64,000 nucleotides of DNA from Ochrobactrum sp. CM-21-5 (GTDB lineage Bacteria; Pseudomonadota; Alphaproteobacteria; Rhizobiales; Rhizobiaceae), in assembly GCF_014253075.1 (NCBI RefSeq), contig NZ_JACLZJ010000009.1, positions 1 to 64,000 on the forward strand, written 5' to 3'. Numbering within the stretch: position 1 is the first letter of the stretch; the number at the start of each line of letters is the position of its first letter. The position numbers and the translations under genes were made by a program. Under the pieces are notes generated by a model. It was given only the letters and a program-made list of their open reading frames with translations. It was not told the origin of the DNA and did not search any database. This document shows, one piece after another, positions 1-64,000 of this stretch.

Positions 1-23
1 TGGCAGAAGAGGCGGAAAACGGA

Positions 24-809
24 TCAGCGGATGTCGCTGCCAACCCATTCCATGGCGATCTTCTCATAGGTCCCGTCCGCCATGATCGCGTCCAGAGCCG
101 CCTGCATCGCAGCCTTCAAATCCGGATTGTTCTTCCGGATCGCAATGCCGATGGCCACGCTACCGCCCTCGATGTCCGGTGTGTCGAGCTTGCGGACCTT
201 CTGACCGGTTTCCTTGATTGCCACCATGACCGGGATATTATCGACAACGATAGCGTCGACGCGACCTGAATTCAGTTCGAGCATCAGTTCCGGCAGACCC
301 TTATAGGTGCGAATAGTCCAGCCGCCCTGTTCACGCGCCCATTTTTCATGGGTTTCACCAAGCGTGACGCCGAGGGTCTTGTCCTTGAGGTCGTCCAGCT
401 TCTGGACCGAAGAACCCTCCTTCACGAACACTGCGCGACCGGCGTGATAATATGGACCGACAAAATCGACTGCCTTTTCGCGTTCCGGCGTAATGGTCAT
501 GGAGCCGACCACCGTATCGAACTTGCCGGCGCGAAGACCAGCGACGATGCCATCCCAGGCCGTGGTGATGAGCTGCGGCTTCAACTGCATGCGCTCCGCA
601 ATTGCGGTGCCGATGGACGCGTCGAAGCCCACGACTTCGTTCTTCTCGTTCACGAAGTTGAACGGCGGGTACTGGCCGCTCATGGCGATCTTCAGTTCGC
701 CTGATGCCTTGATTTTTTCAAGGTCGTCCGCTTGCGCCGGTGCGACGGCAAAAGCAGTGGCAACAGTCACTGCGGCGGCCGCGATAAAACCCGTGAGTTT
801 GTTCTTCAT
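24..809 (-). CDS. Amino-acid ABC transporter, periplasmic substrate-binding protein (family 3)
   Basis: 261 residues. An N-terminal signal peptide (residues 1-27, ending near APAQA) is followed by a bacterial family 3 solute-binding fold: the GELKIAMSGQYPPFNF opening, a VGFDASIG segment and the WDGIVAGLRAGKFD and TPEREKAVDFV motifs. Such proteins deliver polar amino acids to a membrane permease. No permease or ATPase is visible; they may lie left of the window, downstream on this strand. It is transcribed away from the LysR gene at 936, so that regulator may control it (inference). The exact ligand cannot be read from sequence. Confidence 0.9.
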   Translation of the reverse strand: MKNKLTGFIAAAAVTVATAFAVAPAQADDLEKIKASGELKIAMSGQYPPFNFVNEKNEVVGFDASIGTAIAERMQLKPQLITTAWDGIVAGLRAGKFDTVVGSMTITPEREKAVDFVGPYYHAGRAVFVKEGSSVQKLDDLKDKTLGVTLGETHEKWAREQGGWTIRTYKGLPELMLELNSGRVDAIVVDNIPVMVAIKETGQKVRKLDTPDIEGGSVAIGIAIRKNNPDLKAAMQAALDAIMADGTYEKIAMEWVGSDIR

Positions 810-935
810 GATGTTCCGAATTCCTCTGGATTGGTTCTTATTATTGAGGCGGTTTTCCGCCTTTCCATATTCATGATTGCTTTTATGGATACATTTCGCA
901 AATAGATAATGGGAATAGAATCATAGATTTTGTGA

Positions 936-1907
936 ATGGTGGTGTCTATGTCGCTGCATCGGCCTGAACGTCTGGTCTGGGATCTCGACTGGAATCTGTT
1001 GCGGACTTTTGTCGTGATCGCCGAGGTGAAAGGTATCACGCGCGCCGCCGAGCGGCTCAACCTGAAACAGCCGAGCGTCAGCAATGCGCTGCGCCGTCTG
1101 GAGGATCGGATCGGGCAGCGGCTCATCGAGCGTGATGCGACCCATTTCGAACTGACAGATGTAGGCAAGCTGCTCTATGAGCAGAGTATCGAGGTTTTTG
1201 GCGCGATTTCACAACTGCCCCAGCTTGTGCGAGGTGTGAGCAATAATGTGACCGGCCACGTGACGATTGCTGTTGCAAGCCACATCGTTTCGCCGATCTT
1301 TGATCGGGCTCTGGCACTGTTCCACGAACAGCATCCGCGCGCAACGCTGACGGTCAAGGTTTCGGCGAGCACGGAAGTCTTGCGGCAGGTACGCGAGCGC
1401 CGCGCCTCTTTCGGGCTTTGCCTTGTGAGCGTTCGGGATCCGGCGCTGGAATATACGATGATGTATCGCGAATTTTTCGGTTTCTTCTGCGGGCCGCGAC
1501 ATCGGTTCTTTGGCAGGGAGGGGCTGAGCCTCGATGACCTGAAGGACGAGCCGTCGGTTTCCTTTCAGACTGACCATATCGCTGACGCCTTGCGCCCTGT
1601 CGCGCTGCTTCGCAGCGAAGCGAAGCTTTCGCCGGATGTGGTTGGAACGTCGTCGAGCCTTGAGGAAGTGCGACGTATGATCGTCAGCGGTCTTGGAATT
1701 GGTCCGCTGCCTGTCCATGTCGCTCGCCGGGATATCGTCGATGGTCAACTTTGGCGCCTGCCTCCTTATGACGACCCACCAGCCATCGATGTCTATCTCG
1801 CGATCAATGCGGAGAAAAACCAGAACCGTGCCGAGAAAGCGCTTCTGTCGATATTGCAGACATTGATCGCGGGGATGCCGATCGAAGAACGCATCTACAA
1901 GGATTGA
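936..1907 (+). CDS. LysR-family transcriptional regulator
   Basis: 323 residues. An N-terminal winged HTH (about residues 17-75, LDWNLLRTFVVIAEVKGITRAAERL then QPSVSNALRRLE) is followed by a LysR substrate-binding domain. The gene is divergent from the amino-acid binding protein across 126 bp, the usual layout for a LysR regulator and its target. An alternative ATG lies four codons in (948). The effector is unknown. Confidence 0.9.
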   Translation: MVVSMSLHRPERLVWDLDWNLLRTFVVIAEVKGITRAAERLNLKQPSVSNALRRLEDRIGQRLIERDATHFELTDVGKLLYEQSIEVFGAISQLPQLVRGVSNNVTGHVTIAVASHIVSPIFDRALALFHEQHPRATLTVKVSASTEVLRQVRERRASFGLCLVSVRDPALEYTMMYREFFGFFCGPRHRFFGREGLSLDDLKDEPSVSFQTDHIADALRPVALLRSEAKLSPDVVGTSSSLEEVRRMIVSGLGIGPLPVHVARRDIVDGQLWRLPPYDDPPAIDVYLAINAEKNQNRAEKALLSILQTLIAGMPIEERIYKD

Positions 1908-1929
1908 AGCATCCGGCCTTCCTGCTGGC

Positions 1930-2985
1930 TTACCTGTTTGTAATGGTCAGTCCGCTCCCCGCTTGATTCATTTCCCCGATAATGGCGGCGGCTGGATAGC
2001 CCGCATCGCGGATTGTTTGCAAAAGCTTGTCCGCATGATCCGCTTCACAGGCGACCAGCAGACCGCCCGAGGTTTGCGGGTCTGTTAGCAGGTGCCGCTG
2101 CCATAACGCCATATCTGCGGGCAGTCGGACATCCGCGCCGTAACTGGCCCAGTTGCGATTAGATGCACCGGTAACAAAGCCTTCTTGAACAAGGTAGGTT
2201 GCTTTGGAAAGCAAAGGCAGAGCGTCATAACATAGCGACATTCCGAGGCCTGATCCTCGCGCCATTTCCAGACCGTGGCCGAGAATGCCGAAGCCGGTGA
2301 CATCGGTGACGGCATGAACCGCAGAATCTTTGCCCAGCTCGGCCCCGATGCGGTTCAGTTTGGTCAGGGAGGTTATCATTTCGTCATAGGCAGCGGCCTC
2401 AAGTTTCTGCTTCTTGAAAGCAGCCGAGTAGATACCCACGCCCAGAGCCTTTGTCAGGATCAGCGCATCGCCCGGCCTGGCCCCGCTGTTCCTGCGCAGA
2501 CTGGTAAGCTTGCAGGTGCCGATCACCGCCAGACCGTAGATCGGTTCAGGCGCATCGATGGAATGTCCGCCTGCGACAGGGATGCCGGCTTCCGCGCAGA
2601 TGCTGGCGCCGCCTTTGAGAATTTCCCGGATCATTTCGGCCGGCATCTTGTCCACCGGCATGCCGAGGACGGCCAGCGCCATAATGGGGGTGCCGCCCAT
2701 GGCATAAACATCGGAAATCGCATTGGCGGCGGCGACCCGTCCGAAATCGTAAGGATCGTCGACCATCGGCATGAAGAAATCCGTCGTCGCGATGACGCAG
2801 TTTTCGTCGTCCGTTTGCCACACAGCGGCGTCGTCGCCGGTCTCGGTGCCGACCAGCAATTGTTTGAAAGGCTGAACGGCGGGTTGGTCCGCAAGCAGGC
2901 TCTGCAAGACAGAAGGTGCAAGCTTGCAGCCGCAGCCCCCGCCATGGGCGAGGGTGCTAAGACGGATCGGTGACGCAATATCCAT
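1930..2985 (-). CDS. selD: Selenide, water dikinase (selenophosphate synthetase)
   Basis: 351 residues. It makes selenophosphate, the selenium donor for Sec-tRNA, from selenide and ATP. The N-terminal HGGGCGCK loop carries the catalytic Cys position, which is Cys here and not Sec. The body has AIRS-type ATP-binding motifs ([28 protein letters not shown]). It lies 9 bp downstream of the transglutaminase-like gene on the same strand. With fdnG, selA, selB and tRNA-Sec on the other strand, all genes of bacterial Sec synthesis and decoding are in this window. Confidence 0.95.
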
Positions 2986-2994
2986 GATATGTCC

Positions 2995-4095
2995 TTAAGC
3001 TGTAATTTCCCGTGCGGTCATCGCATAGCGGAACCGGTCCGGGTCGAGACAATCGAGGCGGGCACCTGCTGCTTCAGCTTGGGGATACATGAGGAAGCCG
3101 AGAGGCGATCCCGCCGATCTGGGCAAGACAAGATCGCTGCCGTCATTGAATGCGATCCAGTTGCCTTCCCAGCTTCCGAATAGTTTGTTCCTGACAGCGA
3201 CGACACGCGGGTCATCAATGGTGAGCCCATCCTTTTCTTCTTCCAGCATGACCTTGCGCACATCGGCCGGATCGGTTGCTATCCAGCCGATACCATCGAG
3301 ATAAAATTCCGCCCGGCAGTGCTGCGCCTTGGTGACGGTTTCGGTTTTTGCGCCGAGGCTCCTGTAGCCAAAGGCCGAAGGCGCAACGCGGATGCCGTAG
3401 AGATCACGCGCCGGAATACCCGCAGCGCGCACAAGCGCCACAAATAGCGGATTGAGGTCAGCGCATTTGCCGCCCAGATCGCCGCCTTGCAACATGGCGA
3501 GTACATTGCCGGCGCCGCAACCGCGTGTCGCTGCACGACGATAGGTGTTTTCAACCACCCAGTCATAGATCAGGCGCGCCTTTTCGATGTCGCTGCCAGT
3601 GTTGCCGGTAATCGTGTCGGCGGTCTGCTTTACCAGGCCATCGACCGGTGCAAGCTGCGTTCCGCGGAGATATTTTTCGCGTTCCGCCGCAGACAAGGGA
3701 GAAGTTTCCCCGGCTTGCTTGAGGTCGGCGCTGCGGTTTCGCGTGGCGACGAGGCTTACGATTTCAGCGGATGGGTGCGCTTCGCCCGCTGCCCATTCGA
3801 GGTAGAGCATATCGGCACCGCTATGCGGGTCGCGCTCCTGTTTCACCACTCGGGCATTGGTGGTCCAGCGGTTCTCACTAGGGCGGTTCCAGTCATCGGC
3901 ACGGAAACCGGCCAGTGGTATCCAGGCTCGAACAATCTCGTCCGAAGGCGATGGGACGATGGCGGTTGTGACTTCGAAACGTCGCCAACCGTAGGGTTGC
4001 GGGTCGAAATCGCTTGTGTCCGCGAACGCAAAATCCGGCAGCATGGATACGCCCAGCAAAGCCGTACCTGTTTTCAGAATCTCCCGACGGTTCAT
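2995..4095 (-). CDS. Tat-exported transglutaminase-like protein
   Basis: 366 residues. The start at 4095 was chosen because GAGAGGG lies just upstream and the protein then opens with the twin-arginine signal NRREILKTGTALLG. The transglutaminase-like cysteine-protease fold shows the catalytic triad: Cys in GGKCADL, His in KAQHCRAEFYLDG and Asp in WIATDPAD. It is probably periplasmic. It is the likely first gene of a two-gene unit with selD, but a role in selenium or formate metabolism is not evident. Confidence 0.8.
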   Translation of the reverse strand: MNRREILKTGTALLGVSMLPDFAFADTSDFDPQPYGWRRFEVTTAIVPSPSDEIVRAWIPLAGFRADDWNRPSENRWTTNARVVKQERDPHSGADMLYLEWAAGEAHPSAEIVSLVATRNRSADLKQAGETSPLSAAEREKYLRGTQLAPVDGLVKQTADTITGNTGSDIEKARLIYDWVVENTYRRAATRGCGAGNVLAMLQGGDLGGKCADLNPLFVALVRAAGIPARDLYGIRVAPSAFGYRSLGAKTETVTKAQHCRAEFYLDGIGWIATDPADVRKVMLEEEKDGLTIDDPRVVAVRNKLFGSWEGNWIAFNDGSDLVLPRSAGSPLGFLMYPQAEAAGARLDCLDPDRFRYAMTAREITA

Positions 4096-4624
4096 GGGTC
4101 GTCCCTCTCTGGCTCTCGTATTGCTGTTGTGAAGATTGAAGTAACCATGGCGCCCCGCAAGGAGGACGACACGACTTTCAAGGTGCAATGTGGGATGGAT
4201 GGGCATGCAATCCGGGGGGCGGTTGCATCGCGGGATCGTGCGTCAATTGCATGCAACAAAAAATGGTTCGCCGGGTCGGATGGAGCGGCGCGGTGCAGCA
4301 AGAATCCAAAGTCATGGCCCCGGAACCCGGGAGCAGGAACGTAAATCACTGTTGCAGTCTGGCGCTTTTGTTCTTGCTCGTCAATTGCCCAAAGATCACT
4401 GGAAAGGTTTGCGGGTCACCGCTCCAGGAATAAATACATGAGTATCATAGTCATATATATTTCAAGGCTTGATTATTATTTATCGTTTCCAAATAACGGT
4501 TCAGTTGACAACTTCATTTTATTGCGGTGAACTGTATCAGCTGTAAATCGATCCGATTGCCTGTGCATGCTTTGACAAGTTCAAAGAGCAAGAACAGGCA
4601 GACGACCAGGGGAGGTGTCAGGCA
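4096..4624. promoter_or_regulatory. Divergent intergenic region upstream of the formate dehydrogenase operon
   Basis: 529 bp without a convincing gene. The right half (about 4437-4560) is AT-rich and should hold the fdn promoter. TTGACA occurs at 4505-4510, but no clear -10 sits at the ideal distance. A good ribosome-binding site (AGGGGAGG) precedes the fdnG ATG. The exact promoter is unresolved. Confidence 0.4.
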
Positions 4625-7600
4625 ATGAACATGGAACTCTCACGCCGCCAGTTTCTCGGCGGTGCAGGGGCGGCCGTAGCGGCTTCCGCGCTAGGTTCTT
4701 TCGGCTTCGGTACAGTGGAAAGCGCTTATGCCGAAGCAATCCGGCCATTCAAGCTCGTCAATACGACGGAAGTTCGCAACACCTGCCCGTATTGTTCGGT
4801 TGCCTGTGGCGTCATTCTTTATTCCAGGGGTGATGTGAAGAAGGGTGAAAACGCCGAGTTGATCCACGTCGAGGGCGACACGGATCATCCGACCAATCGC
4901 GGCACGCTATGCCCGAAGGGTGCGGCGCTCAAGGATTTCGTGAAGGCAAAGACGCGGCTTCAATATCCGATGATGCGTGAAGCCGGTTCTGACAAGTTCA
5001 AGCGAATTTCCTGGGAAGACGCACTGGATCGGATTGCGCGGCACATAAAAAATGACCGCGATGCGAATTTCATTGCCAAGAACGATGCCGGAGTCACGGT
5101 CAACCGCTGGACCTCGACCGGATTTCTGGCTGCTTCGGCCACCACCAATGAAACAGCGTTTCTCACTTACAAGGTGGTGCGCAGCACAGGCATAGTTGCA
5201 TTCGATAACCAGGCACGCGTCTGACACGGCCCAACGGTGGCGAGTCTCGCCCCAACATTTGGCCGTGGAGCAATGACCAACTCCTGGACTGACATCAAGA
5301 ACACCGACCTCGTCGTCATTATGGGCGGCAATGCGGCGGAAGCGCATCCATGCGGCTTCAAATGGGTGACGGAGGCCAAGGCCAATCGTGGCGCGAGGCT
5401 GATCGTCGTTGACCCGCGATTCACGCGCTCGGCCGCCGTCGCCGATTACTACGCACCGATCCGGCAAGGCACGGACATCGCGTTCCTGCTCGGCGTGATC
5501 AAATATTGCATCGATAACGACAAGGTGCAGTGGGATTATGTCAACGCTTTCACCAATGCCAGCTATATCGTCAAGGACGGTTATGACTATCAGGATGGTC
5601 TATTTACCGGGTATGATGAGACGAAACGCGACTATGACCGTTCAAGCTGGGAATATGTGATCGGTGATGACGGCTATGCGATGGTGGATGATACGCTCCA
5701 GCATCCGCGTTGTGTGTGGAATCTGCTGAAAAAGCACGTCTCTGTTTATACGCCTGAAATGGTTGAGCGCATTTGCGGAACGCCGAAGGACAAGTTCCTC
5801 AAAGTTGCCGAAATGATTTCCGAGTGCTCGACACCGACCAAAACCATGACGTCGATGTATGCGCTTGGCTGGACCCAGCATTCCAAGGGGTCGCAGAACA
5901 TTCGCAGCATGGCGATGCTACAGCTGATCCTGGGCAATATCGGCGTGCGTGGCGGTGGCATGAACGCCTTGCGCGGACATTCCAATATTCAGGGACTTAC
6001 CGATATCGGTCTGATGTCCAATCTTCTTCCAGGCTACATGAATATTCCGGTCGAAAAGGAAACCGATCTCGAAATCTATATGTCGACGCGTGCGTTCAAG
6101 CCGCTGCGGCCCAACCAGATGAGCTATTGGCAGAACTATCGAAAATTTTTCGTCAGTTTTCAGAAGGCCATGTGGGGTGCGTCGGCGACGCCTGAAAACG
6201 ATTTTGCTTATGACTGGCTGCCTAAGCTGGACCTGCCGAACTATGACATGCTGCGCATTTTCGATATGATGTACGAAGGCAAGGTCAACGGCTATGTCTG
6301 TCAGGGCTTCAATCCGCTGATGGCGGTGCCCAACCGCAAGAAGCTGACCGATGCGCTGTCGAAGCTGAAATTCCTCGTGACGATGGATCCGCTGGAGACG
6401 GAAACCTCGCGCTTCTGGGAAAACCACGGCGATTTCAACGATGTGGACCCAGGATCGATTCAGACAGAGGTGTTTCAGCTGCCGTCAACCTGCTTTGCGG
6501 AAGACGAAGGTTCGCTCACCAATTCGGGCCGCTGGTTGCAGTGGCACTGGCCGGGCGCGACGCCTCCGGGCGAAGCAAAGACCGACAACTGGATCATGGC
6601 GCAGATTTTCCTGCGGTTGAGAGAGCTGTATCGCAAGGAGGGTGGTGTTTTCCCCGATCCGATTCTCAACCTTGAATGGAAATACGAGGATGAGGGCGAA
6701 CCGACCGCTGAAGAACTGGCGAAGGAGCTGAACGGGCGGGCATTGACCACGCTGACGGACCCGACCGACCCCGCAAAGATTGTCGCGGAAGCAGGCAAGC
6801 TTCTCGACGGTTTCGGCGCTTTGCGCGACGATGGATCAACCTCCTCGGGTTGCTGGATTTACACCGGCTGCTTTACGGAGGCCGGCAACAATATGGCACG
6901 CCGGGACAATCATGATCCCGATGAGACCGGAGCCTATCTCAATTGGTCCTGGGCCTGGCCTGCCAACCGGCGCATTCTCTATAATCGCGCGTCGGCCGAT
7001 CTTGATGGCAAGCCTTGGGATCCCGCGCGCAAGCTGATCGAATGGAACGGCACAAAGTGGAGCGGTTATGACGTGCCGGACATCGCGCTGACAGCGAAAC
7101 CGAGCGAGGTCGGGCCGTTCATCATGAACCCGGAAGGGGTTTCACGCCTCTTTACCCGCGCCATGATGCGCGATGGACCGTTCCCGGCGCATTATGAGCC
7201 GTTTGAATCGCCCATTGCCAATGTGATTGCGCCGAAGATACGGGGCAATCCGGTGGCGCGGGTCTTTAATGACGATTTCAAGCAATTCGCTGACACGGCT
7301 TCGGAGGAGTTCCCATACGCAGCCACGTCCTATCGTCTGACGGAACATTTCCACTACTGGACCAAGCACGTCACCGTGAACTCGGTACTCCAGCCGGAGT
7401 TTTTCGTGGAGTTATCGGAGGAGCTGGCGAAGGAAAAGGGCATCGCGAAGGGCGACTGGGTTCGTGTCTGGTCGAAGCGTGGTTCGGTCAAGGCCAAGGC
7501 GGTCGTCACCAAGCGGATCAAACCTTTGATTTGCGACGGCAAGACCGTGCATGTGGTGGGGATCCCGCTGCATTGGGGCTTCACCGGTGCAGCCAGAAAG

Positions 7601-7711
7601 GGCTTTGGCCCCAATTCGCTGACGCCATTCGTCGGCGACGCCAACATCGAGACGCCGGAGTTCAAGGCGTTTCTGGTCAATATCGAGCGCAGCACGGCGC
7701 CGGTGGCATAG
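4625..7711 (+). CDS. fdnG: Formate dehydrogenase-N alpha subunit, selenoprotein (in-frame UGA)
   Basis: 1028 residues if the TGA at 5222-5224 is read as selenocysteine (codon 200). The context ARV-U-HGPTVASLAPTFGRG is the classical active site of Sec formate dehydrogenases, and the frame continues uninterrupted to 7711. It oxidises formate on a molybdenum/tungsten bis-MGD cofactor. Other features are a Tat signal (SRRQFLGG), an N-terminal [4Fe-4S] site (NTCPYCSVACG and TLCPKG) and a molybdopterin-dinucleotide-binding C-terminus. Gene order GHI and the flanking sel genes fit a periplasmic Fdn complex. It should not be annotated as a frameshifted pseudogene. Confidence 0.97.
5222..5267 (+). promoter_or_regulatory. 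UGA selenocysteine codon with SECIS-like hairpin
   Basis: The UGA at 5222-5224 is followed directly by a stem, CACGGCC (5225-5231) paired with GGCCGTG (5261-5267). Inside it lies a smaller GGCGA/TCGCC apical stem. Bacterial SECIS elements sit just 3' of UGA and bind SelB, which is encoded at 12659. Confidence 0.8.
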
Positions 7712-7723
7712 GAGGGGCTGACA

Positions 7724-8665
7724 ATGTTTCCACCCATACCAAACCCCGACACCACGCCGCAGCCGCCGCGCTTTGGTGAAAAGGACCTGATCCGACGTTC
7801 GGCGTCCACGGTGACGCCGCCTGCCGAACGCCAGACGGAGGTGGCCAAGCTTATCGATGTATCGAAATGCATCGGCTGCAAGGCATGTCAGGCGGCCTGC
7901 GCCGAATGGAACGATACGCACGAAGAAATCGGGGTCAATGTTGGCGTTTATGACAATCCGCACGATCTGACGGCGGAAACCTTCACGCTGATGCGTTACA
8001 CCGAATGGGACAACCCGGAAACGGGCAATCTCGAATGGCTGATCCGCAAGGACGGGTGCATGCATTGCGAGGATCCGGGTTGCCTGAAAGCATGTCCGGC
8101 ACCCGGAGCGATCGTGCAATACTCCAACGGCATTGTCGATTTCGTGCAGGAAAACTGCATCGGTTGCGGCTATTGTATCAAGGGCTGTCCGTTCAATATT
8201 CCACGCATCTCGCAGACGACGCAGAAAGCCTACAAATGCACGCTGTGTTCCGACCGTATCGCGGTCGGGCAGGGGCCGGCTTGCGCCAAGGCCTGCCCGA
8301 CACAAGCCATCGTCTATGGCACCAAGGATGAGATGAAGGAATGGGCCGATGGCCGCATCGCCGACCTGAAGTCACGCGGTTTTGCCAATGCCGGGCTTTA
8401 CGATCCGCCGGGCGTCAGCGGCACCCATGTGATGTATGTGCTGCAACATGCCGACAAGCCGGAAATCTATGCCGGTTTGCCCAGTAATCCGAGCATCAGT
8501 CCGGTTATCGAAGCCTGGAAGGGCGTCACCAAATATGCGGGCATGGCGATGATGGGATTGGCTGCGGCAGCCGGCCTGCTGCACTATGTCTTCAAGGGGC
8601 CAAACGTCGTGACCGAACATGACGAGGAACAGGCCGAAAAGCTCACGGGAGAAAAAAGCTCATGA
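7724..8665 (+). CDS. fdnH: Formate dehydrogenase-N beta subunit (iron-sulfur)
   Basis: 313 residues. Four ferredoxin-type cysteine clusters are visible ([48 protein letters not shown] with CAKACP), as expected for a four-cluster electron-transfer subunit. A single C-terminal membrane helix (about residues 268-285) anchors it to the gamma subunit. It lies 12 bp after fdnG with a strong GGAGG site and overlaps fdnI by 4 bp. Confidence 0.95.
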
Positions 8666-9369
8666 GCAAAACCGATTTCGATGATGTGGAACGGGGCGAC
8701 GGCATAGAACCGGGCAAGCCTGTGAAAGTGCATCGCTATTCAGGCGGTGCACGGCTCAATCACTGGATCACGGCGATCAGCCTCGTGCTGCTGGCGCTGT
8801 CTGGTCTTGCCATGTTCCATCCTTCATTGTTCTTCCTTTCTGGACTGTTCGGAGGCGGACAGTGGACGCGGACGATCCATCCATGGATCGGCGTTGTTCT
8901 GTTTTTCAGCTTTCTCGGTCTGTTCCTGCGGTTCTGGAGCGCCAATCTCTGGAAGCGTGAGGACACCCAATGGCTCTCGCAGGCAAATGATGTGATCGCC
9001 GGTGATGAGGAAAAACTGCCGGAAGTCGGAAAATACAACGCCGGTCAGAAGCTTGTGTTCTGGTCTATGTCCCTTTTGATCCTGATCTTGATCGCGTCCG
9101 GCCTCTTGATCTGGAATGAGTATTTTGGCTCCTACACCAGCATCAACCAGCAGCGTTGGGCCTTGCTGGTTCACTCGGCGGCGGCTGTCATTGCGATTTG
9201 TGTTTGGATTGTCCACGTCTATGCGGCAATCTGGGTGAAAGGCACGATCAGCGCCATGACGCGCGGGACCGTGACCGGCGGTTGGGCATGGCGGCATCAC
9301 CGCAAATGGCTGCGTGAACTGGCATCGAAACAGAGGCGTAAGACCACGGGCAGCAAGCCCGTGGCATGA
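8662..9369 (+). CDS. fdnI: Formate dehydrogenase-N gamma subunit (cytochrome b556)
   Basis: 235 residues, four predicted membrane helices and conserved haem-ligand-type histidines ([52 protein letters not shown]). It passes electrons from the beta subunit to the quinone pool. The start overlaps the fdnH stop (ATGA), indicating translational coupling. Confidence 0.93.
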
Positions 9370-9531
9370 ATTCACCCGTGCTGGATGCGGTATCCAGCAG
9401 GTCCGGTCTTGCCGTTTTGGCCATACCGGATCATCCTGTCATGGAGAGCAGGTTTCGCATTTCTCAAGAACCTCTCTCAATGCAACAGTTAGTGCGGTCC
9501 GCGTGGCCCGTTGGGTTCGTGAGGGAGTGTA

Positions 9532-10449
9532 ATGGCAGGCAAGACTGATTTGGCGCCGGATCCAACGGCGATTGGTGAAGTATCCTCTCCCCCCTTTGTG
9601 CAACTGCCTGATCCAAGCGATCAGTTCTTCAGAAGATCAGCGCGTTTTCGCTTGCTGGGCATGGCGAGCCCCCTCAAACCCTATCTCGATTTTGCCGCGG
9701 CTCTCACCGAAGCACAGATTGCGGTTCTAACCGGACTGGAGGGAGACAGCAGCGTGAACGACGCGGTGATCGCGCGGGCGCATGAGTTCGGCATGCCGTC
9801 GATCGACCGGGACAAAGCCACATCGGATAAAGGGCTGGACCAGATATTCGAGCGTCTGTTTGCAGAGGCTGAAAAGATCGAGAAACCGCAAAATGCCACT
9901 GAAGCTCTGGAACGGGTCCGCGGCATGCAGGCCGATGATCGACGCGTGATGGCTGGGGCGGTGTTTGCCGGTATCCTGCCGCCGGATGCTATTGCCGAAC
10001 ATATTTATATCTGGGCGGGCCTGCAGGTCCATTTCTCCCGGCTTGCGGCTGCACTCGATCCGAAAGCGGTGCGACCCGTTGCCGATGGCGTTTGTCCGGT
10101 TTGTGGCAGCCTACCGTCAAGTTCCGCAGTTGTCGGTTGGAAGGGCGCGCATGGAGCGCGTTTCTGCTGCTGTTCGCTTTGCAGCACACTCTGGCATTAT
10201 GTACGGATCAAATGTGTCTGTTGTGGTTCCACCAAGGGGATCGGCTACAAGGAGGTCGAGGACGGCGGTGGGTTCATCAAGGCGGAAACTTGTGACGAGT
10301 GTCAAAGCTGGGTCAAGATCATCTATCAGCAGCATGCGCCTGACGCTGACCCGGTGGCCGATGATGTGGCGAGCCTTGGCATCGACATGCTGATGCGCGA
10401 GACGGCGTATCGCCGCGGCGGTTTTGCACCTCTGCTTGCAGGGTTGTGA
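9532..10449 (+). CDS. fdhE: Formate dehydrogenase accessory protein FdhE
   Basis: 305 residues. FdhE is a cytoplasmic rubredoxin-like factor needed for maturation of Tat-exported formate dehydrogenases. The C-terminal half shows the paired cysteine motifs (CPVCGSLP, CCSLCSTLW, CVCCGSTKG, CDECQSW). The start at 9532 follows a GAGGGAG site. It lies 162 bp after fdnI, the only sizable gap in the operon. Confidence 0.93.
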   Translation: MAGKTDLAPDPTAIGEVSSPPFVQLPDPSDQFFRRSARFRLLGMASPLKPYLDFAAALTEAQIAVLTGLEGDSSVNDAVIARAHEFGMPSIDRDKATSDKGLDQIFERLFAEAEKIEKPQNATEALERVRGMQADDRRVMAGAVFAGILPPDAIAEHIYIWAGLQVHFSRLAAALDPKAVRPVADGVCPVCGSLPSSSAVVGWKGAHGARFCCCSLCSTLWHYVRIKCVCCGSTKGIGYKEVEDGGGFIKAETCDECQSWVKIIYQQHAPDADPVADDVASLGIDMLMRETAYRRGGFAPLLAGL

Positions 10450-10456
10450 GGCGCGC

Positions 10457-11902
10457 ATGGACCAGAAGAAGGCGCAGGACGTTCCGCTGGCGGCGCTGCG
10501 GCATCTCCCCTCGGTTGATGCTGTCTTGCAAATGCAGTCAGTCCTTTCTGCCATGGAACGGTTCGGGCGTCCGGCTGTGACGGATATGGCGCGTCAGGTG
10601 CTGAACGAAGCACGAAAGGCGATGAAGAACGGTAGCGGGCTTATGTCGCCCGAGCAGATTGTCGAACGCATGGTCCGGTTGCTGGAGGCTGCGGCGCAAC
10701 CAAGCTTGCGTCCACTGTATAATCTCACCGGGACGGTGTTACACACCAATCTTGGCCGGGCCGTTCTGGCCGAAGAGGCCATTGAAGCAGCAACGTTGGC
10801 CATGCGTGAGGCCGTGGCGCTGGAATACGATCTTGCAACGGGCAAACGCGGCGAACGTGACGACCATTTGCGTGCGCTGGTTTGTGAACTGACTGGCGCG
10901 GAAGACGCCACAATCGTCAACAACAACGCTGCTGCTGTCCTGCTGGTTCTGAACAGCCTTGCGGCGGGCAGGGAGGCAGTTGTTTCTCGCGGCGAGTTGA
11001 TCGAGATCGGCGGCGCTTTTCGAATGCCGGACATCATGACCCGCGCCGGAACAAGGCTTGTGGAGGTCGGCACCACGAACCGCACGCATCCGCGGGATTA
11101 TGTTGATGCGATCAACGAGAACACGGGGCTGGTGTTGAAGGTCCACACGTCCAATTACCGCATCGAGGGGTTTACGCGTGAGGTCGGTGCTGCGGAACTG
11201 GCGGGAATCGCACGCGACAAGGGCGTCGCGCTGGTGAACGATCTTGGCTCCGGCACCTTGGTCGCCCTGACTGCTTTCGGGCTGGCGCATGAGCCGACCG
11301 TGCGGGAAGCTGTTATGGAAGGCGCGGATATAGTGACATTTTCCGGTGACAAGCTTCTGGGCGGTCCGCAGACCGGGTTCATTGTCGGTCGCAGGGAACT
11401 GATCGCGAAGATCAACAAGAACCCCATGAAGCGTGCGCTCAGGGTGGACAAGATCAGGCTTGCGGCGCTGGAGGCCACGTTGAAACTTTATCGCAATCCC
11501 GAACGGCTGGCCGAGCATCTGCCGACCCTCCGGTATTTATCGCGGACGGCAGACAGTATCAGGGGGCAGGCTGAACGTCTTCTTCCCGTACTGGTAGAAA
11601 TTCTGGGTACTGATTTCGATATCGGCGTCACCGACTGCCAAAGCCAGATCGGGTCTGGCGCCTTGCCGCTCTCGACCATTGCCAGTGCCGGTCTGGCGAT
11701 CAGCCCCAGGGATAGCAGCGGTGCGGCTCTTTCCCGTTTGGCGGCGGGGCTGCGGCAATTGTCGGTGCCGGTTATCGGCCGGATCGAACACGGTGCTTTG
11801 ATCCTTGATCTGCGATGCCTGGAAAACGAAGAGAGCTTCGTGGAGAATTTGGCGTGTCTTTCCGCATGCATGAGAAAATCCGACCATGATACGCCTTGCT
11901 GA
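10457..11902 (+). CDS. selA: L-seryl-tRNA(Sec) selenium transferase
   Basis: 481 residues. This PLP enzyme converts Ser-tRNA(Sec) to Sec-tRNA(Sec) using selenophosphate. The start at 10457 (MDQKKAQD) lies 7 bp after the fdhE stop. The PLP-lysine motif is visible as FSGDKLLGGPQTG, and the HTNLGRA and NNNAAAVLLVLN motifs are typical of SelA. It overlaps the next gene by 17 bp. Confidence 0.95.
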   Translation: MDQKKAQDVPLAALRHLPSVDAVLQMQSVLSAMERFGRPAVTDMARQVLNEARKAMKNGSGLMSPEQIVERMVRLLEAAAQPSLRPLYNLTGTVLHTNLGRAVLAEEAIEAATLAMREAVALEYDLATGKRGERDDHLRALVCELTGAEDATIVNNNAAAVLLVLNSLAAGREAVVSRGELIEIGGAFRMPDIMTRAGTRLVEVGTTNRTHPRDYVDAINENTGLVLKVHTSNYRIEGFTREVGAAELAGIARDKGVALVNDLGSGTLVALTAFGLAHEPTVREAVMEGADIVTFSGDKLLGGPQTGFIVGRRELIAKINKNPMKRALRVDKIRLAALEATLKLYRNPERLAEHLPTLRYLSRTADSIRGQAERLLPVLVEILGTDFDIGVTDCQSQIGSGALPLSTIASAGLAISPRDSSGAALSRLAAGLRQLSVPVIGRIEHGALILDLRCLENEESFVENLACLSACMRKSDHDTPC

Positions 11903-12662
11903 CTGGTTCACCCGCAGACGCAAGGAGAATGCGACCGCGCAGGTCATGTGCAAAGCCCTCGATGCGGCAAGAGCGGGTGATTATCCTGTGGCGCTATCCA
12001 TCTGGGAGCCGCTTGCACGCATGGGTCACGCCCGTGCACAAAGCAATATCGGCGCTTGTTTTGCCGGCGGGTTGGGAGTGACGCAGGATGCGGCTCTTGC
12101 CCGTCGCTGGCTGACATTGGCGGCGCAGGCAGGTGATCCATCCGGCCAGCGCAATCTGGCGTCGCTTCTTTTCAAGGGGGAAGACGCCGAACCGGATTAT
12201 CCAGAAGCTGCAAGGCTTTACAGGCTGGCGGCCGAACAGGGCGACCCACAGGCACAGGATATGCTGAGCTGGATGCTGATTGAGGGTGACACTGTTTCCG
12301 CCGATCCGGTCGAGGCACGACAATGGGCCTTAAAGGCCGCTGAAAACGGCGTTGCTGCCGCCATGACCCGTCTGGGCATGATTCATCACAATGCGCTCGG
12401 TGTGCCGCGCGACGCAGGACAAGCTGTGTTCTGGTGGCGCAAAGGTACGATGGCTGGCGATGCTGATGGCGAGGCGATGCTGGGTGCTGCTTTGCATATG
12501 GGAATGGGGACGCCCCGCGACCCGGTTGCAGCTTATGTCCATCTGGTGCAGGCGCAAAATGGTGGCAGCGCGCTGGCAGCACCCTTTATCCATGACGCGC
12601 ATGATGCGTTGGACGAAGAGCAACGCCATGAGGCCGAAACACGGCTGGCCGGTGCGTCATGA
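11886..12662 (+). CDS. Sel1-like tetratricopeptide repeat protein
   Basis: 258 residues made of SLR repeats: motifs such as [47 protein letters not shown] and [20 protein letters not shown] recur about every 36 residues. SLR proteins act as scaffolds. It overlaps selA (17 bp) and selB (4 bp), so it is an integral operon member. No role for such a protein in Sec decoding is known to me. The name Sel1 is unrelated to selenium. Confidence 0.85.
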
Positions 12663-14611
12663 TTATCGGTACGGCGGGCCATATCGACCACGGCAAGACC
12701 TCGCTGGTGCGGGCGCTGACAGATATCGATACCGACCGCCTGAAGCAGGAAAAAGAGCGCGGCATATCCATTGAGCTGGGCTTTGCCTATATGTCTGCGC
12801 CGGGTGGCGGAGACGAGATCCTGGGCTTTGTCGACGTGCCTGGGCATGAAAAGTTCATTCACACCATGCTGGCGGGTGCTGCCAGCATCGATTTCGTCAT
12901 GCTGGTGGTCGCCGCTGATGATGGTGTCATGCCGCAGACCTGCGAGCATCTGGCAATTATCGATCTGCTTGGCATTCGTCGGGGTGTCGCGGTCATCACC
13001 AAGAGCGATCTCGTGACAGCGGAACGGCTTGCCGAGGTGGAAACCGGCATCCGCAATGAATTGAGCACGACGGGCCTTGCGGACATACCGGTGATGTGTG
13101 TTTCCACGCAGACCGGTACCGGCCTCGAAGCGCTGCAAGAGGTTTTGACGCAGGCGGCACGTGGTTTCGAGCATCGTCGCGTTGCCGGTCGGTTTCGACT
13201 TGCTGTCGATCGTTCATTCACCATTCAGGGGGTTGGCACCGTGGTTACTGGCACGGTGCTTTCCGGCAAGGTGCGAGTTGGCGATCAGCTGACGGTCAGC
13301 CCGTCTGGCAGGGCGGTCCGGGTCCGTTCACTGCGTGCGCAAAACCGCGAGAGCGAATCGGGACAGGCAGGCGATCGTTGTGCGCTCAATCTTGCGGGTG
13401 ATGGGTTGTCGAAAGAGGCAATTCACCGGGGCGATATGGTGCTTTCACCGGGTCTGCATGCGCCCGCCAATCGGATAGACGCCACCTTGCGTATCTTGCC
13501 CACTGAACGAAAGCCGGTTGGACAATGGTTTCCGGTGCGTCTGCATCATGCTTCGTCCGAAACCGGTGCGCGTATTGTCCTGCTTGGAGATGAGGACTTG
13601 CAACCGGGGAAAGAGGCCCCGGTGCAACTGGTGCTGGACAGGTCTATTGCTGCGGCCGTGGGCGACCGTTTTGTCATCCGTGACGTGTCGGCCCAACGCA
13701 CCATCGGGGGCGGCTATTTTCTGGATTTGCGCGGCTTCCAGCGCAAACGCCGCAGCCCGGAGCGGCAGTCGCAACTCAAAGCCAACGCTATCGCCGAACC
13801 GGTGGACGCGGCCCGGGCCTTGCTTGGCATCGCGCCTTATTATCTCGATGTGACGACATTTAGCTGCGACCGCGCCTTGACTGAAAATACGGAAGTGCTG
13901 ATCGATGCGCTGAACGCTGTTTCCCTGTCTCACGGCGCATCGACGCTGCTGATGCTGCCGGAACACTGGCAGATATTCCGTTCTGCTCTTCTGGAACGGT
14001 TGGCGCTGTTTCACGGCGACAATCCCGATCTTACCGGCATGGGTGTGGAACGGCTGCGAATGGTCCTGGAACCGCGTCTGCCTGCGCTCGCTTTCCGCGC
14101 CGCGTTACAGCGGTTGATCGGTGAAGGTCAGGTGGTGCTTGACGGCGCGTGGCTGCGGCTGGCCAGCCATGAAGTCACGATGAGCGATACGGATGATGTG
14201 CTATGGCAAAAAATTATGCCCTTGCTCGGAGGAGAAGCGCGCTTTCGCCCACCACGCGTGCGCGATATTGCCGGTCTTCTCGATGAGCATGAAGAGGATA
14301 TCAGGAAGCTTTTGAAGCTGACGGGACGGTTGGGCCGTGTGCATGAAGTGGCGCATGACCATTTTTTCTTGCGCGACACGATTGCTGAAATGGTAGGCGT
14401 TCTGGAGGATATGGATGTGGCTTTCGACAGAGGCTGGTTTGTCGCGGCACGTTTTCGCGACCGTATCGATAGTGGCCGCAAGGTTGCGATCCAGATATTG
14501 GAATTTTTCGACCGCAACAGCGTCACAGTGCGGCGTGGAGACATGCGCAGGCTTAATCGCCGCAAGCTGGACTTGTTCGGCAATTTTGCGCAGGTTAAGA
14601 CAATGATGTGA
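12659..14611 (+). CDS. selB: Selenocysteine-specific translation elongation factor
   Basis: 650 residues. SelB brings Sec-tRNA to UGA codons by binding the SECIS hairpin. The GTPase domain is clear: G1 [14 protein letters not shown]3 [13 protein letters not shown] and G4 TKSD, with the [12 protein letters not shown] switch. The C-terminal half has the winged-helix repeats that bind SECIS ([18 protein letters not shown] near the end). The start overlaps the preceding stop (ATGA); tRNA-Sec follows 5 bp after the stop. Confidence 0.96.
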
Positions 14612-14616
14612 CTTCA

Positions 14617-14712
14617 GGAAGAGACACGTCCCTGGTGGGGCGTCCGGACTTCAAATCCGGGAGGGGCCGATAGACGGTCTTTGGTGGGTTCGACTCCCAT
14701 TCTCTTCCGCCA
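14617..14712 (+). tRNA. selC: tRNA-Sec (UCA)
   Basis: 96 nt including encoded CCA. The acceptor stem is GGAAGAG/CTCTTCC, the anticodon loop CTTCAAA holds TCA, and the long variable arm typical of tRNA-Sec is present. It is the last gene of the Sec operon. The sequence immediately after it switches to phage genes, so its 3' end is the likely integration site of the prophage (inference; the right junction is outside the window). Confidence 0.95.
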
Positions 14713-14778
14713 AGTATATTGATTTTATTATGTTTTTTAGAATAATTTATCGGATGCCATAACCTTCAATGGCGCTGT

Positions 14779-14803
14779 GGGCGGCAATTTTATGCCGCCC
14801 TTT
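14779..14803 (+). terminator. Intrinsic terminator downstream of tRNA-Sec
   Basis: GGGCGGCA (14779-14786) and TGCCGCCC (14793-14800) form an 8-bp stem with a 6-nt loop, followed by TTT. It can end plus-strand transcription of the Sec operon and overlaps the 3' end of the AlpA-like gene on the other strand. Confidence 0.6.
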
Positions 14804-15002
14804 CCCCTATTCGTGAATCAATCCATGCCTCTACCTCTGCGCGGACATAGGCAATTCGCTTGACGCCGATCTTGACCGGGCATGGGAATTTCCCTTCCTT
14901 CGCCATCATGGCTAACAAGACACGGGACATAGTCGTGGCTTCTGACGCCTCTTTCGGTGACATGAGGCGGGGCCTGTTATCATTTGCAATTTCAGATTTC
15001 AT
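14790..15002 (-). CDS. AlpA/excisionase-like DNA-binding protein
   Basis: 70 residues. Helix-turn-helix of the AlpA/MerR type: RLMSPKEASEATTMSRVLLAMMAKEGKFPCPVKIG-VKRIAYVRAEVEAWIDSR. The start at 15002 is set by GGGAGTGAGG just upstream. As the gene next to the tRNA-Sec junction it is a candidate excision or regulatory factor of the prophage. It is the last gene of the left operon. Confidence 0.8.
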   Translation of the reverse strand: MKSEIANDNRPRLMSPKEASEATTMSRVLLAMMAKEGKFPCPVKIGVKRIAYVRAEVEAWIDSRIGERAA

Positions 15003-15004
15003 CC

Positions 15005-15253
15005 TCACTCCCTTTCCCGCAGTGCGGTGCGGCCATGAATTGCATATTTCGACGCGATTGAAAGGCACATATGAGCCAACCAGCTCAGCTTGATTTGGTC
15101 GCCGCTTGTTATGATGACGTGCCAGCGGCCCGTTGGTATGTTTCGGCATAGATGCAGCCTACCTATATCCGCAAACCTTTTGGCGACCTCATCGGTGAAT
15201 GCAACATTCCCATAAATGACGTTTCGTATAACGGCGCGATCTAGACGGCTCAT
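15005..15253 (-). CDS. Hypothetical phage protein
   Basis: 82 residues, not recognised. The start follows GGTGGGGA and overlaps the stop of the upstream gene (ATGA), so it is embedded in the left operon. Basic, with a hydrophobic stretch near residues 55-66 that is too weak to call a membrane helix. Confidence 0.6.
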   Translation of the reverse strand: MSRLDRAVIRNVIYGNVAFTDEVAKRFADIGRLHLCRNIPTGRWHVIITSGDQIKLSWLAHMCLSIASKYAIHGRTALRERE

Positions 15254-15420
15254 TCCCCACCGCCTTTCAGGGTTTGGCGACTGGCAGAACGAAGCATGTC
15301 AACAACTCCCTGTTTCCGTTTCTCGTTCTCGCGTTTCATGGCTTCGGCTACCTTTTCAAAGGTCGGTTCTGCCATGACGCGGCGCAGAATTTCCTTGTCT
15401 GTTTCCGCTGTCAGCTTCAT
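15250..15420 (-). CDS. Small hypothetical phage protein
   Basis: 56 residues ([19 protein letters not shown]..., ending LKGGGE). Highly charged and largely helical; not recognised. Overlaps both neighbours by the 4-bp ATGA arrangement, which supports it as a real gene. Confidence 0.6.
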   Translation of the reverse strand: MKLTAETDKEILRRVMAEPTFEKVAEAMKRENEKRKQGVVDMLRSASRQTLKGGGE

Positions 15421-15683
15421 TCGGTACCGCCTTTCAGGGCTTGGCGACCGGGACGGAATGAATATCCAACCTTGGTTAGACAGCCTTTGTCATTTTCCCC
15501 GAAGTAGATAATCTGCGCTCCACCCCACCACATTTGATCGCGGAGTTGCGGCTCTGTCTCGGCGGGTTCGGCATAAACACAAACCTCATCGTCGTGGCGA
15601 TCCATGACATGGTAGCGAATAACCTGCTTTCCGCTTTCCAACGTGACAGGCATTTTCTCGATAATGTGACCGCCGCCGCTCAT
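15417..15683 (-). CDS. Hypothetical phage protein
   Basis: 88 residues from the ATG at 15683 ([10 protein letters not shown]). Probably beta-rich ([30 protein letters not shown]); function unknown. Coupled by ATGA overlaps at both ends. Confidence 0.6.
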
Positions 15684-15922
15684 TCGCTCTGCTCCCCTAG
15701 TGCGGATGCGTTTAGCATTGCGCGCCAAGTTTCTGCTGCGTGATACCAAGCTAAATCATGCTTGACCGACTGCACCATTGGTTGTGTCGGCTCCTGTATA
15801 GCGGCGAGGATGGTGGATAGGATGCGATCCGCCGTATTGAATGGGATTGTTGCTAACCCACGAGCGCAATCCTCGTGGATGATGTGAGCAATTTCATCTC
15901 GCAATGCTTCCTTACTCGCCAT
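15680..15922 (-). CDS. Hypothetical phage protein
   Basis: 80 residues ([19 protein letters not shown]...). Helical; small phage proteins of this type ([14 protein letters not shown]) are common but uncharacterised. Overlaps the next gene by ATGA. Confidence 0.55.
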
Positions 15923-16169
15923 GGCTGGCCTCTTTCTTGCGCAAATCTCTCGGCTTGAATTCGTCTGTGATGTAACCGTCATGCAGAAGGGTGATGCATG
16001 GCTCAAGGCGATCAGAGCCGTAAACCCGTCGCAGTTCGATCCCGATAATCACGCCTTCGAAGCTGTCAAAATCATCCGTCTCATAGCAGATGACTTCATC
16101 ACCAATGTCGAAGCTAAGAAGCTCAGGAATATCGATAAGCTTGTTCTCATTCGTCAATGAAAGGCTCAT
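15912..16169 (-). CDS. Hypothetical acidic phage protein
   Basis: 85 residues. A beta-rich core ([30 protein letters not shown] is SH3/Tudor-like in pattern) ends in a basic tail. Overlaps the downstream gene by 11 bp. No family assigned. Confidence 0.6.
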
Positions 16170-16170
16170 G

Positions 16171-16467
16171 TCAGTATCCAGCCTCCATCGCTGCGAATAT
16201 GTGGTAGCGAGCTTGGTCCAAGTCGCGCTCTTGTTCTTCGATAATCGCTTCGAAGCGTCGAATTATCTTGGCAACATCGCCGGGAAATTCGAATGAGCCG
16301 GTTTTGGGATCGCGGTATTTGTCGACAAGTGCGTGGTCCGCTTCTGTGCGATCAGCAAGTTTGGCTTCCATGGCCAGAATTTGCGAAGCGCTGTAGTTCT
16401 TGCCGTTGATCTGGATGCCGTCGATTTCAGCCTGCACCCATCCCTGATAGAGCGCATAAACTTTCAT
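16171..16467 (-). CDS. Hypothetical phage protein
   Basis: 98 residues, mostly helical with a C-terminal coiled-coil-like segment (DVAKIIRRFEAIIEEQERDLDQAR). Not recognised. The start overlaps the stop of the upstream gene. Confidence 0.6.
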   Translation of the reverse strand: MKVYALYQGWVQAEIDGIQINGKNYSASQILAMEAKLADRTEADHALVDKYRDPKTGSFEFPGDVAKIIRRFEAIIEEQERDLDQARYHIFAAMEAGY

Positions 16468-16622
16468 TCTTCCTCTCCATAAGCTTCATCGGCGTGAACG
16501 ATGCGTTCGTATTCCTCGCCAGTTGCGTCAACACGGACAGTTTGGCTCACCCGACCGTCAAGCGTGTCGGCTTGTTCAAGTATCGTGTGGCCGTTAGGAA
16601 GGCGGTCAGGATGGCGGTTCAT
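16464..16622 (-). CDS. Small hypothetical phage protein
   Basis: 52 residues from the ATG at 16622 (MNRHPDRLPNG), acidic C-terminus. Coupled to neighbours by ATGA overlaps at both ends. Unknown function. Confidence 0.5.
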   Translation of the reverse strand: MNRHPDRLPNGHTILEQADTLDGRVSQTVRVDATGEEYERIVHADEAYGEEE

Positions 16623-16804
16623 AGCTTGCGGGCCTCCTTTGCGCGCAAGAGGGCGATGCCGTAGGCGATCACCGGGCAAAATTTCACGAGTTCAGTTAGC
16701 TCATCGCCAGTGAAAGACTTCGCGCACCGTTCGAATGTGGCGGTCACCGCATCCACTTCCCTATCAGGCCCTTCCAGCTTGGATAGTCTGTCAATGAGGG
16801 TCAT
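16619..16804 (-). CDS. Small hypothetical phage protein
   Basis: 61 residues (MTLIDRLSKLEGPDREVDAV...). Helical; not recognised. ATGA overlaps at both ends. Confidence 0.55.
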   Translation of the reverse strand: MTLIDRLSKLEGPDREVDAVTATFERCAKSFTGDELTELVKFCPVIAYGIALLRAKEARKL

Positions 16805-17061
16805 GATGCGTAGCTCACAATCAGGTGGTAATCACCGAGGACAAAGGTAACGGTTCCGTGGAAGTCGTCGCCGGTAAAGCCGCCGCCGTTCTGATTAACC
16901 CATTCGTGCTTTATCCCTTTGATTTCCGGGCCTTCGTAATCCTGACATTTGCCCCTTGGTGGCTTTCCTTCATGGCGCTGCAAGAAAACATTATACGCCC
17001 CGTCAACAGAGCGGGACAGCGTATCAATTGCTTGCATTGTCTTGGATGAAAATAAGGTCAT
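16801..17061 (-). CDS. Hypothetical phage protein
   Basis: 86 residues from the ATG at 17061 (MTLFSSKTM). Glycine-rich centre (QNGGGFTGDDFHGTVTFVLGDYHLIV) suggests a small beta domain. Function unknown; part of the coupled left operon. Confidence 0.55.
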   Translation of the reverse strand: MTLFSSKTMQAIDTLSRSVDGAYNVFLQRHEGKPPRGKCQDYEGPEIKGIKHEWVNQNGGGFTGDDFHGTVTFVLGDYHLIVSYAS

Positions 17062-17711
17062 GGCTTGTCCTCCAAGGCGGCACGGGCTTTGTACATAGAT
17101 TTCCAAAGTGCGTTACGCTCTGGTTTTCCGTCATATGAGCCGCGCATCTCGCCACCAGTCTGGTATCTGTAGTATTCTGATATTGCTTCGTGCGTCGCTT
17201 CCAACGCCTTCCTTGCCGCCGCGAGTCGGGTTTCGAGGGCTTTGGCGCGGTTATAATGGTGCAAGGTGCTTTCATTATCGAGTTCACGCTGTTTATCTAA
17301 CGTCTCGGACAACTCCTTCACCCGCGCAGTCAGCGCCGCGTTGTCGGCTTTCAGATCGTCCCGCTCTTTACGCATCGGATGAGAGGTTGTGCCGTCTGAA
17401 TGTGTGATGACACCGGCATCCATCGCTTTCTTGTACCAGCGCTCCGTTTTCGCCCGTTCCGCCGCCAATAGCTCCTTAGCCTGGTCAGCGCGAACATATG
17501 CACCCCCGCCCATTTCAACGATGCCGTTGCCAAAGATGCTCAGATCGTACCGCACCAGTCCCGTATCTGTAGCGGCAGGCGCGGGGCGGTGGCATAGATC
17601 AGCGCGGATATACTCGGTCACATGAGAGCCCACTTCTGCCAGTTCGCTTTCTTCATAAAAGTAAGGGCAGTCGTCTTGTTCAATCCAGATACGTTCTGGT
17701 GTGTCAGCCAT
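17058..17711 (-). CDS. Hypothetical phage protein with coiled coil
   Basis: 217 residues. The N-terminus (PERIWIEQDD, TEYIRADL) resembles a module seen at the start of many uncharacterised phage proteins. A long coiled coil (about residues 112-175) follows. Coupled to both neighbours. Confidence 0.65.
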   Translation of the reverse strand: MADTPERIWIEQDDCPYFYEESELAEVGSHVTEYIRADLCHRPAPAATDTGLVRYDLSIFGNGIVEMGGGAYVRADQAKELLAAERAKTERWYKKAMDAGVITHSDGTTSHPMRKERDDLKADNAALTARVKELSETLDKQRELDNESTLHHYNRAKALETRLAAARKALEATHEAISEYYRYQTGGEMRGSYDGKPERNALWKSMYKARAALEDKP

Positions 17712-17931
17712 TGCTGTCCTCCATGGTCAGGCCATACCACCAGCCGTAAAGGCACCATTCGTCATAGCCGGTGCGGATGCCGGGGACGGCGGAATACCAT
17801 CGATCAAGTTTCCACATGTCGTAGGCGTATTTGAAACGCTTGATGACAGGGACGCGATATAGAAACGGGCGCGGCGGAAGGTGATAGTCACCGATTGCGC
17901 CCTGCGCGCGCCACCCATAGTGATCATCCAT
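17704..17931 (-). CDS. Small Tyr/Trp-rich hypothetical phage protein
   Basis: 75 residues from the ATG at 17931 (MDDHYGWRAQG). Unusually rich in Trp and Tyr (WKLDRWYSAVPG, WCLYGWWYG). No family recognised. Overlaps the methyltransferase gene by 8 bp. Confidence 0.55.
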   Translation of the reverse strand: MDDHYGWRAQGAIGDYHLPPRPFLYRVPVIKRFKYAYDMWKLDRWYSAVPGIRTGYDEWCLYGWWYGLTMEDSNG

Positions 17932-18463
17932 GGCGGTCGCCTCCTGTCGGGCGGGTGGCTTCCGGCTCCAAAATGAAGCAAGCGATATGCCTGCCCGTGC
18001 CTTTGCCGGTGGATCCATCTTCTGTTGCCAGCCACTTCACATCGCCAAGGTTGCGAACCTCAGCGCCAGCGGCCAGAAGCATCAGAACCCATTTATCAAT
18101 CGGATAGACCAGAACAACGCGCTTGCCTTTCTGCTGCTCGGCAATAGCCTTGCGCGCCCATGCGGTCGGGCCTTTCTTCTTGCCTTCATGAATGATGGAT
18201 CCGAATGGCGGATTGACGTAGTTCGATATACCCCACTCGCAAGTCAGGCCGTCGAAGTCATCCGGTTTTGGGTAAGGGCATGGATCGAACGTAAAGCTGA
18301 ACTCGGCGTCCAATTGGTTGTAAAGTTCTGGCGGCGTCAGCCAATAGTGCTTGCCATCGTCGCCATTGCCCTTGTGAAACTTGTTCTCGGCAGGATGCAA
18401 TCGGCTCTGGTGGCTGGTCTGCACTTCGCCAAGAATATCGGAAAGATCGAATTGCTGGTTCAT
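17924..18463 (-). CDS. Phage DNA N6-adenine methyltransferase (Dam-type)
   Basis: 179 residues from the ATG at 18463. Matches the phage N6-adenine-methyltransferase family by its YWLTPPELYNQLDAEFSFTFDPCPYP opening, catalytic NPPF motif (YVNPPFGS) and LVYPIDKW segment. It would modify phage DNA, giving protection from host restriction or altering regulation. Overlaps its neighbours in the left operon. Confidence 0.85.
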   Translation of the reverse strand: MNQQFDLSDILGEVQTSHQSRLHPAENKFHKGNGDDGKHYWLTPPELYNQLDAEFSFTFDPCPYPKPDDFDGLTCEWGISNYVNPPFGSIIHEGKKKGPTAWARKAIAEQQKGKRVVLVYPIDKWVLMLLAAGAEVRNLGDVKWLATEDGSTGKGTGRHIACFILEPEATRPTGGDRHG

Positions 18464-18948
18464 TCCGCGCCCTCCGATGGTGCAGAGGGGAGAGGACGCC
18501 AGTGGGTGGGGTGTTCTATAGTGAGGCTGTCGTAGTAATGACCATCCCAAACGTCGCGATATGTTGGCCCGCCGTCCATGTGAGGGTATAACTCATATTT
18601 TTTCCCCGCTGAGCATCGGAACGGCCATTTGCCGTCCCAACCGATGAACTCTGTCCCATCCTTCGGCGCGGTCTCAATCGGCAACCAGCCATCCGCGACC
18701 ATTTTACCGGCGTCGGCAATATGGTCCGCTACAGGCTGAGACGAGAGGGCGCGGATAGCGGCGCGAACTAATACCAGCAAGCGCATTTCCTTATTCGCGA
18801 CAAACCCAGTTTCGTCATGGTCAGCGTCGGAGAGATTATCGAAATAAGTTTCGCATAGCAGTGATGGATAGCCGACGGGGCAAGTTTCGTCCTGTTGGAT
18901 TTTGGTGCATTGGCAAGGCGCTGCGGATGGCTCAAGCGCCTCCATCAC
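18460..18948 (-). CDS. DUF551-like phage protein
   Basis: 162 residues. The C-terminal half carries the WLPIETAPKDGTEFIGWDG and HWRPLP motifs of the DUF551 family of phage and plasmid proteins (function unknown). The N-terminal half is unrecognised and has a cysteine-bearing start. ATGA-coupled. Confidence 0.65.
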   Translation of the reverse strand: MMEALEPSAAPCQCTKIQQDETCPVGYPSLLCETYFDNLSDADHDETGFVANKEMRLLVLVRAAIRALSSQPVADHIADAGKMVADGWLPIETAPKDGTEFIGWDGKWPFRCSAGKKYELYPHMDGGPTYRDVWDGHYYDSLTIEHPTHWRPLPSAPSEGAE

Positions 18949-19211
18949 ACCGCCCTCCGCAGGCGACGGCGATTGTCGTTGGCTGGATTGCGACGCTGGC
19001 GTGGAGCGCCATAGCGGAACCTAACGCCGGTAATGCGCGCCAGTTCGAAAGCCGTGTCTCGCAGCGTCTCGGCTTCAGTGTGGTAGCCAAGAGCGCGCAC
19101 GGCCTTTGAAATCGACAGGACCTGCGCGGCGGTCGTGCCTTGTTGCTGAAATTCAGCTGCGGTCAGGATGGGTGCCATAACGGCGTGCGTCGTCGATACA
19201 TGTCTGTGCAT
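18945..19211 (-). CDS. Hypothetical phage protein behind a CACGAGGAGA leader
   Basis: 88 residues from the ATG at 19211, chosen because CACGAGGAGA sits at 19217-19226 (minus strand). Basic Arg-rich C-terminus (RQRRNPANDNRRRLRRAV). First gene of the lower coupled block. The 130 bp between it and the IS110-like gene hold two hairpins. Confidence 0.6.
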   Translation of the reverse strand: MHRHVSTTHAVMAPILTAAEFQQQGTTAAQVLSISKAVRALGYHTEAETLRDTAFELARITGVRFRYGAPRQRRNPANDNRRRLRRAV

Positions 19212-19284
19212 GTCATTCTCCTCGTGTTTGGTGGGTGGTGATAGGTGTGCGCCGTGTTGCGGGGCAACAGGGCGCAGAAAAAGG

Positions 19285-19332
19285 TAGGCGGGCGAAGGAG
19301 GAAAGGTGTTCGTTTTCATCGAGGCCCGCCTA
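19285..19332 (-). repeat. 30-nt-loop hairpin, isolated left copy
   Basis: TAGGCGGGC (19285-19293) pairs with GCCCGCCTA (19324-19332) around exactly 30 nt. Read on the minus strand the loop starts with C and has a core ACGAACACC at the place where the other copies have CGNAANCCA. It follows the IS110-like gene on the transcribed strand. See the array entries at 20335 and 21114. Confidence 0.7.
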
Positions 19333-19341
19333 GGCGTCAGC

Positions 19342-20316
19342 TTATGCCGCTCGACGCCATTCGAGATAGAGGTGCTTCACAAGACGCTTTTCAACGTAGC
19401 GGTGCGCACGGTTAGCTGCGTGCATCTTGTAGCTTTCCTTGCCGGTTGCGCTTTCAGTGACGGGCAGGCCGAGTTTTTCGGATTCGTAGCGGGCGCGCTC
19501 GGCGTAAACTTGCTGATAATAGGTAAGGTCCAGATCGGCCCGAACGTCTGCGCCGTATGCTGGACGCCACTTTCCCATGCCTCCGATTACATGCTGGCGA
19601 GCATTCCAGCTGACCGAACGACGTTGGCGGTTGTAACCGTGTGAGATCCAGTCGTCAGCGGATGCGCTTTTACCTGGGTTGCCCTGACGGTTGCCGTCGA
19701 TCACAGCGAGGCCAAGGCGCTTCCACACGGCGGACACTGATTTATAAGTACCGATATCGCCGCATTCGCCGACGATGGTGGCGAATGAAATGTCACCGAA
19801 CCCTTTAACGCCTTTCACCCAGTCATAGACGGGGAGCCGTCGAGCAAGCTTTTCCATTGCCTTCTTGATTTCGGCGTCCTGCGATTCAAATGCGGCAATA
19901 GCGGGCGGGAAATGCCGAATAGTAGCGGCGAGGCGGGAAACGATTTCACCTGCCTTTATCTCTGCGATGGCTGCTTTGAATGCATCATCAACACGCTTTT
20001 CAGCGGCGTTAGACAGCTTTACGCGCTTGCGGCCAAATGCCGTCACCTTGTCATATGCGGAATCTTCCACAAAGTCGGCATCGGTGCACAGCATACTGCG
20101 TGCCGCAGCTTTGGCTGCCAATATAAGCTTCGTCTTATTCTTGATGACGAACTGGCGCTCACGATGCAGGGCGACGATTTCGTCGATGATGCCTTCAGTT
20201 TCCGGGGTGGGTGCATAAGGAGCAAGCAGGACATGGCCGGACGACCATGCGGCTTGTGAGTTGTGGCCGATTGCGACAGCGGCAGCAATGCTGGCAGGGT
20301 TAAGCGATACGTTCAT
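19342..20316 (-). CDS. IS110-like protein with Transposase_20-type domain, lacking the DEDD catalytic domain
   Basis: 324 residues. The central part resembles the C-terminal domain of IS110/IS116 transposases: a helix-hairpin-helix GVKGFGDISFATIVGECGD followed by IGTYKSVSAVWKRLGLAV and an SKRGN-like ISHGYNRQRR. The N-terminal 150 residues are helical and show no DEDD (RuvC-like) acidic pattern, so it is probably not an active transposase. No insertion-sequence ends are visible. The gene is ATG 20316 with CACGAGGAGA at 20323-20332, and it is bracketed by hairpins of the 30-nt-loop family. Domain call by eye. Confidence 0.6.
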   Translation of the reverse strand: MNVSLNPASIAAAVAIGHNSQAAWSSGHVLLAPYAPTPETEGIIDEIVALHRERQFVIKNKTKLILAAKAAARSMLCTDADFVEDSAYDKVTAFGRKRVKLSNAAEKRVDDAFKAAIAEIKAGEIVSRLAATIRHFPPAIAAFESQDAEIKKAMEKLARRLPVYDWVKGVKGFGDISFATIVGECGDIGTYKSVSAVWKRLGLAVIDGNRQGNPGKSASADDWISHGYNRQRRSVSWNARQHVIGGMGKWRPAYGADVRADLDLTYYQQVYAERARYESEKLGLPVTESATGKESYKMHAANRAHRYVEKRLVKHLYLEWRRAA

Positions 20317-20334
20317 GGTAATTCTCCTCGTGTT

Positions 20335-20494
20335 ACGGGCGTTGCGGCTGTGGGTTACAAAGTTGGTATGGCCCGTGGTTGGTAGGGGCGCAGATGGGCG
20401 CCATATTGATGGGTTACGAAATTGGGGCGGCCCATCTGCAAAAGGGGTGGGGCGGCGATCCTCCTCTGGAGTACGAACGACCGATGTCCGCCCC
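20335..20494 (-). repeat. Three 30-nt-loop hairpins upstream of the IS110-like gene
   Basis: Hairpin A: ACGGGC 20335-20340 with GCCCGT 20371-20376. Hairpin B: GCAGATGGGC 20390-20399 with GCCCATCTGC 20430-20439. Hairpin C: GGGGCGG 20449-20455 with CCGCCCC 20488-20494, where the closing pair is mismatched. Each encloses 30 nt with the core GTAACCCA (A, B) or GTACTCCA (C) at the same loop position on the minus strand. Stem sequences differ entirely while pairing is kept. Confidence 0.8.
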
Positions 20495-20501
20495 GAAACT
20501 G

Positions 20502-21077
20502 TTAAACAGCGCGCGATGCGTTATAGAGCGCAGTCAACGCGGCGTTATCGAACTCGTCCGACACCGCTTTGCCTGCTGGCAATTCGCGCAGAACCGTCTT
20601 GTAGAAATTCGCCTTTTGCCACATGTCGCGGGCTTGCGGCTCATACACGCCGATTGCATGTTCAATGTCAGGCCGCTTGGCATCGGCCATGAGCGTACCG
20701 TTTGGCAACACAGCTTCGAGTAAACGCAGAACAGATGTAGCAGCACGCTCTAGGCGGCGCTTCTGGGCTGGCGATACAAGCGGCGCTTGCTGCATTTGAA
20801 CGCGCGGCTTGGACACGTCTGCATGAATGTCGTCGTTGAAAATCTTGGCGTTGTCGCTGCGGATAAGAATGCCGATTGCGGATTTTGCGCCTTCGCTGAT
20901 GAGGTATTCCGTCAGCGCTGCATTATGCTCGGCGGCGTCAATAACAGCGCGTACCGCGTCGTCTTTTCTTTTGCCCGCCTTATCGAAGGTGTAGGCGATC
21001 AAATCGCGAGGGGCCATGTTTTTGCCGCCGGTTGATCTTCTGGCTTTCGTCGGGGTGATGTTGGTGTGGATGTTCAT
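20502..21077 (-). CDS. Hypothetical phage protein
   Basis: 191 residues. The ATG at 21077 was chosen because ATGAGGAGA lies 6 nt upstream, the same spacing as at 19211. Basic N-terminus (NITPTKARRSTGGKN), then a largely helical body (DDAVRAVIDAAEHNAALTEYLISEGAKSAIGILI). No family recognised. It sits between two blocks of the hairpin array. Confidence 0.65.
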   Translation of the reverse strand: MNIHTNITPTKARRSTGGKNMAPRDLIAYTFDKAGKRKDDAVRAVIDAAEHNAALTEYLISEGAKSAIGILIRSDNAKIFNDDIHADVSKPRVQMQQAPLVSPAQKRRLERAATSVLRLLEAVLPNGTLMADAKRPDIEHAIGVYEPQARDMWQKANFYKTVLRELPAGKAVSDEFDNAALTALYNASRAV

Positions 21078-21740
21078 GTTCATTCTCCTCATGGGTTGCG
21101 GTTGGTAAAGAGGCCGAACGCTGGCGTGATGGCCTTGGGTTGCAATGAATTTCTGGCCCGCGCTCGGTATTGGGTTGGCAAGTGCGGCGTAAATCCAATG
21201 GGATACGCCGAGCGCATGGCCGCACTTGCCTATTCATTGAGGGCGGGCGCGTTTCCGATGGGTTTCGCGCGTCAATTGGCCGCCCTCATGCCGCCGAAGC
21301 GGCTAAACTTGTTTGGCTAACCGGCTGGTTAAGGTGGGGTTTCGCATTGCGGTCGGCCGGTCAGCCTCCCCTTTCGGGGAATTGATTTCTGCGAAGCGCG
21401 GCGCTCTACACTTGGGTTACTACAGTCAGGTGGCCGCGCTTCGCAGATTGTTTATGCAGGGCAGGACGGGACTCATATGGTTTATGTCTTCCCGATGGCC
21501 TCCCTGCATTTCGTCTTGCGTCGCTATTCAGCGCCGCTGTGATTATTGGACGGGCGAATTATGACTGGTTTTCGGCTTTCACCTGGCCCGTCCTCGGCTC
21601 TCGCCGAATTCGTTGGTGTGCAGGAAGGCGCCCAGCTCGTGGGTTGCAGTGTAGTCCTGGCCTTCCTGCTAAAGTTTGGGGTGTGGCGACGACCGTCTGG
21701 TTTTCGCTACATCTGTGGCCCACCCCGCGCCTTGCGGCGC
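21078..21740 (-). repeat. Array of nine 30-nt-loop hairpins with tetraloop spacers
   Basis: 663 bp with no credible gene. Loops of exactly 30 nt begin at 21126, 21189, 21249, 21326, 21403, 21468, 21556, 21630 and 21688. Each is closed by GGC/GCC and flanked by 8-15-bp stems of unrelated sequence; the best is TCTGCGAAGCGCGGC 21388-21402 with its perfect complement at 21433-21447. On the minus strand the loop starts with C, ends mostly with C and has the core CGNAANCCA at positions 12-20. Four spacers are small hairpins (21290-21303, 21367-21380, 21594-21607, 21727-21740) whose minus-strand loops are TTCG, GAAA, GAGA and GCAA, the stable RNA tetraloops. That identifies the minus strand as the structured RNA. 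Confidence 0.85.
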
Positions 21741-21979
21741 TATCTTTCTATCTCTGCCGGTTCCTGCACAACTCGAACGCCATAGACTTTTACTTCAACG
21801 ATCCCACATTCCCTGGCGCAGGATGGCCGTGCCTTCATGAAGTCCTCCAAGGATGGGTGAATACAGTTCCCACCGCTTGCGCCGCCAAGCTCGCATTCAA
21901 AGTCCGTCAGGCACATGTAGCCGGTTACGATGCCGAACTCGTCGGCCCACATGGCGTTAGGCTTGCGCTCATCTTCCAT
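21740..21979 (-). CDS. Hypothetical phage protein
   Basis: 79 residues from the ATG at 21979 (MEDERKPNAMWADEFGIVTG). Cysteines in CLTDFECELGG and CIHP may bind metal. Not recognised. Its 3' end abuts the hairpin array. Confidence 0.55.
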   Translation of the reverse strand: MEDERKPNAMWADEFGIVTGYMCLTDFECELGGASGGNCIHPSLEDFMKARPSCARECGIVEVKVYGVRVVQEPAEIER

Positions 21980-22203
21980 CACGCCACTCCCAGCCCAACG
22001 CCGCATACAGCAACGCAGAAGGCCACAACGACGGTCATCTCGACCGCTTCGCGTGCCGCATAGCGTAGCCACGGCTGTGGGCGTGCATGCTTCTTGGCGC
22101 GACAGTCAGGTCGGCGCATAGGCTCGACATTGCTGGCCTTGGGTGCGTCGGTTTCCGTTTCGAACTCGTCGTCGACGAGCATTTCTAAAAGGGCGCGGTT
22201 CAT
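21979..22203 (-). CDS. Small membrane protein, phage
   Basis: 74 residues. A basic middle (RRPDCRAKKHARPQPWLRYAAR) is followed by one C-terminal membrane helix (VEMTVVVAFCVAVCGVGLGVA). Overlaps both neighbours by a few bases. Function unknown. Confidence 0.55.
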   Translation of the reverse strand: MNRALLEMLVDDEFETETDAPKASNVEPMRRPDCRAKKHARPQPWLRYAAREAVEMTVVVAFCVAVCGVGLGVA

Positions 22204-22544
22204 GCTGCAGCCCTCCGGTTTGTTGCGGCCCGCTCCGCCGCCAGTACGTTGTCGTTCTCGGCAACTGGCACGAGACGGTAGAACCCTCGTTGACCTTGCT
22301 GGCCATTTGTCTGTGGAATCGTCCAGCCAAAGGAAGGCAGGAGCTTTCGGAGGCGACTGATTTGCACTCGCACAACGTTTTGCGCGCCATCAGGACCGCC
22401 GTTTGGGTCAAAGGCGTAGACGTTGTCGACGAGTTCGTCGATGTAGATGCGACGCGGGTAAATCGCTGTCAGCGCATCGACGATGTTTTTTTGCCCGCGC
22501 GGGATGGGCGCGGCTGCAAGTTCTGTGGCTGGATCGCGCTCCAT
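22200..22544 (-). CDS. Winged-helix (OmpR C-terminal-like) DNA-binding protein
   Basis: 114 residues from the ATG at 22544. The segment NIVDALTAIYPRRIYIDELVDNVYAFDPNGGPDGAQNVVRVQISRLRKLL is the pattern of a Trans_reg_C winged helix (recognition helix VRVQISRLRKLL). As the second gene after the leftward promoter it may be an early regulator (inference). Confidence 0.7.
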   Translation of the reverse strand: MERDPATELAAAPIPRGQKNIVDALTAIYPRRIYIDELVDNVYAFDPNGGPDGAQNVVRVQISRLRKLLPSFGWTIPQTNGQQGQRGFYRLVPVAENDNVLAAERAATNRRAAA

Positions 22545-22545
22545 T

Positions 22546-22809
22546 TTACGCAGCCTCCGCCAGATCAACCGGCGTGCAGCAGGCTACGGCGCCGCTCGTC
22601 TGGAAAACTTCGAACGTCTCGCCGTGGCACAGGGCAGCGAGGCGCGTCGCCTCGGCCAAGGCCTGCTCAAACGAGCCGTGTTCGTATGGCATGGTGGTGA
22701 AGACTCCAACCCGGCCAGTCTTCTTGCCGCGGCGGAATACAAAGAATCCGCCGCCGATGATTTCATTCGGGCGAGGCTTGGGGCTTCTTCTTCTCTTGGT
22801 GGGTTCCAT
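22546..22809 (-). CDS. Hypothetical phage protein, first gene of the left operon
   Basis: 87 residues from the ATG at 22809, preceded by CACGAGGAGA at 22818-22827. Basic N-terminus (MEPTKRRRSPKPRPNEI). The body is GGFFVFRRGKKTGRVGVFTTMPYEHGSFEQALAEATRLAALC. Not recognised. It lies directly behind the leftward promoter. Confidence 0.6.
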   Translation of the reverse strand: MEPTKRRRSPKPRPNEIIGGGFFVFRRGKKTGRVGVFTTMPYEHGSFEQALAEATRLAALCHGETFEVFQTSGAVACCTPVDLAEAA

Positions 22810-22881
22810 AATTGCAGTCTCCTCGTGTTTTGGTCGGTGGTCAGCAGATCGGCGGTTGCTTCTTCGTGCTGTGGTGTCATC

Positions 22882-22911
22882 GTTATATGCGAAATAGTCA
22901 ACAAATGTCAA
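22882..22911 (-). promoter_or_regulatory. Leftward early promoter with operator box
   Basis: On the minus strand TTGACA (22906-22911) and TATAAC (22882-22887) are separated by 18 bp. An ATGCGAAA box (22887-22894) overlaps the -10 edge; the same box occurs twice near the repressor start. Consistent with a CI-controlled leftward promoter. Confidence 0.65.
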
Positions 22912-23025
22912 CGCCTGATGATGACAAAACACATAATGAGAAATGATATGGTTTATTAACTGTAAATTGTTCTTGAAATGTTCCGCAACAGGTGGAATCC
23001 TTAGTCTCGTACCAAGGAGAGGCGG

Positions 23026-23250
23026 ATGGCTGCGTTATTTGTCGTTCAATCCTTCACCGAGTGCCGGTGGGGAATCATTCCTGACAATCCGATCGAAGTT
23101 GAAAACGAAGATCAGGCTGTGAGGTTGGCGGAGAGACTCGCGCCAATAAAGCCCGCAGTCATTGCGGTCTATCGCTGGAATAATCAGGCTGAAGTGATTG
23201 CAATGTTCGGACGTGTGCCAGAGACCGTCCTTGAGGCCGCAAACGGCTAG
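23026..23250 (+). CDS. Hypothetical phage protein
   Basis: 74 residues, ATG preceded by AAGGAGAGG. Ferredoxin-like or small alpha/beta pattern (PIEVENEDQAVRLAERLAPIKPAVIAVYRWN). Convergent with and abutting the repressor gene. Since it is transcribed opposite to the left operon it may be expressed in the lysogen (inference). Confidence 0.6.
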   Translation: MAALFVVQSFTECRWGIIPDNPIEVENEDQAVRLAERLAPIKPAVIAVYRWNNQAEVIAMFGRVPETVLEAANG

Positions 23251-23940
23251 TCAGCGCGTGTTGTATTTCCCTACAACACGATGGCATACGGGCCAATCAG
23301 CGCGGAACTCTTTGAATTCCTTGTGTGGATTATACTGCTCAAGCATCCATTCGCGATCGTTGTAGCCAACGAGTCGCTTAATAATTGCTTCGTTCTCGTC
23401 CATTTCGCTAGTGTGATAAAGGATCACATCTTCGTCACGCATCGGCGGCAGATTGGGGTTCACGAGCGCCGTTTCGCCAGGACGATAGGCCGGGACCATG
23501 GATTCTCCCGAGATAAGCAGGCCGTATCCACCTTTAACGCCATGCAGGACGGCGGGCATCTTCATGTAGCTGATTGGGTCGAACGTAATAATTACGTGCC
23601 CGTCACCGCCCTTGGCTGCTGCATAGACGGGGAGGTCGCGCTGATCGCCTACCAGCTCATTGCCGGGGATTAGCTTCGGCGTGAATATATCGGCAGGGCG
23701 CTCAAGCTCTGCCCGATCTTCTTGGCTAATCATGTCGCCTTTTTCAAAGGCAAGCCAATCCTCTCGCACATTCAAGGCTTTTGCCAGGCGAGCGACGAAG
23801 TCGACGCTGGCTCCACGCTTGCCGCTTTCGAGCAAGCTTATTGCAGACTTGTCGCGACCAACAAGGTCGGCAAGCTGGGCTTGGCTCATGTCACGCGCGA
23901 CGCGCGCATTCTTAAGGCGAAAGGCGAAATCCTTATCCAT
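23251..23940 (-). CDS. CI/LexA-type phage repressor (HTH plus S24 peptidase)
   Basis: 229 residues from the ATG at 23940 (MDKDFAFRLK). N-terminal HTH_3 (RLKNARVARDMSQAQLADLVGRDKSAISLLESGKR). The C-terminal S24 peptidase-like domain has the Ser in SGESMVP and the Lys in EAIIKRLVGY, so RecA-stimulated self-cleavage on DNA damage is plausible. It keeps the prophage silent. It lies between two divergent promoters carrying ATGCGAA boxes. An upstream extension to 24036 is open but would run into the promoter. Confidence 0.9.
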   Translation of the reverse strand: MDKDFAFRLKNARVARDMSQAQLADLVGRDKSAISLLESGKRGASVDFVARLAKALNVREDWLAFEKGDMISQEDRAELERPADIFTPKLIPGNELVGDQRDLPVYAAAKGGDGHVIITFDPISYMKMPAVLHGVKGGYGLLISGESMVPAYRPGETALVNPNLPPMRDEDVILYHTSEMDENEAIIKRLVGYNDREWMLEQYNPHKEFKEFRADWPVCHRVVGKYNTR

Positions 23941-23947
23941 GATGGGC

Positions 23948-24025
23948 TTTTCGCATATTGTTGTGAAAATGTAACGTGCGATTATGTCATCGCGTGTTGA
24001 CAAAGATGCGAATCTGTCATATCTA
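23948..24025 (+). promoter_or_regulatory. Rightward early promoter and operator region
   Basis: TTGACA (23997-24002), a 17-bp spacer and TATCTA (24020-24025) form a good plus-strand promoter. An ATGCGAA box lies in the spacer (24006-24012) and an inverted copy (TTTTCGCAT, 23948-23956) next to the repressor start. The inverted repeat GCGAT/ATCGC (23978-23993) lies between them. Confidence 0.65.
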
Positions 24026-24079
24026 TATGTCATCAACCGACGCAGAAGACGCCGGACAGTTCGAAGGAGGGCCTACCTC

Positions 24080-24127
24080 ATGATGCCAGAAAACATCCTC
24101 CCAAGGATATCGGCACTCAATAGATAG
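24080..24127 (+). CDS. Mini-ORF 1 in the rightward leader
   Basis: 15 codons (MMPENILPRISALNR) behind a strong GAAGGAGGG site. It is the first translatable frame after the rightward promoter. Too short to judge by similarity; could be a leader peptide. Confidence 0.35.
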   Translation: MMPENILPRISALNR

Positions 24128-24167
24128 CAGCCGCGCTCAGGCGCAATCGTAATAGAGGAGAGAGCGA

Positions 24168-24221
24168 ATGACGAAAGTTGCCGACAGAAGCGAACCGGCT
24201 CTCGTTGAAGTGCCGCCATAG
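24168..24221 (+). CDS. Mini-ORF 2 in the rightward leader
   Basis: 17 codons (MTKVADRSEPALVEVPP) behind AGAGGAGAGAG. Second tiny frame with a good ribosome site before the structured region 24240-24430. Function, if any, unknown. Confidence 0.35.
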   Translation: MTKVADRSEPALVEVPP

Positions 24222-24279
24222 AATTCATCAGGGACGCTGGCCGCTGAAACGCGGCTGGCGCTTTCGCCGTGCTTTAAAA

Positions 24280-24426
24280 GCAGGCTGTTATGGGTCGGCA
24301 CCACCCGTTACCCCAGCCTGCCCGTACGTCGCGGTTAACACGAGGAGGGCCGAAGCCGCTTCTACGCCGCGATTTCCTTCGCAGGTACCACCCCGCGCGA
24401 CCAGACAGATGCCGTTAGACACGGCA
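24280..24426 (+). other. Structured leader with two more 30-nt-loop hairpins and a small hairpin
   Basis: GCAGGC 24280-24285 with GCCTGC 24316-24321, and TCGCGGT 24329-24335 with GCCGCGA 24366-24372 (one G-T pair), each enclose 30 nt. They lack the CGNAANCCA core of the left-arm family. The second loop contains CACGAGGAGG (24339-24348). TGCCGT/ACGGCA (24410-24426) closes the leader before the next gene. Confidence 0.5.
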
Positions 24427-24449
24427 CTTGTCAACAGTCACCAACCACA

Positions 24450-24459
24450 CACGAGGAGA
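24450..24459 (+). promoter_or_regulatory. CACGAGGAGA leader motif (representative right-arm copy)
   Basis: One of ten exact copies ahead of prophage genes. Plus strand: 24450, 26612, 28496, 29616, 34600, 35691, 42125. Minus strand: 19217, 20323, 22818. Near copies occur at 27869, 43169 and 21084, and one inside the satellite at 49147. It contains the SD core GAGGAG but is conserved beyond it and is usually preceded by an ACC-rich, G-poor linker and a GC hairpin. Confidence 0.8.
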
Positions 24460-24460
24460 C

Positions 24461-24745
24461 ATGCAGCATTCATCAAGGCACGAACTGCAGGCAACTGCCG
24501 CCGCGCACCGTAAAAATGGCGCGTCGTTCGGGAAGATCGCTGAACTAATGGGCATTACCAGAGGCCACGCATGGTCGCTGCTTTCGGAAAGAATGCCCAC
24601 GCTATCGGCGCCAGAGCCAACAGAGAAGACCGTTGTGCGCCGCACAACTTATAACGGCGGTTATTCGGGAGGTTGCATGGACATCTATGTCTCGCTGCCC
24701 CGCATAACCATTCTGGACGGTCCATATACAGGCACAGTCCACTAG
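24461..24745 (+). CDS. Small helix-turn-helix-like phage protein
   Basis: 94 residues, start set by the CACGAGGAGA leader. The first half (ATAAAHRKNGASFGKIAELMGITRGHAWSLLSERMP) looks like a resolvase or homeodomain-type HTH. The C-terminal part (RRTTYNGGYSGGCMDIYVSLPRITI) is unrecognised. Possible early right-arm regulator. Confidence 0.6.
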   Translation: MQHSSRHELQATAAAHRKNGASFGKIAELMGITRGHAWSLLSERMPTLSAPEPTEKTVVRRTTYNGGYSGGCMDIYVSLPRITILDGPYTGTVH

Positions 24746-24812
24746 CCTTACGAGGCGGGCCGACCGCGAGGATGACGGGGCCGACGATTAACCTCCCGAC
24801 GAGGAGGCAATC

Positions 24813-24983
24813 TTGAAAACGAAATATACACGAACGGGCGAGCGGGACATGACAAACCGCAAGCCTTACCGGACGGCTGCGCAAAAAGCAGAGGCGCGCG
24901 CGAACGCCGTGCTTCGGAATGGGGCGCACGTTTCCAACGCGCCAGTCACTTACCACCGCGCACCAAAAAGAGGTGCCGCATGA
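24813..24983 (+). CDS. Small basic protein with TTG start
   Basis: 56 residues (MKTKYTRTGERDMTNRKPYR...). The TTG at 24813 follows ACGAGGAGG, and an internal ATG exists at codon 13. Strongly basic. The stop overlaps the next start (ATGA). Unknown function. Confidence 0.5.
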   Translation: MKTKYTRTGERDMTNRKPYRTAAQKAEARANAVLRNGAHVSNAPVTYHRAPKRGAA

Positions 24984-25282
24984 CCTGCGAATGCGGTGAA
25001 TGCTGGGACTTACCCGGCGAAATCGTCGTCCACAAGCTGTGGAAATGGAAGGGCATCATTATCGAAGAGCGCGATAGCTTTCGTTGGCTGACTGTGCGTT
25101 TCATGATTCCCGGCACCGGCCTTGTGCAACTTGAAGTCTCGCGCTTCGAAGTCGAGCCCGATTTTGAAGAGGACGGCGGCGGTGTTGAGGCTGGTCAGCC
25201 TGAAGATGACAACGTCATCCCGGTCGATTTCACCAAGAAGGTGAAGCTTACGAAAAACACCAAGACGAGGGGAGCCGCTTAA
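24980..25282 (+). CDS. Hypothetical phage protein
   Basis: 100 residues. The N-terminus CECGECWDLPGEIVVHKLWKWKG has paired cysteines and suggests a small Zn site. The body is beta-rich and the C-terminus is charged. Coupled to the upstream gene. Confidence 0.6.
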   Translation: MTCECGECWDLPGEIVVHKLWKWKGIIIEERDSFRWLTVRFMIPGTGLVQLEVSRFEVEPDFEEDGGGVEAGQPEDDNVIPVDFTKKVKLTKNTKTRGAA

Positions 25283-25368
25283 GCAGCCCACGGCAAACCG
25301 GGCGGCCAATCACGCTACGAAGCCCAGAGGGGATTCGCTGCCTGCATAAAGCAAAAAGGAGAGAAAAT

Positions 25369-26136
25369 ATGAGATTGAAAAAAGGCGACGAGGTACGATC
25401 GCATCGAGACTGTCCATTTGGTGGGTTTAAGACTGGTGATATCTTTACGATCACCGCAGTAGACGGCGATTTTATTATGTTCGTCGATAACTACGGCAAT
25501 AGTCGCCTACGTCCTGATGATGAATTCGAACTCCTGCCCGTTGCTGACGCAACCGGCAAACCTGCCTTCAAGGTTGGGGATCGGGTTGTTGCACTGAAAG
25601 ACAGCGCCTACAGTATCAAGAAGGGAAGCATTTCCACCGTGATCCGGGTGGATGGGGATCATATTAGCATCCGTAAAGAGAACGGCAAGGCTGATGGCTG
25701 GCTTGCCGAGTATTTCGCTCTAGCACCCCTCACCACCGAGACCGGCAAATTCTATCGTACCCGCGATGGACGGAAGGTTGGGCCTATGGATGGGTGGACA
25801 TCGGACCAGTTTCGCGAGCGCGCCGGAGATGGACGTTACTGGACAGTGGACGGCATTGGTCACGGTGAAGCGAAGGGGGAAGACCTCATCGCCGAATGGG
25901 TCGACGAGCCATCCAGCAATGACAACCAGCCGGTTGCGGAGCAACAGGAGGGAAGCGTTTTTATCGACGTGTCCAAGGCTGGCCCTTCACAACTGCACTT
26001 AGCAAAAGGACGGCTTGTTAAAATCAACCAAGGCTATGGTTTCGAGTTGGCCCGATACGGCGATTACGTCTGGGTTGATACCGGCAAGAAGCAACCCGTC
26101 GTTGCGCATATCAACGAAATTAAGGAGGCCGCATGA
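25369..26136 (+). CDS. Hypothetical phage protein with repeated SH3/KOW-like motifs
   Basis: 255 residues. Three similar beta modules are visible (KKGDEVRSHRDCPFGGFKTGD, FKVGDRVVALKDSAYSIKKG and LHLAKGRLVKINQGYGFELAR). They suggest small barrel domains; no named family. The start follows AAAGGAGAG. It overlaps the next small membrane gene by 4 bp. Confidence 0.6.
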   Translation: MRLKKGDEVRSHRDCPFGGFKTGDIFTITAVDGDFIMFVDNYGNSRLRPDDEFELLPVADATGKPAFKVGDRVVALKDSAYSIKKGSISTVIRVDGDHISIRKENGKADGWLAEYFALAPLTTETGKFYRTRDGRKVGPMDGWTSDQFRERAGDGRYWTVDGIGHGEAKGEDLIAEWVDEPSSNDNQPVAEQQEGSVFIDVSKAGPSQLHLAKGRLVKINQGYGFELARYGDYVWVDTGKKQPVVAHINEIKEAA

Positions 26137-26309
26137 CCTCCACCACGTACAGCCACACGCGCAACTATGCGCCCAAAGACTACGCGGATGGCGACACCCT
26201 CTATGAGCGGGAAACCACGCTCGGCCTTGGTGACCGCTTTCTCTGGGGCTTGGCAGTCGTTGCTGTGCTCGCCTTGACGGTCGGCTTCTACGCATGGGTG
26301 CTGGCATGA
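26133..26309 (+). CDS. Small membrane protein
   Basis: 58 residues with one C-terminal membrane helix (FLWGLAVVAVLALTVGFYAWV). First of three consecutive ATGA-coupled tiny membrane-protein genes, an arrangement often linked in phages to lysis or envelope functions (inference only). Confidence 0.5.
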   Translation: MTSTTYSHTRNYAPKDYADGDTLYERETTLGLGDRFLWGLAVVAVLALTVGFYAWVLA

Positions 26310-26503
26310 TCTCGTTTGCCACAAAAGCCACGGCTGACATGCCGTTCATCGATCCCTGGCGAAAGCCCGGTGTCGGACGCATCGGGCAGTCCTTGGCGCT
26401 TGCAGCGTTCGCGCTGGCAATCGCCACGACAATTGCAGCCTTCCTATTCTGGAACCTGCTGCTGCCGTTCTACGGGCTGCTTTATCTGTGGGGTGCGGCA
26501 TGA
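26306..26503 (+). CDS. Small membrane protein
   Basis: 65 residues, a basic N-terminus followed by a long hydrophobic stretch (SLALAAFALAIATTIAAFLFWNLLLPFYGLL) that may form two helices. Coupled by ATGA to both neighbours. Confidence 0.5.
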   Translation: MISFATKATADMPFIDPWRKPGVGRIGQSLALAAFALAIATTIAAFLFWNLLLPFYGLLYLWGAA

Positions 26504-26610
26504 CCGCCCCACGCGCATGGCTGCTCACAAGCCCGCCTGCATGGCTTGTCGGCTGGCTCATACTTGCGGCCGTCATCGCCGCAATCGCCGTTACCCACCA
26601 CACCTACTGA
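26500..26610 (+). CDS. Very small membrane protein
   Basis: 36 residues with one membrane helix (WLVGWLILAAVIAAIAV). Ends one base before the ACACGAGGAGA leader of the next gene. Confidence 0.4.
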   Translation: MTAPRAWLLTSPPAWLVGWLILAAVIAAIAVTHHTY

Positions 26611-26624
26611 ACACGAGGAGACCT

Positions 26625-27410
26625 ATGGCTCTATCTCTTTCAAGCCTCAAGTCGACGAAGAGAAACGATCCGCCCGTGATCCTTCTCTACGGCGTCGACG
26701 GCATCGGCAAGACGTCGCTCGCGGCTGAATTCCCAGACCCGATCTATCTGGCAACCGAAGGCGAGCGCCCGCCGTCTGATATCGAAATGGCAACTCCTGG
26801 CACGATTGAATCCTTCGACGATCTGCTGAACGTCATCGGCGAACTGCTGACCGAAGAGCACGACCGGCGCACCGTGATTATCGACAGCCTCGATGGGCTG
26901 GAACCGCTTGTTTGGCGTGCGACATGCGCGCGCTTGGGCGTGGCGAGTATTGAAGAACCTGGGTTCGGCCGCGGGTATGTTGAGGCCGACACCGAATGGA
27001 ATGAGCTGATGAGCGCAGTCTCGGCTCTGGCGAGGGCTGGAATATATGTGGTGATGCTCGCGCACCCGGAGATTGTCCGCTTTGACAGCCCTATCACTGA
27101 TCCATATTCGAGATATTCGGTCAAACTACATAAAAGAGCAAACGCACTGGTTCGCGAAAAAGTCGATATCGTTGCGTTCTTGAACTACCGCGTTTCGATC
27201 AAAGAAAAAGAGGTCGCCCGTCAAACGAAGGTCGCTCATGCCGAAGGTGGCAAAGAGCGACAGATACACCTGAACGAAGGTGCGGGGTTCGTTGCGAAGA
27301 ACCGGTTCAGCATGCCGGATACCGTTTCCTACAAAAAAGGACAGGGTTTCGATGACTTGGCGCGGTACTGGTCTCTTGCCAATGACAATGGCCAGAGGGA
27401 GGCGGCGTGA
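26625..27410 (+). CDS. Phage RecA-like nucleotide-binding protein (AAA_24 type)
   Basis: 261 residues. The start at 26625 is fixed by the CACGAGGAGA leader. Walker A is GVDGIGKTSL, Walker B is VIIDSLDG. This matches the AAA_24 group of phage ATPases that act with DUF669 single-strand-binding proteins in recombination or replication; a DUF669 gene lies close by. Cytoplasmic. Confidence 0.8.
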   Translation: MALSLSSLKSTKRNDPPVILLYGVDGIGKTSLAAEFPDPIYLATEGERPPSDIEMATPGTIESFDDLLNVIGELLTEEHDRRTVIIDSLDGLEPLVWRATCARLGVASIEEPGFGRGYVEADTEWNELMSAVSALARAGIYVVMLAHPEIVRFDSPITDPYSRYSVKLHKRANALVREKVDIVAFLNYRVSIKEKEVARQTKVAHAEGGKERQIHLNEGAGFVAKNRFSMPDTVSYKKGQGFDDLARYWSLANDNGQREAA

Positions 27411-27598
27411 TGGCGGTGCAATCCGACAAATTCCTCAACACGGTACGCGGCAAGGCAATGGTCGGCCATGCCTCGCCAGAGGAAATCATGAAGGTCTTCG
27501 ATCATCTCGATGCACTCGAAATGTTTCTCGACGATCACGACGAGGACGATGTGTTTGGAACTGAAGGCTGGCGCCACACAATCGGCATGGAGGACTAA
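27407..27598 (+). CDS. Small acidic phage protein
   Basis: 63 residues, acidic (FDHLDALEMFLDDHDEDDVFG). Coupled to the ATPase by ATGA overlap. Unknown function. Confidence 0.55.
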   Translation: MMAVQSDKFLNTVRGKAMVGHASPEEIMKVFDHLDALEMFLDDHDEDDVFGTEGWRHTIGMED

Positions 27599-27841
27599 AT
27601 GGAAAAAGCTCTAGCTGGCCTTGTCGCAATCGCGGCCATCCTCTTCTTCGCACCGCTCATCGGCGTTCTCGGTGGCGCGTTCGTCGGCTGGGTCGTGGGC
27701 CTGTTTTTCGCAGAAACGATCCATGCGTTCCTTGCCGCCGTTGGCATCAACGCGGCGGGCCTTGCGATGTGGCAGATCGGCGCTTCGCTCGGCTTCATCG
27801 GCGGGTTCTTCCGCCCGGCTATCCATCGGGCGAAGGCGTAG
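27599..27841 (+). CDS. Small membrane protein
   Basis: 80 residues with two to three hydrophobic Gly/Ala-rich segments (ALAGLVAIAAILFFAPLIGVLGG, FVGWVVGLFFAETIHAFLAAVGIN). Start directly follows the preceding stop. Unknown function. Confidence 0.55.
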   Translation: MEKALAGLVAIAAILFFAPLIGVLGGAFVGWVVGLFFAETIHAFLAAVGINAAGLAMWQIGASLGFIGGFFRPAIHRAKA

Positions 27842-27884
27842 GCCTCGCCGCTACCACACCACCAACAACACGAGGAAATGACAG

Positions 27885-28436
27885 ATGGCAAAACTAGCCA
27901 GCAGATTTGATGCGACTGCTCACGATACGGAGCAGCGGGACTACGAAGAGCTGCCGAACGGCGACTATGAACTGGAAATCGAGGCGTCGGAGGTCAAGGA
28001 AGGCGCAAACGGTACCGGCCTCAAGACAACGATGACGGTTCTTCGCCCCGAGGAATACAAGGGCCGGAAGGTCTTCAATTTCTACAATCTGGAGCACAAG
28101 AACGCTCAGGCGCAAGAGATCGGCCAGCGCCAGTTCGCGAGCCTTTGCCGCGCAATTGGTGTTTCGGAAGTCGAGGATTCCGAAGAACTGCACTTCAAAG
28201 CGTTCACGGCAAAGATTGGCCTCGGCAAGCCCTCAAAAGACGGCCAGTACCCGGCTCGCGCGGAAATAAAAAAATACTACTTTCCTGACGAAGGTAACGT
28301 CCCCCAGCCTTCGATCGATGCCAACCAGCCTGTAGCGCAGGCCCGCCCGGCCAATGACAACCGACCGGCTGCGGCTAACAGTAACAAACCGGCGCCGGCA
28401 GCAGCTGCGGCAGGCAAGAAGCGGCCTTGGGGTTAA
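27885..28436 (+). CDS. DUF669-family protein (putative ssDNA-binding/annealing)
   Basis: 183 residues. The N-terminal 130 residues match the DUF669 pattern (RFDATAHDTEQRDYEELPNGDYELEIEASEVKE, GRKVFNFYNLEHKNAQAQEIGQRQFASLCRAIG). A low-complexity Ala/Asn/Pro linker ends in KKRPWG, an SSB-like tip that could recruit partners. Its leader is the variant CACGAGGAAA at 27869. Confidence 0.75.
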   Translation: MAKLASRFDATAHDTEQRDYEELPNGDYELEIEASEVKEGANGTGLKTTMTVLRPEEYKGRKVFNFYNLEHKNAQAQEIGQRQFASLCRAIGVSEVEDSEELHFKAFTAKIGLGKPSKDGQYPARAEIKKYYFPDEGNVPQPSIDANQPVAQARPANDNRPAAANSNKPAPAAAAAGKKRPWG

Positions 28437-28446
28437 GCCACACCAC

Positions 28447-28478
28447 GCAGCTACTGGCGCGAAAGCGCCGGTAGCTGC
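28447..28478 (+). other. 14-bp GAAA-tetraloop hairpin
   Basis: A perfect 14-bp stem (28447-28460 with 28465-28478) is capped by GAAA. It lies between the DUF669 gene and the CACGAGGAGA leader at 28496. No T-run follows, so it is more likely an RNA-processing or mRNA-stability element than a terminator. Confidence 0.75.
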
Positions 28479-28510
28479 CACCCTACCGAACCGAACACGA
28501 GGAGATACGC

Positions 28511-29356
28511 ATGGCTTATGAAGCGGAGCGCAGACAGATCGATGCCGCGTTGCCAATACGCTTTGACGGCGCCTTTGTAGCTGGCGGCGCTGTAACGAGC
28601 GTTTTCACCGGGGCGAAGATCAATGACGTTGATCTTTACTTCAAATCACGCCGGGCGTTTGAGCGCGCTGTTTATGACGCATATGAGGAAGGCCTATGGT
28701 GTGTCGCAGCTAGCAAGCGAGCGGTAACGTTTGCGGACCAAAGCAACAATATCGCCCAGTTGATGTATTTCGACTTCTTTCCGACTGCAGCAGATATCTT
28801 CAAGGCATTCGATTTCACCGTCTGCATGGGCGCAGTGGACTTGGATACAGGGGAGAAAATCGAATGGAGGGGAGGTTCACGTGTCACGCTTGGCGAAAAG
28901 CATCCTGACTCCGGCTTTGTTTTTCATCCGGACTTTCTGAAACACAACAGCCAGCGATTCCTGAAATTCAACGCTGGAACGCGATATCCGTTGGCTTCGT
29001 CGACACGCGTTCTGAAGTACCAGCAACGCGGCTACACGATCGGCAAGGGCGACATGATGAAGATCGCGCTGGCTGTTCGTGGCGTGAAAATCGACACGTG
29101 GGAAGACTTGAAAGACCAGATTGGCGGCGCTTACGGCGACAAGGTTGTTCTCGGCAACGAGGACAAGCCATTCTCCATCGAGGCGGCGATTGATGCCCTG
29201 ACCGTCGAGGACGCCGAAAGCGAGCCTTGGGTGCAGCCTGCGAATGACAATATGCCGGGCACTGCAGAAGCGTTGCTGGCGCATATCGCAAAACTCAACG
29301 GCGTCGAATTCGTCCTGCCTGAACTCGATGCGGAGGGATGGCCGAAGGCGGCATGA
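28511..29356 (+). CDS. Phage nucleotidyltransferase-like protein
   Basis: 281 residues. Residues 24-43 (GGAVTSVFTGAKINDVDLYF) form the GG/S...DxD signature of the pol-beta nucleotidyltransferase fold, as in phage homologues of CCA-adding enzymes. The substrate is unknown. Separate transcription-unit leader at 28496. Confidence 0.65.
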   Translation: MAYEAERRQIDAALPIRFDGAFVAGGAVTSVFTGAKINDVDLYFKSRRAFERAVYDAYEEGLWCVAASKRAVTFADQSNNIAQLMYFDFFPTAADIFKAFDFTVCMGAVDLDTGEKIEWRGGSRVTLGEKHPDSGFVFHPDFLKHNSQRFLKFNAGTRYPLASSTRVLKYQQRGYTIGKGDMMKIALAVRGVKIDTWEDLKDQIGGAYGDKVVLGNEDKPFSIEAAIDALTVEDAESEPWVQPANDNMPGTAEALLAHIAKLNGVEFVLPELDAEGWPKAA

Positions 29357-29366
29357 GGAGGAAAAC

Positions 29367-29573
29367 ATGACGATACCCAAGCTGACGAAAGAGCAAGCCG
29401 CCATCATCGGCGCTTACACCGGCGTCACGGCAGGTCCATTTAGCGACATTCATGGATATGCAGAGAAGGTTCTAGGCCGTCCTGTATGGACGCATGAATT
29501 TGCCGACAAAAGGCTTTCCGAGAAGTTGCGCGCCGCCGCCAAGGACGACTTCCTGTCTATCTGCGCCGCCTAA
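29367..29573 (+). CDS. Small phage protein
   Basis: 68 residues, ATG after GAGGAGG. The sequence (TKEQAAIIGAYTGVTAGPFSDIHGYAEKVLGRPVWTHEFA) resembles a recurring small phage protein of unknown function. Confidence 0.6.
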   Translation: MTIPKLTKEQAAIIGAYTGVTAGPFSDIHGYAEKVLGRPVWTHEFADKRLSEKLRAAAKDDFLSICAA

Positions 29574-29630
29574 AACCAACAGGCGCGGTTGCCAGCCGCG
29601 CCTTCTACCACCGAACACGAGGAGACTTTG

Positions 29631-30680
29631 ATGAGAGTAAGCATTGACCGCTCAGAGCTCGCGCACGCCTTGGCAACTGTCAACCGTGCCATCGAAAGCC
29701 GAAACACAATCCCCATTCTCGCCAACGTGCTCTTGGCGGTCGAGGACGGCCAGTTGCGCCTGACCGGGACCGATCTGGACGTCGAGATAACGACCAGCCT
29801 GCCGGTGCTCGACTGCCAGCCCGGTAGCGTGACAGTTCCCGGTAAGATGCTTGCGGACATTGCAAAGCGCGCGACGGGAGACATCACCCTTGAACTGGAT
29901 GCAGCTAGCGGTGGAGGCCGCCTTACCGTCGCGTCGGGTCGCAGCCGGTATAAACTCGACGTTTTGCCCGCTGAAGACTTTCCGTCCTTCAGCGCAGGGG
30001 AGTTCGACACGACGCTTGAGTTGGATCTGGCCGCGCTTGTGGCGCCGTGTGTGCACTGTATCTCGACCGAGGAAACCCGTTATTACCTCAATGGCGTTTA
30101 TCTGCATGTTGTCGACGGTCGTTTGGTTGCGGTCGCAACAGACGGGCACCGGCTGATGCGCAACACAAGGCCGGAAGGCACCATAGAATACGGCGTTATC
30201 CTGCCGCGCAAGCTCGTAGGATTACTGCCAAAAGGCGCGGTTACCGTTGAACTGTCGCAAAATAAAGTACGCGTCACGTCTGGCTCGACGGTTATCACGA
30301 GCAAGCTGATCGACGGCACGTTCCCCGACTATGTGCGCGTCATCCCGCGGAACAATGCGAGCGTGCTTACCGTTGACCGGCAGGCGCTTATGAAGGCGGT
30401 CGAACGTGTCGCCGCGGTTGCCGACGACAAATCTCGCGCCGTGAAATTCGCCGTCGGCGATGTGCTGCGACTAATGCTGGCTGACAAGGCGAGCGATGAA
30501 GTTTCGATTGAGTTCGAGGGCGAACCTTTGGAAATCGGCTTTAACGCCCGCTACGTCAACGACATGCTTGGCGCGTTGGATGAACCGAATGTGCGCTTTG
30601 CCCTTGGGGATGCGGGTTCGCCTGCCGTCGTCAAAGGCGAGGGCGAGTGGACTGCCGTGCTTATGCCGATGAGGGTGTAG
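29631..30680 (+). CDS. dnaN: Phage-encoded DNA polymerase III sliding clamp (beta)
   Basis: 349 residues from the ATG at 29631, fixed by the leader at 29616. Full-length bacterial clamp pattern: LAHALATVNRAIESRNTIPILANVLL at the N-terminus, ATDGHRLM in the middle domain and the terminal MPMRV. It would replace or compete with the host clamp during phage replication. It is preceded by the hairpin GGCGCGG/CCGCGCC (29582-29602 region) and followed 3 bp later by a nuclease gene. Confidence 0.88.
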   Translation: MRVSIDRSELAHALATVNRAIESRNTIPILANVLLAVEDGQLRLTGTDLDVEITTSLPVLDCQPGSVTVPGKMLADIAKRATGDITLELDAASGGGRLTVASGRSRYKLDVLPAEDFPSFSAGEFDTTLELDLAALVAPCVHCISTEETRYYLNGVYLHVVDGRLVAVATDGHRLMRNTRPEGTIEYGVILPRKLVGLLPKGAVTVELSQNKVRVTSGSTVITSKLIDGTFPDYVRVIPRNNASVLTVDRQALMKAVERVAAVADDKSRAVKFAVGDVLRLMLADKASDEVSIEFEGEPLEIGFNARYVNDMLGALDEPNVRFALGDAGSPAVVKGEGEWTAVLMPMRV

Positions 30681-30683
30681 GGG

Positions 30684-31631
30684 ATGGCGCCCCTTCCAAA
30701 AGCAGAATCCAGCACCGTTCGCGCCATTTATCAAGCTTACGAGGCCGCCAACGAACAGCGAGACGGGAAGACAATTCCCGCCTCGCAAGTGGCGGAAGAA
30801 TGCAGTCGAAAGCTGTTCTTCGACTTCAGATGGACCACGCCGCATGAATTCATCCCCGGTCGAACGCTACGCATCTTTGAAACTGGTAACCTTGAGGAAA
30901 CACGCTGGATTGAGAACCTTCGCATGATCGGGTGTGAAGTCGTTGATTATGGCCCAGACGGGCGGCAAATCCGCGTTGATCTCTGCGACGGTCATGTCGG
31001 TGGATATTTGGATTCCGAAATCCTTGGTCTGCCAGAGGCCCCGCGCACGTGGCATGTCGGTGAAATAAAGTCGCACAACCTGAAAAGCTTCACGGCGCTG
31101 AAAAAGGAAGGCGTTCAGAAAAGCAAGCCGCTCCATTTTGGGCAGATGCAAATCTACATGCATGCGCGTGGGCGCGACAGGGCGATATATCTCGCAGTCT
31201 GCAAGGACAACGACGAGCTTTACACCGAACGCGTCCATTATGACGCGACATACGTAGCGCGGCTTTTGGCAAAGGCCGAACACATCATTCATGCCAACGA
31301 TCTACCGCCGCGTATTAGCGATAATCCTGAATTCTTTTCGTGCAAGTGGTGCAAACACCACTCGATTTGCCACGATGGCGCATGGCCGCGCACAAACTGC
31401 CGGACATGCATTTTCAGCAGCCCGGAGCCGGGCGGTGTTTGGTCCTGTGGCAGGTTCAACAAGCCATTGTCACTGGCCGAGCAAAGCGAGGGATGCCCTG
31501 CTTTCCTTACGTTACCGTGCTTGGTTCCAGGAGTTCAGACAGACTGTGACGAAGAAAACGAAACCATTACCTATACCCTTAAGTCTGGTGAGGTGTGGAC
31601 GGACGGGGCAGGTGTTAACCCCTGCCAATGA
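30684..31631 (+). CDS. PD-(D/E)XK nuclease with Cas4/RecB-like Cys cluster
   Basis: 315 residues. Nuclease motif: GHVGGYLDSEI followed by HVGEIKSHN (D...E-x-K). The C-terminal cysteines CKWCKHHSICHDGAWPRTNC resemble the Fe-S site of Cas4/AddB-like exonucleases. Likely a recombination exonuclease or end-processing enzyme acting with the DUF669 and AAA proteins. Confidence 0.75.
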   Translation: MAPLPKAESSTVRAIYQAYEAANEQRDGKTIPASQVAEECSRKLFFDFRWTTPHEFIPGRTLRIFETGNLEETRWIENLRMIGCEVVDYGPDGRQIRVDLCDGHVGGYLDSEILGLPEAPRTWHVGEIKSHNLKSFTALKKEGVQKSKPLHFGQMQIYMHARGRDRAIYLAVCKDNDELYTERVHYDATYVARLLAKAEHIIHANDLPPRISDNPEFFSCKWCKHHSICHDGAWPRTNCRTCIFSSPEPGGVWSCGRFNKPLSLAEQSEGCPAFLTLPCLVPGVQTDCDEENETITYTLKSGEVWTDGAGVNPCQ

Positions 31632-31647
31632 TAACCATCCGAAGTAC

Positions 31648-32316
31648 ATGGGCCCGCATCTGCAAGACCGAAATATGGCGTTAGAGGTTGGTGCAAAATA
31701 CTACTACACGGGGGTAGCGTGTATTCATGGCCATATGGCGCCAAGATCAGCTTCCGACGGCAAGTGCACGGTATGCAAATGGCTACAATGGGAAGCAAAC
31801 CGTAGAAAAAAAGGAAAGAAGCCCTTTGAACCAAATTGGAAAAAGGCCGACGCGCAAGAACTAGGTGATAAGTTCTTTCATGGGGATACATGCCCGCACG
31901 GCCATAGCGGTATGCGCTGGACGCACAATGGAGCGTGCGTTGAGTGCACGATCAATGCAGCAAGGAAATTTCAAAACACTCCAGAAGGCATAAAGGCAAG
32001 AAAACAGTGGCGCTTCGACAATCCAGATAAGGTTCGAGAATATAACAGAAACTCAAAAGCCAAGAGAAAGGGCGCAGAAGGAACTCACACAGCACAAGAC
32101 ATACGAGATATCCTGACTAGACAAAAATACAAATGCGTTGAGTGCGGGGTGTCTGTTCGGAAAAAAAGCAATCGCCACGTTGATCATATTATGCCGATTG
32201 CCCTTGGCGGAACAAACTGGCCATTTAATCTTCAAGTGTTGTGTCCGTCCTGCAACCTTTCAAAAAATGCAAAACACCCACTCGAATGGGCTAGAGAGAA
32301 GGGGCGATTAGTTTAA
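31648..32316 (+). CDS. HNH endonuclease with two N-terminal Zn modules
   Basis: 222 residues. Two similar Cys/His modules (CIHGHMAPRSASDGKCTVC and CPHGHSGMRWTHNGACVEC) precede a clear HNH domain (KCVECGVSVRKKSNRHVDHIMPIALGGTNWPFNLQVLCPSCNLSKN). Markedly more AT-rich than its neighbours, suggesting a recent homing-type insertion. It ends on the start of the helicase gene. Confidence 0.8.
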   Translation: MGPHLQDRNMALEVGAKYYYTGVACIHGHMAPRSASDGKCTVCKWLQWEANRRKKGKKPFEPNWKKADAQELGDKFFHGDTCPHGHSGMRWTHNGACVECTINAARKFQNTPEGIKARKQWRFDNPDKVREYNRNSKAKRKGAEGTHTAQDIRDILTRQKYKCVECGVSVRKKSNRHVDHIMPIALGGTNWPFNLQVLCPSCNLSKNAKHPLEWAREKGRLV

Positions 32317-34040
32317 TGCTAACCTTACGCGATTATCAACGCGCCGCAGTTGACGGCCTGTATGACTACTGGCGCGAACAACCCGGCTCACCTCTTATCG
32401 TGCTTCCGACGGGCGGCGGCAAGAGCCTCGTGCTAGGTACGATCTGCAAGGAACTGATCGAAGGCTGGCCTGATATGCGCGTATTGGTTTGCACTCATGT
32501 ACGCGAACTCATTCTCTCGAACTACCAAGAACTTCTGAACATCTGGCCTTTCGCACCGGCTGGAATATTCTCGGCTGGCGTAGGTCGGAGAGACGCAAAG
32601 GCGCAGATCGTTTTCGGTGGCGTGCAGACCATCGCAAACAAGGCGGAGCAGATCGGCCACATCGACGTTGTCTTGGTCGATGAAGCTCACTTGATGCCGC
32701 GCAATTCCGAAACCCAGTATGGCAAGTTGATTGAAGGCCTGCGCGCCATCAACCCAGACCTGAAGCTGGTCGGCCTCACGGCCACGCCTTATCGCTTGGG
32801 CGAGGGGCTTTTGACGGAAGGTGACGGCGCGCTTTTCGACGACATCTGCTTTGAAAAGCCGATTGGCGAGATGATCGAGGAAGGCTATCTCTGCCGTCCT
32901 ATTTCAAAGGGCATGGCGACTGCCTTCGACCTGTCCGGCGTTGGCAAGCATGGCGGCGACTACAAGCAGAACGCTCTGCAGGCGGCTATCGATAAAGACG
33001 ATATCACGGCTTCCGTGGTCGATGAGATCGTCACGTATGGCACTGCGTCTGGTGCGGAGCGCAAGGCTTGGCTGTGCTTTTGCAGTGGCGTCGAACATGC
33101 CCGGCATATGCGAGACGAAATTCGTAGTCGGGGCTTTAGTTGTGAGACTGTGACTGGCGACACCCCGACCGGTGAGCGGGATCGCATTCTGGCTGATTTT
33201 AAGGCTGGCAAGATCCGCGCCTTGACGAATAACTCGGTACTAACAACCGGCACGAACCTGCCGATCATCGATCTGGTCGCGTTCTGTCGCCCAACCTTAT
33301 CAGCGGGCCTCTATGTCCAGATGGCGGGGCGTGGCTTGCGGCTTTATCCGGGCAAGGAGAACTGCCTCTTTCTGGACTTTGCTGGCGTCGTTCGTAAGCA
33401 CGGGCCCATCGATGCTGTTACGCCGCCCGGGATGAAGAAAGGCGACGGGGAGGCGCCTGTGAAGCAATGTCCGCAAGAGCCTGACGATCGCGGTCTAGTA
33501 GGCTGCGGCTCGCTGATCCATGCCTCGCTGCGCACCTGCCCTGACTGCGGATACGAATTCCCGGTCGATGAAACACCGAAGATATCTGCACAGGCCGAAG
33601 ACGTGCCGATGTTGTCGAAGGACAACGCCAGCACCCGCCAGGTCGAGCGCCGCACCTTCGCATACCACGAAGGCAAGGGCGGCAAGCAGGACAGCGTGAA
33701 GGTTTCGTATTGGGTCGGCATGTCGCCCATCAACGAATGGCTTGGGCCGGCCCATACTGGCTTCTTCAAGTCGAAGTCTGACAGGTGGTGGCGGAAGCAC
33801 GGCGGTCAGGCTCCGTTCCCGAAAACGGTGCTGGAATTCATGGAGCGCCAGAACGAATTGCTGCCCACGGGTGAAATCGTTGTGAAGCCCAATGGCAAAT
33901 ACTGGGAAGTGGTCGACGCGATGCCAGGGGGTGCGAATGACAATGTGCCGGAGGCCAGCAATGACAATGAGCCGGCATCAAATTATGGCCGTGTGTCTGC
34001 CGGGCTAGCTGAAATATTGGATGATGATATCCCGTTCTAG
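32316..34040 (+). CDS. SF2 DEAD/DEAH-box helicase
   Basis: 574 residues. Walker A LPTGGGKSLVLG, motif II VDEAHLM, motif III LTATPYR, motif VI QMAGRGLRLYPGK. A Zn-ribbon-like CGSLIHASLRTCPDCGYEFP follows the helicase core. Likely unwinds DNA in phage replication or recombination. A 12-bp hairpin (34047-34058 with 34081-34092) follows the stop. Confidence 0.88.
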   Translation: MLTLRDYQRAAVDGLYDYWREQPGSPLIVLPTGGGKSLVLGTICKELIEGWPDMRVLVCTHVRELILSNYQELLNIWPFAPAGIFSAGVGRRDAKAQIVFGGVQTIANKAEQIGHIDVVLVDEAHLMPRNSETQYGKLIEGLRAINPDLKLVGLTATPYRLGEGLLTEGDGALFDDICFEKPIGEMIEEGYLCRPISKGMATAFDLSGVGKHGGDYKQNALQAAIDKDDITASVVDEIVTYGTASGAERKAWLCFCSGVEHARHMRDEIRSRGFSCETVTGDTPTGERDRILADFKAGKIRALTNNSVLTTGTNLPIIDLVAFCRPTLSAGLYVQMAGRGLRLYPGKENCLFLDFAGVVRKHGPIDAVTPPGMKKGDGEAPVKQCPQEPDDRGLVGCGSLIHASLRTCPDCGYEFPVDETPKISAQAEDVPMLSKDNASTRQVERRTFAYHEGKGGKQDSVKVSYWVGMSPINEWLGPAHTGFFKSKSDRWWRKHGGQAPFPKTVLEFMERQNELLPTGEIVVKPNGKYWEVVDAMPGGANDNVPEASNDNEPASNYGRVSAGLAEILDDDIPF

Positions 34041-34046
34041 GAAGTT

Positions 34047-34092
34047 CCGCATCGCGCGCTTTGGGCGGGGGGCTTGGGGACGCGCGATGCGG
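34047..34092 (+). other. 12-bp hairpin after the helicase gene
   Basis: CCGCATCGCGCG and its exact complement enclose 22 nt rich in G on the plus strand. No U-run, so it is not a canonical terminator; it may protect the mRNA 3' end. Confidence 0.55.
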
Positions 34093-34206
34093 ATGCAGTT
34101 CCATAGGAGGAGTTGCACCAACAGCGTAGTCCGGTCCGAGAGCTTGGTGAAATAACAGAATGTTGCAGTTGCCAATAATCAGCAATGCAACCGTAAAAAT
34201 AGAAAA

Positions 34207-34317
34207 GCCCGCTTCGCCATGGGAGGAGGAGCGAAGCGGGCCGATCAGACAAGCGCGACTGGGAGGAGGAGTGCCGCGCTTTAGGTTCAGTTTCTGGGAG
34301 GAGGATTGAAACTGAAC
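34207..34317 (-). ncRNA. Tandem anti-SD hairpins, cuckoo-RNA-like
   Basis: Three adjacent hairpins have unrelated stems but the same loop. Stem 34207-34217 pairs with 34231-34241, 34251-34257 with 34275-34281, and 34285-34294 with 34308-34317. On the minus strand every loop reads TCCTCCTCCC. This is the hallmark of the cuckoo sRNAs of Rhizobiales (CCUCCUCCC loops). A weaker fourth element (CTCCTCCT in a TGCA-closed loop) lies at 34093-34116. The block fills a 573-bp gap between helicase and the next gene. Strand assignment rests on the motif. Confidence 0.75.
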
Positions 34318-34393
34318 GAGGCGTAGATAGGTCCGCAACCCGTGCGGTGCAAGGGTCAAATTCGCATAGCTGATATGCAGGGAAAATAAAAAA

Positions 34394-34432
34394 ACCGCCC
34401 GGCAGCGAACGGTACGCGCCTGGGCGGTCTAA
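34394..34432 (-). terminator. Minus-strand intrinsic terminator
   Basis: ACCGCCC and GGGCGGT flank about 20 nt. Read on the minus strand the stem is followed by a run of seven T (plus-strand AAAAAAA just left of the stem). Lies on the far side of the anti-SD hairpins; could separate minus-strand transcripts. Confidence 0.45.
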
Positions 34433-34613
34433 CTCCCTCCCAAGAGTTGCGCGAATATACATAAACAATCGCCACATGCAACAGTTAAAACCAAGTATTA
34501 ATTACACTAAATCAGTAGGATTAAGTTTTGCAAAATATACCAATCCATTAACGGGATGCGCCGAGAGGCGTGTTAACTTACCAAAACCAACCACCAAAAC
34601 ACGAGGAGAAACA

Positions 34614-35357
34614 ATGACGGACAATTACGACCCGTATAGTGCGGCACCTATTGGTCACAATAGACCGCCGCTTTCTGCGTACGAGACTGTAAAGCAGGAG
34701 ATCGAAGACCTGTTTGATGAGGCAAAGCACTTCGCGGACGGCGACCCTATCGACAGCCAGGAACTGGCCGACGCGATCACCAAGCTGCATGACAGTTTGC
34801 ATGAGGCCGGGAAGCGCGCGGACGAGGCCCGCAAGGATGAGGCGAAGCCGCATGACGATGCGAAGGCCGAAATTCAGGCGCGCTATAATCTTCTGATCGG
34901 CAACACCAAGACCACCGGCAAAGGCAAGGTTGTTCTCGGCAAGGAGACGTTGCAGACCTTGCTTACGCCGTGGCGCACGCGCGTAGCAGCAGAGAAAGAA
35001 GCTGCGGCCAAGGCGGCGCGTGAAGAGGCTGACCGCATCGCGCGTGAAGCGCAGGAAGCTATGCGTGCCAGCGCAGGCAATCTCGAAGAGCGTGAAAAGG
35101 CCGAAGAACTGCTTGCCGTGGCTAAGAAAGCCGATCGTTGGGCGAAGCGCGAAGATCGTTCAGCAACCACTGGCACAGGGCTGCGCACGATCTGGCACTG
35201 CACACTGGAAAATGAAGGCAAGGCTTTGGATTGGGCTTATGGCCTAGCGCCGGACCGCTTCAAGGAACTCGTCCAGTCTATGGCCGAAGAAACCGTGCGC
35301 GCCGGTATGCGTCAGGTGCCGGGCTTCAAGGTTTGGGATGAACGGGTGGCGCGGTGA
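34614..35357 (+). CDS. Coiled-coil phage protein
   Basis: 247 residues, start fixed by the leader at 34600, with a GAGA tetraloop hairpin at 34559-34570. A long Ala/Glu/Lys coiled coil (about residues 120-180) is followed by a globular C-terminus (KALDWAYGLAPDRFKELVQSMAEE). This protein type recurs in phage replication regions; no defined function known to me. Confidence 0.6.
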   Translation: MTDNYDPYSAAPIGHNRPPLSAYETVKQEIEDLFDEAKHFADGDPIDSQELADAITKLHDSLHEAGKRADEARKDEAKPHDDAKAEIQARYNLLIGNTKTTGKGKVVLGKETLQTLLTPWRTRVAAEKEAAAKAAREEADRIAREAQEAMRASAGNLEEREKAEELLAVAKKADRWAKREDRSATTGTGLRTIWHCTLENEGKALDWAYGLAPDRFKELVQSMAEETVRAGMRQVPGFKVWDERVAR

Positions 35358-35369
35358 TGGTTCCTGCGA

Positions 35370-35606
35370 TTAACAGCCAATGTTTTGCGCGATGAGCGAG
35401 CCAGCTGACAATAGTGCAGATACGGCACTGACTCCCGCGGCCACGCGGTTTCTTTTACCGGTCTCTGCAAAATAGTCTTGGAATATTGAAGGCTCTATAA
35501 TTGTTCCAATTATCGGTTCAAACTTCACATTAGTTGAACGCCACCACAAGTAACAAGAAACCAACCAGCCGAAGGCGGCAAGCAACCCGAGAATTATTGA
35601 GCACAT
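35370..35606 (-). CDS. Lone minus-strand membrane protein (possible moron)
   Basis: 78 residues with an N-terminal membrane helix (IILGLLAAFGWLVSCYLWW) and a second hydrophobic segment near the C-terminus (VAAGVSAVSALLSAGSLIA). It is opposite in direction to all surrounding genes, the usual placement of lysogen-expressed extra genes such as exclusion proteins. Coding status moderately sure. Confidence 0.5.
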   Translation of the reverse strand: MCSIILGLLAAFGWLVSCYLWWRSTNVKFEPIIGTIIEPSIFQDYFAETGKRNRVAAGVSAVSALLSAGSLIAQNIGC

Positions 35607-35705
35607 TTAGTCGTCCCACACTGATAAATTTGAAGTTCAATTGTCGCACAATTCCCGCCAGCCACCAACTGGCGGGTTACCACCACGAAACACGAGGAGA
35701 TGAGA

Positions 35706-36281
35706 ATGATTGAACCGCTACCGAGCGGGCCTTTCGGCTGCGTCCTTGCGGACCCGCCATGGGCATTTAGAACCTACAGCAAAAAGAATGTCGCGCCGGC
35801 TAGAGGTCGCCAGCCTTACAGCGTGATGTCGCTTGACGATATCAAGGCGCTACCTGTCGAACAGGTATGCGCCCGCGATTGTTTGCTGTTCATGTGGACC
35901 GTTTCACACCTGCAGAGTGAAGCCTTCGATGTGTCCGCCTCATGGGGATTCCGCCCTGTCAGCGTGGCTTTCGTTTGGGACAAGGGCCGAATGGGCATGG
36001 GCTATTGGACGCGACAGGAAGTTGAAATCTGCCACCTGTTCAAACGAGGCAAGCCGCGTCGCCTTAGCAAAGGTGTGCGCTCGCTGATCAAAGCACCCCG
36101 CCGTGAGCATAGCCGTAAGCCTGATGAACAGTACAATCGGATTGAGCGGCTTGTCGACGGGCCGTATCTTGAACTGTTCGCGCGCCAAGCGTGGCCGGGC
36201 TGGTCATCATGGGGCAACGAGGCGGGCAAGTATGTAGGAGCTAATGATAACCAAGATTTGCTGGGGAGGGTGGCAGCATGA
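35706..36281 (+). CDS. MT-A70-type DNA N6-adenine methyltransferase
   Basis: 191 residues. Catalytic DPPW (VLADPPWAFR) near the N-terminus and WDKGRMGMGYWTRQEVEICHLFKRGKP are typical of MT-A70 phage enzymes. Start at 35706, six bases after the CACGAGGAGA leader. Followed by an overlapping second methyltransferase gene. Confidence 0.88.
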   Translation: MIEPLPSGPFGCVLADPPWAFRTYSKKNVAPARGRQPYSVMSLDDIKALPVEQVCARDCLLFMWTVSHLQSEAFDVSASWGFRPVSVAFVWDKGRMGMGYWTRQEVEICHLFKRGKPRRLSKGVRSLIKAPRREHSRKPDEQYNRIERLVDGPYLELFARQAWPGWSSWGNEAGKYVGANDNQDLLGRVAA

Positions 36282-37666
36282 GCTATAACGCGCCCGCAAA
36301 ACAAAGCACTGTTCTGGACATCATAGACGAGTACGAGCGCAAGACCGCGAACGTCGAAGCGGCGATCAAGGCCTATGACGATGCTTGCACGGCGGTTGAA
36401 ATGGCGGGCACGATCATGGGCACATACGTCAACCCGGTTTTGCGCGGCAAGGCATACGCGCACGCCAGCGATATGCGCAAGAACCTCCGCGCGTCGGGAT
36501 GGAAAGCTCTCTATAATCGTTGCCAGATTGACCGTATCGCCAGCGCCAAGGACAAGAAGCTGTTCGAGCACACCTTGGCCGACCCGCCCGAGCTGACTTT
36601 CGACAACGCCAAGGCGACGTTCGGACCGTATCTGGAGAATCCGCGCTCGCACATTCTGCGAGGTCTGGCCGAGGTGTTTGCTGATTTGGACCCGGCGTAC
36701 AAGTCGCATTCCAAGGTCAAGATCGGCGTGAAGGGCCTGCCCAAGCGGGTGATCATCGCGAACTGGGGCAGCTATTCCGGCACGTACGGCAAGGACAAAT
36801 TCCGCGACATCGTGAACGCGCTCGCCGCCTACCGTGGCCAGCCGCTCATGGAACATGAGGAATTTCAAGCCATCCGGGCCGCGCACGATGCTGGCGAAGA
36901 TGCTGTCCTCGACGGACGTAAGGTGGCGTGGAAAGACAGATACCGCGAGGGAGAGCATCAGACTTTCGATCGAGGCATAACGGTTCGCGTCTTCGGAAAC
37001 GGCAACGCGCATGTGTTCTTTGCGCCGGAGACGCTCCGCGACATCAACATGGCTCTAGCCGAGTTCTATGGCGAAGTACTGCCGGACGCCGAAGAAGAAG
37101 ACACCAGGCCGCGCCAAAGCACGGCGGTTTCCAAGGACCTGCAATTCTACTGGACGCCGCATGAGGTCATTGACCGGGCGTTGGAGTTCGCCTGCGTCTA
37201 CAATCTAAAGGAATGGAGCTCCAATCCGCCCGAGCCATCGCGCATACTAGAGCCGTCCTGCGGTGATGGCCGGATCATGGATGCTATCCGAGCGCGCGGG
37301 CATCAGGTGTTCGGTATCGAGTACCATGCGGGGCGAGCGGCAGAGGCAAGGGCGAAGGGTCATAGTGTTCTGACCGCAAATTTCCTCGAACAACCGGCGC
37401 AGCCTGAATTTGACATCGTGGTAATGAATCCACCGTTCTACGGGCGGCACTACGTCAAGCACGTTCGCCATGCGCTGCGGTTCTTGAAGCTTGGCGGGAC
37501 GCTCGTATCCATCCTCCCCGCAACGGCACACTACGACCACAAGGAACTTGAGGGTGAATGGCGTGATTTGCCAGTGGCGTCTTTCGCAGAGGCTGGCACA
37601 AATGTGCCGACGGGGCTTCTGAAGATTCGTATTCCAGCCAACGACAATTTCAGGAGCGCCGCATGA
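36278..37666 (+). CDS. DUF4942 protein with C-terminal SAM-dependent methyltransferase domain
   Basis: 462 residues. The N-terminal part (to about residue 265) matches DUF4942. The C-terminal domain has the SAM loop ILEPSCGDGRIMDAIRARG and the catalytic VMNPPFYG of N6-adenine methyltransferases. ATGA-coupled to the MT-A70 gene. Confidence 0.8.
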   Translation: MSYNAPAKQSTVLDIIDEYERKTANVEAAIKAYDDACTAVEMAGTIMGTYVNPVLRGKAYAHASDMRKNLRASGWKALYNRCQIDRIASAKDKKLFEHTLADPPELTFDNAKATFGPYLENPRSHILRGLAEVFADLDPAYKSHSKVKIGVKGLPKRVIIANWGSYSGTYGKDKFRDIVNALAAYRGQPLMEHEEFQAIRAAHDAGEDAVLDGRKVAWKDRYREGEHQTFDRGITVRVFGNGNAHVFFAPETLRDINMALAEFYGEVLPDAEEEDTRPRQSTAVSKDLQFYWTPHEVIDRALEFACVYNLKEWSSNPPEPSRILEPSCGDGRIMDAIRARGHQVFGIEYHAGRAAEARAKGHSVLTANFLEQPAQPEFDIVVMNPPFYGRHYVKHVRHALRFLKLGGTLVSILPATAHYDHKELEGEWRDLPVASFAEAGTNVPTGLLKIRIPANDNFRSAA

Positions 37667-37980
37667 GTCATCCCGAACAATGCTGGGTTTGCCAGAGACA
37701 CGTCGTCGGCCTCGGAGTGCAGGCAGACCGCGAGCCTATCCGCTGGCTGTGCAAGGAATGCGCCGACATTGCCGAGCATATTCGGCATCGGCGTCGGTTA
37801 GACCCTTACGAACTGCGCGCTCTTGATACCGGCGTCGAGGCGGTTGGTTCATACCTTCAAGAGTTGGGAAAGACCGACCTTAAGGAAATGGACGAACTCG
37901 AAGCGCGCATGCTTGTCAAAGCCGCGTGGGAAGGATGCGGGCGAGGGATGCGCGGAGCGTTAAAGGAGGCGCCTTTCTGA
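37663..37980 (+). CDS. Small Zn-finger-like phage protein
   Basis: 105 residues. CWVCQRHVVGLGVQADREPIRWLCKECADIAEHI forms a four-cysteine Zn site. The rest is helical (DLKEMDELEARMLVKAAWEGCGRGMR). Coupled on both sides to methyltransferase genes. Confidence 0.6.
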   Translation: MSHPEQCWVCQRHVVGLGVQADREPIRWLCKECADIAEHIRHRRRLDPYELRALDTGVEAVGSYLQELGKTDLKEMDELEARMLVKAAWEGCGRGMRGALKEAPF

Positions 37981-38687
37981 TGAACGATAACAGCCGCGGC
38001 CTTGTGATCCTGCTATGCAATCTCACGGACGCCATGGCCACGCCGTGGGCCGACAATGGCTATGACGTCCTGATGGTTGATCCTCAGCACGGCATGACAC
38101 ATCAAGAAGGGCGAATTACGCGGTTTGCTGGAACGGTGCTGGAAGCAGCGCCGCTTCTGGCGCATCACATTCGTCGAACGAAGATCGTCTTCGTGGCAGG
38201 CTTCCCGCCATGCACGGACGTCGCGGTCAGCGGCGCCAGATGGTGGGCGGAAAAGAGGGCGAAGGATCCATATTTTCAGGCAAAAGCAGCCATAGTTGCC
38301 GAGCAATGTCGGATGACATGCCTTCTATCAGGAGCTCCGGGATTCTTTGAAAACCCTGTTTCGGCATTCAGCAAGGTATTCGGTACGCCTTCGCATACGT
38401 TCCACCCATATGACTACGCCGGTATTTGCCTCGACGACAACTATGTGAAGAAAACCTGCCTTTGGGCGTTCAATGGATACAAAATGCCTGCGCCGCAGCC
38501 CGACCAATCACTAGGAAAGCCAGACAACCGTATCTGGACTGCGCCTCCTGGGCCGGAACGCGCCAACATTCGAAGCGCGTTCCCACGAGGGTTTTCAATA
38601 GCAAACTATTTGGCGAACGCGCCTCATCTGCGAGCCGCCAACGATAACGATCTCAGCAGGCCTGACGCCGCTCTTCTAGCGAGTTGA
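37980..38687 (+). CDS. Phage DNA cytosine methyltransferase-like protein
   Basis: 235 residues. The FPPC motif (VAGFPPCTDVAVSGARWW) is the catalytic cysteine motif of C5-cytosine methyltransferase-like phage proteins. ENPVSAF and FNGYKMPAP follow. It lacks the full ten-motif layout of restriction-type enzymes, so activity is uncertain. Confidence 0.65.
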   Translation: MNDNSRGLVILLCNLTDAMATPWADNGYDVLMVDPQHGMTHQEGRITRFAGTVLEAAPLLAHHIRRTKIVFVAGFPPCTDVAVSGARWWAEKRAKDPYFQAKAAIVAEQCRMTCLLSGAPGFFENPVSAFSKVFGTPSHTFHPYDYAGICLDDNYVKKTCLWAFNGYKMPAPQPDQSLGKPDNRIWTAPPGPERANIRSAFPRGFSIANYLANAPHLRAANDNDLSRPDAALLAS

Positions 38688-38862
38688 GCAAATCGCTCAG
38701 TTCCTTGGCATCGCGGTAGTTCATTCCTACCGCCTGCCGTACGCCCATTTCGACTGGCTTTTGAACTTGCTGATCTAACACTGACCAGGTGTCGTTAATT
38801 CCGTTTGACGCTTTGTATCGTCCGCCGATGTACCGCCCACCCTTCAATGTTGATCTGCTCAT
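38653..38862 (-). CDS. Small hypothetical minus-strand protein
   Basis: 69 residues, ATG preceded by AAAGGACTGGG on the minus strand; antisense to the last 35 bp of the upstream gene. Charged, helical C-terminus (YRDAKELSDLLNSLEERRQ). Moderate support from the ribosome site only. Confidence 0.45.
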   Translation of the reverse strand: MSRSTLKGGRYIGGRYKASNGINDTWSVLDQQVQKPVEMGVRQAVGMNYRDAKELSDLLNSLEERRQAC

Positions 38863-38897
38863 CCCAGTCCTTTCAAGGTTCGAATCGATTGAAATCT

Positions 38898-39374
38898 ATG
38901 ATTACAGACATGGTTAACACATCGCAAGTTGCTGCCGTCGCAACGGACCCCATGCTCGACATCGCCCTGTCCTACACGGCGCGCATATCGGACTTGCCGT
39001 GGAACAAGCGACCGAGGCACGCGTACAGATGTTCCCGCACGAGCGATACGGTAACACTGGGCAAGGTAAAATGTGCCAACGGCACGATCCAATATAAAGC
39101 GTTTTGCGCTGAGTGCGGCGGGAAGGGCTCGCCATTCTCGCATCAAGAAATAGCTGATCTTGATGATGGAAAAATACCGGTCATTGTCGATCATGCGTCT
39201 GTACCGTGCGAACGTTGCGGCAGCACAAATGGAACCGAACAGCATCACTGGGCTCCGTGGCACTTGTTCGATGACGCTCACGCTTGGCCAACCAGCTACC
39301 TTTGCCGACCGTGCCATCAGGAATGGCACGTGAAAGTCACCCCGAATATGTATTCACATAAGGCAGCAGCATGA
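38898..39374 (+). CDS. HNH-like zinc protein
   Basis: 158 residues. The C-terminal CERCGSTNGTEQHHWAPWHLFDDAHAWPTSYLCRPCHQEWH has the Cys/His layout of an HNH-type nuclease. An additional Cys pair (CAECGGKG) lies upstream. Overlaps the primase gene by 4 bp. The start could also be 38910. Confidence 0.65.
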   Translation: MITDMVNTSQVAAVATDPMLDIALSYTARISDLPWNKRPRHAYRCSRTSDTVTLGKVKCANGTIQYKAFCAECGGKGSPFSHQEIADLDDGKIPVIVDHASVPCERCGSTNGTEQHHWAPWHLFDDAHAWPTSYLCRPCHQEWHVKVTPNMYSHKAAA

Positions 39375-41725
39375 CGACCACACCGACAGAAGTCACCCAG
39401 ACCAAGGATCCTATGCTCGAACTTGCTTTATCCTACGCCGCCAAGGGCTGGCCAGTTTTTCCGTGCCGTCCAAGCGACCATTACGACCCAGATACAGGGG
39501 AAGTTTTCCCAGAAAAAGGCCCTCTGATCTCGAACGGGTTTAAGGGCGCGACGCTAAACGAACGCATTATCCGTGAATTATGGAAGCGCAATCCAGGCGC
39601 ACTGATCGGCATACCGACAGGCGAGCGATCCGGTTTCTGGGTGCTGGATGTCGATGTGCCGCCCAAGCATGAAGATGGCAGGCCATGGCTGGAAGCGCAG
39701 ATTACCAAGCATGGCCCATTAGAAACTAAACAGGCTGAAACAGGCAGTGGAGGAATTCACTTCCTGTTTTCGCACGAGCATGGCATCCGCAACTCGGACG
39801 TTGCCGTAGGTGTTGAAACACGCGGTGACGGCGGGTATTTCATTGCTCCTGGCAGCGTGATGGAAGATGGTCGGGCGTATAAATGGCTGAACGACGTGCC
39901 CATTTCGGCGGCCCCACAATGGCTATTGGATGCACTGGTAAAACCCAAGCATGTTCCTGTTGCGCATGTCGATCGTCAACTGGAAGATGCGGAAGCGGCT
40001 GAAGTCGACGAACTTCTGTCTTACGTAAGCCCGGACTGCGCATACCCTGAGTGGGTTTCAGTTCTTATGGCCGTGCATTCGGCGCTCGGGTCTGATGGGC
40101 TGTCTGTTGCTGACGCGTGGAGTTCACGCGGTAAAAAGTATCGTGCCGGAGAGGTCGCCAAGAAATGGAAAGGTTTTACCAATAATGGCGGTGTAAATCT
40201 TGGATCGCTTGCTGAACTTGCTCGGCAGGGTGGCGCTAATCTATCCGAAATTTCCAGACGTCATCGTCCTTTTCAGGATAATGACAATACGCCATATATC
40301 GACGCCACAAAGATGATCGCGTCGGCTCTGCAAAAGGCCAATGGCGTGATTGCGCCGGCAATTGAGCCAACAGAGCTGTCAGAGGACATCGTGTTGGCAC
40401 ATGCCGCCGCGCCAGACGATGATGCAAATGTTACAATATTCAAGACGCCAGATGCGCTTAACAATGTCCCCGGATTGGTTGGCGATATCGCGAACTGGCT
40501 CACGGAAACGGCGCGCAACCCATCACCAGTTCTGAACCTTGGCGCGGCGTTGACTTATGTCGGGGCGCTAGCAGGCCGTCGCTACGAAGGGCCAACCGGG
40601 TTGCGGACGAATGTCTATGTCATCGGTCTGGCACCGTCTGGATTCGGGAAGGAGCATCCGCGTGCTGGTATCAAGTCGTTGGCTGGTGCGAGCCAGACGC
40701 TCGGTAAATTCTTCGGTGGCAACAAGATCGCGTCTTCGTCAGGGCTGCGAAATCGCGTGAAGGCGAATCCGACGCTTGTCTATATGATCGACGAGTTCGG
40801 CGGATTTATGCGCAAGGTGACGTCAGCTAAGTCGGGGAACCACGAGAAGGAAATAGCTGAAGATTTGCTTGAAATGACCGGAACGGCAGGGTCTGTCTTC
40901 ATGGGTGCCGACTATGCCCAGAACCTGGCAGAGCCGATCTATAACCCGAATGTCTGCATATTTGGAACTTCGACACCCGATGCATTCTGGAAAGCATTGG
41001 GCAGTGGGTCAATCATGGATGGCTTCCTACCACGATTTATCGTGCTCGACGCCGGCAGTGAACGGCCTAAGCCGCGTGACCCTAAAAAGAGGGTGAGCGC
41101 ACCGCCGAAGGATCTGCAGGATAGGATTCAATCGCTCGTTGTGCATAGAAACGGTGGCAATCTGAATGGCATGACAGCAGATGGCAGTACGTCGATAACG
41201 CCAATCCAAGTTGCCTGGGGACGCGGGTCCAAGCGCGTGTTCGATGATTTCGTGACAGAAATGTTCAATGTCATGGATAAAGCTGTCAGCGATCATGAGC
41301 CCGTCTATGCGCGCGTGGCTGAAAACGCTATGCGCATTGCAACTATTGTGGCGGTTGGCGTCGACCCAGAGCGGCCAGAATTAACTGCGGATATCATGCG
41401 GTGGGCCGTTGAAATCGCCCGACGGTCTTGCCAGATGCTCTTGGAACAGGCCGAGCGTTATGTGGCAGACAATGACAGGCAGGCGGAATATAAACGTGTC
41501 AGGGCCATTATTGGCGAGGGCAAGCGATCCGGCATGAAGCGCAGTTACCTCACCAAGAGGTTGAATGGCGTCATCGACAGGAGACGTCTTGATGACATCG
41601 TGAACATGCTGATCGACGCCGAAGAAGTCGTGGACGTAATCGTCACGCCTCCTAACGGCGGCAAGAAATCCAGCGTGCTTTACTTGTTCAGATACGCCCC
41701 TCAAGCTGATCAGAAAGCCGCCTAG
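39371..41725 (+). CDS. Bifunctional primase-polymerase with DUF3987-type C-terminus
   Basis: 784 residues. The N-terminal Prim-Pol domain opens with LSYAAKGWPVFPCRP and holds the acidic WVLDVDVPP and a GGIHFLF segment. The C-terminal half matches DUF3987-like replication proteins (ALTYVGALAGRRYEGPTGLRTNVYVIGLAPSGFGKE). This is the main replication initiator/primase candidate. A repeat-rich AT segment that looks like an origin follows immediately. Confidence 0.85.
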   Translation: MTTTPTEVTQTKDPMLELALSYAAKGWPVFPCRPSDHYDPDTGEVFPEKGPLISNGFKGATLNERIIRELWKRNPGALIGIPTGERSGFWVLDVDVPPKHEDGRPWLEAQITKHGPLETKQAETGSGGIHFLFSHEHGIRNSDVAVGVETRGDGGYFIAPGSVMEDGRAYKWLNDVPISAAPQWLLDALVKPKHVPVAHVDRQLEDAEAAEVDELLSYVSPDCAYPEWVSVLMAVHSALGSDGLSVADAWSSRGKKYRAGEVAKKWKGFTNNGGVNLGSLAELARQGGANLSEISRRHRPFQDNDNTPYIDATKMIASALQKANGVIAPAIEPTELSEDIVLAHAAAPDDDANVTIFKTPDALNNVPGLVGDIANWLTETARNPSPVLNLGAALTYVGALAGRRYEGPTGLRTNVYVIGLAPSGFGKEHPRAGIKSLAGASQTLGKFFGGNKIASSSGLRNRVKANPTLVYMIDEFGGFMRKVTSAKSGNHEKEIAEDLLEMTGTAGSVFMGADYAQNLAEPIYNPNVCIFGTSTPDAFWKALGSGSIMDGFLPRFIVLDAGSERPKPRDPKKRVSAPPKDLQDRIQSLVVHRNGGNLNGMTADGSTSITPIQVAWGRGSKRVFDDFVTEMFNVMDKAVSDHEPVYARVAENAMRIATIVAVGVDPERPELTADIMRWAVEIARRSCQMLLEQAERYVADNDRQAEYKRVRAIIGEGKRSGMKRSYLTKRLNGVIDRRRLDDIVNMLIDAEEVVDVIVTPPNGGKKSSVLYLFRYAPQADQKAA

Positions 41726-41733
41726 ATGGTCAG

Positions 41734-42012
41734 AGCGATGGGAAATCGATAGGAAAAAAACAGGCCGAAAAATTTCCTACCGCTCCGAAAAAGGGGTCGA
41801 TAGGAAATTTCGATTGCCTATCGCTCGAAAAAAAGACAAATTAAATCAATGGCTTGGAGCGGTAGGAAATCGCGTTTTTCCTATCGATAATGGCAAAAAG
41901 TATAACTATTACAATATCTTACCTATTTCTATATATCGATAGGAAATAAAAATAACAAAACTATATAAATAAGCCTCAAAAACGAGGGGGTACTACATAT
42001 AGTTTCCTATCG
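41734..42012. other. Putative prophage replication origin with iterons
   Basis: An AT-rich gap (41726-42141) carries at least eight copies of a CGATAGGAAA-like box in both orientations. Direct: 41747-41756, 41798-41807, 41856-41869 (GGAGCGGTAGGAAA), 41937-41946. Inverted: 41773-41786, 41815-41826, 41877-41886, 42003-42012. A degenerate copy lies at 41734. It sits directly after the primase gene, as phage and plasmid origins often do. Confidence 0.7.
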
Positions 42013-42141
42013 CTGCCCGTGCGCGGGAACCCAAAATATTCGCCGCGCTGCCTGTCCATTAACACCACATTTATTGAGGCATTCCACATTCCTCTTGCCG
42101 CTACCAACGGCACACCGCAATCAACACGAGGAGAAAAACAG

Positions 42142-42648
42142 ATGCGTGACATCTGGTTCATTAGTGACACCCACTTTGGGCATCAGAAAATCATCCCATA
42201 CTGCCGACCGAAATTCTCCAGCCTCGAAGGGATGGAGCAAACCATCATCGACAACTGGAATGCTCACGTTAAGCCGCAGGACCTTGTTTATCACCTTGGT
42301 GATTTCGCATGGACGCCGAAAGATGCCAACCGTGTGCGGCCTAAGTTGAACGGTGCCATTCGATTGATCGTCGGCAACCACGATGACATTCCTGCACTGT
42401 GTTCCGCAGGGATGTTCCAGCGAGTGCAAATGTGGCGTCAGTTCGCGGAGATTGGCGTTACAGCTTCACACGTGCCGATGAGGCAGGAGCAAATCAGGCA
42501 CGGCGCAAAGAATGTTCATGGCCATGTCCACGGCAAGATTGATGGGCTGAACGATTTCCACTTTGATGTATCTGTAGAAAGCACGGACTACAGGCCAGTT
42601 CACTACGACGTTATTGCTGCTTGGGCAGGCATCTCTCATGCCGCGTAA
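42142..42648 (+). CDS. Calcineurin-like metallophosphoesterase
   Basis: 168 residues, start fixed by the leader at 42125. All metal-binding motifs are present: DTHFGH, GDFAW, GNHD, HVPM and HGHVHG. Resembles small phage phosphoesterases; substrate unknown. Confidence 0.85.
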   Translation: MRDIWFISDTHFGHQKIIPYCRPKFSSLEGMEQTIIDNWNAHVKPQDLVYHLGDFAWTPKDANRVRPKLNGAIRLIVGNHDDIPALCSAGMFQRVQMWRQFAEIGVTASHVPMRQEQIRHGAKNVHGHVHGKIDGLNDFHFDVSVESTDYRPVHYDVIAAWAGISHAA

Positions 42649-43153
42649 GCCACGCAGCCGCACACGCGCGCCTTCGTCTATGACCGCCACCACCACACAG
42701 ATCACGCGCATCAACGGCGCCCGCGTCAAGATCACCACCAAGGCTGGTAAGGTGACGACCAAGCCAGCCCTGCCGCTCGAATGGGAATTGCAAGCAGCAC
42801 AGGTTTCCGCATTGCGCCGACTGCCACAGTATCAACGTCAGTTCCTGCTGGCCGGTGACATGAACGCCAGCAAAAGAGGCCCACGGGCACAGGCCCAGGC
42901 AATCGCAACGGGAATGACCAGCGGCGAACCCGACCTCCGCATCTATGGCGAATACGGCCGACTACTACTGATCGAGAACAAGGTTGGGCAGGGAAGGCTA
43001 TCGCCGGCCCAGAAAGACCGCCATGCGGCCCTGGAGCGGCTTGGCTACACGGTTCTGGTCATTCGGGCCACCACAACGACAGAAGCCGCTGAGAATGCCG
43101 TTACGGCGGTTCTGGGGTGGCTTGCAGAAACGGACGCCGCCAAGGCCGCCTAA
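42638..43153 (+). CDS. VRR-NUC-type nuclease
   Basis: 171 residues from the ATG at 42638. The core GEPDLRIYGEYGRLLLIENKVGQGRLSPAQKDRHAALERLGYTVLVIR fits the VRR-NUC PD-(D/E)XK fold (D...E-N-K). Such proteins are common stand-alone nucleases next to phage replication genes. Overlaps the phosphoesterase gene. Confidence 0.75.
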   Translation: MPRKPRSRTRAPSSMTATTTQITRINGARVKITTKAGKVTTKPALPLEWELQAAQVSALRRLPQYQRQFLLAGDMNASKRGPRAQAQAIATGMTSGEPDLRIYGEYGRLLLIENKVGQGRLSPAQKDRHAALERLGYTVLVIRATTTTEAAENAVTAVLGWLAETDAAKAA

Positions 43154-43182
43154 CCAACCAAACCAAAACACGAGGATGACAT

Positions 43183-44283
43183 ATGAGAATTCAAAAAGCT
43201 GGTGATATTTACCTGAATGAAGTTGGCTCACCCGTTCGAACGTATCAGCGTTCCTTTGAGTATCGAGATATTTCGGATGGCAAACTGAAAGCCGTTGATG
43301 ATCTGATGCTGGAAATTGACGCACATCAGTTCGTCAACGAGATCAGTGCGCGTAGGATCGGATTTGTTGATGGGCATTCCCGACAATACGACGCTTCCAA
43401 CGATAATTCGCAGGAGTCGTTGAACGAGTATCACCCACGAATGAAGGGTGATCACGAATATCGAACCGACACCAGGTTTGAACGCGATGAAAACGGGAAG
43501 TATACGCTTTGTGCGGTGGTGCCGACAAAAGAAGATGAAAAGCCGAAAATTATCCGCACACCTGAAGATCGAGCATCTGGTCGGGATTTCTTTACAACCA
43601 AGACAGCCAAAGCAGAGCGGTTGCGTTCCCGAATGCGAAAGAAAATCGAAAAACGCCAATCCATTGGTGATCCGAACTGCGTTCAATCGCGCGATGAGGA
43701 CTTCCCGCTCCTTGCGGTTCTGCGCAGGGATAAGCGTGCCGATCTGATTGCAGCAGTTTTACAGTATCGTCAGTTGGTGGCGTTGTGCGAATCCGAGCCT
43801 CTGAAGGGCCAGAGCTATGGCGGGGCTGATGGCTCGGCTACGGTGTTTTATTCAAACTTTGAAGATGGGGAACTGGTTCACTCATCGAAGGCGCGGCGGT
43901 CTAAATCCGCTTACGATATTCCTGCGGTTCGTATTCGAGCGTCAATTATCAACGATCGAGGGGAGCAGGTGTCAGGTCGAACAGAGAGTATGCACGTCAA
44001 GTTAAACGAGGATACGCTTGCTGACTATATCGACAAAAAGCCCGTTCTGGCGCGTATCAGGTCAGCTTTGGGCGCATTGCTAGACCCGGTTGAAGACGCC
44101 GTTCTCGGTGGGCAGACGTTGGGTGCTATTGGTGAGCTAGATGGGCACTCTGGTCGAGTCGCCGAGATTTCAGGAAAGGCCCTTGTTTATCGCGGACTTA
44201 CTGTTCTGGAGGGGTTTATGGGGAACATGAATTTGCTGCCTGCAAATAATAACCATTTGACGAATAACAAGAAAATAGCCTGA
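43183..44283 (+). CDS. Large unrecognised phage protein at the end of the right early block
   Basis: 366 residues, no family recognised. Basic and charged in the middle (TTKTAKAERLRSRMRKKIEKRQ). The N-terminus (YLNEVGSPVRTYQRSFEYRDISDGKLKAVDDLMLEIDAHQFVN) is unlike known enzymes. Leader variant CACGAGGATG at 43169; an intrinsic terminator follows. By position it could regulate the late genes or act on the host, but nothing shows this directly. Confidence 0.6.
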   Translation: MRIQKAGDIYLNEVGSPVRTYQRSFEYRDISDGKLKAVDDLMLEIDAHQFVNEISARRIGFVDGHSRQYDASNDNSQESLNEYHPRMKGDHEYRTDTRFERDENGKYTLCAVVPTKEDEKPKIIRTPEDRASGRDFFTTKTAKAERLRSRMRKKIEKRQSIGDPNCVQSRDEDFPLLAVLRRDKRADLIAAVLQYRQLVALCESEPLKGQSYGGADGSATVFYSNFEDGELVHSSKARRSKSAYDIPAVRIRASIINDRGEQVSGRTESMHVKLNEDTLADYIDKKPVLARIRSALGALLDPVEDAVLGGQTLGAIGELDGHSGRVAEISGKALVYRGLTVLEGFMGNMNLLPANNNHLTNNKKIA

Positions 44284-44336
44284 CCGTCGGTAACACGCAC
44301 TCAAGTCACCTATGGGTGAGAAGACATCAAAAGATT

Positions 44337-44361
44337 GGCCCGCCGTGTGCGGGCCTTTTCG
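44337..44361 (+). terminator. Intrinsic terminator after the early right block
   Basis: GGCCCGC and GCGGGCC form a 7-bp stem with a 5-nt loop, followed by TTTT. A second structured stretch (GGCGGG...CCCGCC with an inner AGCCTA/TAGGCT stem, 44427-44468) lies before the tRNA. Confidence 0.75.
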
Positions 44362-44480
44362 TTGGGCGTTCTATGCCCCCCGGTCCTCGACCGGGTAACT
44401 ATTCCAGCGCCGTTTCTCCTCCGGCTGCTGGTTCGGCGGGTTGAGCCTATTGCGGTAGGCTCCCCGCCACCCGAAATCAT

Positions 44481-44552
44481 GCGGAGTGGAGAAGTGGTCA
44501 TCTCGTCTGGCTCATAACCAGAAGATCGTGGGTTCGAATCCCACCTGCCGCA
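44481..44552 (+). tRNA. tRNA-Met (CAU anticodon), phage-encoded
   Basis: D-stem GAGA/TCTC, anticodon stem TCTGG/CCAGA with loop CTCATAA (CAT), T-arm GTGGG-TTCGAAT-CCCAC, encoded CCA (44554-44556). The acceptor stem is imperfect (GCGG/CCGC with mismatches below), so it may be degraded. It could also be tRNA-Ile with a modified CAU. Lies just before the packaging genes. Confidence 0.75.
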
Positions 44553-44680
44553 ACCAATCGACCTGTTCCAGGGCTTGGCCCGCGAGATCGCCTTTGCGGT
44601 CGCAGGTCATAACAATCAACAAAACCTGACACGCCTCTGCTCGCAAGCGCACCCGTCGGGTTACTTACGTGAGGCTCGCA

Positions 44681-44872
44681 ATGTTTGGATTGCTTGGTAA
44701 CGTCGCTCAGATATCGGTCGACACGGTAATGCTTCCAGTCACTGTTACGCTGGATGTCGCTACGCTTGGTGGCGAGCTGACTGAACGGGATGAGCCCTAC
44801 ACCGTCACTCGCGTCAAGAGCATCGGCAAGAACTTGGAAGGTGTACTCACCCCCAATCTAGATGTCCGCTGA
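44681..44872 (+). CDS. Small hypothetical protein upstream of HNH/terS
   Basis: 63 residues from the ATG at 44681 (GTGAGG upstream). Beta-rich (VDTVMLPVTVTLDVATLGG); this type of protein often starts the packaging module of related prophages. Overlaps the HNH gene by 11 bp. Confidence 0.55.
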   Translation: MFGLLGNVAQISVDTVMLPVTVTLDVATLGGELTERDEPYTVTRVKSIGKNLEGVLTPNLDVR

Positions 44873-45152
44873 CCAGCGCCGATGGAAGGGCTGGTACAAA
44901 CTGGCCCGATGGGAGCGCAGACGGCAAGAGCTATTCGCAAAGCAGCCGCTGTGCGTCAAATGCCTTGAGCGTGAAGAGGTGACGGTCGCCGACACGGCTG
45001 ACCACGTGGTTCCTCATCGTGGAGACCCAGACCTATTCTGGCATGGCGAGCTTCAACCCCTATGCGCCTCATGTCACAGCCGCCTGAAACAGCGCGAAGA
45101 GCTTGGACAGACGGTGGTGACATTCGATGTGTCAGGATGGCCGGTCAACTGA
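44862..45152 (+). CDS. HNH endonuclease of the prophage packaging module
   Basis: 96 residues. CVKCLEREEVTVADTADHVVPHRGDPDLFWHGELQPLCASCHSRLKQ is a complete HNH motif. In HK97-like phages an HNH protein next to terS assists terminase cleavage at cos. A paralogue lies at 52315 in the inserted element. Confidence 0.88.
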   Translation: MSADQRRWKGWYKLARWERRRQELFAKQPLCVKCLEREEVTVADTADHVVPHRGDPDLFWHGELQPLCASCHSRLKQREELGQTVVTFDVSGWPVN

Positions 45153-45260
45153 CCACCCGGGGGCATCGAAAAGTCCAGAGACGCGGCAGCCCCGGACCGG
45201 CGGGGACCGACAGCGCACGCATCTGCAATTCAAAACATGACCCCATAAGGATTTCATTCC
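45153..45260 (+). promoter_or_regulatory. Candidate cos region of the prophage
   Basis: The gap between HNH and terS contains GACCACCC (45151-45158), GGGGGCATCGAA (45159-45170), CCCGGACC (45191-45198) and CCCATAAGG. The same words recur in order-related form between the HNH and TerS genes of the inserted element (52611-52724). In cos phages this is where the packaging site lies. Confidence 0.5.
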
Positions 45261-45647
45261 ATGGCAAAGCCGAGAAATCCCCTCGGCAAAGCAAAGGTCG
45301 AGGGTCGCGACAAAATCAATGCCGGTCGGTACAAAAACCGCGCCGAACCGGCCGCAAACGGCCCTCTTGGGGCTCCTCCCGTTTGGTTGAAGGACAGCGC
45401 TGAGATCAAAGCGAAGTCAGCCTGGAAGCTTTTCGCCAAAGAGCTGCCGTGGCTGAATGAATCGCATCGAACACTGGTCGGAATGGCCTCGACTATTCAG
45501 GGACGCATCATGGCCGGGCAGGAGGTAGGCGTGCAGGCGATGAATTTGCTTCGCCAGATGCTTGGCCAGATGGGCGCTACGCCTGCCGATGCCTCCAAGG
45601 TGGCGACACCTGACGAGGGCGAGGAAAAGGATGATTTGCTTGACTGA
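45261..45647 (+). CDS. terS: Terminase small subunit (P27-like)
   Basis: 128 residues. Typical P27-type features: basic N-terminus, PPVWLKDSAEIKAKSAWKLFAKELPWLNE and a helical body, with an acidic C-terminal tail (DEGEEKDDLLD). Binds the packaging site and loads TerL. Overlaps terL. Confidence 0.8.
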   Translation: MAKPRNPLGKAKVEGRDKINAGRYKNRAEPAANGPLGAPPVWLKDSAEIKAKSAWKLFAKELPWLNESHRTLVGMASTIQGRIMAGQEVGVQAMNLLRQMLGQMGATPADASKVATPDEGEEKDDLLD

Positions 45648-47502
45648 TATGCCTGCGCTTGAGCGTGTGAGCGCTTATGCGCAAGCCGTCATTGATGGCA
45701 GAGAAGTTGCCGGCCCTCACGTTCGTAATGCCTGCCGCCGCCATTTCGACGATCTCGAACACGGTCACGAGCGCGGCCTGTATTGGGATGACGACGCAGC
45801 CGACCGCGTGTTTCGGTTCTTTGAAGGGCGTCTCAAGCTTTCTGAAGGTCAGTTTGAAGGCAAGCCATTCAAGCTGCACGCCTCACAGGCTTTCAAGCTG
45901 GGTTCTCTCTTTGGCTGGAAACGTGCCGACGGTTCGCGCCGTTTTAGGCGCGCCTACATCGAGGAGGGCAAGGGTAATGGCAAGTCTCCGTTTGCTGGCG
46001 GTGTCGGTCTGTACGGGCTGATCGCGGACAAGGAAGCTGGCGCGCAGATTTATGCCGCCGCTGCCAAGAAAGAACAGGCTGGGATTCTGTTTCAGGACGC
46101 CGTGAAAATGGTTCGCGCGGCTCCGGCGCTGGTCGAACGACTGAAGTTCAGCGGCGGTATCGGGCGCGAGTTCAATATCGCGCATCACAAGTCGCAATCG
46201 TTTTTTCGCCCGATCTCGAAGGATTCCGGCAAGTCTGGCTCTGGTCCGCGACCGCATTTTGCGCTCTGCGACGAGGTGCACGAGCATCCCGACCGCTCGA
46301 CGATGGAAATGCTTGAGCGCGGCTTTAAGTTTCGTCGTCAGCCGCTGCTGCTGATGATTACGAACTCGGGCAGCGACAGAAACAGCATTTGCTGGGAAGA
46401 ACACGAGCATGCCGTCAAGGTAGCTGCTGGTACGCAAACGCCAGATGACGATTTTACCTATGTCGGCGAGGTGATCGACGACACGACATTTTCCTATGTC
46501 TGCGCGCTGGACAAGGGCGACCATCCGCTCAAGGACGAAACCTGCTGGAAGAAGGCTAACCCGCTTCTGGGCGTTATCTTGACGCAGGAATATCTGGCCG
46601 GCGTTGTTGCTCAGGCAAAGCAGATGCCGGGCAAGCTGAACGGCATTCTTCGGCTGCACTTCTGCTGCTGGACCGATGCCGACAAGGCATGGATGCCGCG
46701 CGAGACCGTCGAAAGCGTAATGGACGATTTCGATCCTGAAGTCGAACACGCTGACAAACCCGTTTTCATGGGCGTCGACCTGTCCGGTAGCAAGGATATG
46801 ACTGTGCTCGCGTGCGTTGTTCCTACTGGCTTCAAGGAAATGGAGCGGGAAGACGGATCTACCGTCAATCTGCCGACGTTTGATGCGTGGGTGGAGGCTT
46901 GGACGCCAGCTGATACGCTGGAAGCGCGAGAACAGGCTGACAAGGCGCCATATGCGCTTTGGGTAAAACAGGGGTGGTTGAATGCTCCGCCCGGCAAGCG
47001 AATTAGATATGATTTCGTGGCATCGCGGGTCCAGCAACTCGATCAGGCGTTCGATATCAAGGCCATCGCCTATGACCGCTATGCCTACGACAAGTTCCGC
47101 GAGGAAGTCGAAGCGCTCGGGTTGGACATTGAACATGTCGCGCACCCACAGGGCGGCAAGGTTCGGGCTCGGCCTGAGCCTGCGAAGGTAGAGGCTGCAA
47201 AAGCCGCTGGCTTACCGCCGCCGCAAGGCTTGTGGATGCCGGGCTCGGTTCTGGCGCTCGAAGACATGATCATCGACGGTCGCATTCGCATGCGCCGCAG
47301 TCCGGTGCTTATGACCGCCCTGATGGGTGCCACCTTCGATCATGACCCGCAAGATAACCGGTGGTTCGTGAAGACGAAGGCGTCAGTGCGCATCGACGCT
47401 GCTGTCGCTTTGGCAATGGCGGTTGGTGTGGCGATGGATACACCGATCGAGCCAGCCGACATCGACGACTTCGTCAACAACATGATCACTATAATTTACT
47501 AA
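45631..47502 (+). CDS. terL: Terminase large subunit (its 3' end replaced by element insertion)
   Basis: 623 residues from the ATG at 45631 (GAGG upstream; 45649 is an alternative). N-terminal ATPase: EEGKGNGKSPFAGGVGLYG as Walker A-like loop and FALCDEVHEH as Walker B. C-terminal nuclease acidic residues are in GVDLSGSKDMTVLACV. The last codons (NNMITIIY-stop) come from a 16-bp att repeat plus element DNA. The original ending, NNMITITW-stop, is still present at 63505-63534 just before the portal gene. Confidence 0.92.
   Translation: MICLTDMPALERVSAYAQAVIDGREVAGPHVRNACRRHFDDLEHGHERGLYWDDDAADRVFRFFEGRLKLSEGQFEGKPFKLHASQAFKLGSLFGWKRADGSRRFRRAYIEEGKGNGKSPFAGGVGLYGLIADKEAGAQIYAAAAKKEQAGILFQDAVKMVRAAPALVERLKFSGGIGREFNIAHHKSQSFFRPISKDSGKSGSGPRPHFALCDEVHEHPDRSTMEMLERGFKFRRQPLLLMITNSGSDRNSICWEEHEHAVKVAAGTQTPDDDFTYVGEVIDDTTFSYVCALDKGDHPLKDETCWKKANPLLGVILTQEYLAGVVAQAKQMPGKLNGILRLHFCCWTDADKAWMPRETVESVMDDFDPEVEHADKPVFMGVDLSGSKDMTVLACVVPTGFKEMEREDGSTVNLPTFDAWVEAWTPADTLEAREQADKAPYALWVKQGWLNAPPGKRIRYDFVASRVQQLDQAFDIKAIAYDRYAYDKFREEVEALGLDIEHVAHPQGGKVRARPEPAKVEAAKAAGLPPPQGLWMPGSVLALEDMIIDGRIRMRRSPVLMTALMGATFDHDPQDNRWFVKTKASVRIDAAVALAMAVGVAMDTPIEPADIDDFVNNMITIIY
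47474..47489. repeat. attL of the inserted element, in terL
   Basis: TCAACAACATGATCAC, identical to 63504-63519. With one mismatch the identity extends through ATAA (to 47494). It lies inside the last codons of terL. Confidence 0.85.
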
Positions 47503-47532
47503 GCTTAAAACTAGTAAGAAAATCAAATAGAT

Positions 47533-47558
47533 AGGCCCTTGGGTGGGCCTATTTATAG
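47533..47558 (+). terminator. Intrinsic terminator just inside the left end of the element
   Basis: ATAGGCCC and GGGCCTAT pair around TTGGGT or part of it and are followed by TTATAG. Only about 30 bp after the terL stop, so it would separate terL transcription from everything downstream. The T-run is weak. Confidence 0.55.
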
Positions 47559-47665
47559 CTAAAAGCCGCCGCTATGTATTCATTCGTAAAATCAATGGTT
47601 TAGCGTGAATTATCGAGAATTGACGGCTTCTCGATGCGACATTGATGCGACAAGAAAGGAAGCAC

Positions 47666-47872
47666 ATGGAACAGGAAAAAGAAGGGGCCGACCTGCTCTA
47701 TGGCGTCCCTGCAATTGCAACGTTCCTCCGTATGAGTGAGCCCGCAGTTTATCATTTATCCCGTCGTGCTGATTGGCCCGGATTCAAGATCGGCGGCAAG
47801 GTCTGCGCTCGCCGCTCAGCAATTGACCAGTGGATTTCCGACATGGAAGCAAAGGCGAGGTCAACACAATGA
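47666..47872 (+). CDS. AlpA/excisionase-like DNA-binding protein (left copy)
   Basis: 68 residues from the ATG at 47666 (AAGGAAG upstream). GADLLYGVPAIATFLRMSEPAVYHLSRRADWPGFKIGGKVCARRSAIDQWISDMEA is a complete AlpA-type HTH. It is a paralogue of the right-end gene at 62084, with near-identical DNA around GCCGACCTGCT. AlpA proteins control excision and gene expression in P4-like satellites and PICIs. Confidence 0.8.
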   Translation: MEQEKEGADLLYGVPAIATFLRMSEPAVYHLSRRADWPGFKIGGKVCARRSAIDQWISDMEAKARSTQ

Positions 47873-47964
47873 GCGTGGCGTTTCTGCTCGGCTACATGCT
47901 GATCTTCGGCGGTGCCATTGTTGGGCCGCGTCTGATGACGCAGGCAGGAAGCGCCGGGAAGTGA
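47869..47964 (+). CDS. Tiny membrane protein
   Basis: 31 residues (FLLGYMLIFGGAIVGPRLM), one hydrophobic helix. ATGA-coupled to the AlpA gene and 1 bp before the initiator gene. A comparable tiny hydrophobic frame precedes the right-end AlpA gene. Confidence 0.4.
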   Translation: MSVAFLLGYMLIFGGAIVGPRLMTQAGSAGK

Positions 47965-47965
47965 A

Positions 47966-49156
47966 ATGAAGCGCAAGCACGACATACCGGCATGGCGGCA
48001 GCAACAATTGGTCAGGCTGGCCTTACGCCATTCTGAGACAACTAAGGCTGACTGCGCCGTCCTTGCGGAGATCGTGCAGCGATACCATGGCGAGTACGGC
48101 AACGGCTGGGCCAGCTTCGATATGCTCATTGAAGAGACTGGCCTGCATAAGACCACAATCATCAAGGCAAAACGCAAGCTTGAACGGCTCGGCTTTGTTT
48201 CCGTCCTGTCACCGGGACGCAGGGGCCGCTCAACGGTCTACTTGCCGAATTTTGATTTAGTTCCCGAAAAAGGTAGTGCACAGACTACCGAAACAAAGGG
48301 TAGCGTAGACGCTACCGTAATTGATGGTTTGGGTAGTCAGGACGCTACCGAATATGGCGCTTTAGGTAGCGTGGACGCTACCACCTCCTACTTACAGTTA
48401 CCGGTTTACAAAACCGGTATACTGGAAAGTAATATTGACCCTGCTGCGCCGCCCATGGCTGGCCTTACGGCCGCCAGTGCAGGCGCGCATGGGGAAGGGA
48501 AATTCGACCAGCTATATAAAGCGTATGGCCACAGGCGGGGCAGGGCGGATGCTCGCAAGGCATATGAAGCCCTTGCACTGACCGACGAGGCACATGCCGA
48601 CATATTGGCCGCCGCTGAGGCATGGCGTCAGGCATGGGCGAGGCAGGGTAATCCTGATGCGCCACGCTTCACGCTCGCGAAGTGGCTGGAGCGCGAATGC
48701 TACCACGAAGACCCGCCGACCGGCTTTAAGTCCAAAGAGCCGAAGAAACCGAAATCGGAAAGTTTGCCTACCCGGAATGCGGCGACGGTAAGCCAGTCCG
48801 AAACGCCAGCGCCTGGTGAAGAATATGGCGCTATCGATGTTTGCGCGTTCACTCCTACCGGCACCTTCGAGGCCGAGATAATCGGCAGCGATGTCATTGC
48901 TACCGGGAACGAAGTCGTGTTGCGGCTGAATCTTCAACTGTCTGACGGGAAAGGAACACCTCTCGGTGAGACAGCCCATGAATTTTTCGTGCAGGCGAAT
49001 GAGAAATCCAAACAAGATCGCGGGCAGGCATTCCTTACACAAGTCGCAGAGGCAGTCGGCTTGAGGGCTCTTGAAGATTCGAGCGATTTTCACGGCAAGC
49101 GGTGCCGGGTCACGATCAATAACCGGCGAGAAATCACCTACCACAACACGAGGTAA
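47966..49156 (+). CDS. Lambda-O-like replication initiator with DUF669-like C-terminus
   Basis: 396 residues. N-terminal winged HTH (residues 25-90: ETTKADCAVLAEIVQRYHGEYGNGWASFDMLIEETGLHKTTIIKAKRKLERLGFV), as in phage replication initiators. The middle (about residues 100-140) repeats GSVDAT-like words because the DNA there holds four 18-bp palindromes. A helical part follows (AYGHRRGRADARKAYEAL). The C-terminal 110 residues resemble DUF669 (EYGAIDVCAFTPTGTFEAEIIGSDVI). The gene and its own origin in one piece mirror lambda O. Confidence 0.7.
   Translation: MKRKHDIPAWRQQQLVRLALRHSETTKADCAVLAEIVQRYHGEYGNGWASFDMLIEETGLHKTTIIKAKRKLERLGFVSVLSPGRRGRSTVYLPNFDLVPEKGSAQTTETKGSVDATVIDGLGSQDATEYGALGSVDATTSYLQLPVYKTGILESNIDPAAPPMAGLTAASAGAHGEGKFDQLYKAYGHRRGRADARKAYEALALTDEAHADILAAAEAWRQAWARQGNPDAPRFTLAKWLERECYHEDPPTGFKSKEPKKPKSESLPTRNAATVSQSETPAPGEEYGAIDVCAFTPTGTFEAEIIGSDVIATGNEVVLRLNLQLSDGKGTPLGETAHEFFVQANEKSKQDRGQAFLTQVAEAVGLRALEDSSDFHGKRCRVTINNRREITYHNTR
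48272..48382. repeat. Four 18-bp palindromic iterons inside the initiator gene (putative origin)
   Basis: GGTAGCGTAGACGCTACC (48299-48316) and related copies at 48272-48289, 48332-48349 and 48365-48382, spaced 27, 33 and 33 bp. Each begins GGTAG and ends CTACC. A further palindrome ACCGGTTT-ACA-AAACCGGT lies at 48400-48418. Arrangement like the four iterons of lambda ori within gene O. Confidence 0.75.
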
Positions 49157-49158
49157 AT

Positions 49159-49410
49159 ATGGCGAATGACTTTTATGACGATGCAGTAGACGAACCAGAA
49201 GCCGCGGCACCGGTCCAGCATTTCACCTGCATGATCCAGATCGAGCCGTTTGACGCTGAAACCGAAGACGATGAAAAGCTGCGCGTTGTCGGCATTGTGC
49301 AAGGCACAGACGATGAAACTTTTGATTTCATCGCGATCAAAACCCTCGAAAATGGCGAGATGTACCCGACCCGTGAAGCCACGGTTTGGTCTGTTTCCCA
49401 AAAATCCTAA
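49159..49410 (+). CDS. Small acidic hypothetical protein
   Basis: 83 residues, acidic, beta-rich (HFTCMIQIEPFDAETEDDEKLRVVGIVQGTDDETFDFIAIKT). Preceded by CACGAGGTAA (49147), the only near copy of the prophage leader inside the element. Unknown function. Confidence 0.55.
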   Translation: MANDFYDDAVDEPEAAAPVQHFTCMIQIEPFDAETEDDEKLRVVGIVQGTDDETFDFIAIKTLENGEMYPTREATVWSVSQKS

Positions 49411-49466
49411 TCACAGATCGTCGTAGCGCCTGCTGTGGTGGCGGGCACCTATTTGCTGCGACAGAT

Positions 49467-49505
49467 CCCCCGCCCGGTCTCTCCTCCTCGTGTGCCGGGC
49501 GGGGG
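49467..49505 (+). ncRNA. Hairpin with loop complementary to the prophage leader motif
   Basis: An 11-bp stem (CCCCCGCCCGG 49467-49477 with 49495-49505) encloses the 17-nt loop TCTCTCCTCCTCGTGTG. CTCCTCGTGT (49484-49493) is the exact complement of ACACGAGGAG, present in the prophage gene leaders. The loop also holds the anti-SD word CCTCCTC. It ends 7 bp before tRNA-Gln. A function as a separate RNA is inference. Confidence 0.6.
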
Positions 49506-49512
49506 CGGTTTC

Positions 49513-49583
49513 TCGGCCTTCGCCTAACGGTAGGGCAGCGCACTTTGAATGCGCCGGTACTGGTTCGATCCCAGTAGGCCGAT
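49513..49583 (+). tRNA. tRNA-Gln (UUG)
   Basis: Acceptor TCGGCCT/AGGCCGA, anticodon stem GCGCA/TGCGC with loop CTTTGAA (TTG), T-arm ACTGG-TTCGATC-CCAGT, discriminator T, encoded CCA at 49584-49586. Complete cloverleaf. Carried by the satellite. Confidence 0.9.
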
Positions 49584-49613
49584 CCATTTTTTCAAATACG
49601 GAGGCTATCGCCC

Positions 49614-49763
49614 ATGACGGAATCCGATCATGCCGAAAACAGCGAATCCGCATTCGACGGCGCTCATCGTGGTCGGCGCATAAGTTGGGCCGAGTTATAC
49701 CGGCAACGCCCGGACTTGAAGTCAAATTCTGAAAATCGAAAAGCCGCCGACGAGGCAGCTTAA
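49614..49763 (+). CDS. Small hypothetical protein
   Basis: 49 residues (MTESDHAENSESAFDGAHRG...). ATG behind CGGAGG. The motif ISWAELYRQRPDL suggests a short helical segment. Unknown. Confidence 0.45.
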   Translation: MTESDHAENSESAFDGAHRGRRISWAELYRQRPDLKSNSENRKAADEAA

Positions 49764-49830
49764 CGACCAAAAGCGCACCGCGCTTATTTCACCCACCAAT
49801 TCCCAATTCTGCAAAATAGGAGGCGTCCCG

Positions 49831-50346
49831 ATGCGCAAATCGGCCGTCATTGAAATCCTTGCGCGCCGGCTCCGCATAGCGCCCGGACGCATTCAAGCAA
49901 TCGCGGATCGCTTGGCCTCCGCTGGCCTGATTTCGAACGCCGAGGGCAGTAGGCGATATCCTCCTGACCTGTCCGAACCTGAAATCGTCACGCTGGTTAT
50001 CGCGGTCATCGCCGATAGTGGCCTTGGCAACGTGAAAGCGACAGTTGACACGTTCTCGTCCTTGGCCAGCGAAGGGATTGCCTTCGGACACGTTCTTCAA
50101 CGTGTGCTGTTCGGCCGCCCGGTGGATATCGCACACGTCATCGTCCGTCATGACCCGGCAGGAGTGTCGGCGGTGATCGACGGCAATCATGCCGTCTATG
50201 GCGCTGAAGCACCTGAAAAAGCCGCAACGACGGCGCGCATCATTCCGGGCGATGCACTGATTGCCATCGCCGCAGAACTGCAAGGCCAGCACCCCCAGCA
50301 GGCGGATGCCTTGGTCGAACTTATCAAAATTCGGAGATCGCTATGA
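49831..50346 (+). CDS. Hypothetical protein with N-terminal winged-helix pattern
   Basis: 171 residues, ATG after AGGAGG. The first 45 residues (SAVIEILARRLRIAPGRIQAIADRLASAGLISNAEG) look like a winged helix. The rest is small alpha/beta. Overlaps the next gene by 4 bp and precedes the capsid gene. It may regulate the structural genes (inference). Confidence 0.6.
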   Translation: MRKSAVIEILARRLRIAPGRIQAIADRLASAGLISNAEGSRRYPPDLSEPEIVTLVIAVIADSGLGNVKATVDTFSSLASEGIAFGHVLQRVLFGRPVDIAHVIVRHDPAGVSAVIDGNHAVYGAEAPEKAATTARIIPGDALIAIAAELQGQHPQQADALVELIKIRRSL

Positions 50347-50633
50347 GCAAGGTTGAAGCGCTGCTCGACCGTTTGGCGGAAGCCACCGCCGAGTCCGACG
50401 ACTACGCCGAACTGCCGCCCGAACTCGCTAAAGAGGCAAGGCTGCATGTCTGGGATGCGCATTACGCCAATTCAGACGAACGCGCCCGCTTGGACGCGAA
50501 ACTGGCCGCTTCATCGCCTGAATTTCAGGCTGCTGTCGCGGTCACCGAAACGGCGCTGGCCGAAGAGCTTGCCGCCAATAATGAGCGACGCGCCCGCGTT
50601 CGCAGAGAAAACCCATCTTATTTCAAGGACTAA
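50343..50633 (+). CDS. Small acidic helical protein before the capsid gene
   Basis: 96 residues, acidic and helical (LAKEARLHVWDAHYANSDERARLDAKLAASSPEFQAAVAVTETALAEELAANNERRARVRRE). Its position 2 bp before the capsid gene and its composition would suit a scaffold-like or head-associated role, but no family is recognised. Confidence 0.5.
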   Translation: MSKVEALLDRLAEATAESDDYAELPPELAKEARLHVWDAHYANSDERARLDAKLAASSPEFQAAVAVTETALAEELAANNERRARVRRENPSYFKD

Positions 50634-50635
50634 CT

Positions 50636-51727
50636 ATGACAAATCTCGCAACTATGATTTCCGATCTGGGCAATGAATTCAAAGCCAGCACCGGCGACCT
50701 TTCCTCCCGCATCAGCGAGCTCGAAAAGCGTGCGGCTCGCGAGCCTTCCGGTGATATGCTCTATGCAAATGGCGAAACTATCGCCGACAAGATGGTAGAA
50801 TCCGCAGCCTTCAAGTCGCTGGAGGGTGGTCGCGTCCGTGGCCGTGCGCACGTCGAAATGGCGGCCATCACTTCCGGCAACACTACCGTTGGCACTGGTC
50901 GCTCCGCAGCTACTTCGCTGGTGGGTGCTGATCGCCGCCCTGGCATTGTTACACCTGCCGAGCGCGTCCTGACCGTCCGTGACCTTATCGCTCCGGGCGA
51001 AACCAGCGCGGGCTCAATCGAATACGTGAAGGAAACGGGCTTTACCAATAATGCCGCTCCCGTCGCTGAAACGACGCAGAAGCCTTACTCCGATCTGACA
51101 TTCGATCTGGTGACGGCACCGGTCCGCACGATTGCGCACCTTTTCAAACTGTCAAAGCAGATCATGGACGATGCGCCCGGTCTCGTCAGTTATGTGAACG
51201 TGCGCGGTACGTCGGGCCTGAAGCTCAAGGAAGAGAACCAGCTTCTCTTCGGCGACGGTACAGGTCAGAACCTTTTGGGCCTGATTCCACAGGCAACCGT
51301 ATTCGATGACGCGCTACGCTCCACGGGCGACACCCGCGTTGACACTCTGCGCCGTGCTATCCAGCAGGTACGCCGTGCCGAATACCGCGCATCCGGCATC
51401 ATCATGAACCCGGACGACCTCGCCGACCTTGAACTGACCAAGGACGCCGGCGGCAACTACATTATTGTCGATCCCGTTGAAGGCGGTCAGGGCCGAGTGT
51501 GGCGTCTGCCTATCGTGGACACCACTGCAATGCCAGCGGGTCAGTTCCTCGTTGGTGCGCTCGATACGGCTGCCCAACTTTTCGACCGTCAACAGGTGAT
51601 CTTCGAAATCTCGACTGAGAACGCCGACGATTTCGAAAAGAATATGGCGACTGCTCGTATCGAAGAGCGCCTGGCTCTTGCCGTGTATCGTCCGGAAAGC
51701 ATCGTTACCGGCCAGTTCGAAGCCTAA
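50636..51727 (+). CDS. HK97-fold major capsid protein
   Basis: 363 residues. Recognisable HK97 capsid pattern: a short coiled coil at the N-terminus, the P/E-loop region VRDLIAPGETSAGSIEYVKETGFTNNAAPVAETTQKPYSDLTF, then HLFKLSKQIMDDAPGLVSYVN, GDGTGQNLLGLIPQA and the C-terminal AAQLFDRQQVIFEISTENADDFEKNMATARIEERLALAVYRPESIV. It lacks the long delta domain, and no protease gene is adjacent. Capsid-forming satellites encode such a protein to build their own heads. Confidence 0.9.
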   Translation: MTNLATMISDLGNEFKASTGDLSSRISELEKRAAREPSGDMLYANGETIADKMVESAAFKSLEGGRVRGRAHVEMAAITSGNTTVGTGRSAATSLVGADRRPGIVTPAERVLTVRDLIAPGETSAGSIEYVKETGFTNNAAPVAETTQKPYSDLTFDLVTAPVRTIAHLFKLSKQIMDDAPGLVSYVNVRGTSGLKLKEENQLLFGDGTGQNLLGLIPQATVFDDALRSTGDTRVDTLRRAIQQVRRAEYRASGIIMNPDDLADLELTKDAGGNYIIVDPVEGGQGRVWRLPIVDTTAMPAGQFLVGALDTAAQLFDRQQVIFEISTENADDFEKNMATARIEERLALAVYRPESIVTGQFEA

Positions 51728-51820
51728 TCACGTTCAGGCGCCGTGAATGTCCGGCTGGCCCTGTCGGCAAGTTATGGAGCGCGGCGCCGTCCTCCTGAGA
51801 GCGCTTCACAACATGGGCAC

Positions 51821-51877
51821 GCCGCTGGCTGGAGTCCCCCGCTTTCGAGCGCGCAGCCAGCGGCTCTTCCTTTTCAA
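51821..51877 (+). terminator. Terminator-like hairpin after the capsid gene
   Basis: GCCGCTGGCTG and CAGCCAGCGGC form an 11-bp stem around about 22 nt, followed by TCTTCCTTTT. Ends the capsid transcript and precedes the cold-shock genes. Confidence 0.6.
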
Positions 51878-51891
51878 GAATGGAGATATCA

Positions 51892-52101
51892 ATGCCTGTA
51901 GGCAGACTAAAAGCATGGCGTAACGGCTATGGCTTTCTCACAACGGACAACGGTTCGGACATGTTCGTCCATATCACCGCATTCCAATTCGCGGGCGAAG
52001 AGCCAGAAGTGGGTGCCTTTTACTCGTACAAGGCCGGGATGTTTAAGGACAAGATTATCGCGACCCATCTGAAGCGTGTGGATGATCATGGCGACGGGTA
52101 A
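51892..52101 (+). CDS. Cold-shock-domain protein 1
   Basis: 69 residues from the ATG at 51892 (GGAG upstream). VGRLKAWRNGYGFLTTDNGSDMFVHITAF matches the RNP1/RNP2 motifs of CSD nucleic-acid chaperones. Overlaps the second CSD gene. Confidence 0.75.
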   Translation: MPVGRLKAWRNGYGFLTTDNGSDMFVHITAFQFAGEEPEVGAFYSYKAGMFKDKIIATHLKRVDDHGDG

Positions 52102-52318
52102 GGTCCTCTTTTTCCACAATGGCTACGGCTTCATCGCTGCCGAGCCTTGCAACGTTTTCTTCCATCGCGCTGCCGTCGATGGCGATGTGCCAAAGGCTGG
52201 CGATATGGTCCGCTACGATGCCATGCCAAGTGGCAGGAGTAGCCCTAAGGCGAACAGCGTTCGCGTCATCGACCAGGACGTCTTGGCCGAAGCTGAGCGG
52301 GTGTTTGGGTCGCAATGA
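52088..52318 (+). CDS. Cold-shock-domain protein 2
   Basis: 76 residues from the ATG at 52088. TGKVLFFHNGYGFIAAEPCNVFFHRAAV is a divergent CSD with the key aromatics kept. Tandem with the previous gene and 4-bp coupled to the HNH gene. Role in a satellite unclear: RNA chaperone or antitermination are options. Confidence 0.7.
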   Translation: MATGKVLFFHNGYGFIAAEPCNVFFHRAAVDGDVPKAGDMVRYDAMPSGRSSPKANSVRVIDQDVLAEAERVFGSQ

Positions 52319-52611
52319 GTAGAGGTGAAAGCGCAGCTTGGCAGCACCTTTATAAGCGGTCGAGATGGATCAAGATGCGTGAGCGACATCTGATGCAGTC
52401 GCCCTTGTGCGTTTATTGCCTTGAGGTTGGCAACGTGGAGCCTGCCACGATTTGTGATCATCGCACCCCGCATAGAGGGAGCGAGGATCTCTTCTGGGAC
52501 GCTGACAATCTCATGTCCCTTTGCAAGCCCTGTCATGATCGGATCAAGCAGCGCGAAGAACGCGGAGAGAAGGTCATTCGATTTGGCGCGGACGGATACC
52601 CCATCGAGTGA
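52315..52611 (+). CDS. HNH endonuclease of the inserted element
   Basis: 98 residues. CVYCLEVGNVEPATICDHRTPHRGSEDLFWDADNLMSLCKPCHDRIKQ is a full HNH motif, clearly related to the prophage copy at 44862 (shared PHRG, DLFW, RLKQ/RIKQREE). Probably acts with the element's TerS at a cos-like site. Confidence 0.88.
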   Translation: MSRGESAAWQHLYKRSRWIKMRERHLMQSPLCVYCLEVGNVEPATICDHRTPHRGSEDLFWDADNLMSLCKPCHDRIKQREERGEKVIRFGADGYPIE

Positions 52612-52724
52612 CCACCCACCCATAAGGGGGGCAATCGAAGTCTGGAAGCCGCTCGCTCTAGGAGCGGCCCGGACCCACAACGCATACACGTGCTGCCCCG
52701 GTTCAAATAAAAATTGGAGGCTCA
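52612..52724 (+). promoter_or_regulatory. Candidate cos-like region of the element
   Basis: Contains GACCACCC (52609-52617), CCCATAAGG, GGGGGGCAATCGAAG (52626-52640), a GCCGCTC/GAGCGGC hairpin and CCCGGACCC. These words are shared with the prophage HNH-terS gap (45153-45260). A helper-mimicking packaging site is the natural reading. Confidence 0.5.
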
Positions 52725-53081
52725 ATGCCCAAAAACCCCACAAATTCAGCGGTCAAACCGCCAAAACACCTGCGAAAACCAACGCAAAATTGGTTCAAAT
52801 CTGTAATAGACGACTTCGATTTGGAGCCTCATCATATCAAATTGCTAACTCTTGCTGCTGATGCGTGGGATCGGGCGGTCTCTGCGCGCGAAGTAATCGA
52901 CGCGGATGGGATGACTTACACCGACCGTTTCGGGCAGCCGAAGCCACGCCCAGAAGTCGCAATCGAGCGTGACTCCCGCATCGGCTTCACCCGCCTTATT
53001 CGCGAGCTTGCTTTGGATGGCGTGGATGCTCCAGAAACGCCGCGCCCACCGCGCACTGCCGACTACGGGAATAGGCGCTGA
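52725..53081 (+). CDS. Terminase small subunit of the element (P27-like)
   Basis: 118 residues. LRKPTQNWFKSVIDDFDLEPHHIKLLTLAADAWDRAVSAREVIDADGMTYTDRFGQPKPRPEVAIERDSRIGFTRLIRELAL is the P27 TerS pattern. Distinct in sequence from the prophage TerS (45261). With no TerL in the element it should redirect the helper's TerL, as satellite TerS proteins do. Confidence 0.8.
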   Translation: MPKNPTNSAVKPPKHLRKPTQNWFKSVIDDFDLEPHHIKLLTLAADAWDRAVSAREVIDADGMTYTDRFGQPKPRPEVAIERDSRIGFTRLIRELALDGVDAPETPRPPRTADYGNRR

Positions 53082-53317
53082 TGCCCGTTCGTCGCAAAGC
53101 CGATAGACGACGCACGACGTTTCTGTTTGAAGATTGGGGGGAATTCCTCGGCACCGGCATCGACATGTTCTCCGATCTTCACCACGCCGGGATTACGGTC
53201 GACCACGAGCCGCCGCCACGCGAACTGGCCGAACAGGCTTGGCGCGCTCTTGGTGCGCAGATTGTCTCCGCCTATGGCACCGAGTGCTGGGGCGCGCGCG
53301 AATTTGGGCAATCCTGA
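53081..53317 (+). CDS. Hypothetical protein after TerS
   Basis: 78 residues; basic start (MPVRRKADRRR), then FLFEDWGEFLGTGIDMFSDLHHAGI. Coupled to TerS by shared stop/start. Unknown; the next gene begins with a similar basic motif. Confidence 0.55.
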   Translation: MPVRRKADRRRTTFLFEDWGEFLGTGIDMFSDLHHAGITVDHEPPPRELAEQAWRALGAQIVSAYGTECWGAREFGQS

Positions 53318-53589
53318 TGCCGGTTCGGAAAAGACACAACCGGCGAGCCGACCGAGTGGATTTCGAGATTACGCCTGAAATACGCGCCGCGTTTGAAGCC
53401 TACATCGAAAGCGAACCCGTCGAGGGTGGCGGTTGGCGTGAGCATTGGCGTTTGCACGATCTACTGCATGAGGCGGGCGTCTTGAGGCTGCCATATTGCC
53501 CGCCGTGCTGCTTCCATCCACAGGATCACGGAACCAGATGGCAATATGCGCCCCATGCTGTGGCCATCTACCGCCATCTTTCACAGTAA
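53317..53589 (+). CDS. Hypothetical Cys/His-containing protein
   Basis: 90 residues (MPVRKRHNRRADRVDFEITPEI...). C-terminal YCPPCCFHPQDHG may bind metal. Coupled to the previous gene; a terminator follows directly. Unknown. Confidence 0.55.
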   Translation: MPVRKRHNRRADRVDFEITPEIRAAFEAYIESEPVEGGGWREHWRLHDLLHEAGVLRLPYCPPCCFHPQDHGTRWQYAPHAVAIYRHLSQ

Positions 53590-53591
53590 AT

Positions 53592-53615
53592 GCCCGCCGT
53601 TGAGCGGGCTTTTTT
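53592..53615 (+). terminator. Intrinsic terminator
   Basis: GCCCGC/GCGGGC with a 6-nt loop and a TTTTTT run. Separates the packaging genes from the tail-like genes. Confidence 0.85.
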
Positions 53616-53628
53616 ATGAGGTACATTC

Positions 53629-53997
53629 ATGTCCGATAAGCCTTTTTCACAGATTACGCAGCCATTTGGCGACGGCGAATATAACTTCGCGCTGACTTGG
53701 GATGGCGCGATTGAGTGGGAAGAAAAAACGAGCCGTAGCCTTTATGGCACCTTCAAATTTATGGCCGAACATCAAAGTGGATTGGTTGCCGATGTGCGCG
53801 AAATTATCCGCATCGCATTAGTCGGTGGCGGACTGGCTCCGATACGGGCTCTGTCGCTGGTCAAGCGATATGTGGAGGGGCGTCCGCTTGATGAAAGCCT
53901 ACCCGTCGCACTGAGCGCAATCGAGGCTTTCCTTTTCGGTCCCGACGATAAATCCGGCGACACCGCCAAGACGGGAGAAGTCCCAGCCGATGGCTAA
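53629..53997 (+). CDS. Gene-transfer-agent family (GTA gp10-like) tail protein
   Basis: 122 residues. DGAIEWEEKTSRSLYGTFKFMAEHQSGLVADVREIIRIALVGGGLAPIRALSLVKRYVEGRPL matches the GTA family protein found just before the tape measure in GTAs and siphophages, where it acts in tail assembly. Overlaps the gp10-like gene by 8 bp. Confidence 0.75.
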   Translation: MSDKPFSQITQPFGDGEYNFALTWDGAIEWEEKTSRSLYGTFKFMAEHQSGLVADVREIIRIALVGGGLAPIRALSLVKRYVEGRPLDESLPVALSAIEAFLFGPDDKSGDTAKTGEVPADG

Positions 53998-54430
53998 GAA
54001 ATGGCACGCATCGGCAGCGTTCAAAAAGAGGCTGGCGAAGCTGCCGGCATCTGTTCTCAAAAGGACCAATGAGGCCATCAAGAAGAACGCCGAGGAATGG
54101 GTGGACTGGGCGCAGAAGATGGCCCCGGAAGACCCGAAAGACGGCATTCATCTGAGGCCTTCGATCCGCAATTACGAATCTGAAACCGGCGGCCAGGTGG
54201 TTCGTGCAGGTGGCGAGGCGACAACCGTGAACGGTTACGATTATGCCCTTGGCGTCGAGTTTGGAACCGCGCCTCACATCGCAGGCGGTCAATTCGAAGG
54301 TGCGCATCATCCGGGTACGTCAGGGCAGCCGTTCTTTTGGCCCTCATATCGAATGCTGCGAAAGCGAATGTCTGGTCGTCGCCGACGCGCACTGAATCAA
54401 GCCGTGAAGGATTTCAACGATGGCAAGTGA
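53990..54430 (+). CDS. HK97 gp10-like head-tail/tail-completion protein
   Basis: 146 residues. FKKRLAKLPASVLKRTNEAIKKNAEEWVDWAQKMAPEDPKDGIHLRPSI, YALGVEFGTAPH and QPFFWPSYRMLRKRMSGRRRRAL fit the HK97-gp10 family. Overlaps the tape-measure gene by 11 bp. Confidence 0.8.
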   Translation: MAKKWHASAAFKKRLAKLPASVLKRTNEAIKKNAEEWVDWAQKMAPEDPKDGIHLRPSIRNYESETGGQVVRAGGEATTVNGYDYALGVEFGTAPHIAGGQFEGAHHPGTSGQPFFWPSYRMLRKRMSGRRRRALNQAVKDFNDGK

Positions 54431-56636
54431 ACCCGCCCTCTATGCTCGTATGGAAATGCGCGTGAAAGATGCCGAGAAGCAACTGGCGAAGTTCAGTCAG
54501 CGACTCGACCAATCGGCCGGCAGCATGGAGCGGCGATGGAGCCGTGCCTCCAAAAACATGCAGACGTCAATGTCAAAGGCATTCGGCGGCAGCAGTTTGG
54601 CGAAGGGCATTTTTGCGGGCGTTTCGGCTGCGGGCGCAAAAGAACTGATTGACGCCGCTATCCGTATCGAGAATGCGTTGAAAGTGGCCGGCCTGTCTGG
54701 CCAGCAATTGAATGACGTATATGACCGCCTGTTTCAGAGTGCGACCAAAAACGCAGCGCCACTTGAAACACTGGTCACGCTGTACGGCCGCGTTTCCTTG
54801 GTCCAAAAGAACCTCGGTGCATCGACCGAAGATCTTTTGAAATTCACCGATAGTATCGCCATGGCGCTACGGGTGGCAGGCACTAGCCCGGAACAGGCCA
54901 GCGGCGCTTTGCTCCAGCTTTCGCAGGCTCTCGGCAGCGGGACGGTGAGAGCAGAAGAATTCAATTCTATGATGGAAGGCGGTTTGCCGATCCTTCAAGC
55001 CGCGGCAGCGGGCATCAAAGAGGCTGGCGGCGATGTCGCGAAGTTGCGCAACATCATGCTGGACGGTGAATTATCTTCAAAGGCGCTCTTCAAAGGCATT
55101 GAGGCCGGAACGCCCATTCTGGAAGAGCGGCTCGCGGGCGCTGTTCTGACAATTGATCAGCGCATGACGAATCTGAAAACGGCGCTGGTCGATGCGGCGA
55201 AGCGCTTTAATAACTCGACGGAGGCAGCCAATACCTTCGGCACCGCCATCGACAATACCGCTGCGTTTATCAACAATATCAACTTTGAGACGTTCATCTC
55301 CAAGATAAATCAGGTTGTGGAGGCTTTTGCCAGAGGCCAGGCGGCTGCCAATAACTTTGCCAATGACGTTGGCGCGGCTCTCGGTCTGGATAATATCGGC
55401 AAGTTGCTAACCGGCGGCGAAGCGCAGAAGAGCTTCCTTGGTGGTGCGTTGACGATTACGTCATCGAAAGTTATTCAAGACCGCATTACCGATGCATTCA
55501 AGGGCGGTGCAGTCGAGGGCAGTGCCGAAATGGACAAGGTTCTGCGCGAGAAGTACGGGAAAGGCGCCCGCCTTAAGCCAGAAAGTACAAACCCCGGCAC
55601 CACTGCGCAATTCACCCCAGTATCCATCAAGGATTTCCCCGCAGACGGTGCCGGCAAGGATAAGAAGAAGAAAAGCGGCAGCAAAACCCACGCCAAAACC
55701 GCTGACCAGCAGATCGATAGCGACATTCAGTCGGTCCGCGATCGAATTGCAGCGATGCAGCTTGAAACGCAGCTTGTAGGCAAGTCGTATCAGGAGCAGG
55801 AAAAGCGGCGTATGTCGCTGGAGCTGGAGCAGGCAGCACTCGCCAAGCTTCGTGACGAGGCGATCAAGAAAGGTCAGACTGACCTTTCGAATATCAAGAT
55901 TTCAGAAGAAACACGCGGCAAGATTGACGCTGTGTCCGAGGCTTATGCAAGGCAAGCAGAAGAACTTCGCCGAGTTCAAGACCAGCAAGACCGAGCAGAG
56001 CAGGCGGCAGACGATTTCTACGATACGTTCAAAAGCAGCACGGTGGGCGCAATTACCGGCGCTAATAGCCTTGCCGACGCATTGCAGAACATTGCGAATA
56101 AGCTGGCAGACCTCTTCTTGAGTGCAGGTTTCGATGCCTTGTTTAAGCCATCTTCTGGCGGGGTCGGAGGCGGTGCCTTCGGAAGTATATTCAGCGGGCT
56201 GGGCAAGCTCATCGGCTTTGACAGCGGCGGCTACACGGGCCCCGGTGGCGTTAAGCAGCCAGCAGGCGTCGTTCACAAAGGTGAGGTCGTATGGTCCCAA
56301 GATGACATTCGCCGCGCCGGAGGCGTCGGTAAGGTCGAAGCCATGCGTCGCGGCCTTGCTGGTTACGAGCGGGGCGGGGCGGTGAGTATGCCTTCACTAT
56401 CGGCACCGCGTATGCCCGACCTTTCGCGCATCACGAACAACAGTAATAGCACGGTCAACAGCGCGCCTGTGATTAACGTGACTGTGAATGGGGCTACTGG
56501 CGATAAGGAAATTGAGGCTCGCGCTTTCTCTGGCGCCCAGAGAGCGATCATGCAGTGGCAAAAAACGCCGTATTTCGCCCAAGCCGTTGCTGGCGGCGTT
56601 AAACAGGCAAATAAGCGCGGGATGCTACCCCGCTAA
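54420..56636 (+). CDS. Tail tape-measure protein
   Basis: 738 residues. N-terminal tape-measure domain (ELIDAAIRIENALKVAGLSGQQLNDVYDRLFQSATKN, GTVRAEEFNSMMEGGLPILQAAAAGIKEAGG), central charged coiled coil, and a Gly-rich C-terminus with HKGEVVWSQDDIRRAGGVGKVEAMRRGLAGYERGG. The length of such a protein sets siphophage tail length. Finding it in an element with few other tail genes is odd; no major tail protein is visible. Confidence 0.88.
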   Translation: MASEPALYARMEMRVKDAEKQLAKFSQRLDQSAGSMERRWSRASKNMQTSMSKAFGGSSLAKGIFAGVSAAGAKELIDAAIRIENALKVAGLSGQQLNDVYDRLFQSATKNAAPLETLVTLYGRVSLVQKNLGASTEDLLKFTDSIAMALRVAGTSPEQASGALLQLSQALGSGTVRAEEFNSMMEGGLPILQAAAAGIKEAGGDVAKLRNIMLDGELSSKALFKGIEAGTPILEERLAGAVLTIDQRMTNLKTALVDAAKRFNNSTEAANTFGTAIDNTAAFINNINFETFISKINQVVEAFARGQAAANNFANDVGAALGLDNIGKLLTGGEAQKSFLGGALTITSSKVIQDRITDAFKGGAVEGSAEMDKVLREKYGKGARLKPESTNPGTTAQFTPVSIKDFPADGAGKDKKKKSGSKTHAKTADQQIDSDIQSVRDRIAAMQLETQLVGKSYQEQEKRRMSLELEQAALAKLRDEAIKKGQTDLSNIKISEETRGKIDAVSEAYARQAEELRRVQDQQDRAEQAADDFYDTFKSSTVGAITGANSLADALQNIANKLADLFLSAGFDALFKPSSGGVGGGAFGSIFSGLGKLIGFDSGGYTGPGGVKQPAGVVHKGEVVWSQDDIRRAGGVGKVEAMRRGLAGYERGGAVSMPSLSAPRMPDLSRITNNSNSTVNSAPVINVTVNGATGDKEIEARAFSGAQRAIMQWQKTPYFAQAVAGGVKQANKRGMLPR

Positions 56637-56784
56637 GCGTATTGGATGCCCTTCGGGGTGTCCTGTAACCGCCTATTGATATTGATGATTGGCGCCTGTC
56701 GCAGAACGTGATTGGAACAATTCTCAGGCGTTCCTATATAAAACGCTGAACATGTATGAAAAATGTACAGGTCAGCTAAGCTTG

Positions 56785-56860
56785 CGTGCTACGAAACGAG
56801 ACGCGAGTTTCGTAGCACGTTGCTTAACATTCGTCAATATGTTAAGTGATGGCATTAACT
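56785..56860 (+). promoter_or_regulatory. Inverted repeats upstream of the GNAT module
   Basis: CGTGCTACGAAAC (56785-56797) and its exact complement (56807-56819) flank 9 nt. Next comes TTAAC...GTTAA around 56825-56845 and another TTAAC. Ahead of an antitoxin-like gene these could be autoregulatory operators. The rest of 56637-56886 shows nothing. Confidence 0.4.
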
Positions 56861-56886
56861 GAACACCAGACAGAAAGGAACGTGCA

Positions 56887-57081
56887 ATGGCAGTTATCTC
56901 AAGCGCGTTCGGTCAGGTGAAATTGACCGATGACGACGCTAAGAAGTTTCGTAATCAGGTGACATTCGGTAAACCAAAAGCAGCCGCACATGAGACTGTC
57001 AAGAAAGGGCGCGAGCTCTTCAAGGAGTTTCAGGGCAAGGGTAAAGTGAAGTTTACCGTCAAGGCAGCCACGGGGGAATAG
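56887..57081 (+). CDS. Antitoxin-like small protein paired with GNAT enzyme
   Basis: 64 residues, basic (VKLTDDDAKKFRNQVTFGKPKAAAHETVKKGRELFKEFQGKG). AAAGGAACG upstream. Directly abuts the GNAT gene, whose TTG start follows its TAG stop. Not a typical ribbon-helix-helix antitoxin; the assignment comes from the pairing. Confidence 0.5.
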   Translation: MAVISSAFGQVKLTDDDAKKFRNQVTFGKPKAAAHETVKKGRELFKEFQGKGKVKFTVKAATGE

Positions 57082-57612
57082 TTGCCGAACGACGAATTCG
57101 AAGTTGAACTAAGACTGATAGAGCCCAGTGATAAAGTCACTGGGCTTTCTCTTGGCAGTGAGGAGTTCACGCCGCTGAAGATGTTTATTCAGCGGAAAGC
57201 CAAGGATTATCAGGTCAATAGTTTTGCCAGGACTTATGGTCTGTTTGGCCCTGAGGCGAAACTGATCGGTTATATCACGCTCATCTGCGGCGAGATCCTG
57301 ACAAAGACGCCCCAGGACGTGATTCCGCCAGAACAGATCTACGACTACAAAACATTTCCATCTGTGAAGATTGCCCGCCTTGCCGTCGACAGACGATATC
57401 AGGGCAAGGGACTGGGCGATTATCTGGTTTCTTTTGCGATAGGTGTTGTCAAGGACGCGATTGCGCCTCACGTCGGTTGTCGTTTCGTCGTTGTTGATTC
57501 GAAACAGTCAGCGGTGAGGTTTTATGAGCGTCTCGGCTTCACGCTGCTTGATACAGCTACGAACAGGGCCAACGAACAGCCGGTGATGTATCTCGACATC
57601 CTTAAAGCCTGA
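57082..57612 (+). CDS. GNAT N-acetyltransferase, TacT/AtaT-like toxin candidate
   Basis: 176 residues with a TTG start immediately after the preceding stop. Acetyl-CoA-binding loop VDRRYQGKGLGDYLVSFA and C-terminal VVDSKQSAVRFYERLGFTLL are typical of GNAT toxins that acetylate aminoacyl-tRNA. Length fits. A metabolic acetyltransferase cannot be excluded. Confidence 0.65.
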   Translation: MPNDEFEVELRLIEPSDKVTGLSLGSEEFTPLKMFIQRKAKDYQVNSFARTYGLFGPEAKLIGYITLICGEILTKTPQDVIPPEQIYDYKTFPSVKIARLAVDRRYQGKGLGDYLVSFAIGVVKDAIAPHVGCRFVVVDSKQSAVRFYERLGFTLLDTATNRANEQPVMYLDILKA

Positions 57613-57795
57613 TTAGCGTTGATTTCTCAATGATGCGTTCCTGAGCGCCCGTCGTAGGGCGTTTCACCCGGGATTCCTGTGAACATCCCCTAGCATCAGG
57701 GCGGCGCGGGTTGTGCAGGTGGTCCCTTCCAATCATTCTACCTTGGGGCGAGACAGGGAGATAAATGCAACCTAACTCACCAAAGCGAGATCACC

Positions 57796-58026
57796 ATGAA
57801 TACCATTCCTTACACCGCGTCTCTTTCCTGCGGCACTTGCGGCACAAAGGGCGTTCGAATTGACGACGATGCGGACGAAAATTCCATCGTTAGATGTAAG
57901 AATCCCGACTGCGACACAACTTTCGGCACTTGGGGAGATGTCCGAAAAATGGTTCGCGAAAAAACGGCGAAGAAAGCCAAGGATGACATCGTTGCATCGC
58001 TGAGAAAATCTCTGCGGAAGAGATGA
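57796..58026 (+). CDS. Small zinc-ribbon protein
   Basis: 76 residues. CGTCGTKGVRIDDDADENSIVRCKNPDC is a four-cysteine ribbon, followed by a basic helical tail (KMVREKTAKKAKDDIVASLRKSLRKR). Stands alone between the GNAT and ATPase modules. Confidence 0.55.
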   Translation: MNTIPYTASLSCGTCGTKGVRIDDDADENSIVRCKNPDCDTTFGTWGDVRKMVREKTAKKAKDDIVASLRKSLRKR

Positions 58027-58115
58027 CGTGCGGCGCCCTTCGGGGCGTCTCAACGTCAACTATAGATTGATTATTCCACCGAGAACAATTATTCAACCTC
58101 TTGGTGGAGGGGCTT

Positions 58116-59279
58116 GTGAAAAAACTAACAATTCGTTATCGGCGCCGGCTTTTATATTGGGCTAACAAAAGGTCGCGCAAGAAAAACTCAGGCACGGCCA
58201 AATTTGGTTATGTTCTGAGCGCAGATAGATTCGACCAAGTAAGGCTACCGTCAAACGCGATACAGATGCCGAAAGTGTTTTGTTTAGTGCAAAACACCGA
58301 ACAAACGCTGTCGTTTCTGGAAAAAACGAGGCAGCGGTTGCTTGCCCCCCCATTGTCTGGAACGAGGTCTCTCGCGGCACATGTAACTGGGAAAAGGAAA
58401 AATAAATCCGCGCCGCGATGGATAGGCCCTTATGTTGACTTTACAACCATAGAATTCATCAGCCCAGCCGCGGCTCTGGTGCTTGCTGCGGAATATCACA
58501 GGGCTGTTCTACTGAAAGAACAGAGCACGAAGAATATTTCTCGGCTGTTCTTGGTCGACGTTCATAAATGGAAGGCAAATGTAATAGAGAGCTTGATTGA
58601 AGTAGGATTCTTTGAGCTTTTGAAAATCACTGAAGGTGTACAGGCGCCAGAAGAGGGGGACCGGAAAATTCTAAAACTTCGCAGTGGCAGTCGAAATCAA
58701 GCTGATGAAGTGGATGGATTGCTCAATAGTATTGAGGAAATGTTCAGTGGTGTAGGTTTGAACGCCAACGATGCGTGCTTTGAACTTAACGGCGCATTGG
58801 GCGAGGCAATGGAGAATGCAGTCCGTTGTGCCTATCCAACTGAAATTTCTTTTGGCCGACCTCATGTTTCAAAGTGGTGGATGACAGGATCACTTTCGAA
58901 GGCTCAGCGTCAAATGACTGTGGCGATATATGATCAGGGAGTATCTATACCAGGTTCGCTTAGTAGTTGGCAGCTTTACGGTGGATTCCTAAACCGATTT
59001 CTAAGGAAGTTCGGTATGGCAAGAGATAGCGCCGACCCCAGATTTGATGGAGATGTCATCGCACTGGCAATCGATGAATCTGTTACGTCTACGGGATTGC
59101 AAAAACATGGTAAGGGTTTGGGTCATATAAAGGCTTTTATCGATTCCTGTAGCGCTGGCAGTCTGTTAATTATAAGTAGGCAGGGAATGTATATATATGA
59201 AAAAGGGAAGCCGCCTCTCACGTACAATTTACCGATAAGATTATCAGGTACATTGATCCAGTGGAACGTTGTAATTTAA
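58116..59279 (+). CDS. STAS-like/GHKL ATPase-domain protein of a cargo trio
   Basis: 387 residues, GTG start at 58116 (GGAGGGG upstream; an in-frame TTG at 58101 is less likely). Middle segment VDFTTIEFISPAAALVLAAEYHRA looks STAS-like. The C-terminal half has GHKL ATPase boxes: N-box LGEAMENAVRCAY, G1-like YDQGVSIPG and G2 KHGKGLGHIKAFI. Clearly more AT-rich than the element's structural genes, so recently acquired. A DUF4325 gene and a membrane-protein gene follow. Confidence 0.65.
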   Translation: MKKLTIRYRRRLLYWANKRSRKKNSGTAKFGYVLSADRFDQVRLPSNAIQMPKVFCLVQNTEQTLSFLEKTRQRLLAPPLSGTRSLAAHVTGKRKNKSAPRWIGPYVDFTTIEFISPAAALVLAAEYHRAVLLKEQSTKNISRLFLVDVHKWKANVIESLIEVGFFELLKITEGVQAPEEGDRKILKLRSGSRNQADEVDGLLNSIEEMFSGVGLNANDACFELNGALGEAMENAVRCAYPTEISFGRPHVSKWWMTGSLSKAQRQMTVAIYDQGVSIPGSLSSWQLYGGFLNRFLRKFGMARDSADPRFDGDVIALAIDESVTSTGLQKHGKGLGHIKAFIDSCSAGSLLIISRQGMYIYEKGKPPLTYNLPIRLSGTLIQWNVVI

Positions 59280-59309
59280 TGGGAGTTAACCTTTAGAAGG
59301 TTAAATCAA

Positions 59310-59672
59310 ATGAGCTTGAGAGTCATCGAAGTGCTGGATATTGGAAGAGATTTTACACTGACGCCTGGTGCTCGGTATAAAAAGCATGGAGATTTTTCTG
59401 GCGAAGAATTTCGAACTAAACTTCTGGCTCCTGCTTTGCGGCGTGTAATCAATGCCGACGGGGTTCTGAATGTTGTCATTGATACTGTGAAAAGAAGCTA
59501 TCTGGTTTCTTTTTTAGACGAAGCTTTTGGCGGTTTAATAAGAGACGAAGGCTTTTCTCTAGAGCAAACAAATCAGCATTTAAATATTGTAAGCTCGAAT
59601 AAGCGATTCGAGAAATATAGAATACTAGCAAAAAACTATATTCTCCGGGCATCTGAAGAGCATGCCAAGTAA
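59310..59672 (+). CDS. DUF4325 (STAS-like) protein
   Basis: 120 residues. FTLTPGARYKKHGDFSGEEFRTKLLAPALRRVINADGVLNVVIDTVKRSYLVSFLDEAFGGLIRDEG matches DUF4325. This domain is often encoded next to GHKL ATPases, like an anti-sigma kinase and its STAS partner. Overlaps the next gene by 11 bp. Confidence 0.75.
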   Translation: MSLRVIEVLDIGRDFTLTPGARYKKHGDFSGEEFRTKLLAPALRRVINADGVLNVVIDTVKRSYLVSFLDEAFGGLIRDEGFSLEQTNQHLNIVSSNKRFEKYRILAKNYILRASEEHAK

Positions 59673-60147
59673 CATTAGCCCAATTTTGCCAATTGTTAGT
59701 TTGCTGAGCGCATTTATAGGAGCCGCCGCTGCACTCTTTGGTCACCGCTGGCGTTACCGTGCAGATTACCGAAATCATTTGGTTACACAACTTATCACCA
59801 CAATTACCAATGTTGCGGATCTTTCAACCGATTATTGGCTCATGGAAATACATTCTCCAAGCTCTGCTAACGCATTGGAGCAAGCTAAGATCGAGGCAAA
59901 AATAGAAGGCTTGGTCGAAAAACTGGACGGCAGTATTGAAATAGTTCGACCGCACTTGAGCAAAATTGATATGTTGGGAATTGATATTCCTGCATCTAGG
60001 TTTGTTGATGCCTTAACCGGTGGTCAGTTCTCTGTGCCAGCTCGTGCTCAAGATGCTGAACGTGCAAAAGAGGCACAGGCAGCTGCGGCCTTCTTGATAT
60101 TGGAGATATCTAAAGCTGCGAATCGTCGAGTACTTGGCATTATGTAG
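59662..60147 (+). CDS. Membrane protein of the cargo trio
   Basis: 161 residues. One N-terminal membrane helix (ILPIVSLLSAFIGAAAALFG) followed by a basic turn and a cytosolic helical domain. Translationally coupled to the DUF4325 gene. A membrane-bound effector is a natural guess for a sensor/partner/effector set (inference). Confidence 0.6.
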   Translation: MPSNISPILPIVSLLSAFIGAAAALFGHRWRYRADYRNHLVTQLITTITNVADLSTDYWLMEIHSPSSANALEQAKIEAKIEGLVEKLDGSIEIVRPHLSKIDMLGIDIPASRFVDALTGGQFSVPARAQDAERAKEAQAAAAFLILEISKAANRRVLGIM

Positions 60148-60273
60148 AAGTTAATATTGGAAATTCTAGTACTAACTTTAGATAGGCTTTAACCAACACG
60201 GTATTACTGACTTGTGCTCTTAAAGCATTCCAGTTCCAACCGATTGCGGAATTCAGCTATCGCGGTCATGAAG

Positions 60274-60630
60274 CTACATCGATATGTCGTTAAGCTGCCA
60301 GCTATTACCTTCAGGCATATAAGTCACGTCAGCGCGGTATTGAGTTCTCAATTTCGCTCCGAACGAGTTTTCAGCATCCACGTAGGCATTTACGGTGTAT
60401 TTGCACCTATCGCGCTCAACCACGCTCACACCGTCAGAATTCGTGCCCCATGGGAATGAGGCTGTGGCGGGTGCTTTGAGGCGCTTCTTTACGAATTCCT
60501 GAGAGATCACGAAGGCCATGGTCTTTGAACCACATGCGTTCGGGTCTTTTCTCTTATTCACCTCGCTATACAACCACGCTGCACCGATAATTGTGGCCAG
60601 GACTACGATTGCCTTACGTCTTTGCCCCAT
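60274..60630 (-). CDS. Membrane-anchored or secreted small protein, minus strand
   Basis: 118 residues. N-terminal signal anchor (KAIVVLATIIGAAWLY), then a beta-rich domain with two cysteines (NACGSKTMAFVISQEFVKKRLKAPATASFPWG, CKYTVNAYVDAENSFGAKLRTQYRADVTY). Resembles small exported phage or mobile-element proteins of unknown function. Convergent with the trio. Confidence 0.65.
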   Translation of the reverse strand: MGQRRKAIVVLATIIGAAWLYSEVNKRKDPNACGSKTMAFVISQEFVKKRLKAPATASFPWGTNSDGVSVVERDRCKYTVNAYVDAENSFGAKLRTQYRADVTYMPEGNSWQLNDISM

Positions 60631-61039
60631 GAAATCCCCCGGTTGAACGGGCTTTCCATAGCATAGGCAAGCCTTGCCCCGAAAGGGGAGACTTTAACTT
60701 GAATTTTACGATGATTTCGGTAAGGGTATTCGCGGAGCCTGAGAACTCCCGAAGCCGTCCCTTGCCGGGGATGGGCTTCATCCGCGATAGGAACAGATCA
60801 GCCTTGCCGGGCATGATGTGTTCCGAATTACGACGCGCCCCTTTGCCGTGGGCGTGACCGGCACACTATTGCCGGGAGTGCCACGGTGCGTCAAGAGGAA
60901 TCTTGACCTCAATAAAGAAGGCCATGGCGCATGTTCTCGCGGACATGTTCTCAGACTCCCGGCGCCAGTGCTGATCACTGGTTCACCCGACACGAAAGCC
61001 CTGAGAAGCGGACGTGTTCGGTTTTACCGCGAGACCACA
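60631..61039. other. Gap with repeated TTGCCGGG words
   Basis: 409 bp without a convincing gene. TTGCCGGG-like words occur at 60762, 60804, 60843 (TTGCCGTGG) and 60869, plus TTGCCCCG near 60674. They could be binding sites for a regulator or recombinase, or a decayed gene. A long open frame crosses 60818-61039 but lacks a ribosome site. Confidence 0.35.
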
Positions 61040-61309
61040 ATGATTCACCCAGATATTGCGCCTGCCATGAGTGCGGGCATTTTCCTACAATTCGTCAGGC
61101 GAAGCATCGCGGACGAAATTGAGCGCTTGATTTCCATCCTAGATCAGATCGACGGCGACGCCGATCTAGAACCGTCATTGGGCGAATACAGCCCGTTCGG
61201 CGTGGATGTTGAATGCGACAATAGCGACCTTGAACCAGATGAAGAGGGCGGCTTTGACGAAGAGCCATACGACGGCTTTGCCCGCGAGTATTGGGAGGCG
61301 CGGGCATGA
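61040..61309 (+). CDS. Small acidic protein
   Basis: 89 residues from the ATG at 61040 (MIHPDIAPAMS). The C-terminal half is very acidic (DNSDLEPDEEGGFDEEPYDGF). Coupled by ATGA to the next gene. Such acidic proteins may be DNA mimics, but there is no direct sign. Unknown. Confidence 0.5.
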   Translation: MIHPDIAPAMSAGIFLQFVRRSIADEIERLISILDQIDGDADLEPSLGEYSPFGVDVECDNSDLEPDEEGGFDEEPYDGFAREYWEARA

Positions 61310-61542
61310 GCAGCGTCCACAAAGACAGCAATAGGATTGTGATAGACGGCTACAACAGTCTGACAGCGGCTATATTCAGCGAAGATCGAATTTGTATCGA
61401 GGTCGATGACGAATCGGCTGGTGATACAGAAACGGGCTTTGGTGCGACAGCCCGCATTTATCTTTCGCCAGACGAAGCCATTGAACTTGGTTCTTGGTTG
61501 ATTCAGGCGGGGACGACTGCCGGTAAAGGCGGTGCAGCATGA
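61306..61542 (+). CDS. Hypothetical protein
   Basis: 78 residues from the ATG at 61306 (MSSVHKDSNRIVIDG). Small beta domain pattern (IYLSPDEAIELGSWLIQAG). Coupled on both sides. Unknown. Confidence 0.55.
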   Translation: MSSVHKDSNRIVIDGYNSLTAAIFSEDRICIEVDDESAGDTETGFGATARIYLSPDEAIELGSWLIQAGTTAGKGGAA

Positions 61543-61985
61543 CCGACCTTTGCCAACTGGAAGCAGCCCTTCACGACATTCGCCGATCAAACCAGATCAT
61601 GGAAGTCCTGATCGAAAGCGTCTCAAGTAATGTCAAGGCGCTGATGTCGGTAGCGAATCTCCCTGCCGGGATTACGGCTGACGATAGACTGCTCGAATTT
61701 GAGATCAATCGTCAGAGCAGGCATTGTGCCGACGCTGAAACGATCCTCGCAGGAATGCAGAAGCGTGAACCCGAAACCGCGGCGAATGTGTTCCTCCTCA
61801 ATTTGAAGCGCACCGACCTACAGGACGGCACCGAAATCATTCTCGCCGGGAAGCCGCATACCATATCGCGTTCCTTGATAGGTCCCGATTGGTGGGATTG
61901 TCGTCAGGACGGCGAACTCATGGCGTCATTCCCCGCCAGACACCTGTTGAAACATGCATGGGTGCAGGGTGCCAAGCGTCACTGA
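61539..61985 (+). CDS. Hypothetical helical protein
   Basis: 148 residues. Helical N-terminal 90 residues (LEAALHDIRRSNQIMEVLIESVSSNVKALMSV), then a beta part (TEIILAGKPHTISRSLIGPDWWDCRQDG). ATGA-coupled to the upstream gene. Unknown. Confidence 0.55.
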   Translation: MTDLCQLEAALHDIRRSNQIMEVLIESVSSNVKALMSVANLPAGITADDRLLEFEINRQSRHCADAETILAGMQKREPETAANVFLLNLKRTDLQDGTEIILAGKPHTISRSLIGPDWWDCRQDGELMASFPARHLLKHAWVQGAKRH

Positions 61986-62073
61986 CAGGGAAATCATTGC
62001 CCTTGCTATCCTGATCGGCGTTGTTCTCGCCGGTCAGGGCTTCAACGGAACAGAACACCTCATTTTACCTTGA
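61969..62073 (+). CDS. Tiny membrane protein with GTG start
   Basis: 34 residues with one hydrophobic helix (EIIALAILIGVVLAGQGF). Overlaps the upstream gene and ends 10 bp before the right-end AlpA gene. Mirrors the tiny hydrophobic frame at 47869 next to the left AlpA gene. Confidence 0.35.
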   Translation: MPSVTDREIIALAILIGVVLAGQGFNGTEHLILP

Positions 62074-62083
62074 AGGAGAGAAC

Positions 62084-62287
62084 ATGACACACGGGGAAGA
62101 TAAAGCCGACCTGCTTTATGGGGCGCGGCCTATCGCGGATTTTCTAGGAATGACCGAGAAGCAGGCACGTCACAGGATTGATGACGGGCATATTCCAACT
62201 TTCCGCATTGGCGGCACGATCTGCTCAAGGAAGAGCACCCTGACAAAGTGGCTAGATGAAATGGAAGCGCAGGAGGCGCGGAAATAA
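62084..62287 (+). CDS. AlpA/excisionase-like protein (right copy)
   Basis: 67 residues, ATG after AAGGAGAG. KADLLYGARPIADFLGMTEKQARHRIDDGHIPTFRIGGTICSRKSTLTKWLDEMEA is an AlpA-type HTH, paralogous to 47666. Its stop overlaps the integrase start (TAATG), so it is the likely excisionase of the element. Confidence 0.82.
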   Translation: MTHGEDKADLLYGARPIADFLGMTEKQARHRIDDGHIPTFRIGGTICSRKSTLTKWLDEMEAQEARK

Positions 62288-63483
62288 TGGCGAGCGTTCG
62301 AAAACGCGAGTGGGAATACAACGGCGCTAAAAAAACAGCGTGGGTGGTAAATTACACCGATCTGGACGGAAAGCGCCGACTGAAGACATTCGAGAAGAAG
62401 AAAGACGCAGATGCTTATCGAGCCAAGGTCGAGGTCGAAGTTGAAGCCGGTTTGCATACCCCGGCGAGTTCCAAGCGCACAGTCAAGCAGGTTGCCGAGG
62501 AATACATCAAGAACTTGGAGTCGCGGTTGGCCGATGGCCGCATCAGCCTCGGATATCTGAAATGCTCAAAAAGCCGCATCGACAAGCATGTGGTGCCGTT
62601 TTTTGGACAGCGGATGTTCGATGAACTGAGCTTAGCGGACTTTGAGGGCTTCTATGATCACCTCGTTACCAAGGCCGGCAATGCGCCGTTCACAGCGAAA
62701 GAAATAATTGCACAGGTAGCCACTATGGAGAAATTCGCAGCTAAGCGCACGATTCCGACGAAATATGCTGCACGAGAAATGGTCGAAGAATTACGCGGGG
62801 TCAAAAGAGGAAAGATTGATACCTTCACCCGCGAACAGGCTATCGCCATTCTTGAAGCTTCTAAGGTGCGCGAACGGCACCGACAAGCGCGCAATCAAAA
62901 GCTTATAGAACTCATGGTGCATTTAGCCGCCATATGCGGCATGAGGCTTGGCGAAATCACTGGATTGAAATTGCCCCACGTTAATCTGGAACGGCGGGTG
63001 CTAGAGGTCCGGCACAGTATGCAGCCGAATGGTGAGTTGAAAGCCCCCAAAACCAAATCCGGTATACGTGATATACCGATGCCAGACGCAATCCACACCA
63101 TGTTCAAAGAATGGCTGGAACGTTACTATATCCAAAATGACCGGGAGCTTGTTTTCCTGACCTATAACGGCGGCCCTATGCATCGTCTCGATATCCACCG
63201 GCAATGGGTTGATTTGCTCAAGCGGTCGGGCGTGGGTGAAAATGGTCCGTCAGGAACACGATATCATTTTCATGCCCTTCGCCATTTTGCTGCCAGCTGG
63301 ATGGTCGATAACAATCTGCCGGTTACTGATGTGGCTCATATTTTAGGGCACAGCAAGTTCGATATGACCCTACAAGTTTACGCGCATCCATTGCGTGACC
63401 AGCGGGAGCGTCACAATGCAATGCAGAATCTTGCTGCCGGATTGCAGCCGTCGGCGCGACAAGAGAGCGACAAAGCCGCTTAA
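62287..63483 (+). CDS. int: Tyrosine site-specific integrase of the inserted element
   Basis: 398 residues. N-terminal arm-binding and SAM-like domains; catalytic domain with Arg in AAICGMRLGEITGLKL, Lys in PKTKSGIRDIPMP, HALRHFAA, GHSKFDMT and the nucleophile Tyr in LQVYAHPL. Ends 20 bp before attR, the usual int-att arrangement. It should recombine the TCAACAACATGATCAC core in terL. Confidence 0.95.
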   Translation: MASVRKREWEYNGAKKTAWVVNYTDLDGKRRLKTFEKKKDADAYRAKVEVEVEAGLHTPASSKRTVKQVAEEYIKNLESRLADGRISLGYLKCSKSRIDKHVVPFFGQRMFDELSLADFEGFYDHLVTKAGNAPFTAKEIIAQVATMEKFAAKRTIPTKYAAREMVEELRGVKRGKIDTFTREQAIAILEASKVRERHRQARNQKLIELMVHLAAICGMRLGEITGLKLPHVNLERRVLEVRHSMQPNGELKAPKTKSGIRDIPMPDAIHTMFKEWLERYYIQNDRELVFLTYNGGPMHRLDIHRQWVDLLKRSGVGENGPSGTRYHFHALRHFAASWMVDNNLPVTDVAHILGHSKFDMTLQVYAHPLRDQRERHNAMQNLAAGLQPSARQESDKAA

Positions 63484-63503
63484 ATCGCTGATTTCATTGG
63501 CAC

Positions 63504-63519
63504 TCAACAACATGATCAC
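63504..63519. repeat. attR of the inserted element
   Basis: TCAACAACATGATCAC, identical to 47474-47489. The bases that follow (CATAACCTGGTAG) complete the original terL reading frame (MITITW-stop). Confidence 0.85.
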
Positions 63520-63534
63520 CATAACCTGGTAGGA
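63505..63534 (+). pseudogene. Displaced native 3' end of terL
   Basis: In the terL frame this reads (V)NNMITITW-stop, and the TAG overlaps AGGAG, the ribosome site of the portal gene. It is the detached end of the prophage terL left on the right side of the insertion. Confidence 0.8.
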
Positions 63535-63540
63535 GTGCCC

Positions 63541-64000
63541 ATGGGCCTTTTGACTTGGGTCGGGAAGCCTTTCGGGCTTCTTTCCGGCCCATGGCGCGCA
63601 TTCTTTGGAATGTCGACCACAAGCGGCGAAACGGTCACTTATGAACACGCGATGCAGCTTGATGCTGTCTGGGCGTGTGTGAACCTGATTTCAAATGCCG
63701 TGAAAACGCTACCCTGTAATGTCTACAAGGGCGATGGCGTTGACGTCGACCGCGAGAATCCGCTGTACGAACTGCTGCACGACCTGCCGAACCTGGACGA
63801 CAGCGCGTCTGATTTCTGGGGTATGGCGGCCCTCTGCCTCTGCCTTGATGGCAACTTCTTCGCCGAAAAGAAGAAAAATGGCGACCGGCTGGTAGCGCTG
63901 AACCCGTTCAATCCGCTTTGCGTCGATGTAAAGCGCGATGATCGAAATAACCGCTATTACGAGGTCACCGAGCAGTACAAGAATGGAAAGAAGGGCGGCG
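63541..64000 (+). CDS. Phage portal protein (HK97-type), cut by the window edge
   Basis: At least 153 residues, 5' end complete, 3' end outside. LTWVGKPFGLLSGPW, the TVTYEHAMQLDAVWACVNLISNAVKTLPCNVYK signature and NPLYELLHDLPN are typical HK97-family portal sequence. RBS AGGAG 5 bp upstream. It belongs to the outer prophage and continues the terL-portal order interrupted by the element. Confidence 0.9.
   Translation, partial: MGLLTWVGKPFGLLSGPWRAFFGMSTTSGETVTYEHAMQLDAVWACVNLISNAVKTLPCNVYKGDGVDVDRENPLYELLHDLPNLDDSASDFWGMAALCLCLDGNFFAEKKKNGDRLVALNPFNPLCVDVKRDDRNNRYYEVTEQYKNGKKGG

What the first reader, a model, noticed from the sequence alone, without database searches (positions are those of the whole stretch)
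47474..63519. A phage satellite nested in its likely helper: integration into the prophage's terminase large subunit gene
Seen: exact 16-bp direct repeats flank about 16 kb; an integrase ends 20 bp before the right repeat; deleting the insert gives an intact terL ending NNMITITW-stop spaced correctly to the portal gene. The element carries AlpA, an initiator with its own origin, capsid, HNH and TerS but no TerL or portal. Known: PICI and capsid-forming PICI satellites use AlpA/int/rep, encode their own TerS and borrow helper TerL and tails. Inference: a satellite whose attachment site is the helper gene it parasitises, rebuilding the terL end so the gene stays functional. I know of no described family that targets terL.
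Basis: partly seen in the sequence, partly recalled or inferred. Interest (0 to 1): 0.95.

Follow-up and report, generated by a model that had tools for sequence, protein, structure and literature searches.

The report
Phage satellite nested inside helper prophage
A 16-kb parasite of bacterial viruses sits inside the packaging-motor gene of a resident virus that probably serves as its helper, leaves that gene readable, and belongs to a little-known satellite family that carries its own capsid and tail-length proteins; living inside a helper gene is already known from enteric bacteria, but I found no report of it in this group.

Summary
A 16,030-bp element (47474-63503) sits at the 3' end of a prophage terL between exact 16-bp repeats; 15 related viral contigs and 4 same-genus genomes carry the uninterrupted terL-portal junction. 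The likely helper is a 62-kb prophage at tRNA-Sec.

The element belongs to a satellite family found here in Hyphomicrobiales: a conserved unknown protein (orf171), a capsid protein, often HNH/TerS, usually tail chaperone, neck protein and tape measure, but no TerL, portal or protease. Relatives lie at tRNA genes (four firmly mapped, 15.7-16.5 kb); only this member was found in terL. Their capsid proteins have a scaffold (delta) domain about 35 residues shorter than in related phages, as in Ccm of SaPIbov5, and group with the helper's.

One novelty claim is wrong: helper-embedded PICIs, including terminase-gene sites, were published in 2023 (PMC10111431). This case differs: another bacterial class, unrelated integrase, no attP motif, terL preserved rather than disrupted. 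PICI/cf-PICI membership is not met.

Best reading: the satellite borrows helper TerL, portal, protease and tail, and redirects head size, packaging specificity and tail length with its own proteins. Excision, particles and redirection are inferred. New variant of a known kind.

The parts
14617..14712 (+). tRNA-Sec; its last 15 bp (14698-14712) recur at contig position 93108-93122, the likely att sites of the helper prophage (composite 78.4 kb, helper alone about 62.4 kb)
   Evidence: ARAGORN; repeat; sizes
44862..45152 (+). helper HNH endonuclease
   Evidence: PF01844; 46% identical to the satellite HNH
45261..45647 (+). helper TerS, labelled by position and similarity only
   Evidence: no Pfam match; 46% identical to proteins at the TerS position of satellites G096 and G340
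45562..47502 (+). helper TerL, read through attL into the satellite end (NNMITIIY-stop); the true start is probably downstream of 45562
   Evidence: phrog_9 E 7e-135; relatives
47474..47489 (+). attL core, 16 bp
47527..47556 (+). 12-bp-stem hairpin just inside attL; possible terminator (the consensus scan lists it on the - strand only)
   Evidence: I4
47642..47872 (+). AlpA-like HTH_17 / excisionase-type regulator
   Evidence: (below Pfam cut-off), phrog_18541, phrog_66
47966..49156 (+). replication initiator
   Evidence: phrog_270 E 5e-13
48272..48382 (+). four iteron-like imperfect palindromes (GGTAGYGTnGACGCTACC type) inside the initiator gene: possible origin
49513..49586 (+). tRNA-Gln (TTG) inside the satellite
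   Evidence: no other match in the genome at E <= 0.001
49831..50346 (+). orf171, satellite-family marker just upstream of the capsid gene; function unknown, confident model without fold match
50343..50633 (+). orf96, small protein between orf171 and capsid; relatives in G353, G211, G424
50636..51727 (+). major capsid protein, HK97 fold, delta domain about 84 residues
   Evidence: PF05065 E 3e-58; HK97 alignment; lengths; tree
51880..52318 (+). two cold-shock-domain-like small proteins (51880-52101, below Pfam cut-off; 52076-52318, above it)
52315..52611 (+). HNH endonuclease
52725..53081 (+). terminase small subunit
   Evidence: PF05119; phrog_83
53629..53997 (+). tail assembly chaperone, GTA-gp10-like
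   Evidence: PF11836; phrog_8985
53990..54430 (+). neck / tail completion protein, HK97 gp10-like
54420..56636 (+). tape measure protein, 738 aa
   Evidence: PF20155 E 4e-48
57082..59672 (+). cargo zone: GNAT acetyltransferase (57082), HATPase protein (58101, just below Pfam cut-off), DUF4325 STAS-like protein (59310)
   Evidence: PADLOC: nothing but a borderline match of the GNAT protein
62021..62287 (+). second AlpA-like protein, next to int
   Evidence: phrog_18541; 40% identical to the first
62287..63483 (+). tyrosine integrase, pointing outward
   Evidence: PF00589 E 2e-28; phrog_1
63504..63519 (+). attR core, 16 bp
63541..64000 (+). start of helper portal gene (continues beyond window), followed on the contig by S49 peptidase, capsid, neck, chaperone and tape measure genes
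   Evidence: PF04860, PF01343, PF05065, PF04883, PF11836, PF20155

Best explanation
The insert is an integrated phage satellite of about 16 kb whose tyrosine integrase recombined a circular form into the last codons of terL in a resident 62-kb HK97-like prophage. Its attP carries replacement codons and a stop, so TerL can still be made with two altered C-terminal residues (the open frame is shown by sequence). In the lysogen the helper late operon is split between terL and portal; on induction the satellite excises (int plus AlpA), replicates from the origin in its initiator gene, and uses helper TerL, portal, protease, tail tube and tail tip. It adds its own TerS/HNH to choose its DNA, its own capsid protein with a short delta domain to co-assemble with the helper's and give a smaller head, and its own tape measure with chaperone to set the tail (all inferred from anatomy and from precedents). 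Because the composite would be 78 kb, about 1.26 times the helper, the helper probably also needs the excision to be packaged (inferred).
For: Empty sites in 15 viral contigs and 4 genomes. A satellite family exists independently of this site: orf171 homologues in 10 of 394 family genomes (own genome, 7 further strong, 2 weak) and in IMG/VR. Of 12 neighbourhoods examined, ten carry orf171 and MCP and give no TerL, portal or protease hit. Four are delimited by 41-54-bp tRNA repeats at 15.7-16.5 kb, two more only by 14-15-bp repeats at 17.1 and 19.2 kb. Short delta domain: 14 of 14 satellite rows have 92-103 residues before an anchor column against 121-187 in 74 of 74 untruncated others; HK97 alignment puts the window's delta at about 84 residues. 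Precedent: Ccm of SaPIbov5 has a delta of 87 against 128 in phi12 CP and redirects capsid size (PMC8569155); PLE TMP and TAC make chimeric, shorter tails (PMC12987554). Helper link: satellite MCPs plus the helper MCP form one supported group (98/95) apart from 52 other phage MCPs; the satellite TMP is 76% identical over residues 427-668 to the TMP of a phage with the same terL-portal junction (L124).
Against: No excision, replication, particles or transfer shown. The helper's own TMP is only 26% identical over a third of the satellite's. TerS was not detected in five of the ten relatives and TMP not in two, so the set is not fixed. terL-bearing prophages are only weakly enriched in satellite genomes: 2 of 8 against 17 of 386 (P 0.05); with the weak orf171 hits 2 of 10 against 17 of 384 (P 0.08). 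No noncoding DNA such as a shared cos was found between satellite and helper. Satellite rows in the delta comparison are related and some nearly identical, so 14 of 14 is not 14 events, and the residue counts use the most upstream ATG, an upper bound. No second terL-inserted case was found.
Confidence: 0.72

Rival explanations
1. It is a defective second prophage (remnant) that integrated into terL and has lost TerL, portal and protease; the capsid and tail genes are decaying leftovers.
For: It carries capsid, neck, chaperone and tape measure genes as a phage does; TerS and TMP vary among relatives.
Against: A similar reduced set, order and size recur at tRNA sites in several genera with precise ends in four cases and open frames; the short delta domain is a consistent difference; AlpA, initiator and integrase frames are open.
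Confidence: 0.12
2. It is an interference island: capsid, tape measure and cargo genes poison or block incoming or resident phage, and it is not packaged itself. Insertion in terL simply places it where it is co-transcribed with late genes.
For: Relatives carry defence-like cargo in the same zone: SLATT effector domains, RelA/SpoT-type, a protein I read as dGTPase-like (sequence, no family scan); the window carries a HATPase plus DUF4325 pair.
Against: Own TerS/HNH, replication initiator with origin-like repeats, and integrase point to mobilisation; satellites can do both.
Confidence: 0.12
3. The junctions are an assembly chimera.
For: No reads were available.
Against: Single contig of 109,609 bp with the same prophage type on both sides, att repeats, integrase adjacent to attR, and natural empty sites of the same sequence; IMG/VR's copy has the same structure but probably stems from the same assembly.
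Confidence: 0.03

Closest known systems
Helper-embedded PICIs (HE-PICI; Tommasini, Mageeney, Williams 2023, PMC10111431)
   Same: [quoted passage not shown] int, AlpA, replication gene, captured late genes such as capsid.
   Different: HE-PICIs there come from Enterobacterales, one integrase clade, int at the upstream end pointing inward, doubled TGTATTGC attP motif, and they disrupt the gene without replacement sequence. Here: Hyphomicrobiales, integrase 21% over 189 aa to that of 11capE, no such motif, int at the downstream end pointing outward, terL kept readable.
SaPIbov5 and cos-type SaPIs with Ccm (PMC8569155)
   Same: Satellite-encoded HK97-fold homologue of helper capsid protein with a shorter delta domain (87 against 128; here about 84 against an estimated 120 in the helper), no own protease found.
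   Different: Gram-positive hosts; no satellite tape measure gene mentioned in the passages I saw.
PLE of Vibrio cholerae (PMC12987554)
   Same: Satellite-encoded TMP and tail assembly chaperone used with helper tail parts.
   Different: PLE11 virions hold helper capsid proteins and the helper is ICP1; TMPs were not compared here.
cf-PICIs (Alqurainy et al.; features recalled, only a figure legend in PMC12987554 seen)
   Same: AlpA, integrase, own capsid, HNH, TerS; some have putative tmp genes. The same genome holds a cf-PICI-like element (contig C1, 582.8-600.4 kb).
   Different: No TerL, portal or protease in the window element.

Membership tests
HE-PICI (sensu Tommasini 2023) | integrated within a helper prophage late gene | tested here: met
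   helper role inferred
HE-PICI (sensu Tommasini 2023) | integrase of the HE-PICI clade | tested here: not met
   21% over 189 aa, 29 bits to the 11capE integrase, the one clade member compared; no tree was made
HE-PICI (sensu Tommasini 2023) | doubled TGTATTGC motif flanking the attP core | tested here: not met
   TGTATTGC absent from both strands of the insert (exact 8-mer only)
HE-PICI (sensu Tommasini 2023) | target gene disrupted, no replacement sequence | tested here: not met
   terL stays open through attL to a stop at 47500-47502, two residues altered
cf-PICI | own packaging and head set with TerL, portal, protease, MCP (recalled) | tested here: not met
   only five frames of 250 codons or more in the insert, none TerL or portal; no protease match among the scanned ORFs
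Gram-negative PICI | int, alpA and primase, most genes unidirectional, int at the upstream end | tested here: inconclusive
   int and AlpA-like present; O-like initiator instead of primase; int at the other end; one ORF (60274-60630) on the - strand
orf171 satellite family (defined here) | orf171 directly upstream of a short-delta MCP, no TerL/portal/protease | tested here: met
phage satellite in general | mobilised by a helper phage | not testable with these tools
   needs induction or transfer data

The most novel reading that the evidence does not exclude
An independently evolved helper-embedded satellite lineage in Alphaproteobacteria that lets its helper keep making TerL while its 16-kb insert (with a hairpin just inside attL) cuts the helper late operon off from portal and capsid until excision, and that reshapes head and tail at once through its own short-delta capsid protein and tape measure. 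It would be both a second origin of the helper-embedded lifestyle and a satellite family acting on head size, packaging and tail length together.
Probability: 0.35. Interest if true: 0.8.

Novelty: new variant of a known kind. Interest (0 to 1): 0.62.

Why it matters
It suggests that living inside a helper late gene is not confined to one enterobacterial integrase clade, and that an integrase can choose the packaging-motor gene while sparing it, which changes the logic from 'helper gene off until excision' to 'motor on, head genes downstream split off'. It also brings out a satellite family in Hyphomicrobiales that combines a Ccm-like short-delta capsid protein with a tape measure and chaperone, so head-size and tail-length redirection could be studied in one system, with tRNA-integrated relatives as controls.

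Tried and rejected
Other copies of this integrase: in 35 genus genomes one match besides the own genome at E <= 1e-60 (38% identity); in 394 family genomes none but the own at E <= 1e-75; viral contigs only the own genome; phages 1,378 records, all under 60% identity, best listed 29%; plasmids 316 records, best listed 43%; genome contigs none, where the own genome may be left out. Hence no second terL-inserted case was found; for terL types with another C-terminal end I did not check the junctions systematically.

Defence annotation of the cargo: PADLOC gave only a borderline match (E 0.01) of the GNAT protein among ten proteins. orf171 fold: confident model (pLDDT 86.8) but no PDB or BFVD match with E <= 0.001.

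Terminator: the hairpin inside attL folds at -22 kcal/mol (z -3.3), but the consensus scan lists it on the - strand only, so termination of helper late transcription is weakly supported. Shared cos: no noncoding DNA similarity between insert and helper at E <= 0.01. Helper co-occurrence: borderline. Tape measure lengths overlap between satellites (560-793) and the others (635-1473 for intact rows, one short row of 217 left aside), so a shorter tail is a tendency only.

Dropped, changed or faulty rows: in the delta comparison L030 and L084 (MCP at contig start) and C1 (cf-PICI-like element, 108) were left out of the 77 others, leaving 74; G340 was moved from 134 (first ATG) to 103 (GTG after a Shine-Dalgarno-like stretch) on inspection. 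The helper's 145 rests on a TTG start; with its first ATG it is 130, which I use. Identical MCP cores and L284 (partial) were left out of the tree (68 rows). The portal query was one base out of frame; the corrected one was used. In one search one of five integrase seeds (L210) was a wrong frame, so the G424 row there is void; G424 does have an integrase by Pfam, which was not compared.
Full report
1. The observation. The window is the first 64,000 bases of a 109,609-bp contig. Repeats of 16 bp (47474-47489, 63504-63519; 21 bp with one mismatch) bound 16,030 bp and occur nowhere else on the contig. By rough calculation such a repeat is expected by chance about 0.04 times in 17.5 kb (my arithmetic), and here it lies on the last codons of terL and 20 bp after an integrase. 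The joined flanks read NNMITITW-stop, and this very junction, followed by GAGTGCCCATGGGCC and the portal gene, is present in 15 different viral contigs and 4 same-genus genomes. In the window terL ends NNMITIIY-stop instead. Among the held loci whose terL carries this end, the only interrupted one is the window's own genome. Many of the 80 terL loci fetched from viral contigs have another terL end or are cut before it, and their junctions were not checked systematically.

2. The helper. The last 15 bp of tRNA-Sec (14698-14712) recur at contig position 93108-93122, giving a composite of 78.4 kb and a helper of about 62.4 kb. Left of the insert lie a primase-polymerase gene, HNH, a TerS candidate without Pfam match, and TerL; right of it portal, S49 peptidase, a capsid protein, neck, chaperone and an 805-aa tape measure. 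In the 11 relatives with the same terL end that I compared, portal is 98.1-99.5% identical to the helper's. A second terL of this type on contig 23 is not interrupted and lacks the site.

3. The satellite. From left to right: AlpA-like protein, initiator with four iteron-like palindromes inside its gene, tRNA-Gln, orf171, orf96, HK97-type capsid protein, two cold-shock-like proteins, HNH, TerS, tail chaperone, neck protein, tape measure, cargo (GNAT; HATPase and DUF4325 proteins), a second AlpA-like protein and the integrase. Of the ORFs scanned none matches TerL, portal or protease, and no unassigned frame reaches 250 codons.

4. The family. I examined 12 neighbourhoods. Ten have orf171 followed by an MCP and no TerL, portal or protease hit with two queries for each; G266 is cf-PICI-like (portal and protease present) and G064 is cut by its contig end. 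Of the ten, TMP was found in 8, neck in 7, chaperone in 6, TerS in 5, HNH in 3. In five elements with repeats at both ends (G394, G277, G353, G211, G096) ten of the larger unassigned ORFs were scanned and none is TerL or portal; the 481-aa ORF of G353 was only read by eye (dGTPase-like). The integrases of six of the ten (G421, G422, G394, G277, G211, G353) were compared with the window's: at best 29% identity. The elements lie near tRNA genes: tRNA-Phe (54-bp repeat, 16,087 bp; 51 bp, 15,740 bp), tRNA-Pro (48 bp, 16,457 bp), tRNA-Arg (41 bp, 16,308 bp), and with short repeats of 14-15 bp tRNA-Met (17,068 bp) and tRNA-Ser (19,153 bp); in the other four no convincing repeat was found, three of these being virus records that may be cut. 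So the family normally seems to use tRNA sites, and the window member has a different, terL-directed integrase.

5. Capsid protein. Aligned to HK97, the window's MCP matches the mature protein from about residue 85, so its delta domain is about 84 residues; its listed start is the first start codon after a stop in that frame, so no longer form is open. Counting residues before a fixed column, 14 of 14 satellite rows have 92-103 and 74 of 74 untruncated others 121-187, most of them 126-132. Counts use the most upstream ATG, an upper bound. The helper has 130 with its first ATG, hence a delta near 120 by my estimate. The rows are related, so this is a consistent difference and not many independent events. 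In the MCP tree (68 rows) the satellites, the C1 element, the helper and L021 form one group (98/95) against 52 other phage proteins; within it satellites need two changes of label and one origin is not ruled out. Passages and the first part of the discussion of PMC8569155 report delta domains of 128 (phi12 CP) and 87 (Ccm), with Ccm redirecting capsids to T = 4 and unable to form capsids alone. The parallel makes co-assembly with helper MCP, and cleavage by the helper protease, the likely way of working. This is inference.

6. Tape measure. PMC12987554 (section 8 and six passages) shows that PLE TMP gives chimeric, shorter tails, with a chaperone gene next to it, and its Extended Data legend mentions putative tmp genes in cf-PICIs. 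The window's TMP is 738 aa against 805 in the helper; its closest stretch elsewhere is in the 925-aa TMP of a phage with the same terL type (76% identity over residues 427-668). Part of the TMP gene is 82% identical in DNA over 301 bp to that of the cf-PICI-like element on contig C1 of the same genome, a sign of exchange between satellites.

7. Comparison with HE-PICIs. Of PMC10111431 I read parts 1-5 of 8 and the discussion and passages. It reports 491 further helper-embedded PICIs in 14 sites of nine late genes, including A:Terminase_1, with excision after induction shown for 11capE. Its search used one integrase against 165,778 proteobacterial genomes, and its authors found phage surroundings only among Enterobacterales hits; they expected more HE-PICIs to exist. 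The window's case differs in integrase (21% over 189 aa to 11capE), lack of the 8-bp motif, gene orientation and preservation of the target gene. Further searches of the paper library for helper-embedded satellites (3 papers), for nested or terminase-gene insertions (none; 16; 12, of which 10 listed) and for satellites in this bacterial group (2; none; 201, of which 10 listed, none on satellites by title) showed no earlier report of this family in what was listed; the library holds open-licence papers only, and most hits were seen as listings.

8. Host. No tool names it. The sampled family spans 109 genera with genomes down to 1.1 Mb and the named relatives are Hyphomicrobiales (order from my knowledge); I infer Rhizobiaceae in the GTDB sense.

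9. Verdict. Satellite nested in a prophage at the terL 3' end: well supported. Helper role of that prophage: likely, from gene kinship and position. Redirection of head, packaging and tail: inferred with strong precedent. Operon splitting: speculative.

Noticed in passing
G000 contig C1, about 582758-600385 (L013, L014): A cf-PICI-like element in the same genome: int, AlpA-like, primase, portal, protease, short-delta capsid (108 before the anchor), HNH, TerS, TerL and a 660-aa tape measure, bounded by 48-bp tRNA-Phe repeats.
   Followed up: partly
window 49513-49586: A tRNA-Gln (TTG) gene inside the satellite without another match in the genome; possibly a relic of an earlier tRNA attachment site or cargo.
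   Followed up: partly
L250, L247, L248 (cargo zones of relatives): Relatives carry SLATT effector domains, RelA/SpoT-type, NA37 and a dGTPase-like protein (the last read by eye) after the tape measure or capsid zone: a likely defence cargo spot.
   Followed up: partly
window 58101-59672: HATPase protein followed by a DUF4325 STAS-like protein, unmatched in PADLOC; a candidate two-gene system.
   Followed up: no
window 44480-44556: A tRNA-Met-like gene inside the helper prophage just upstream of its HNH gene.
   Followed up: no
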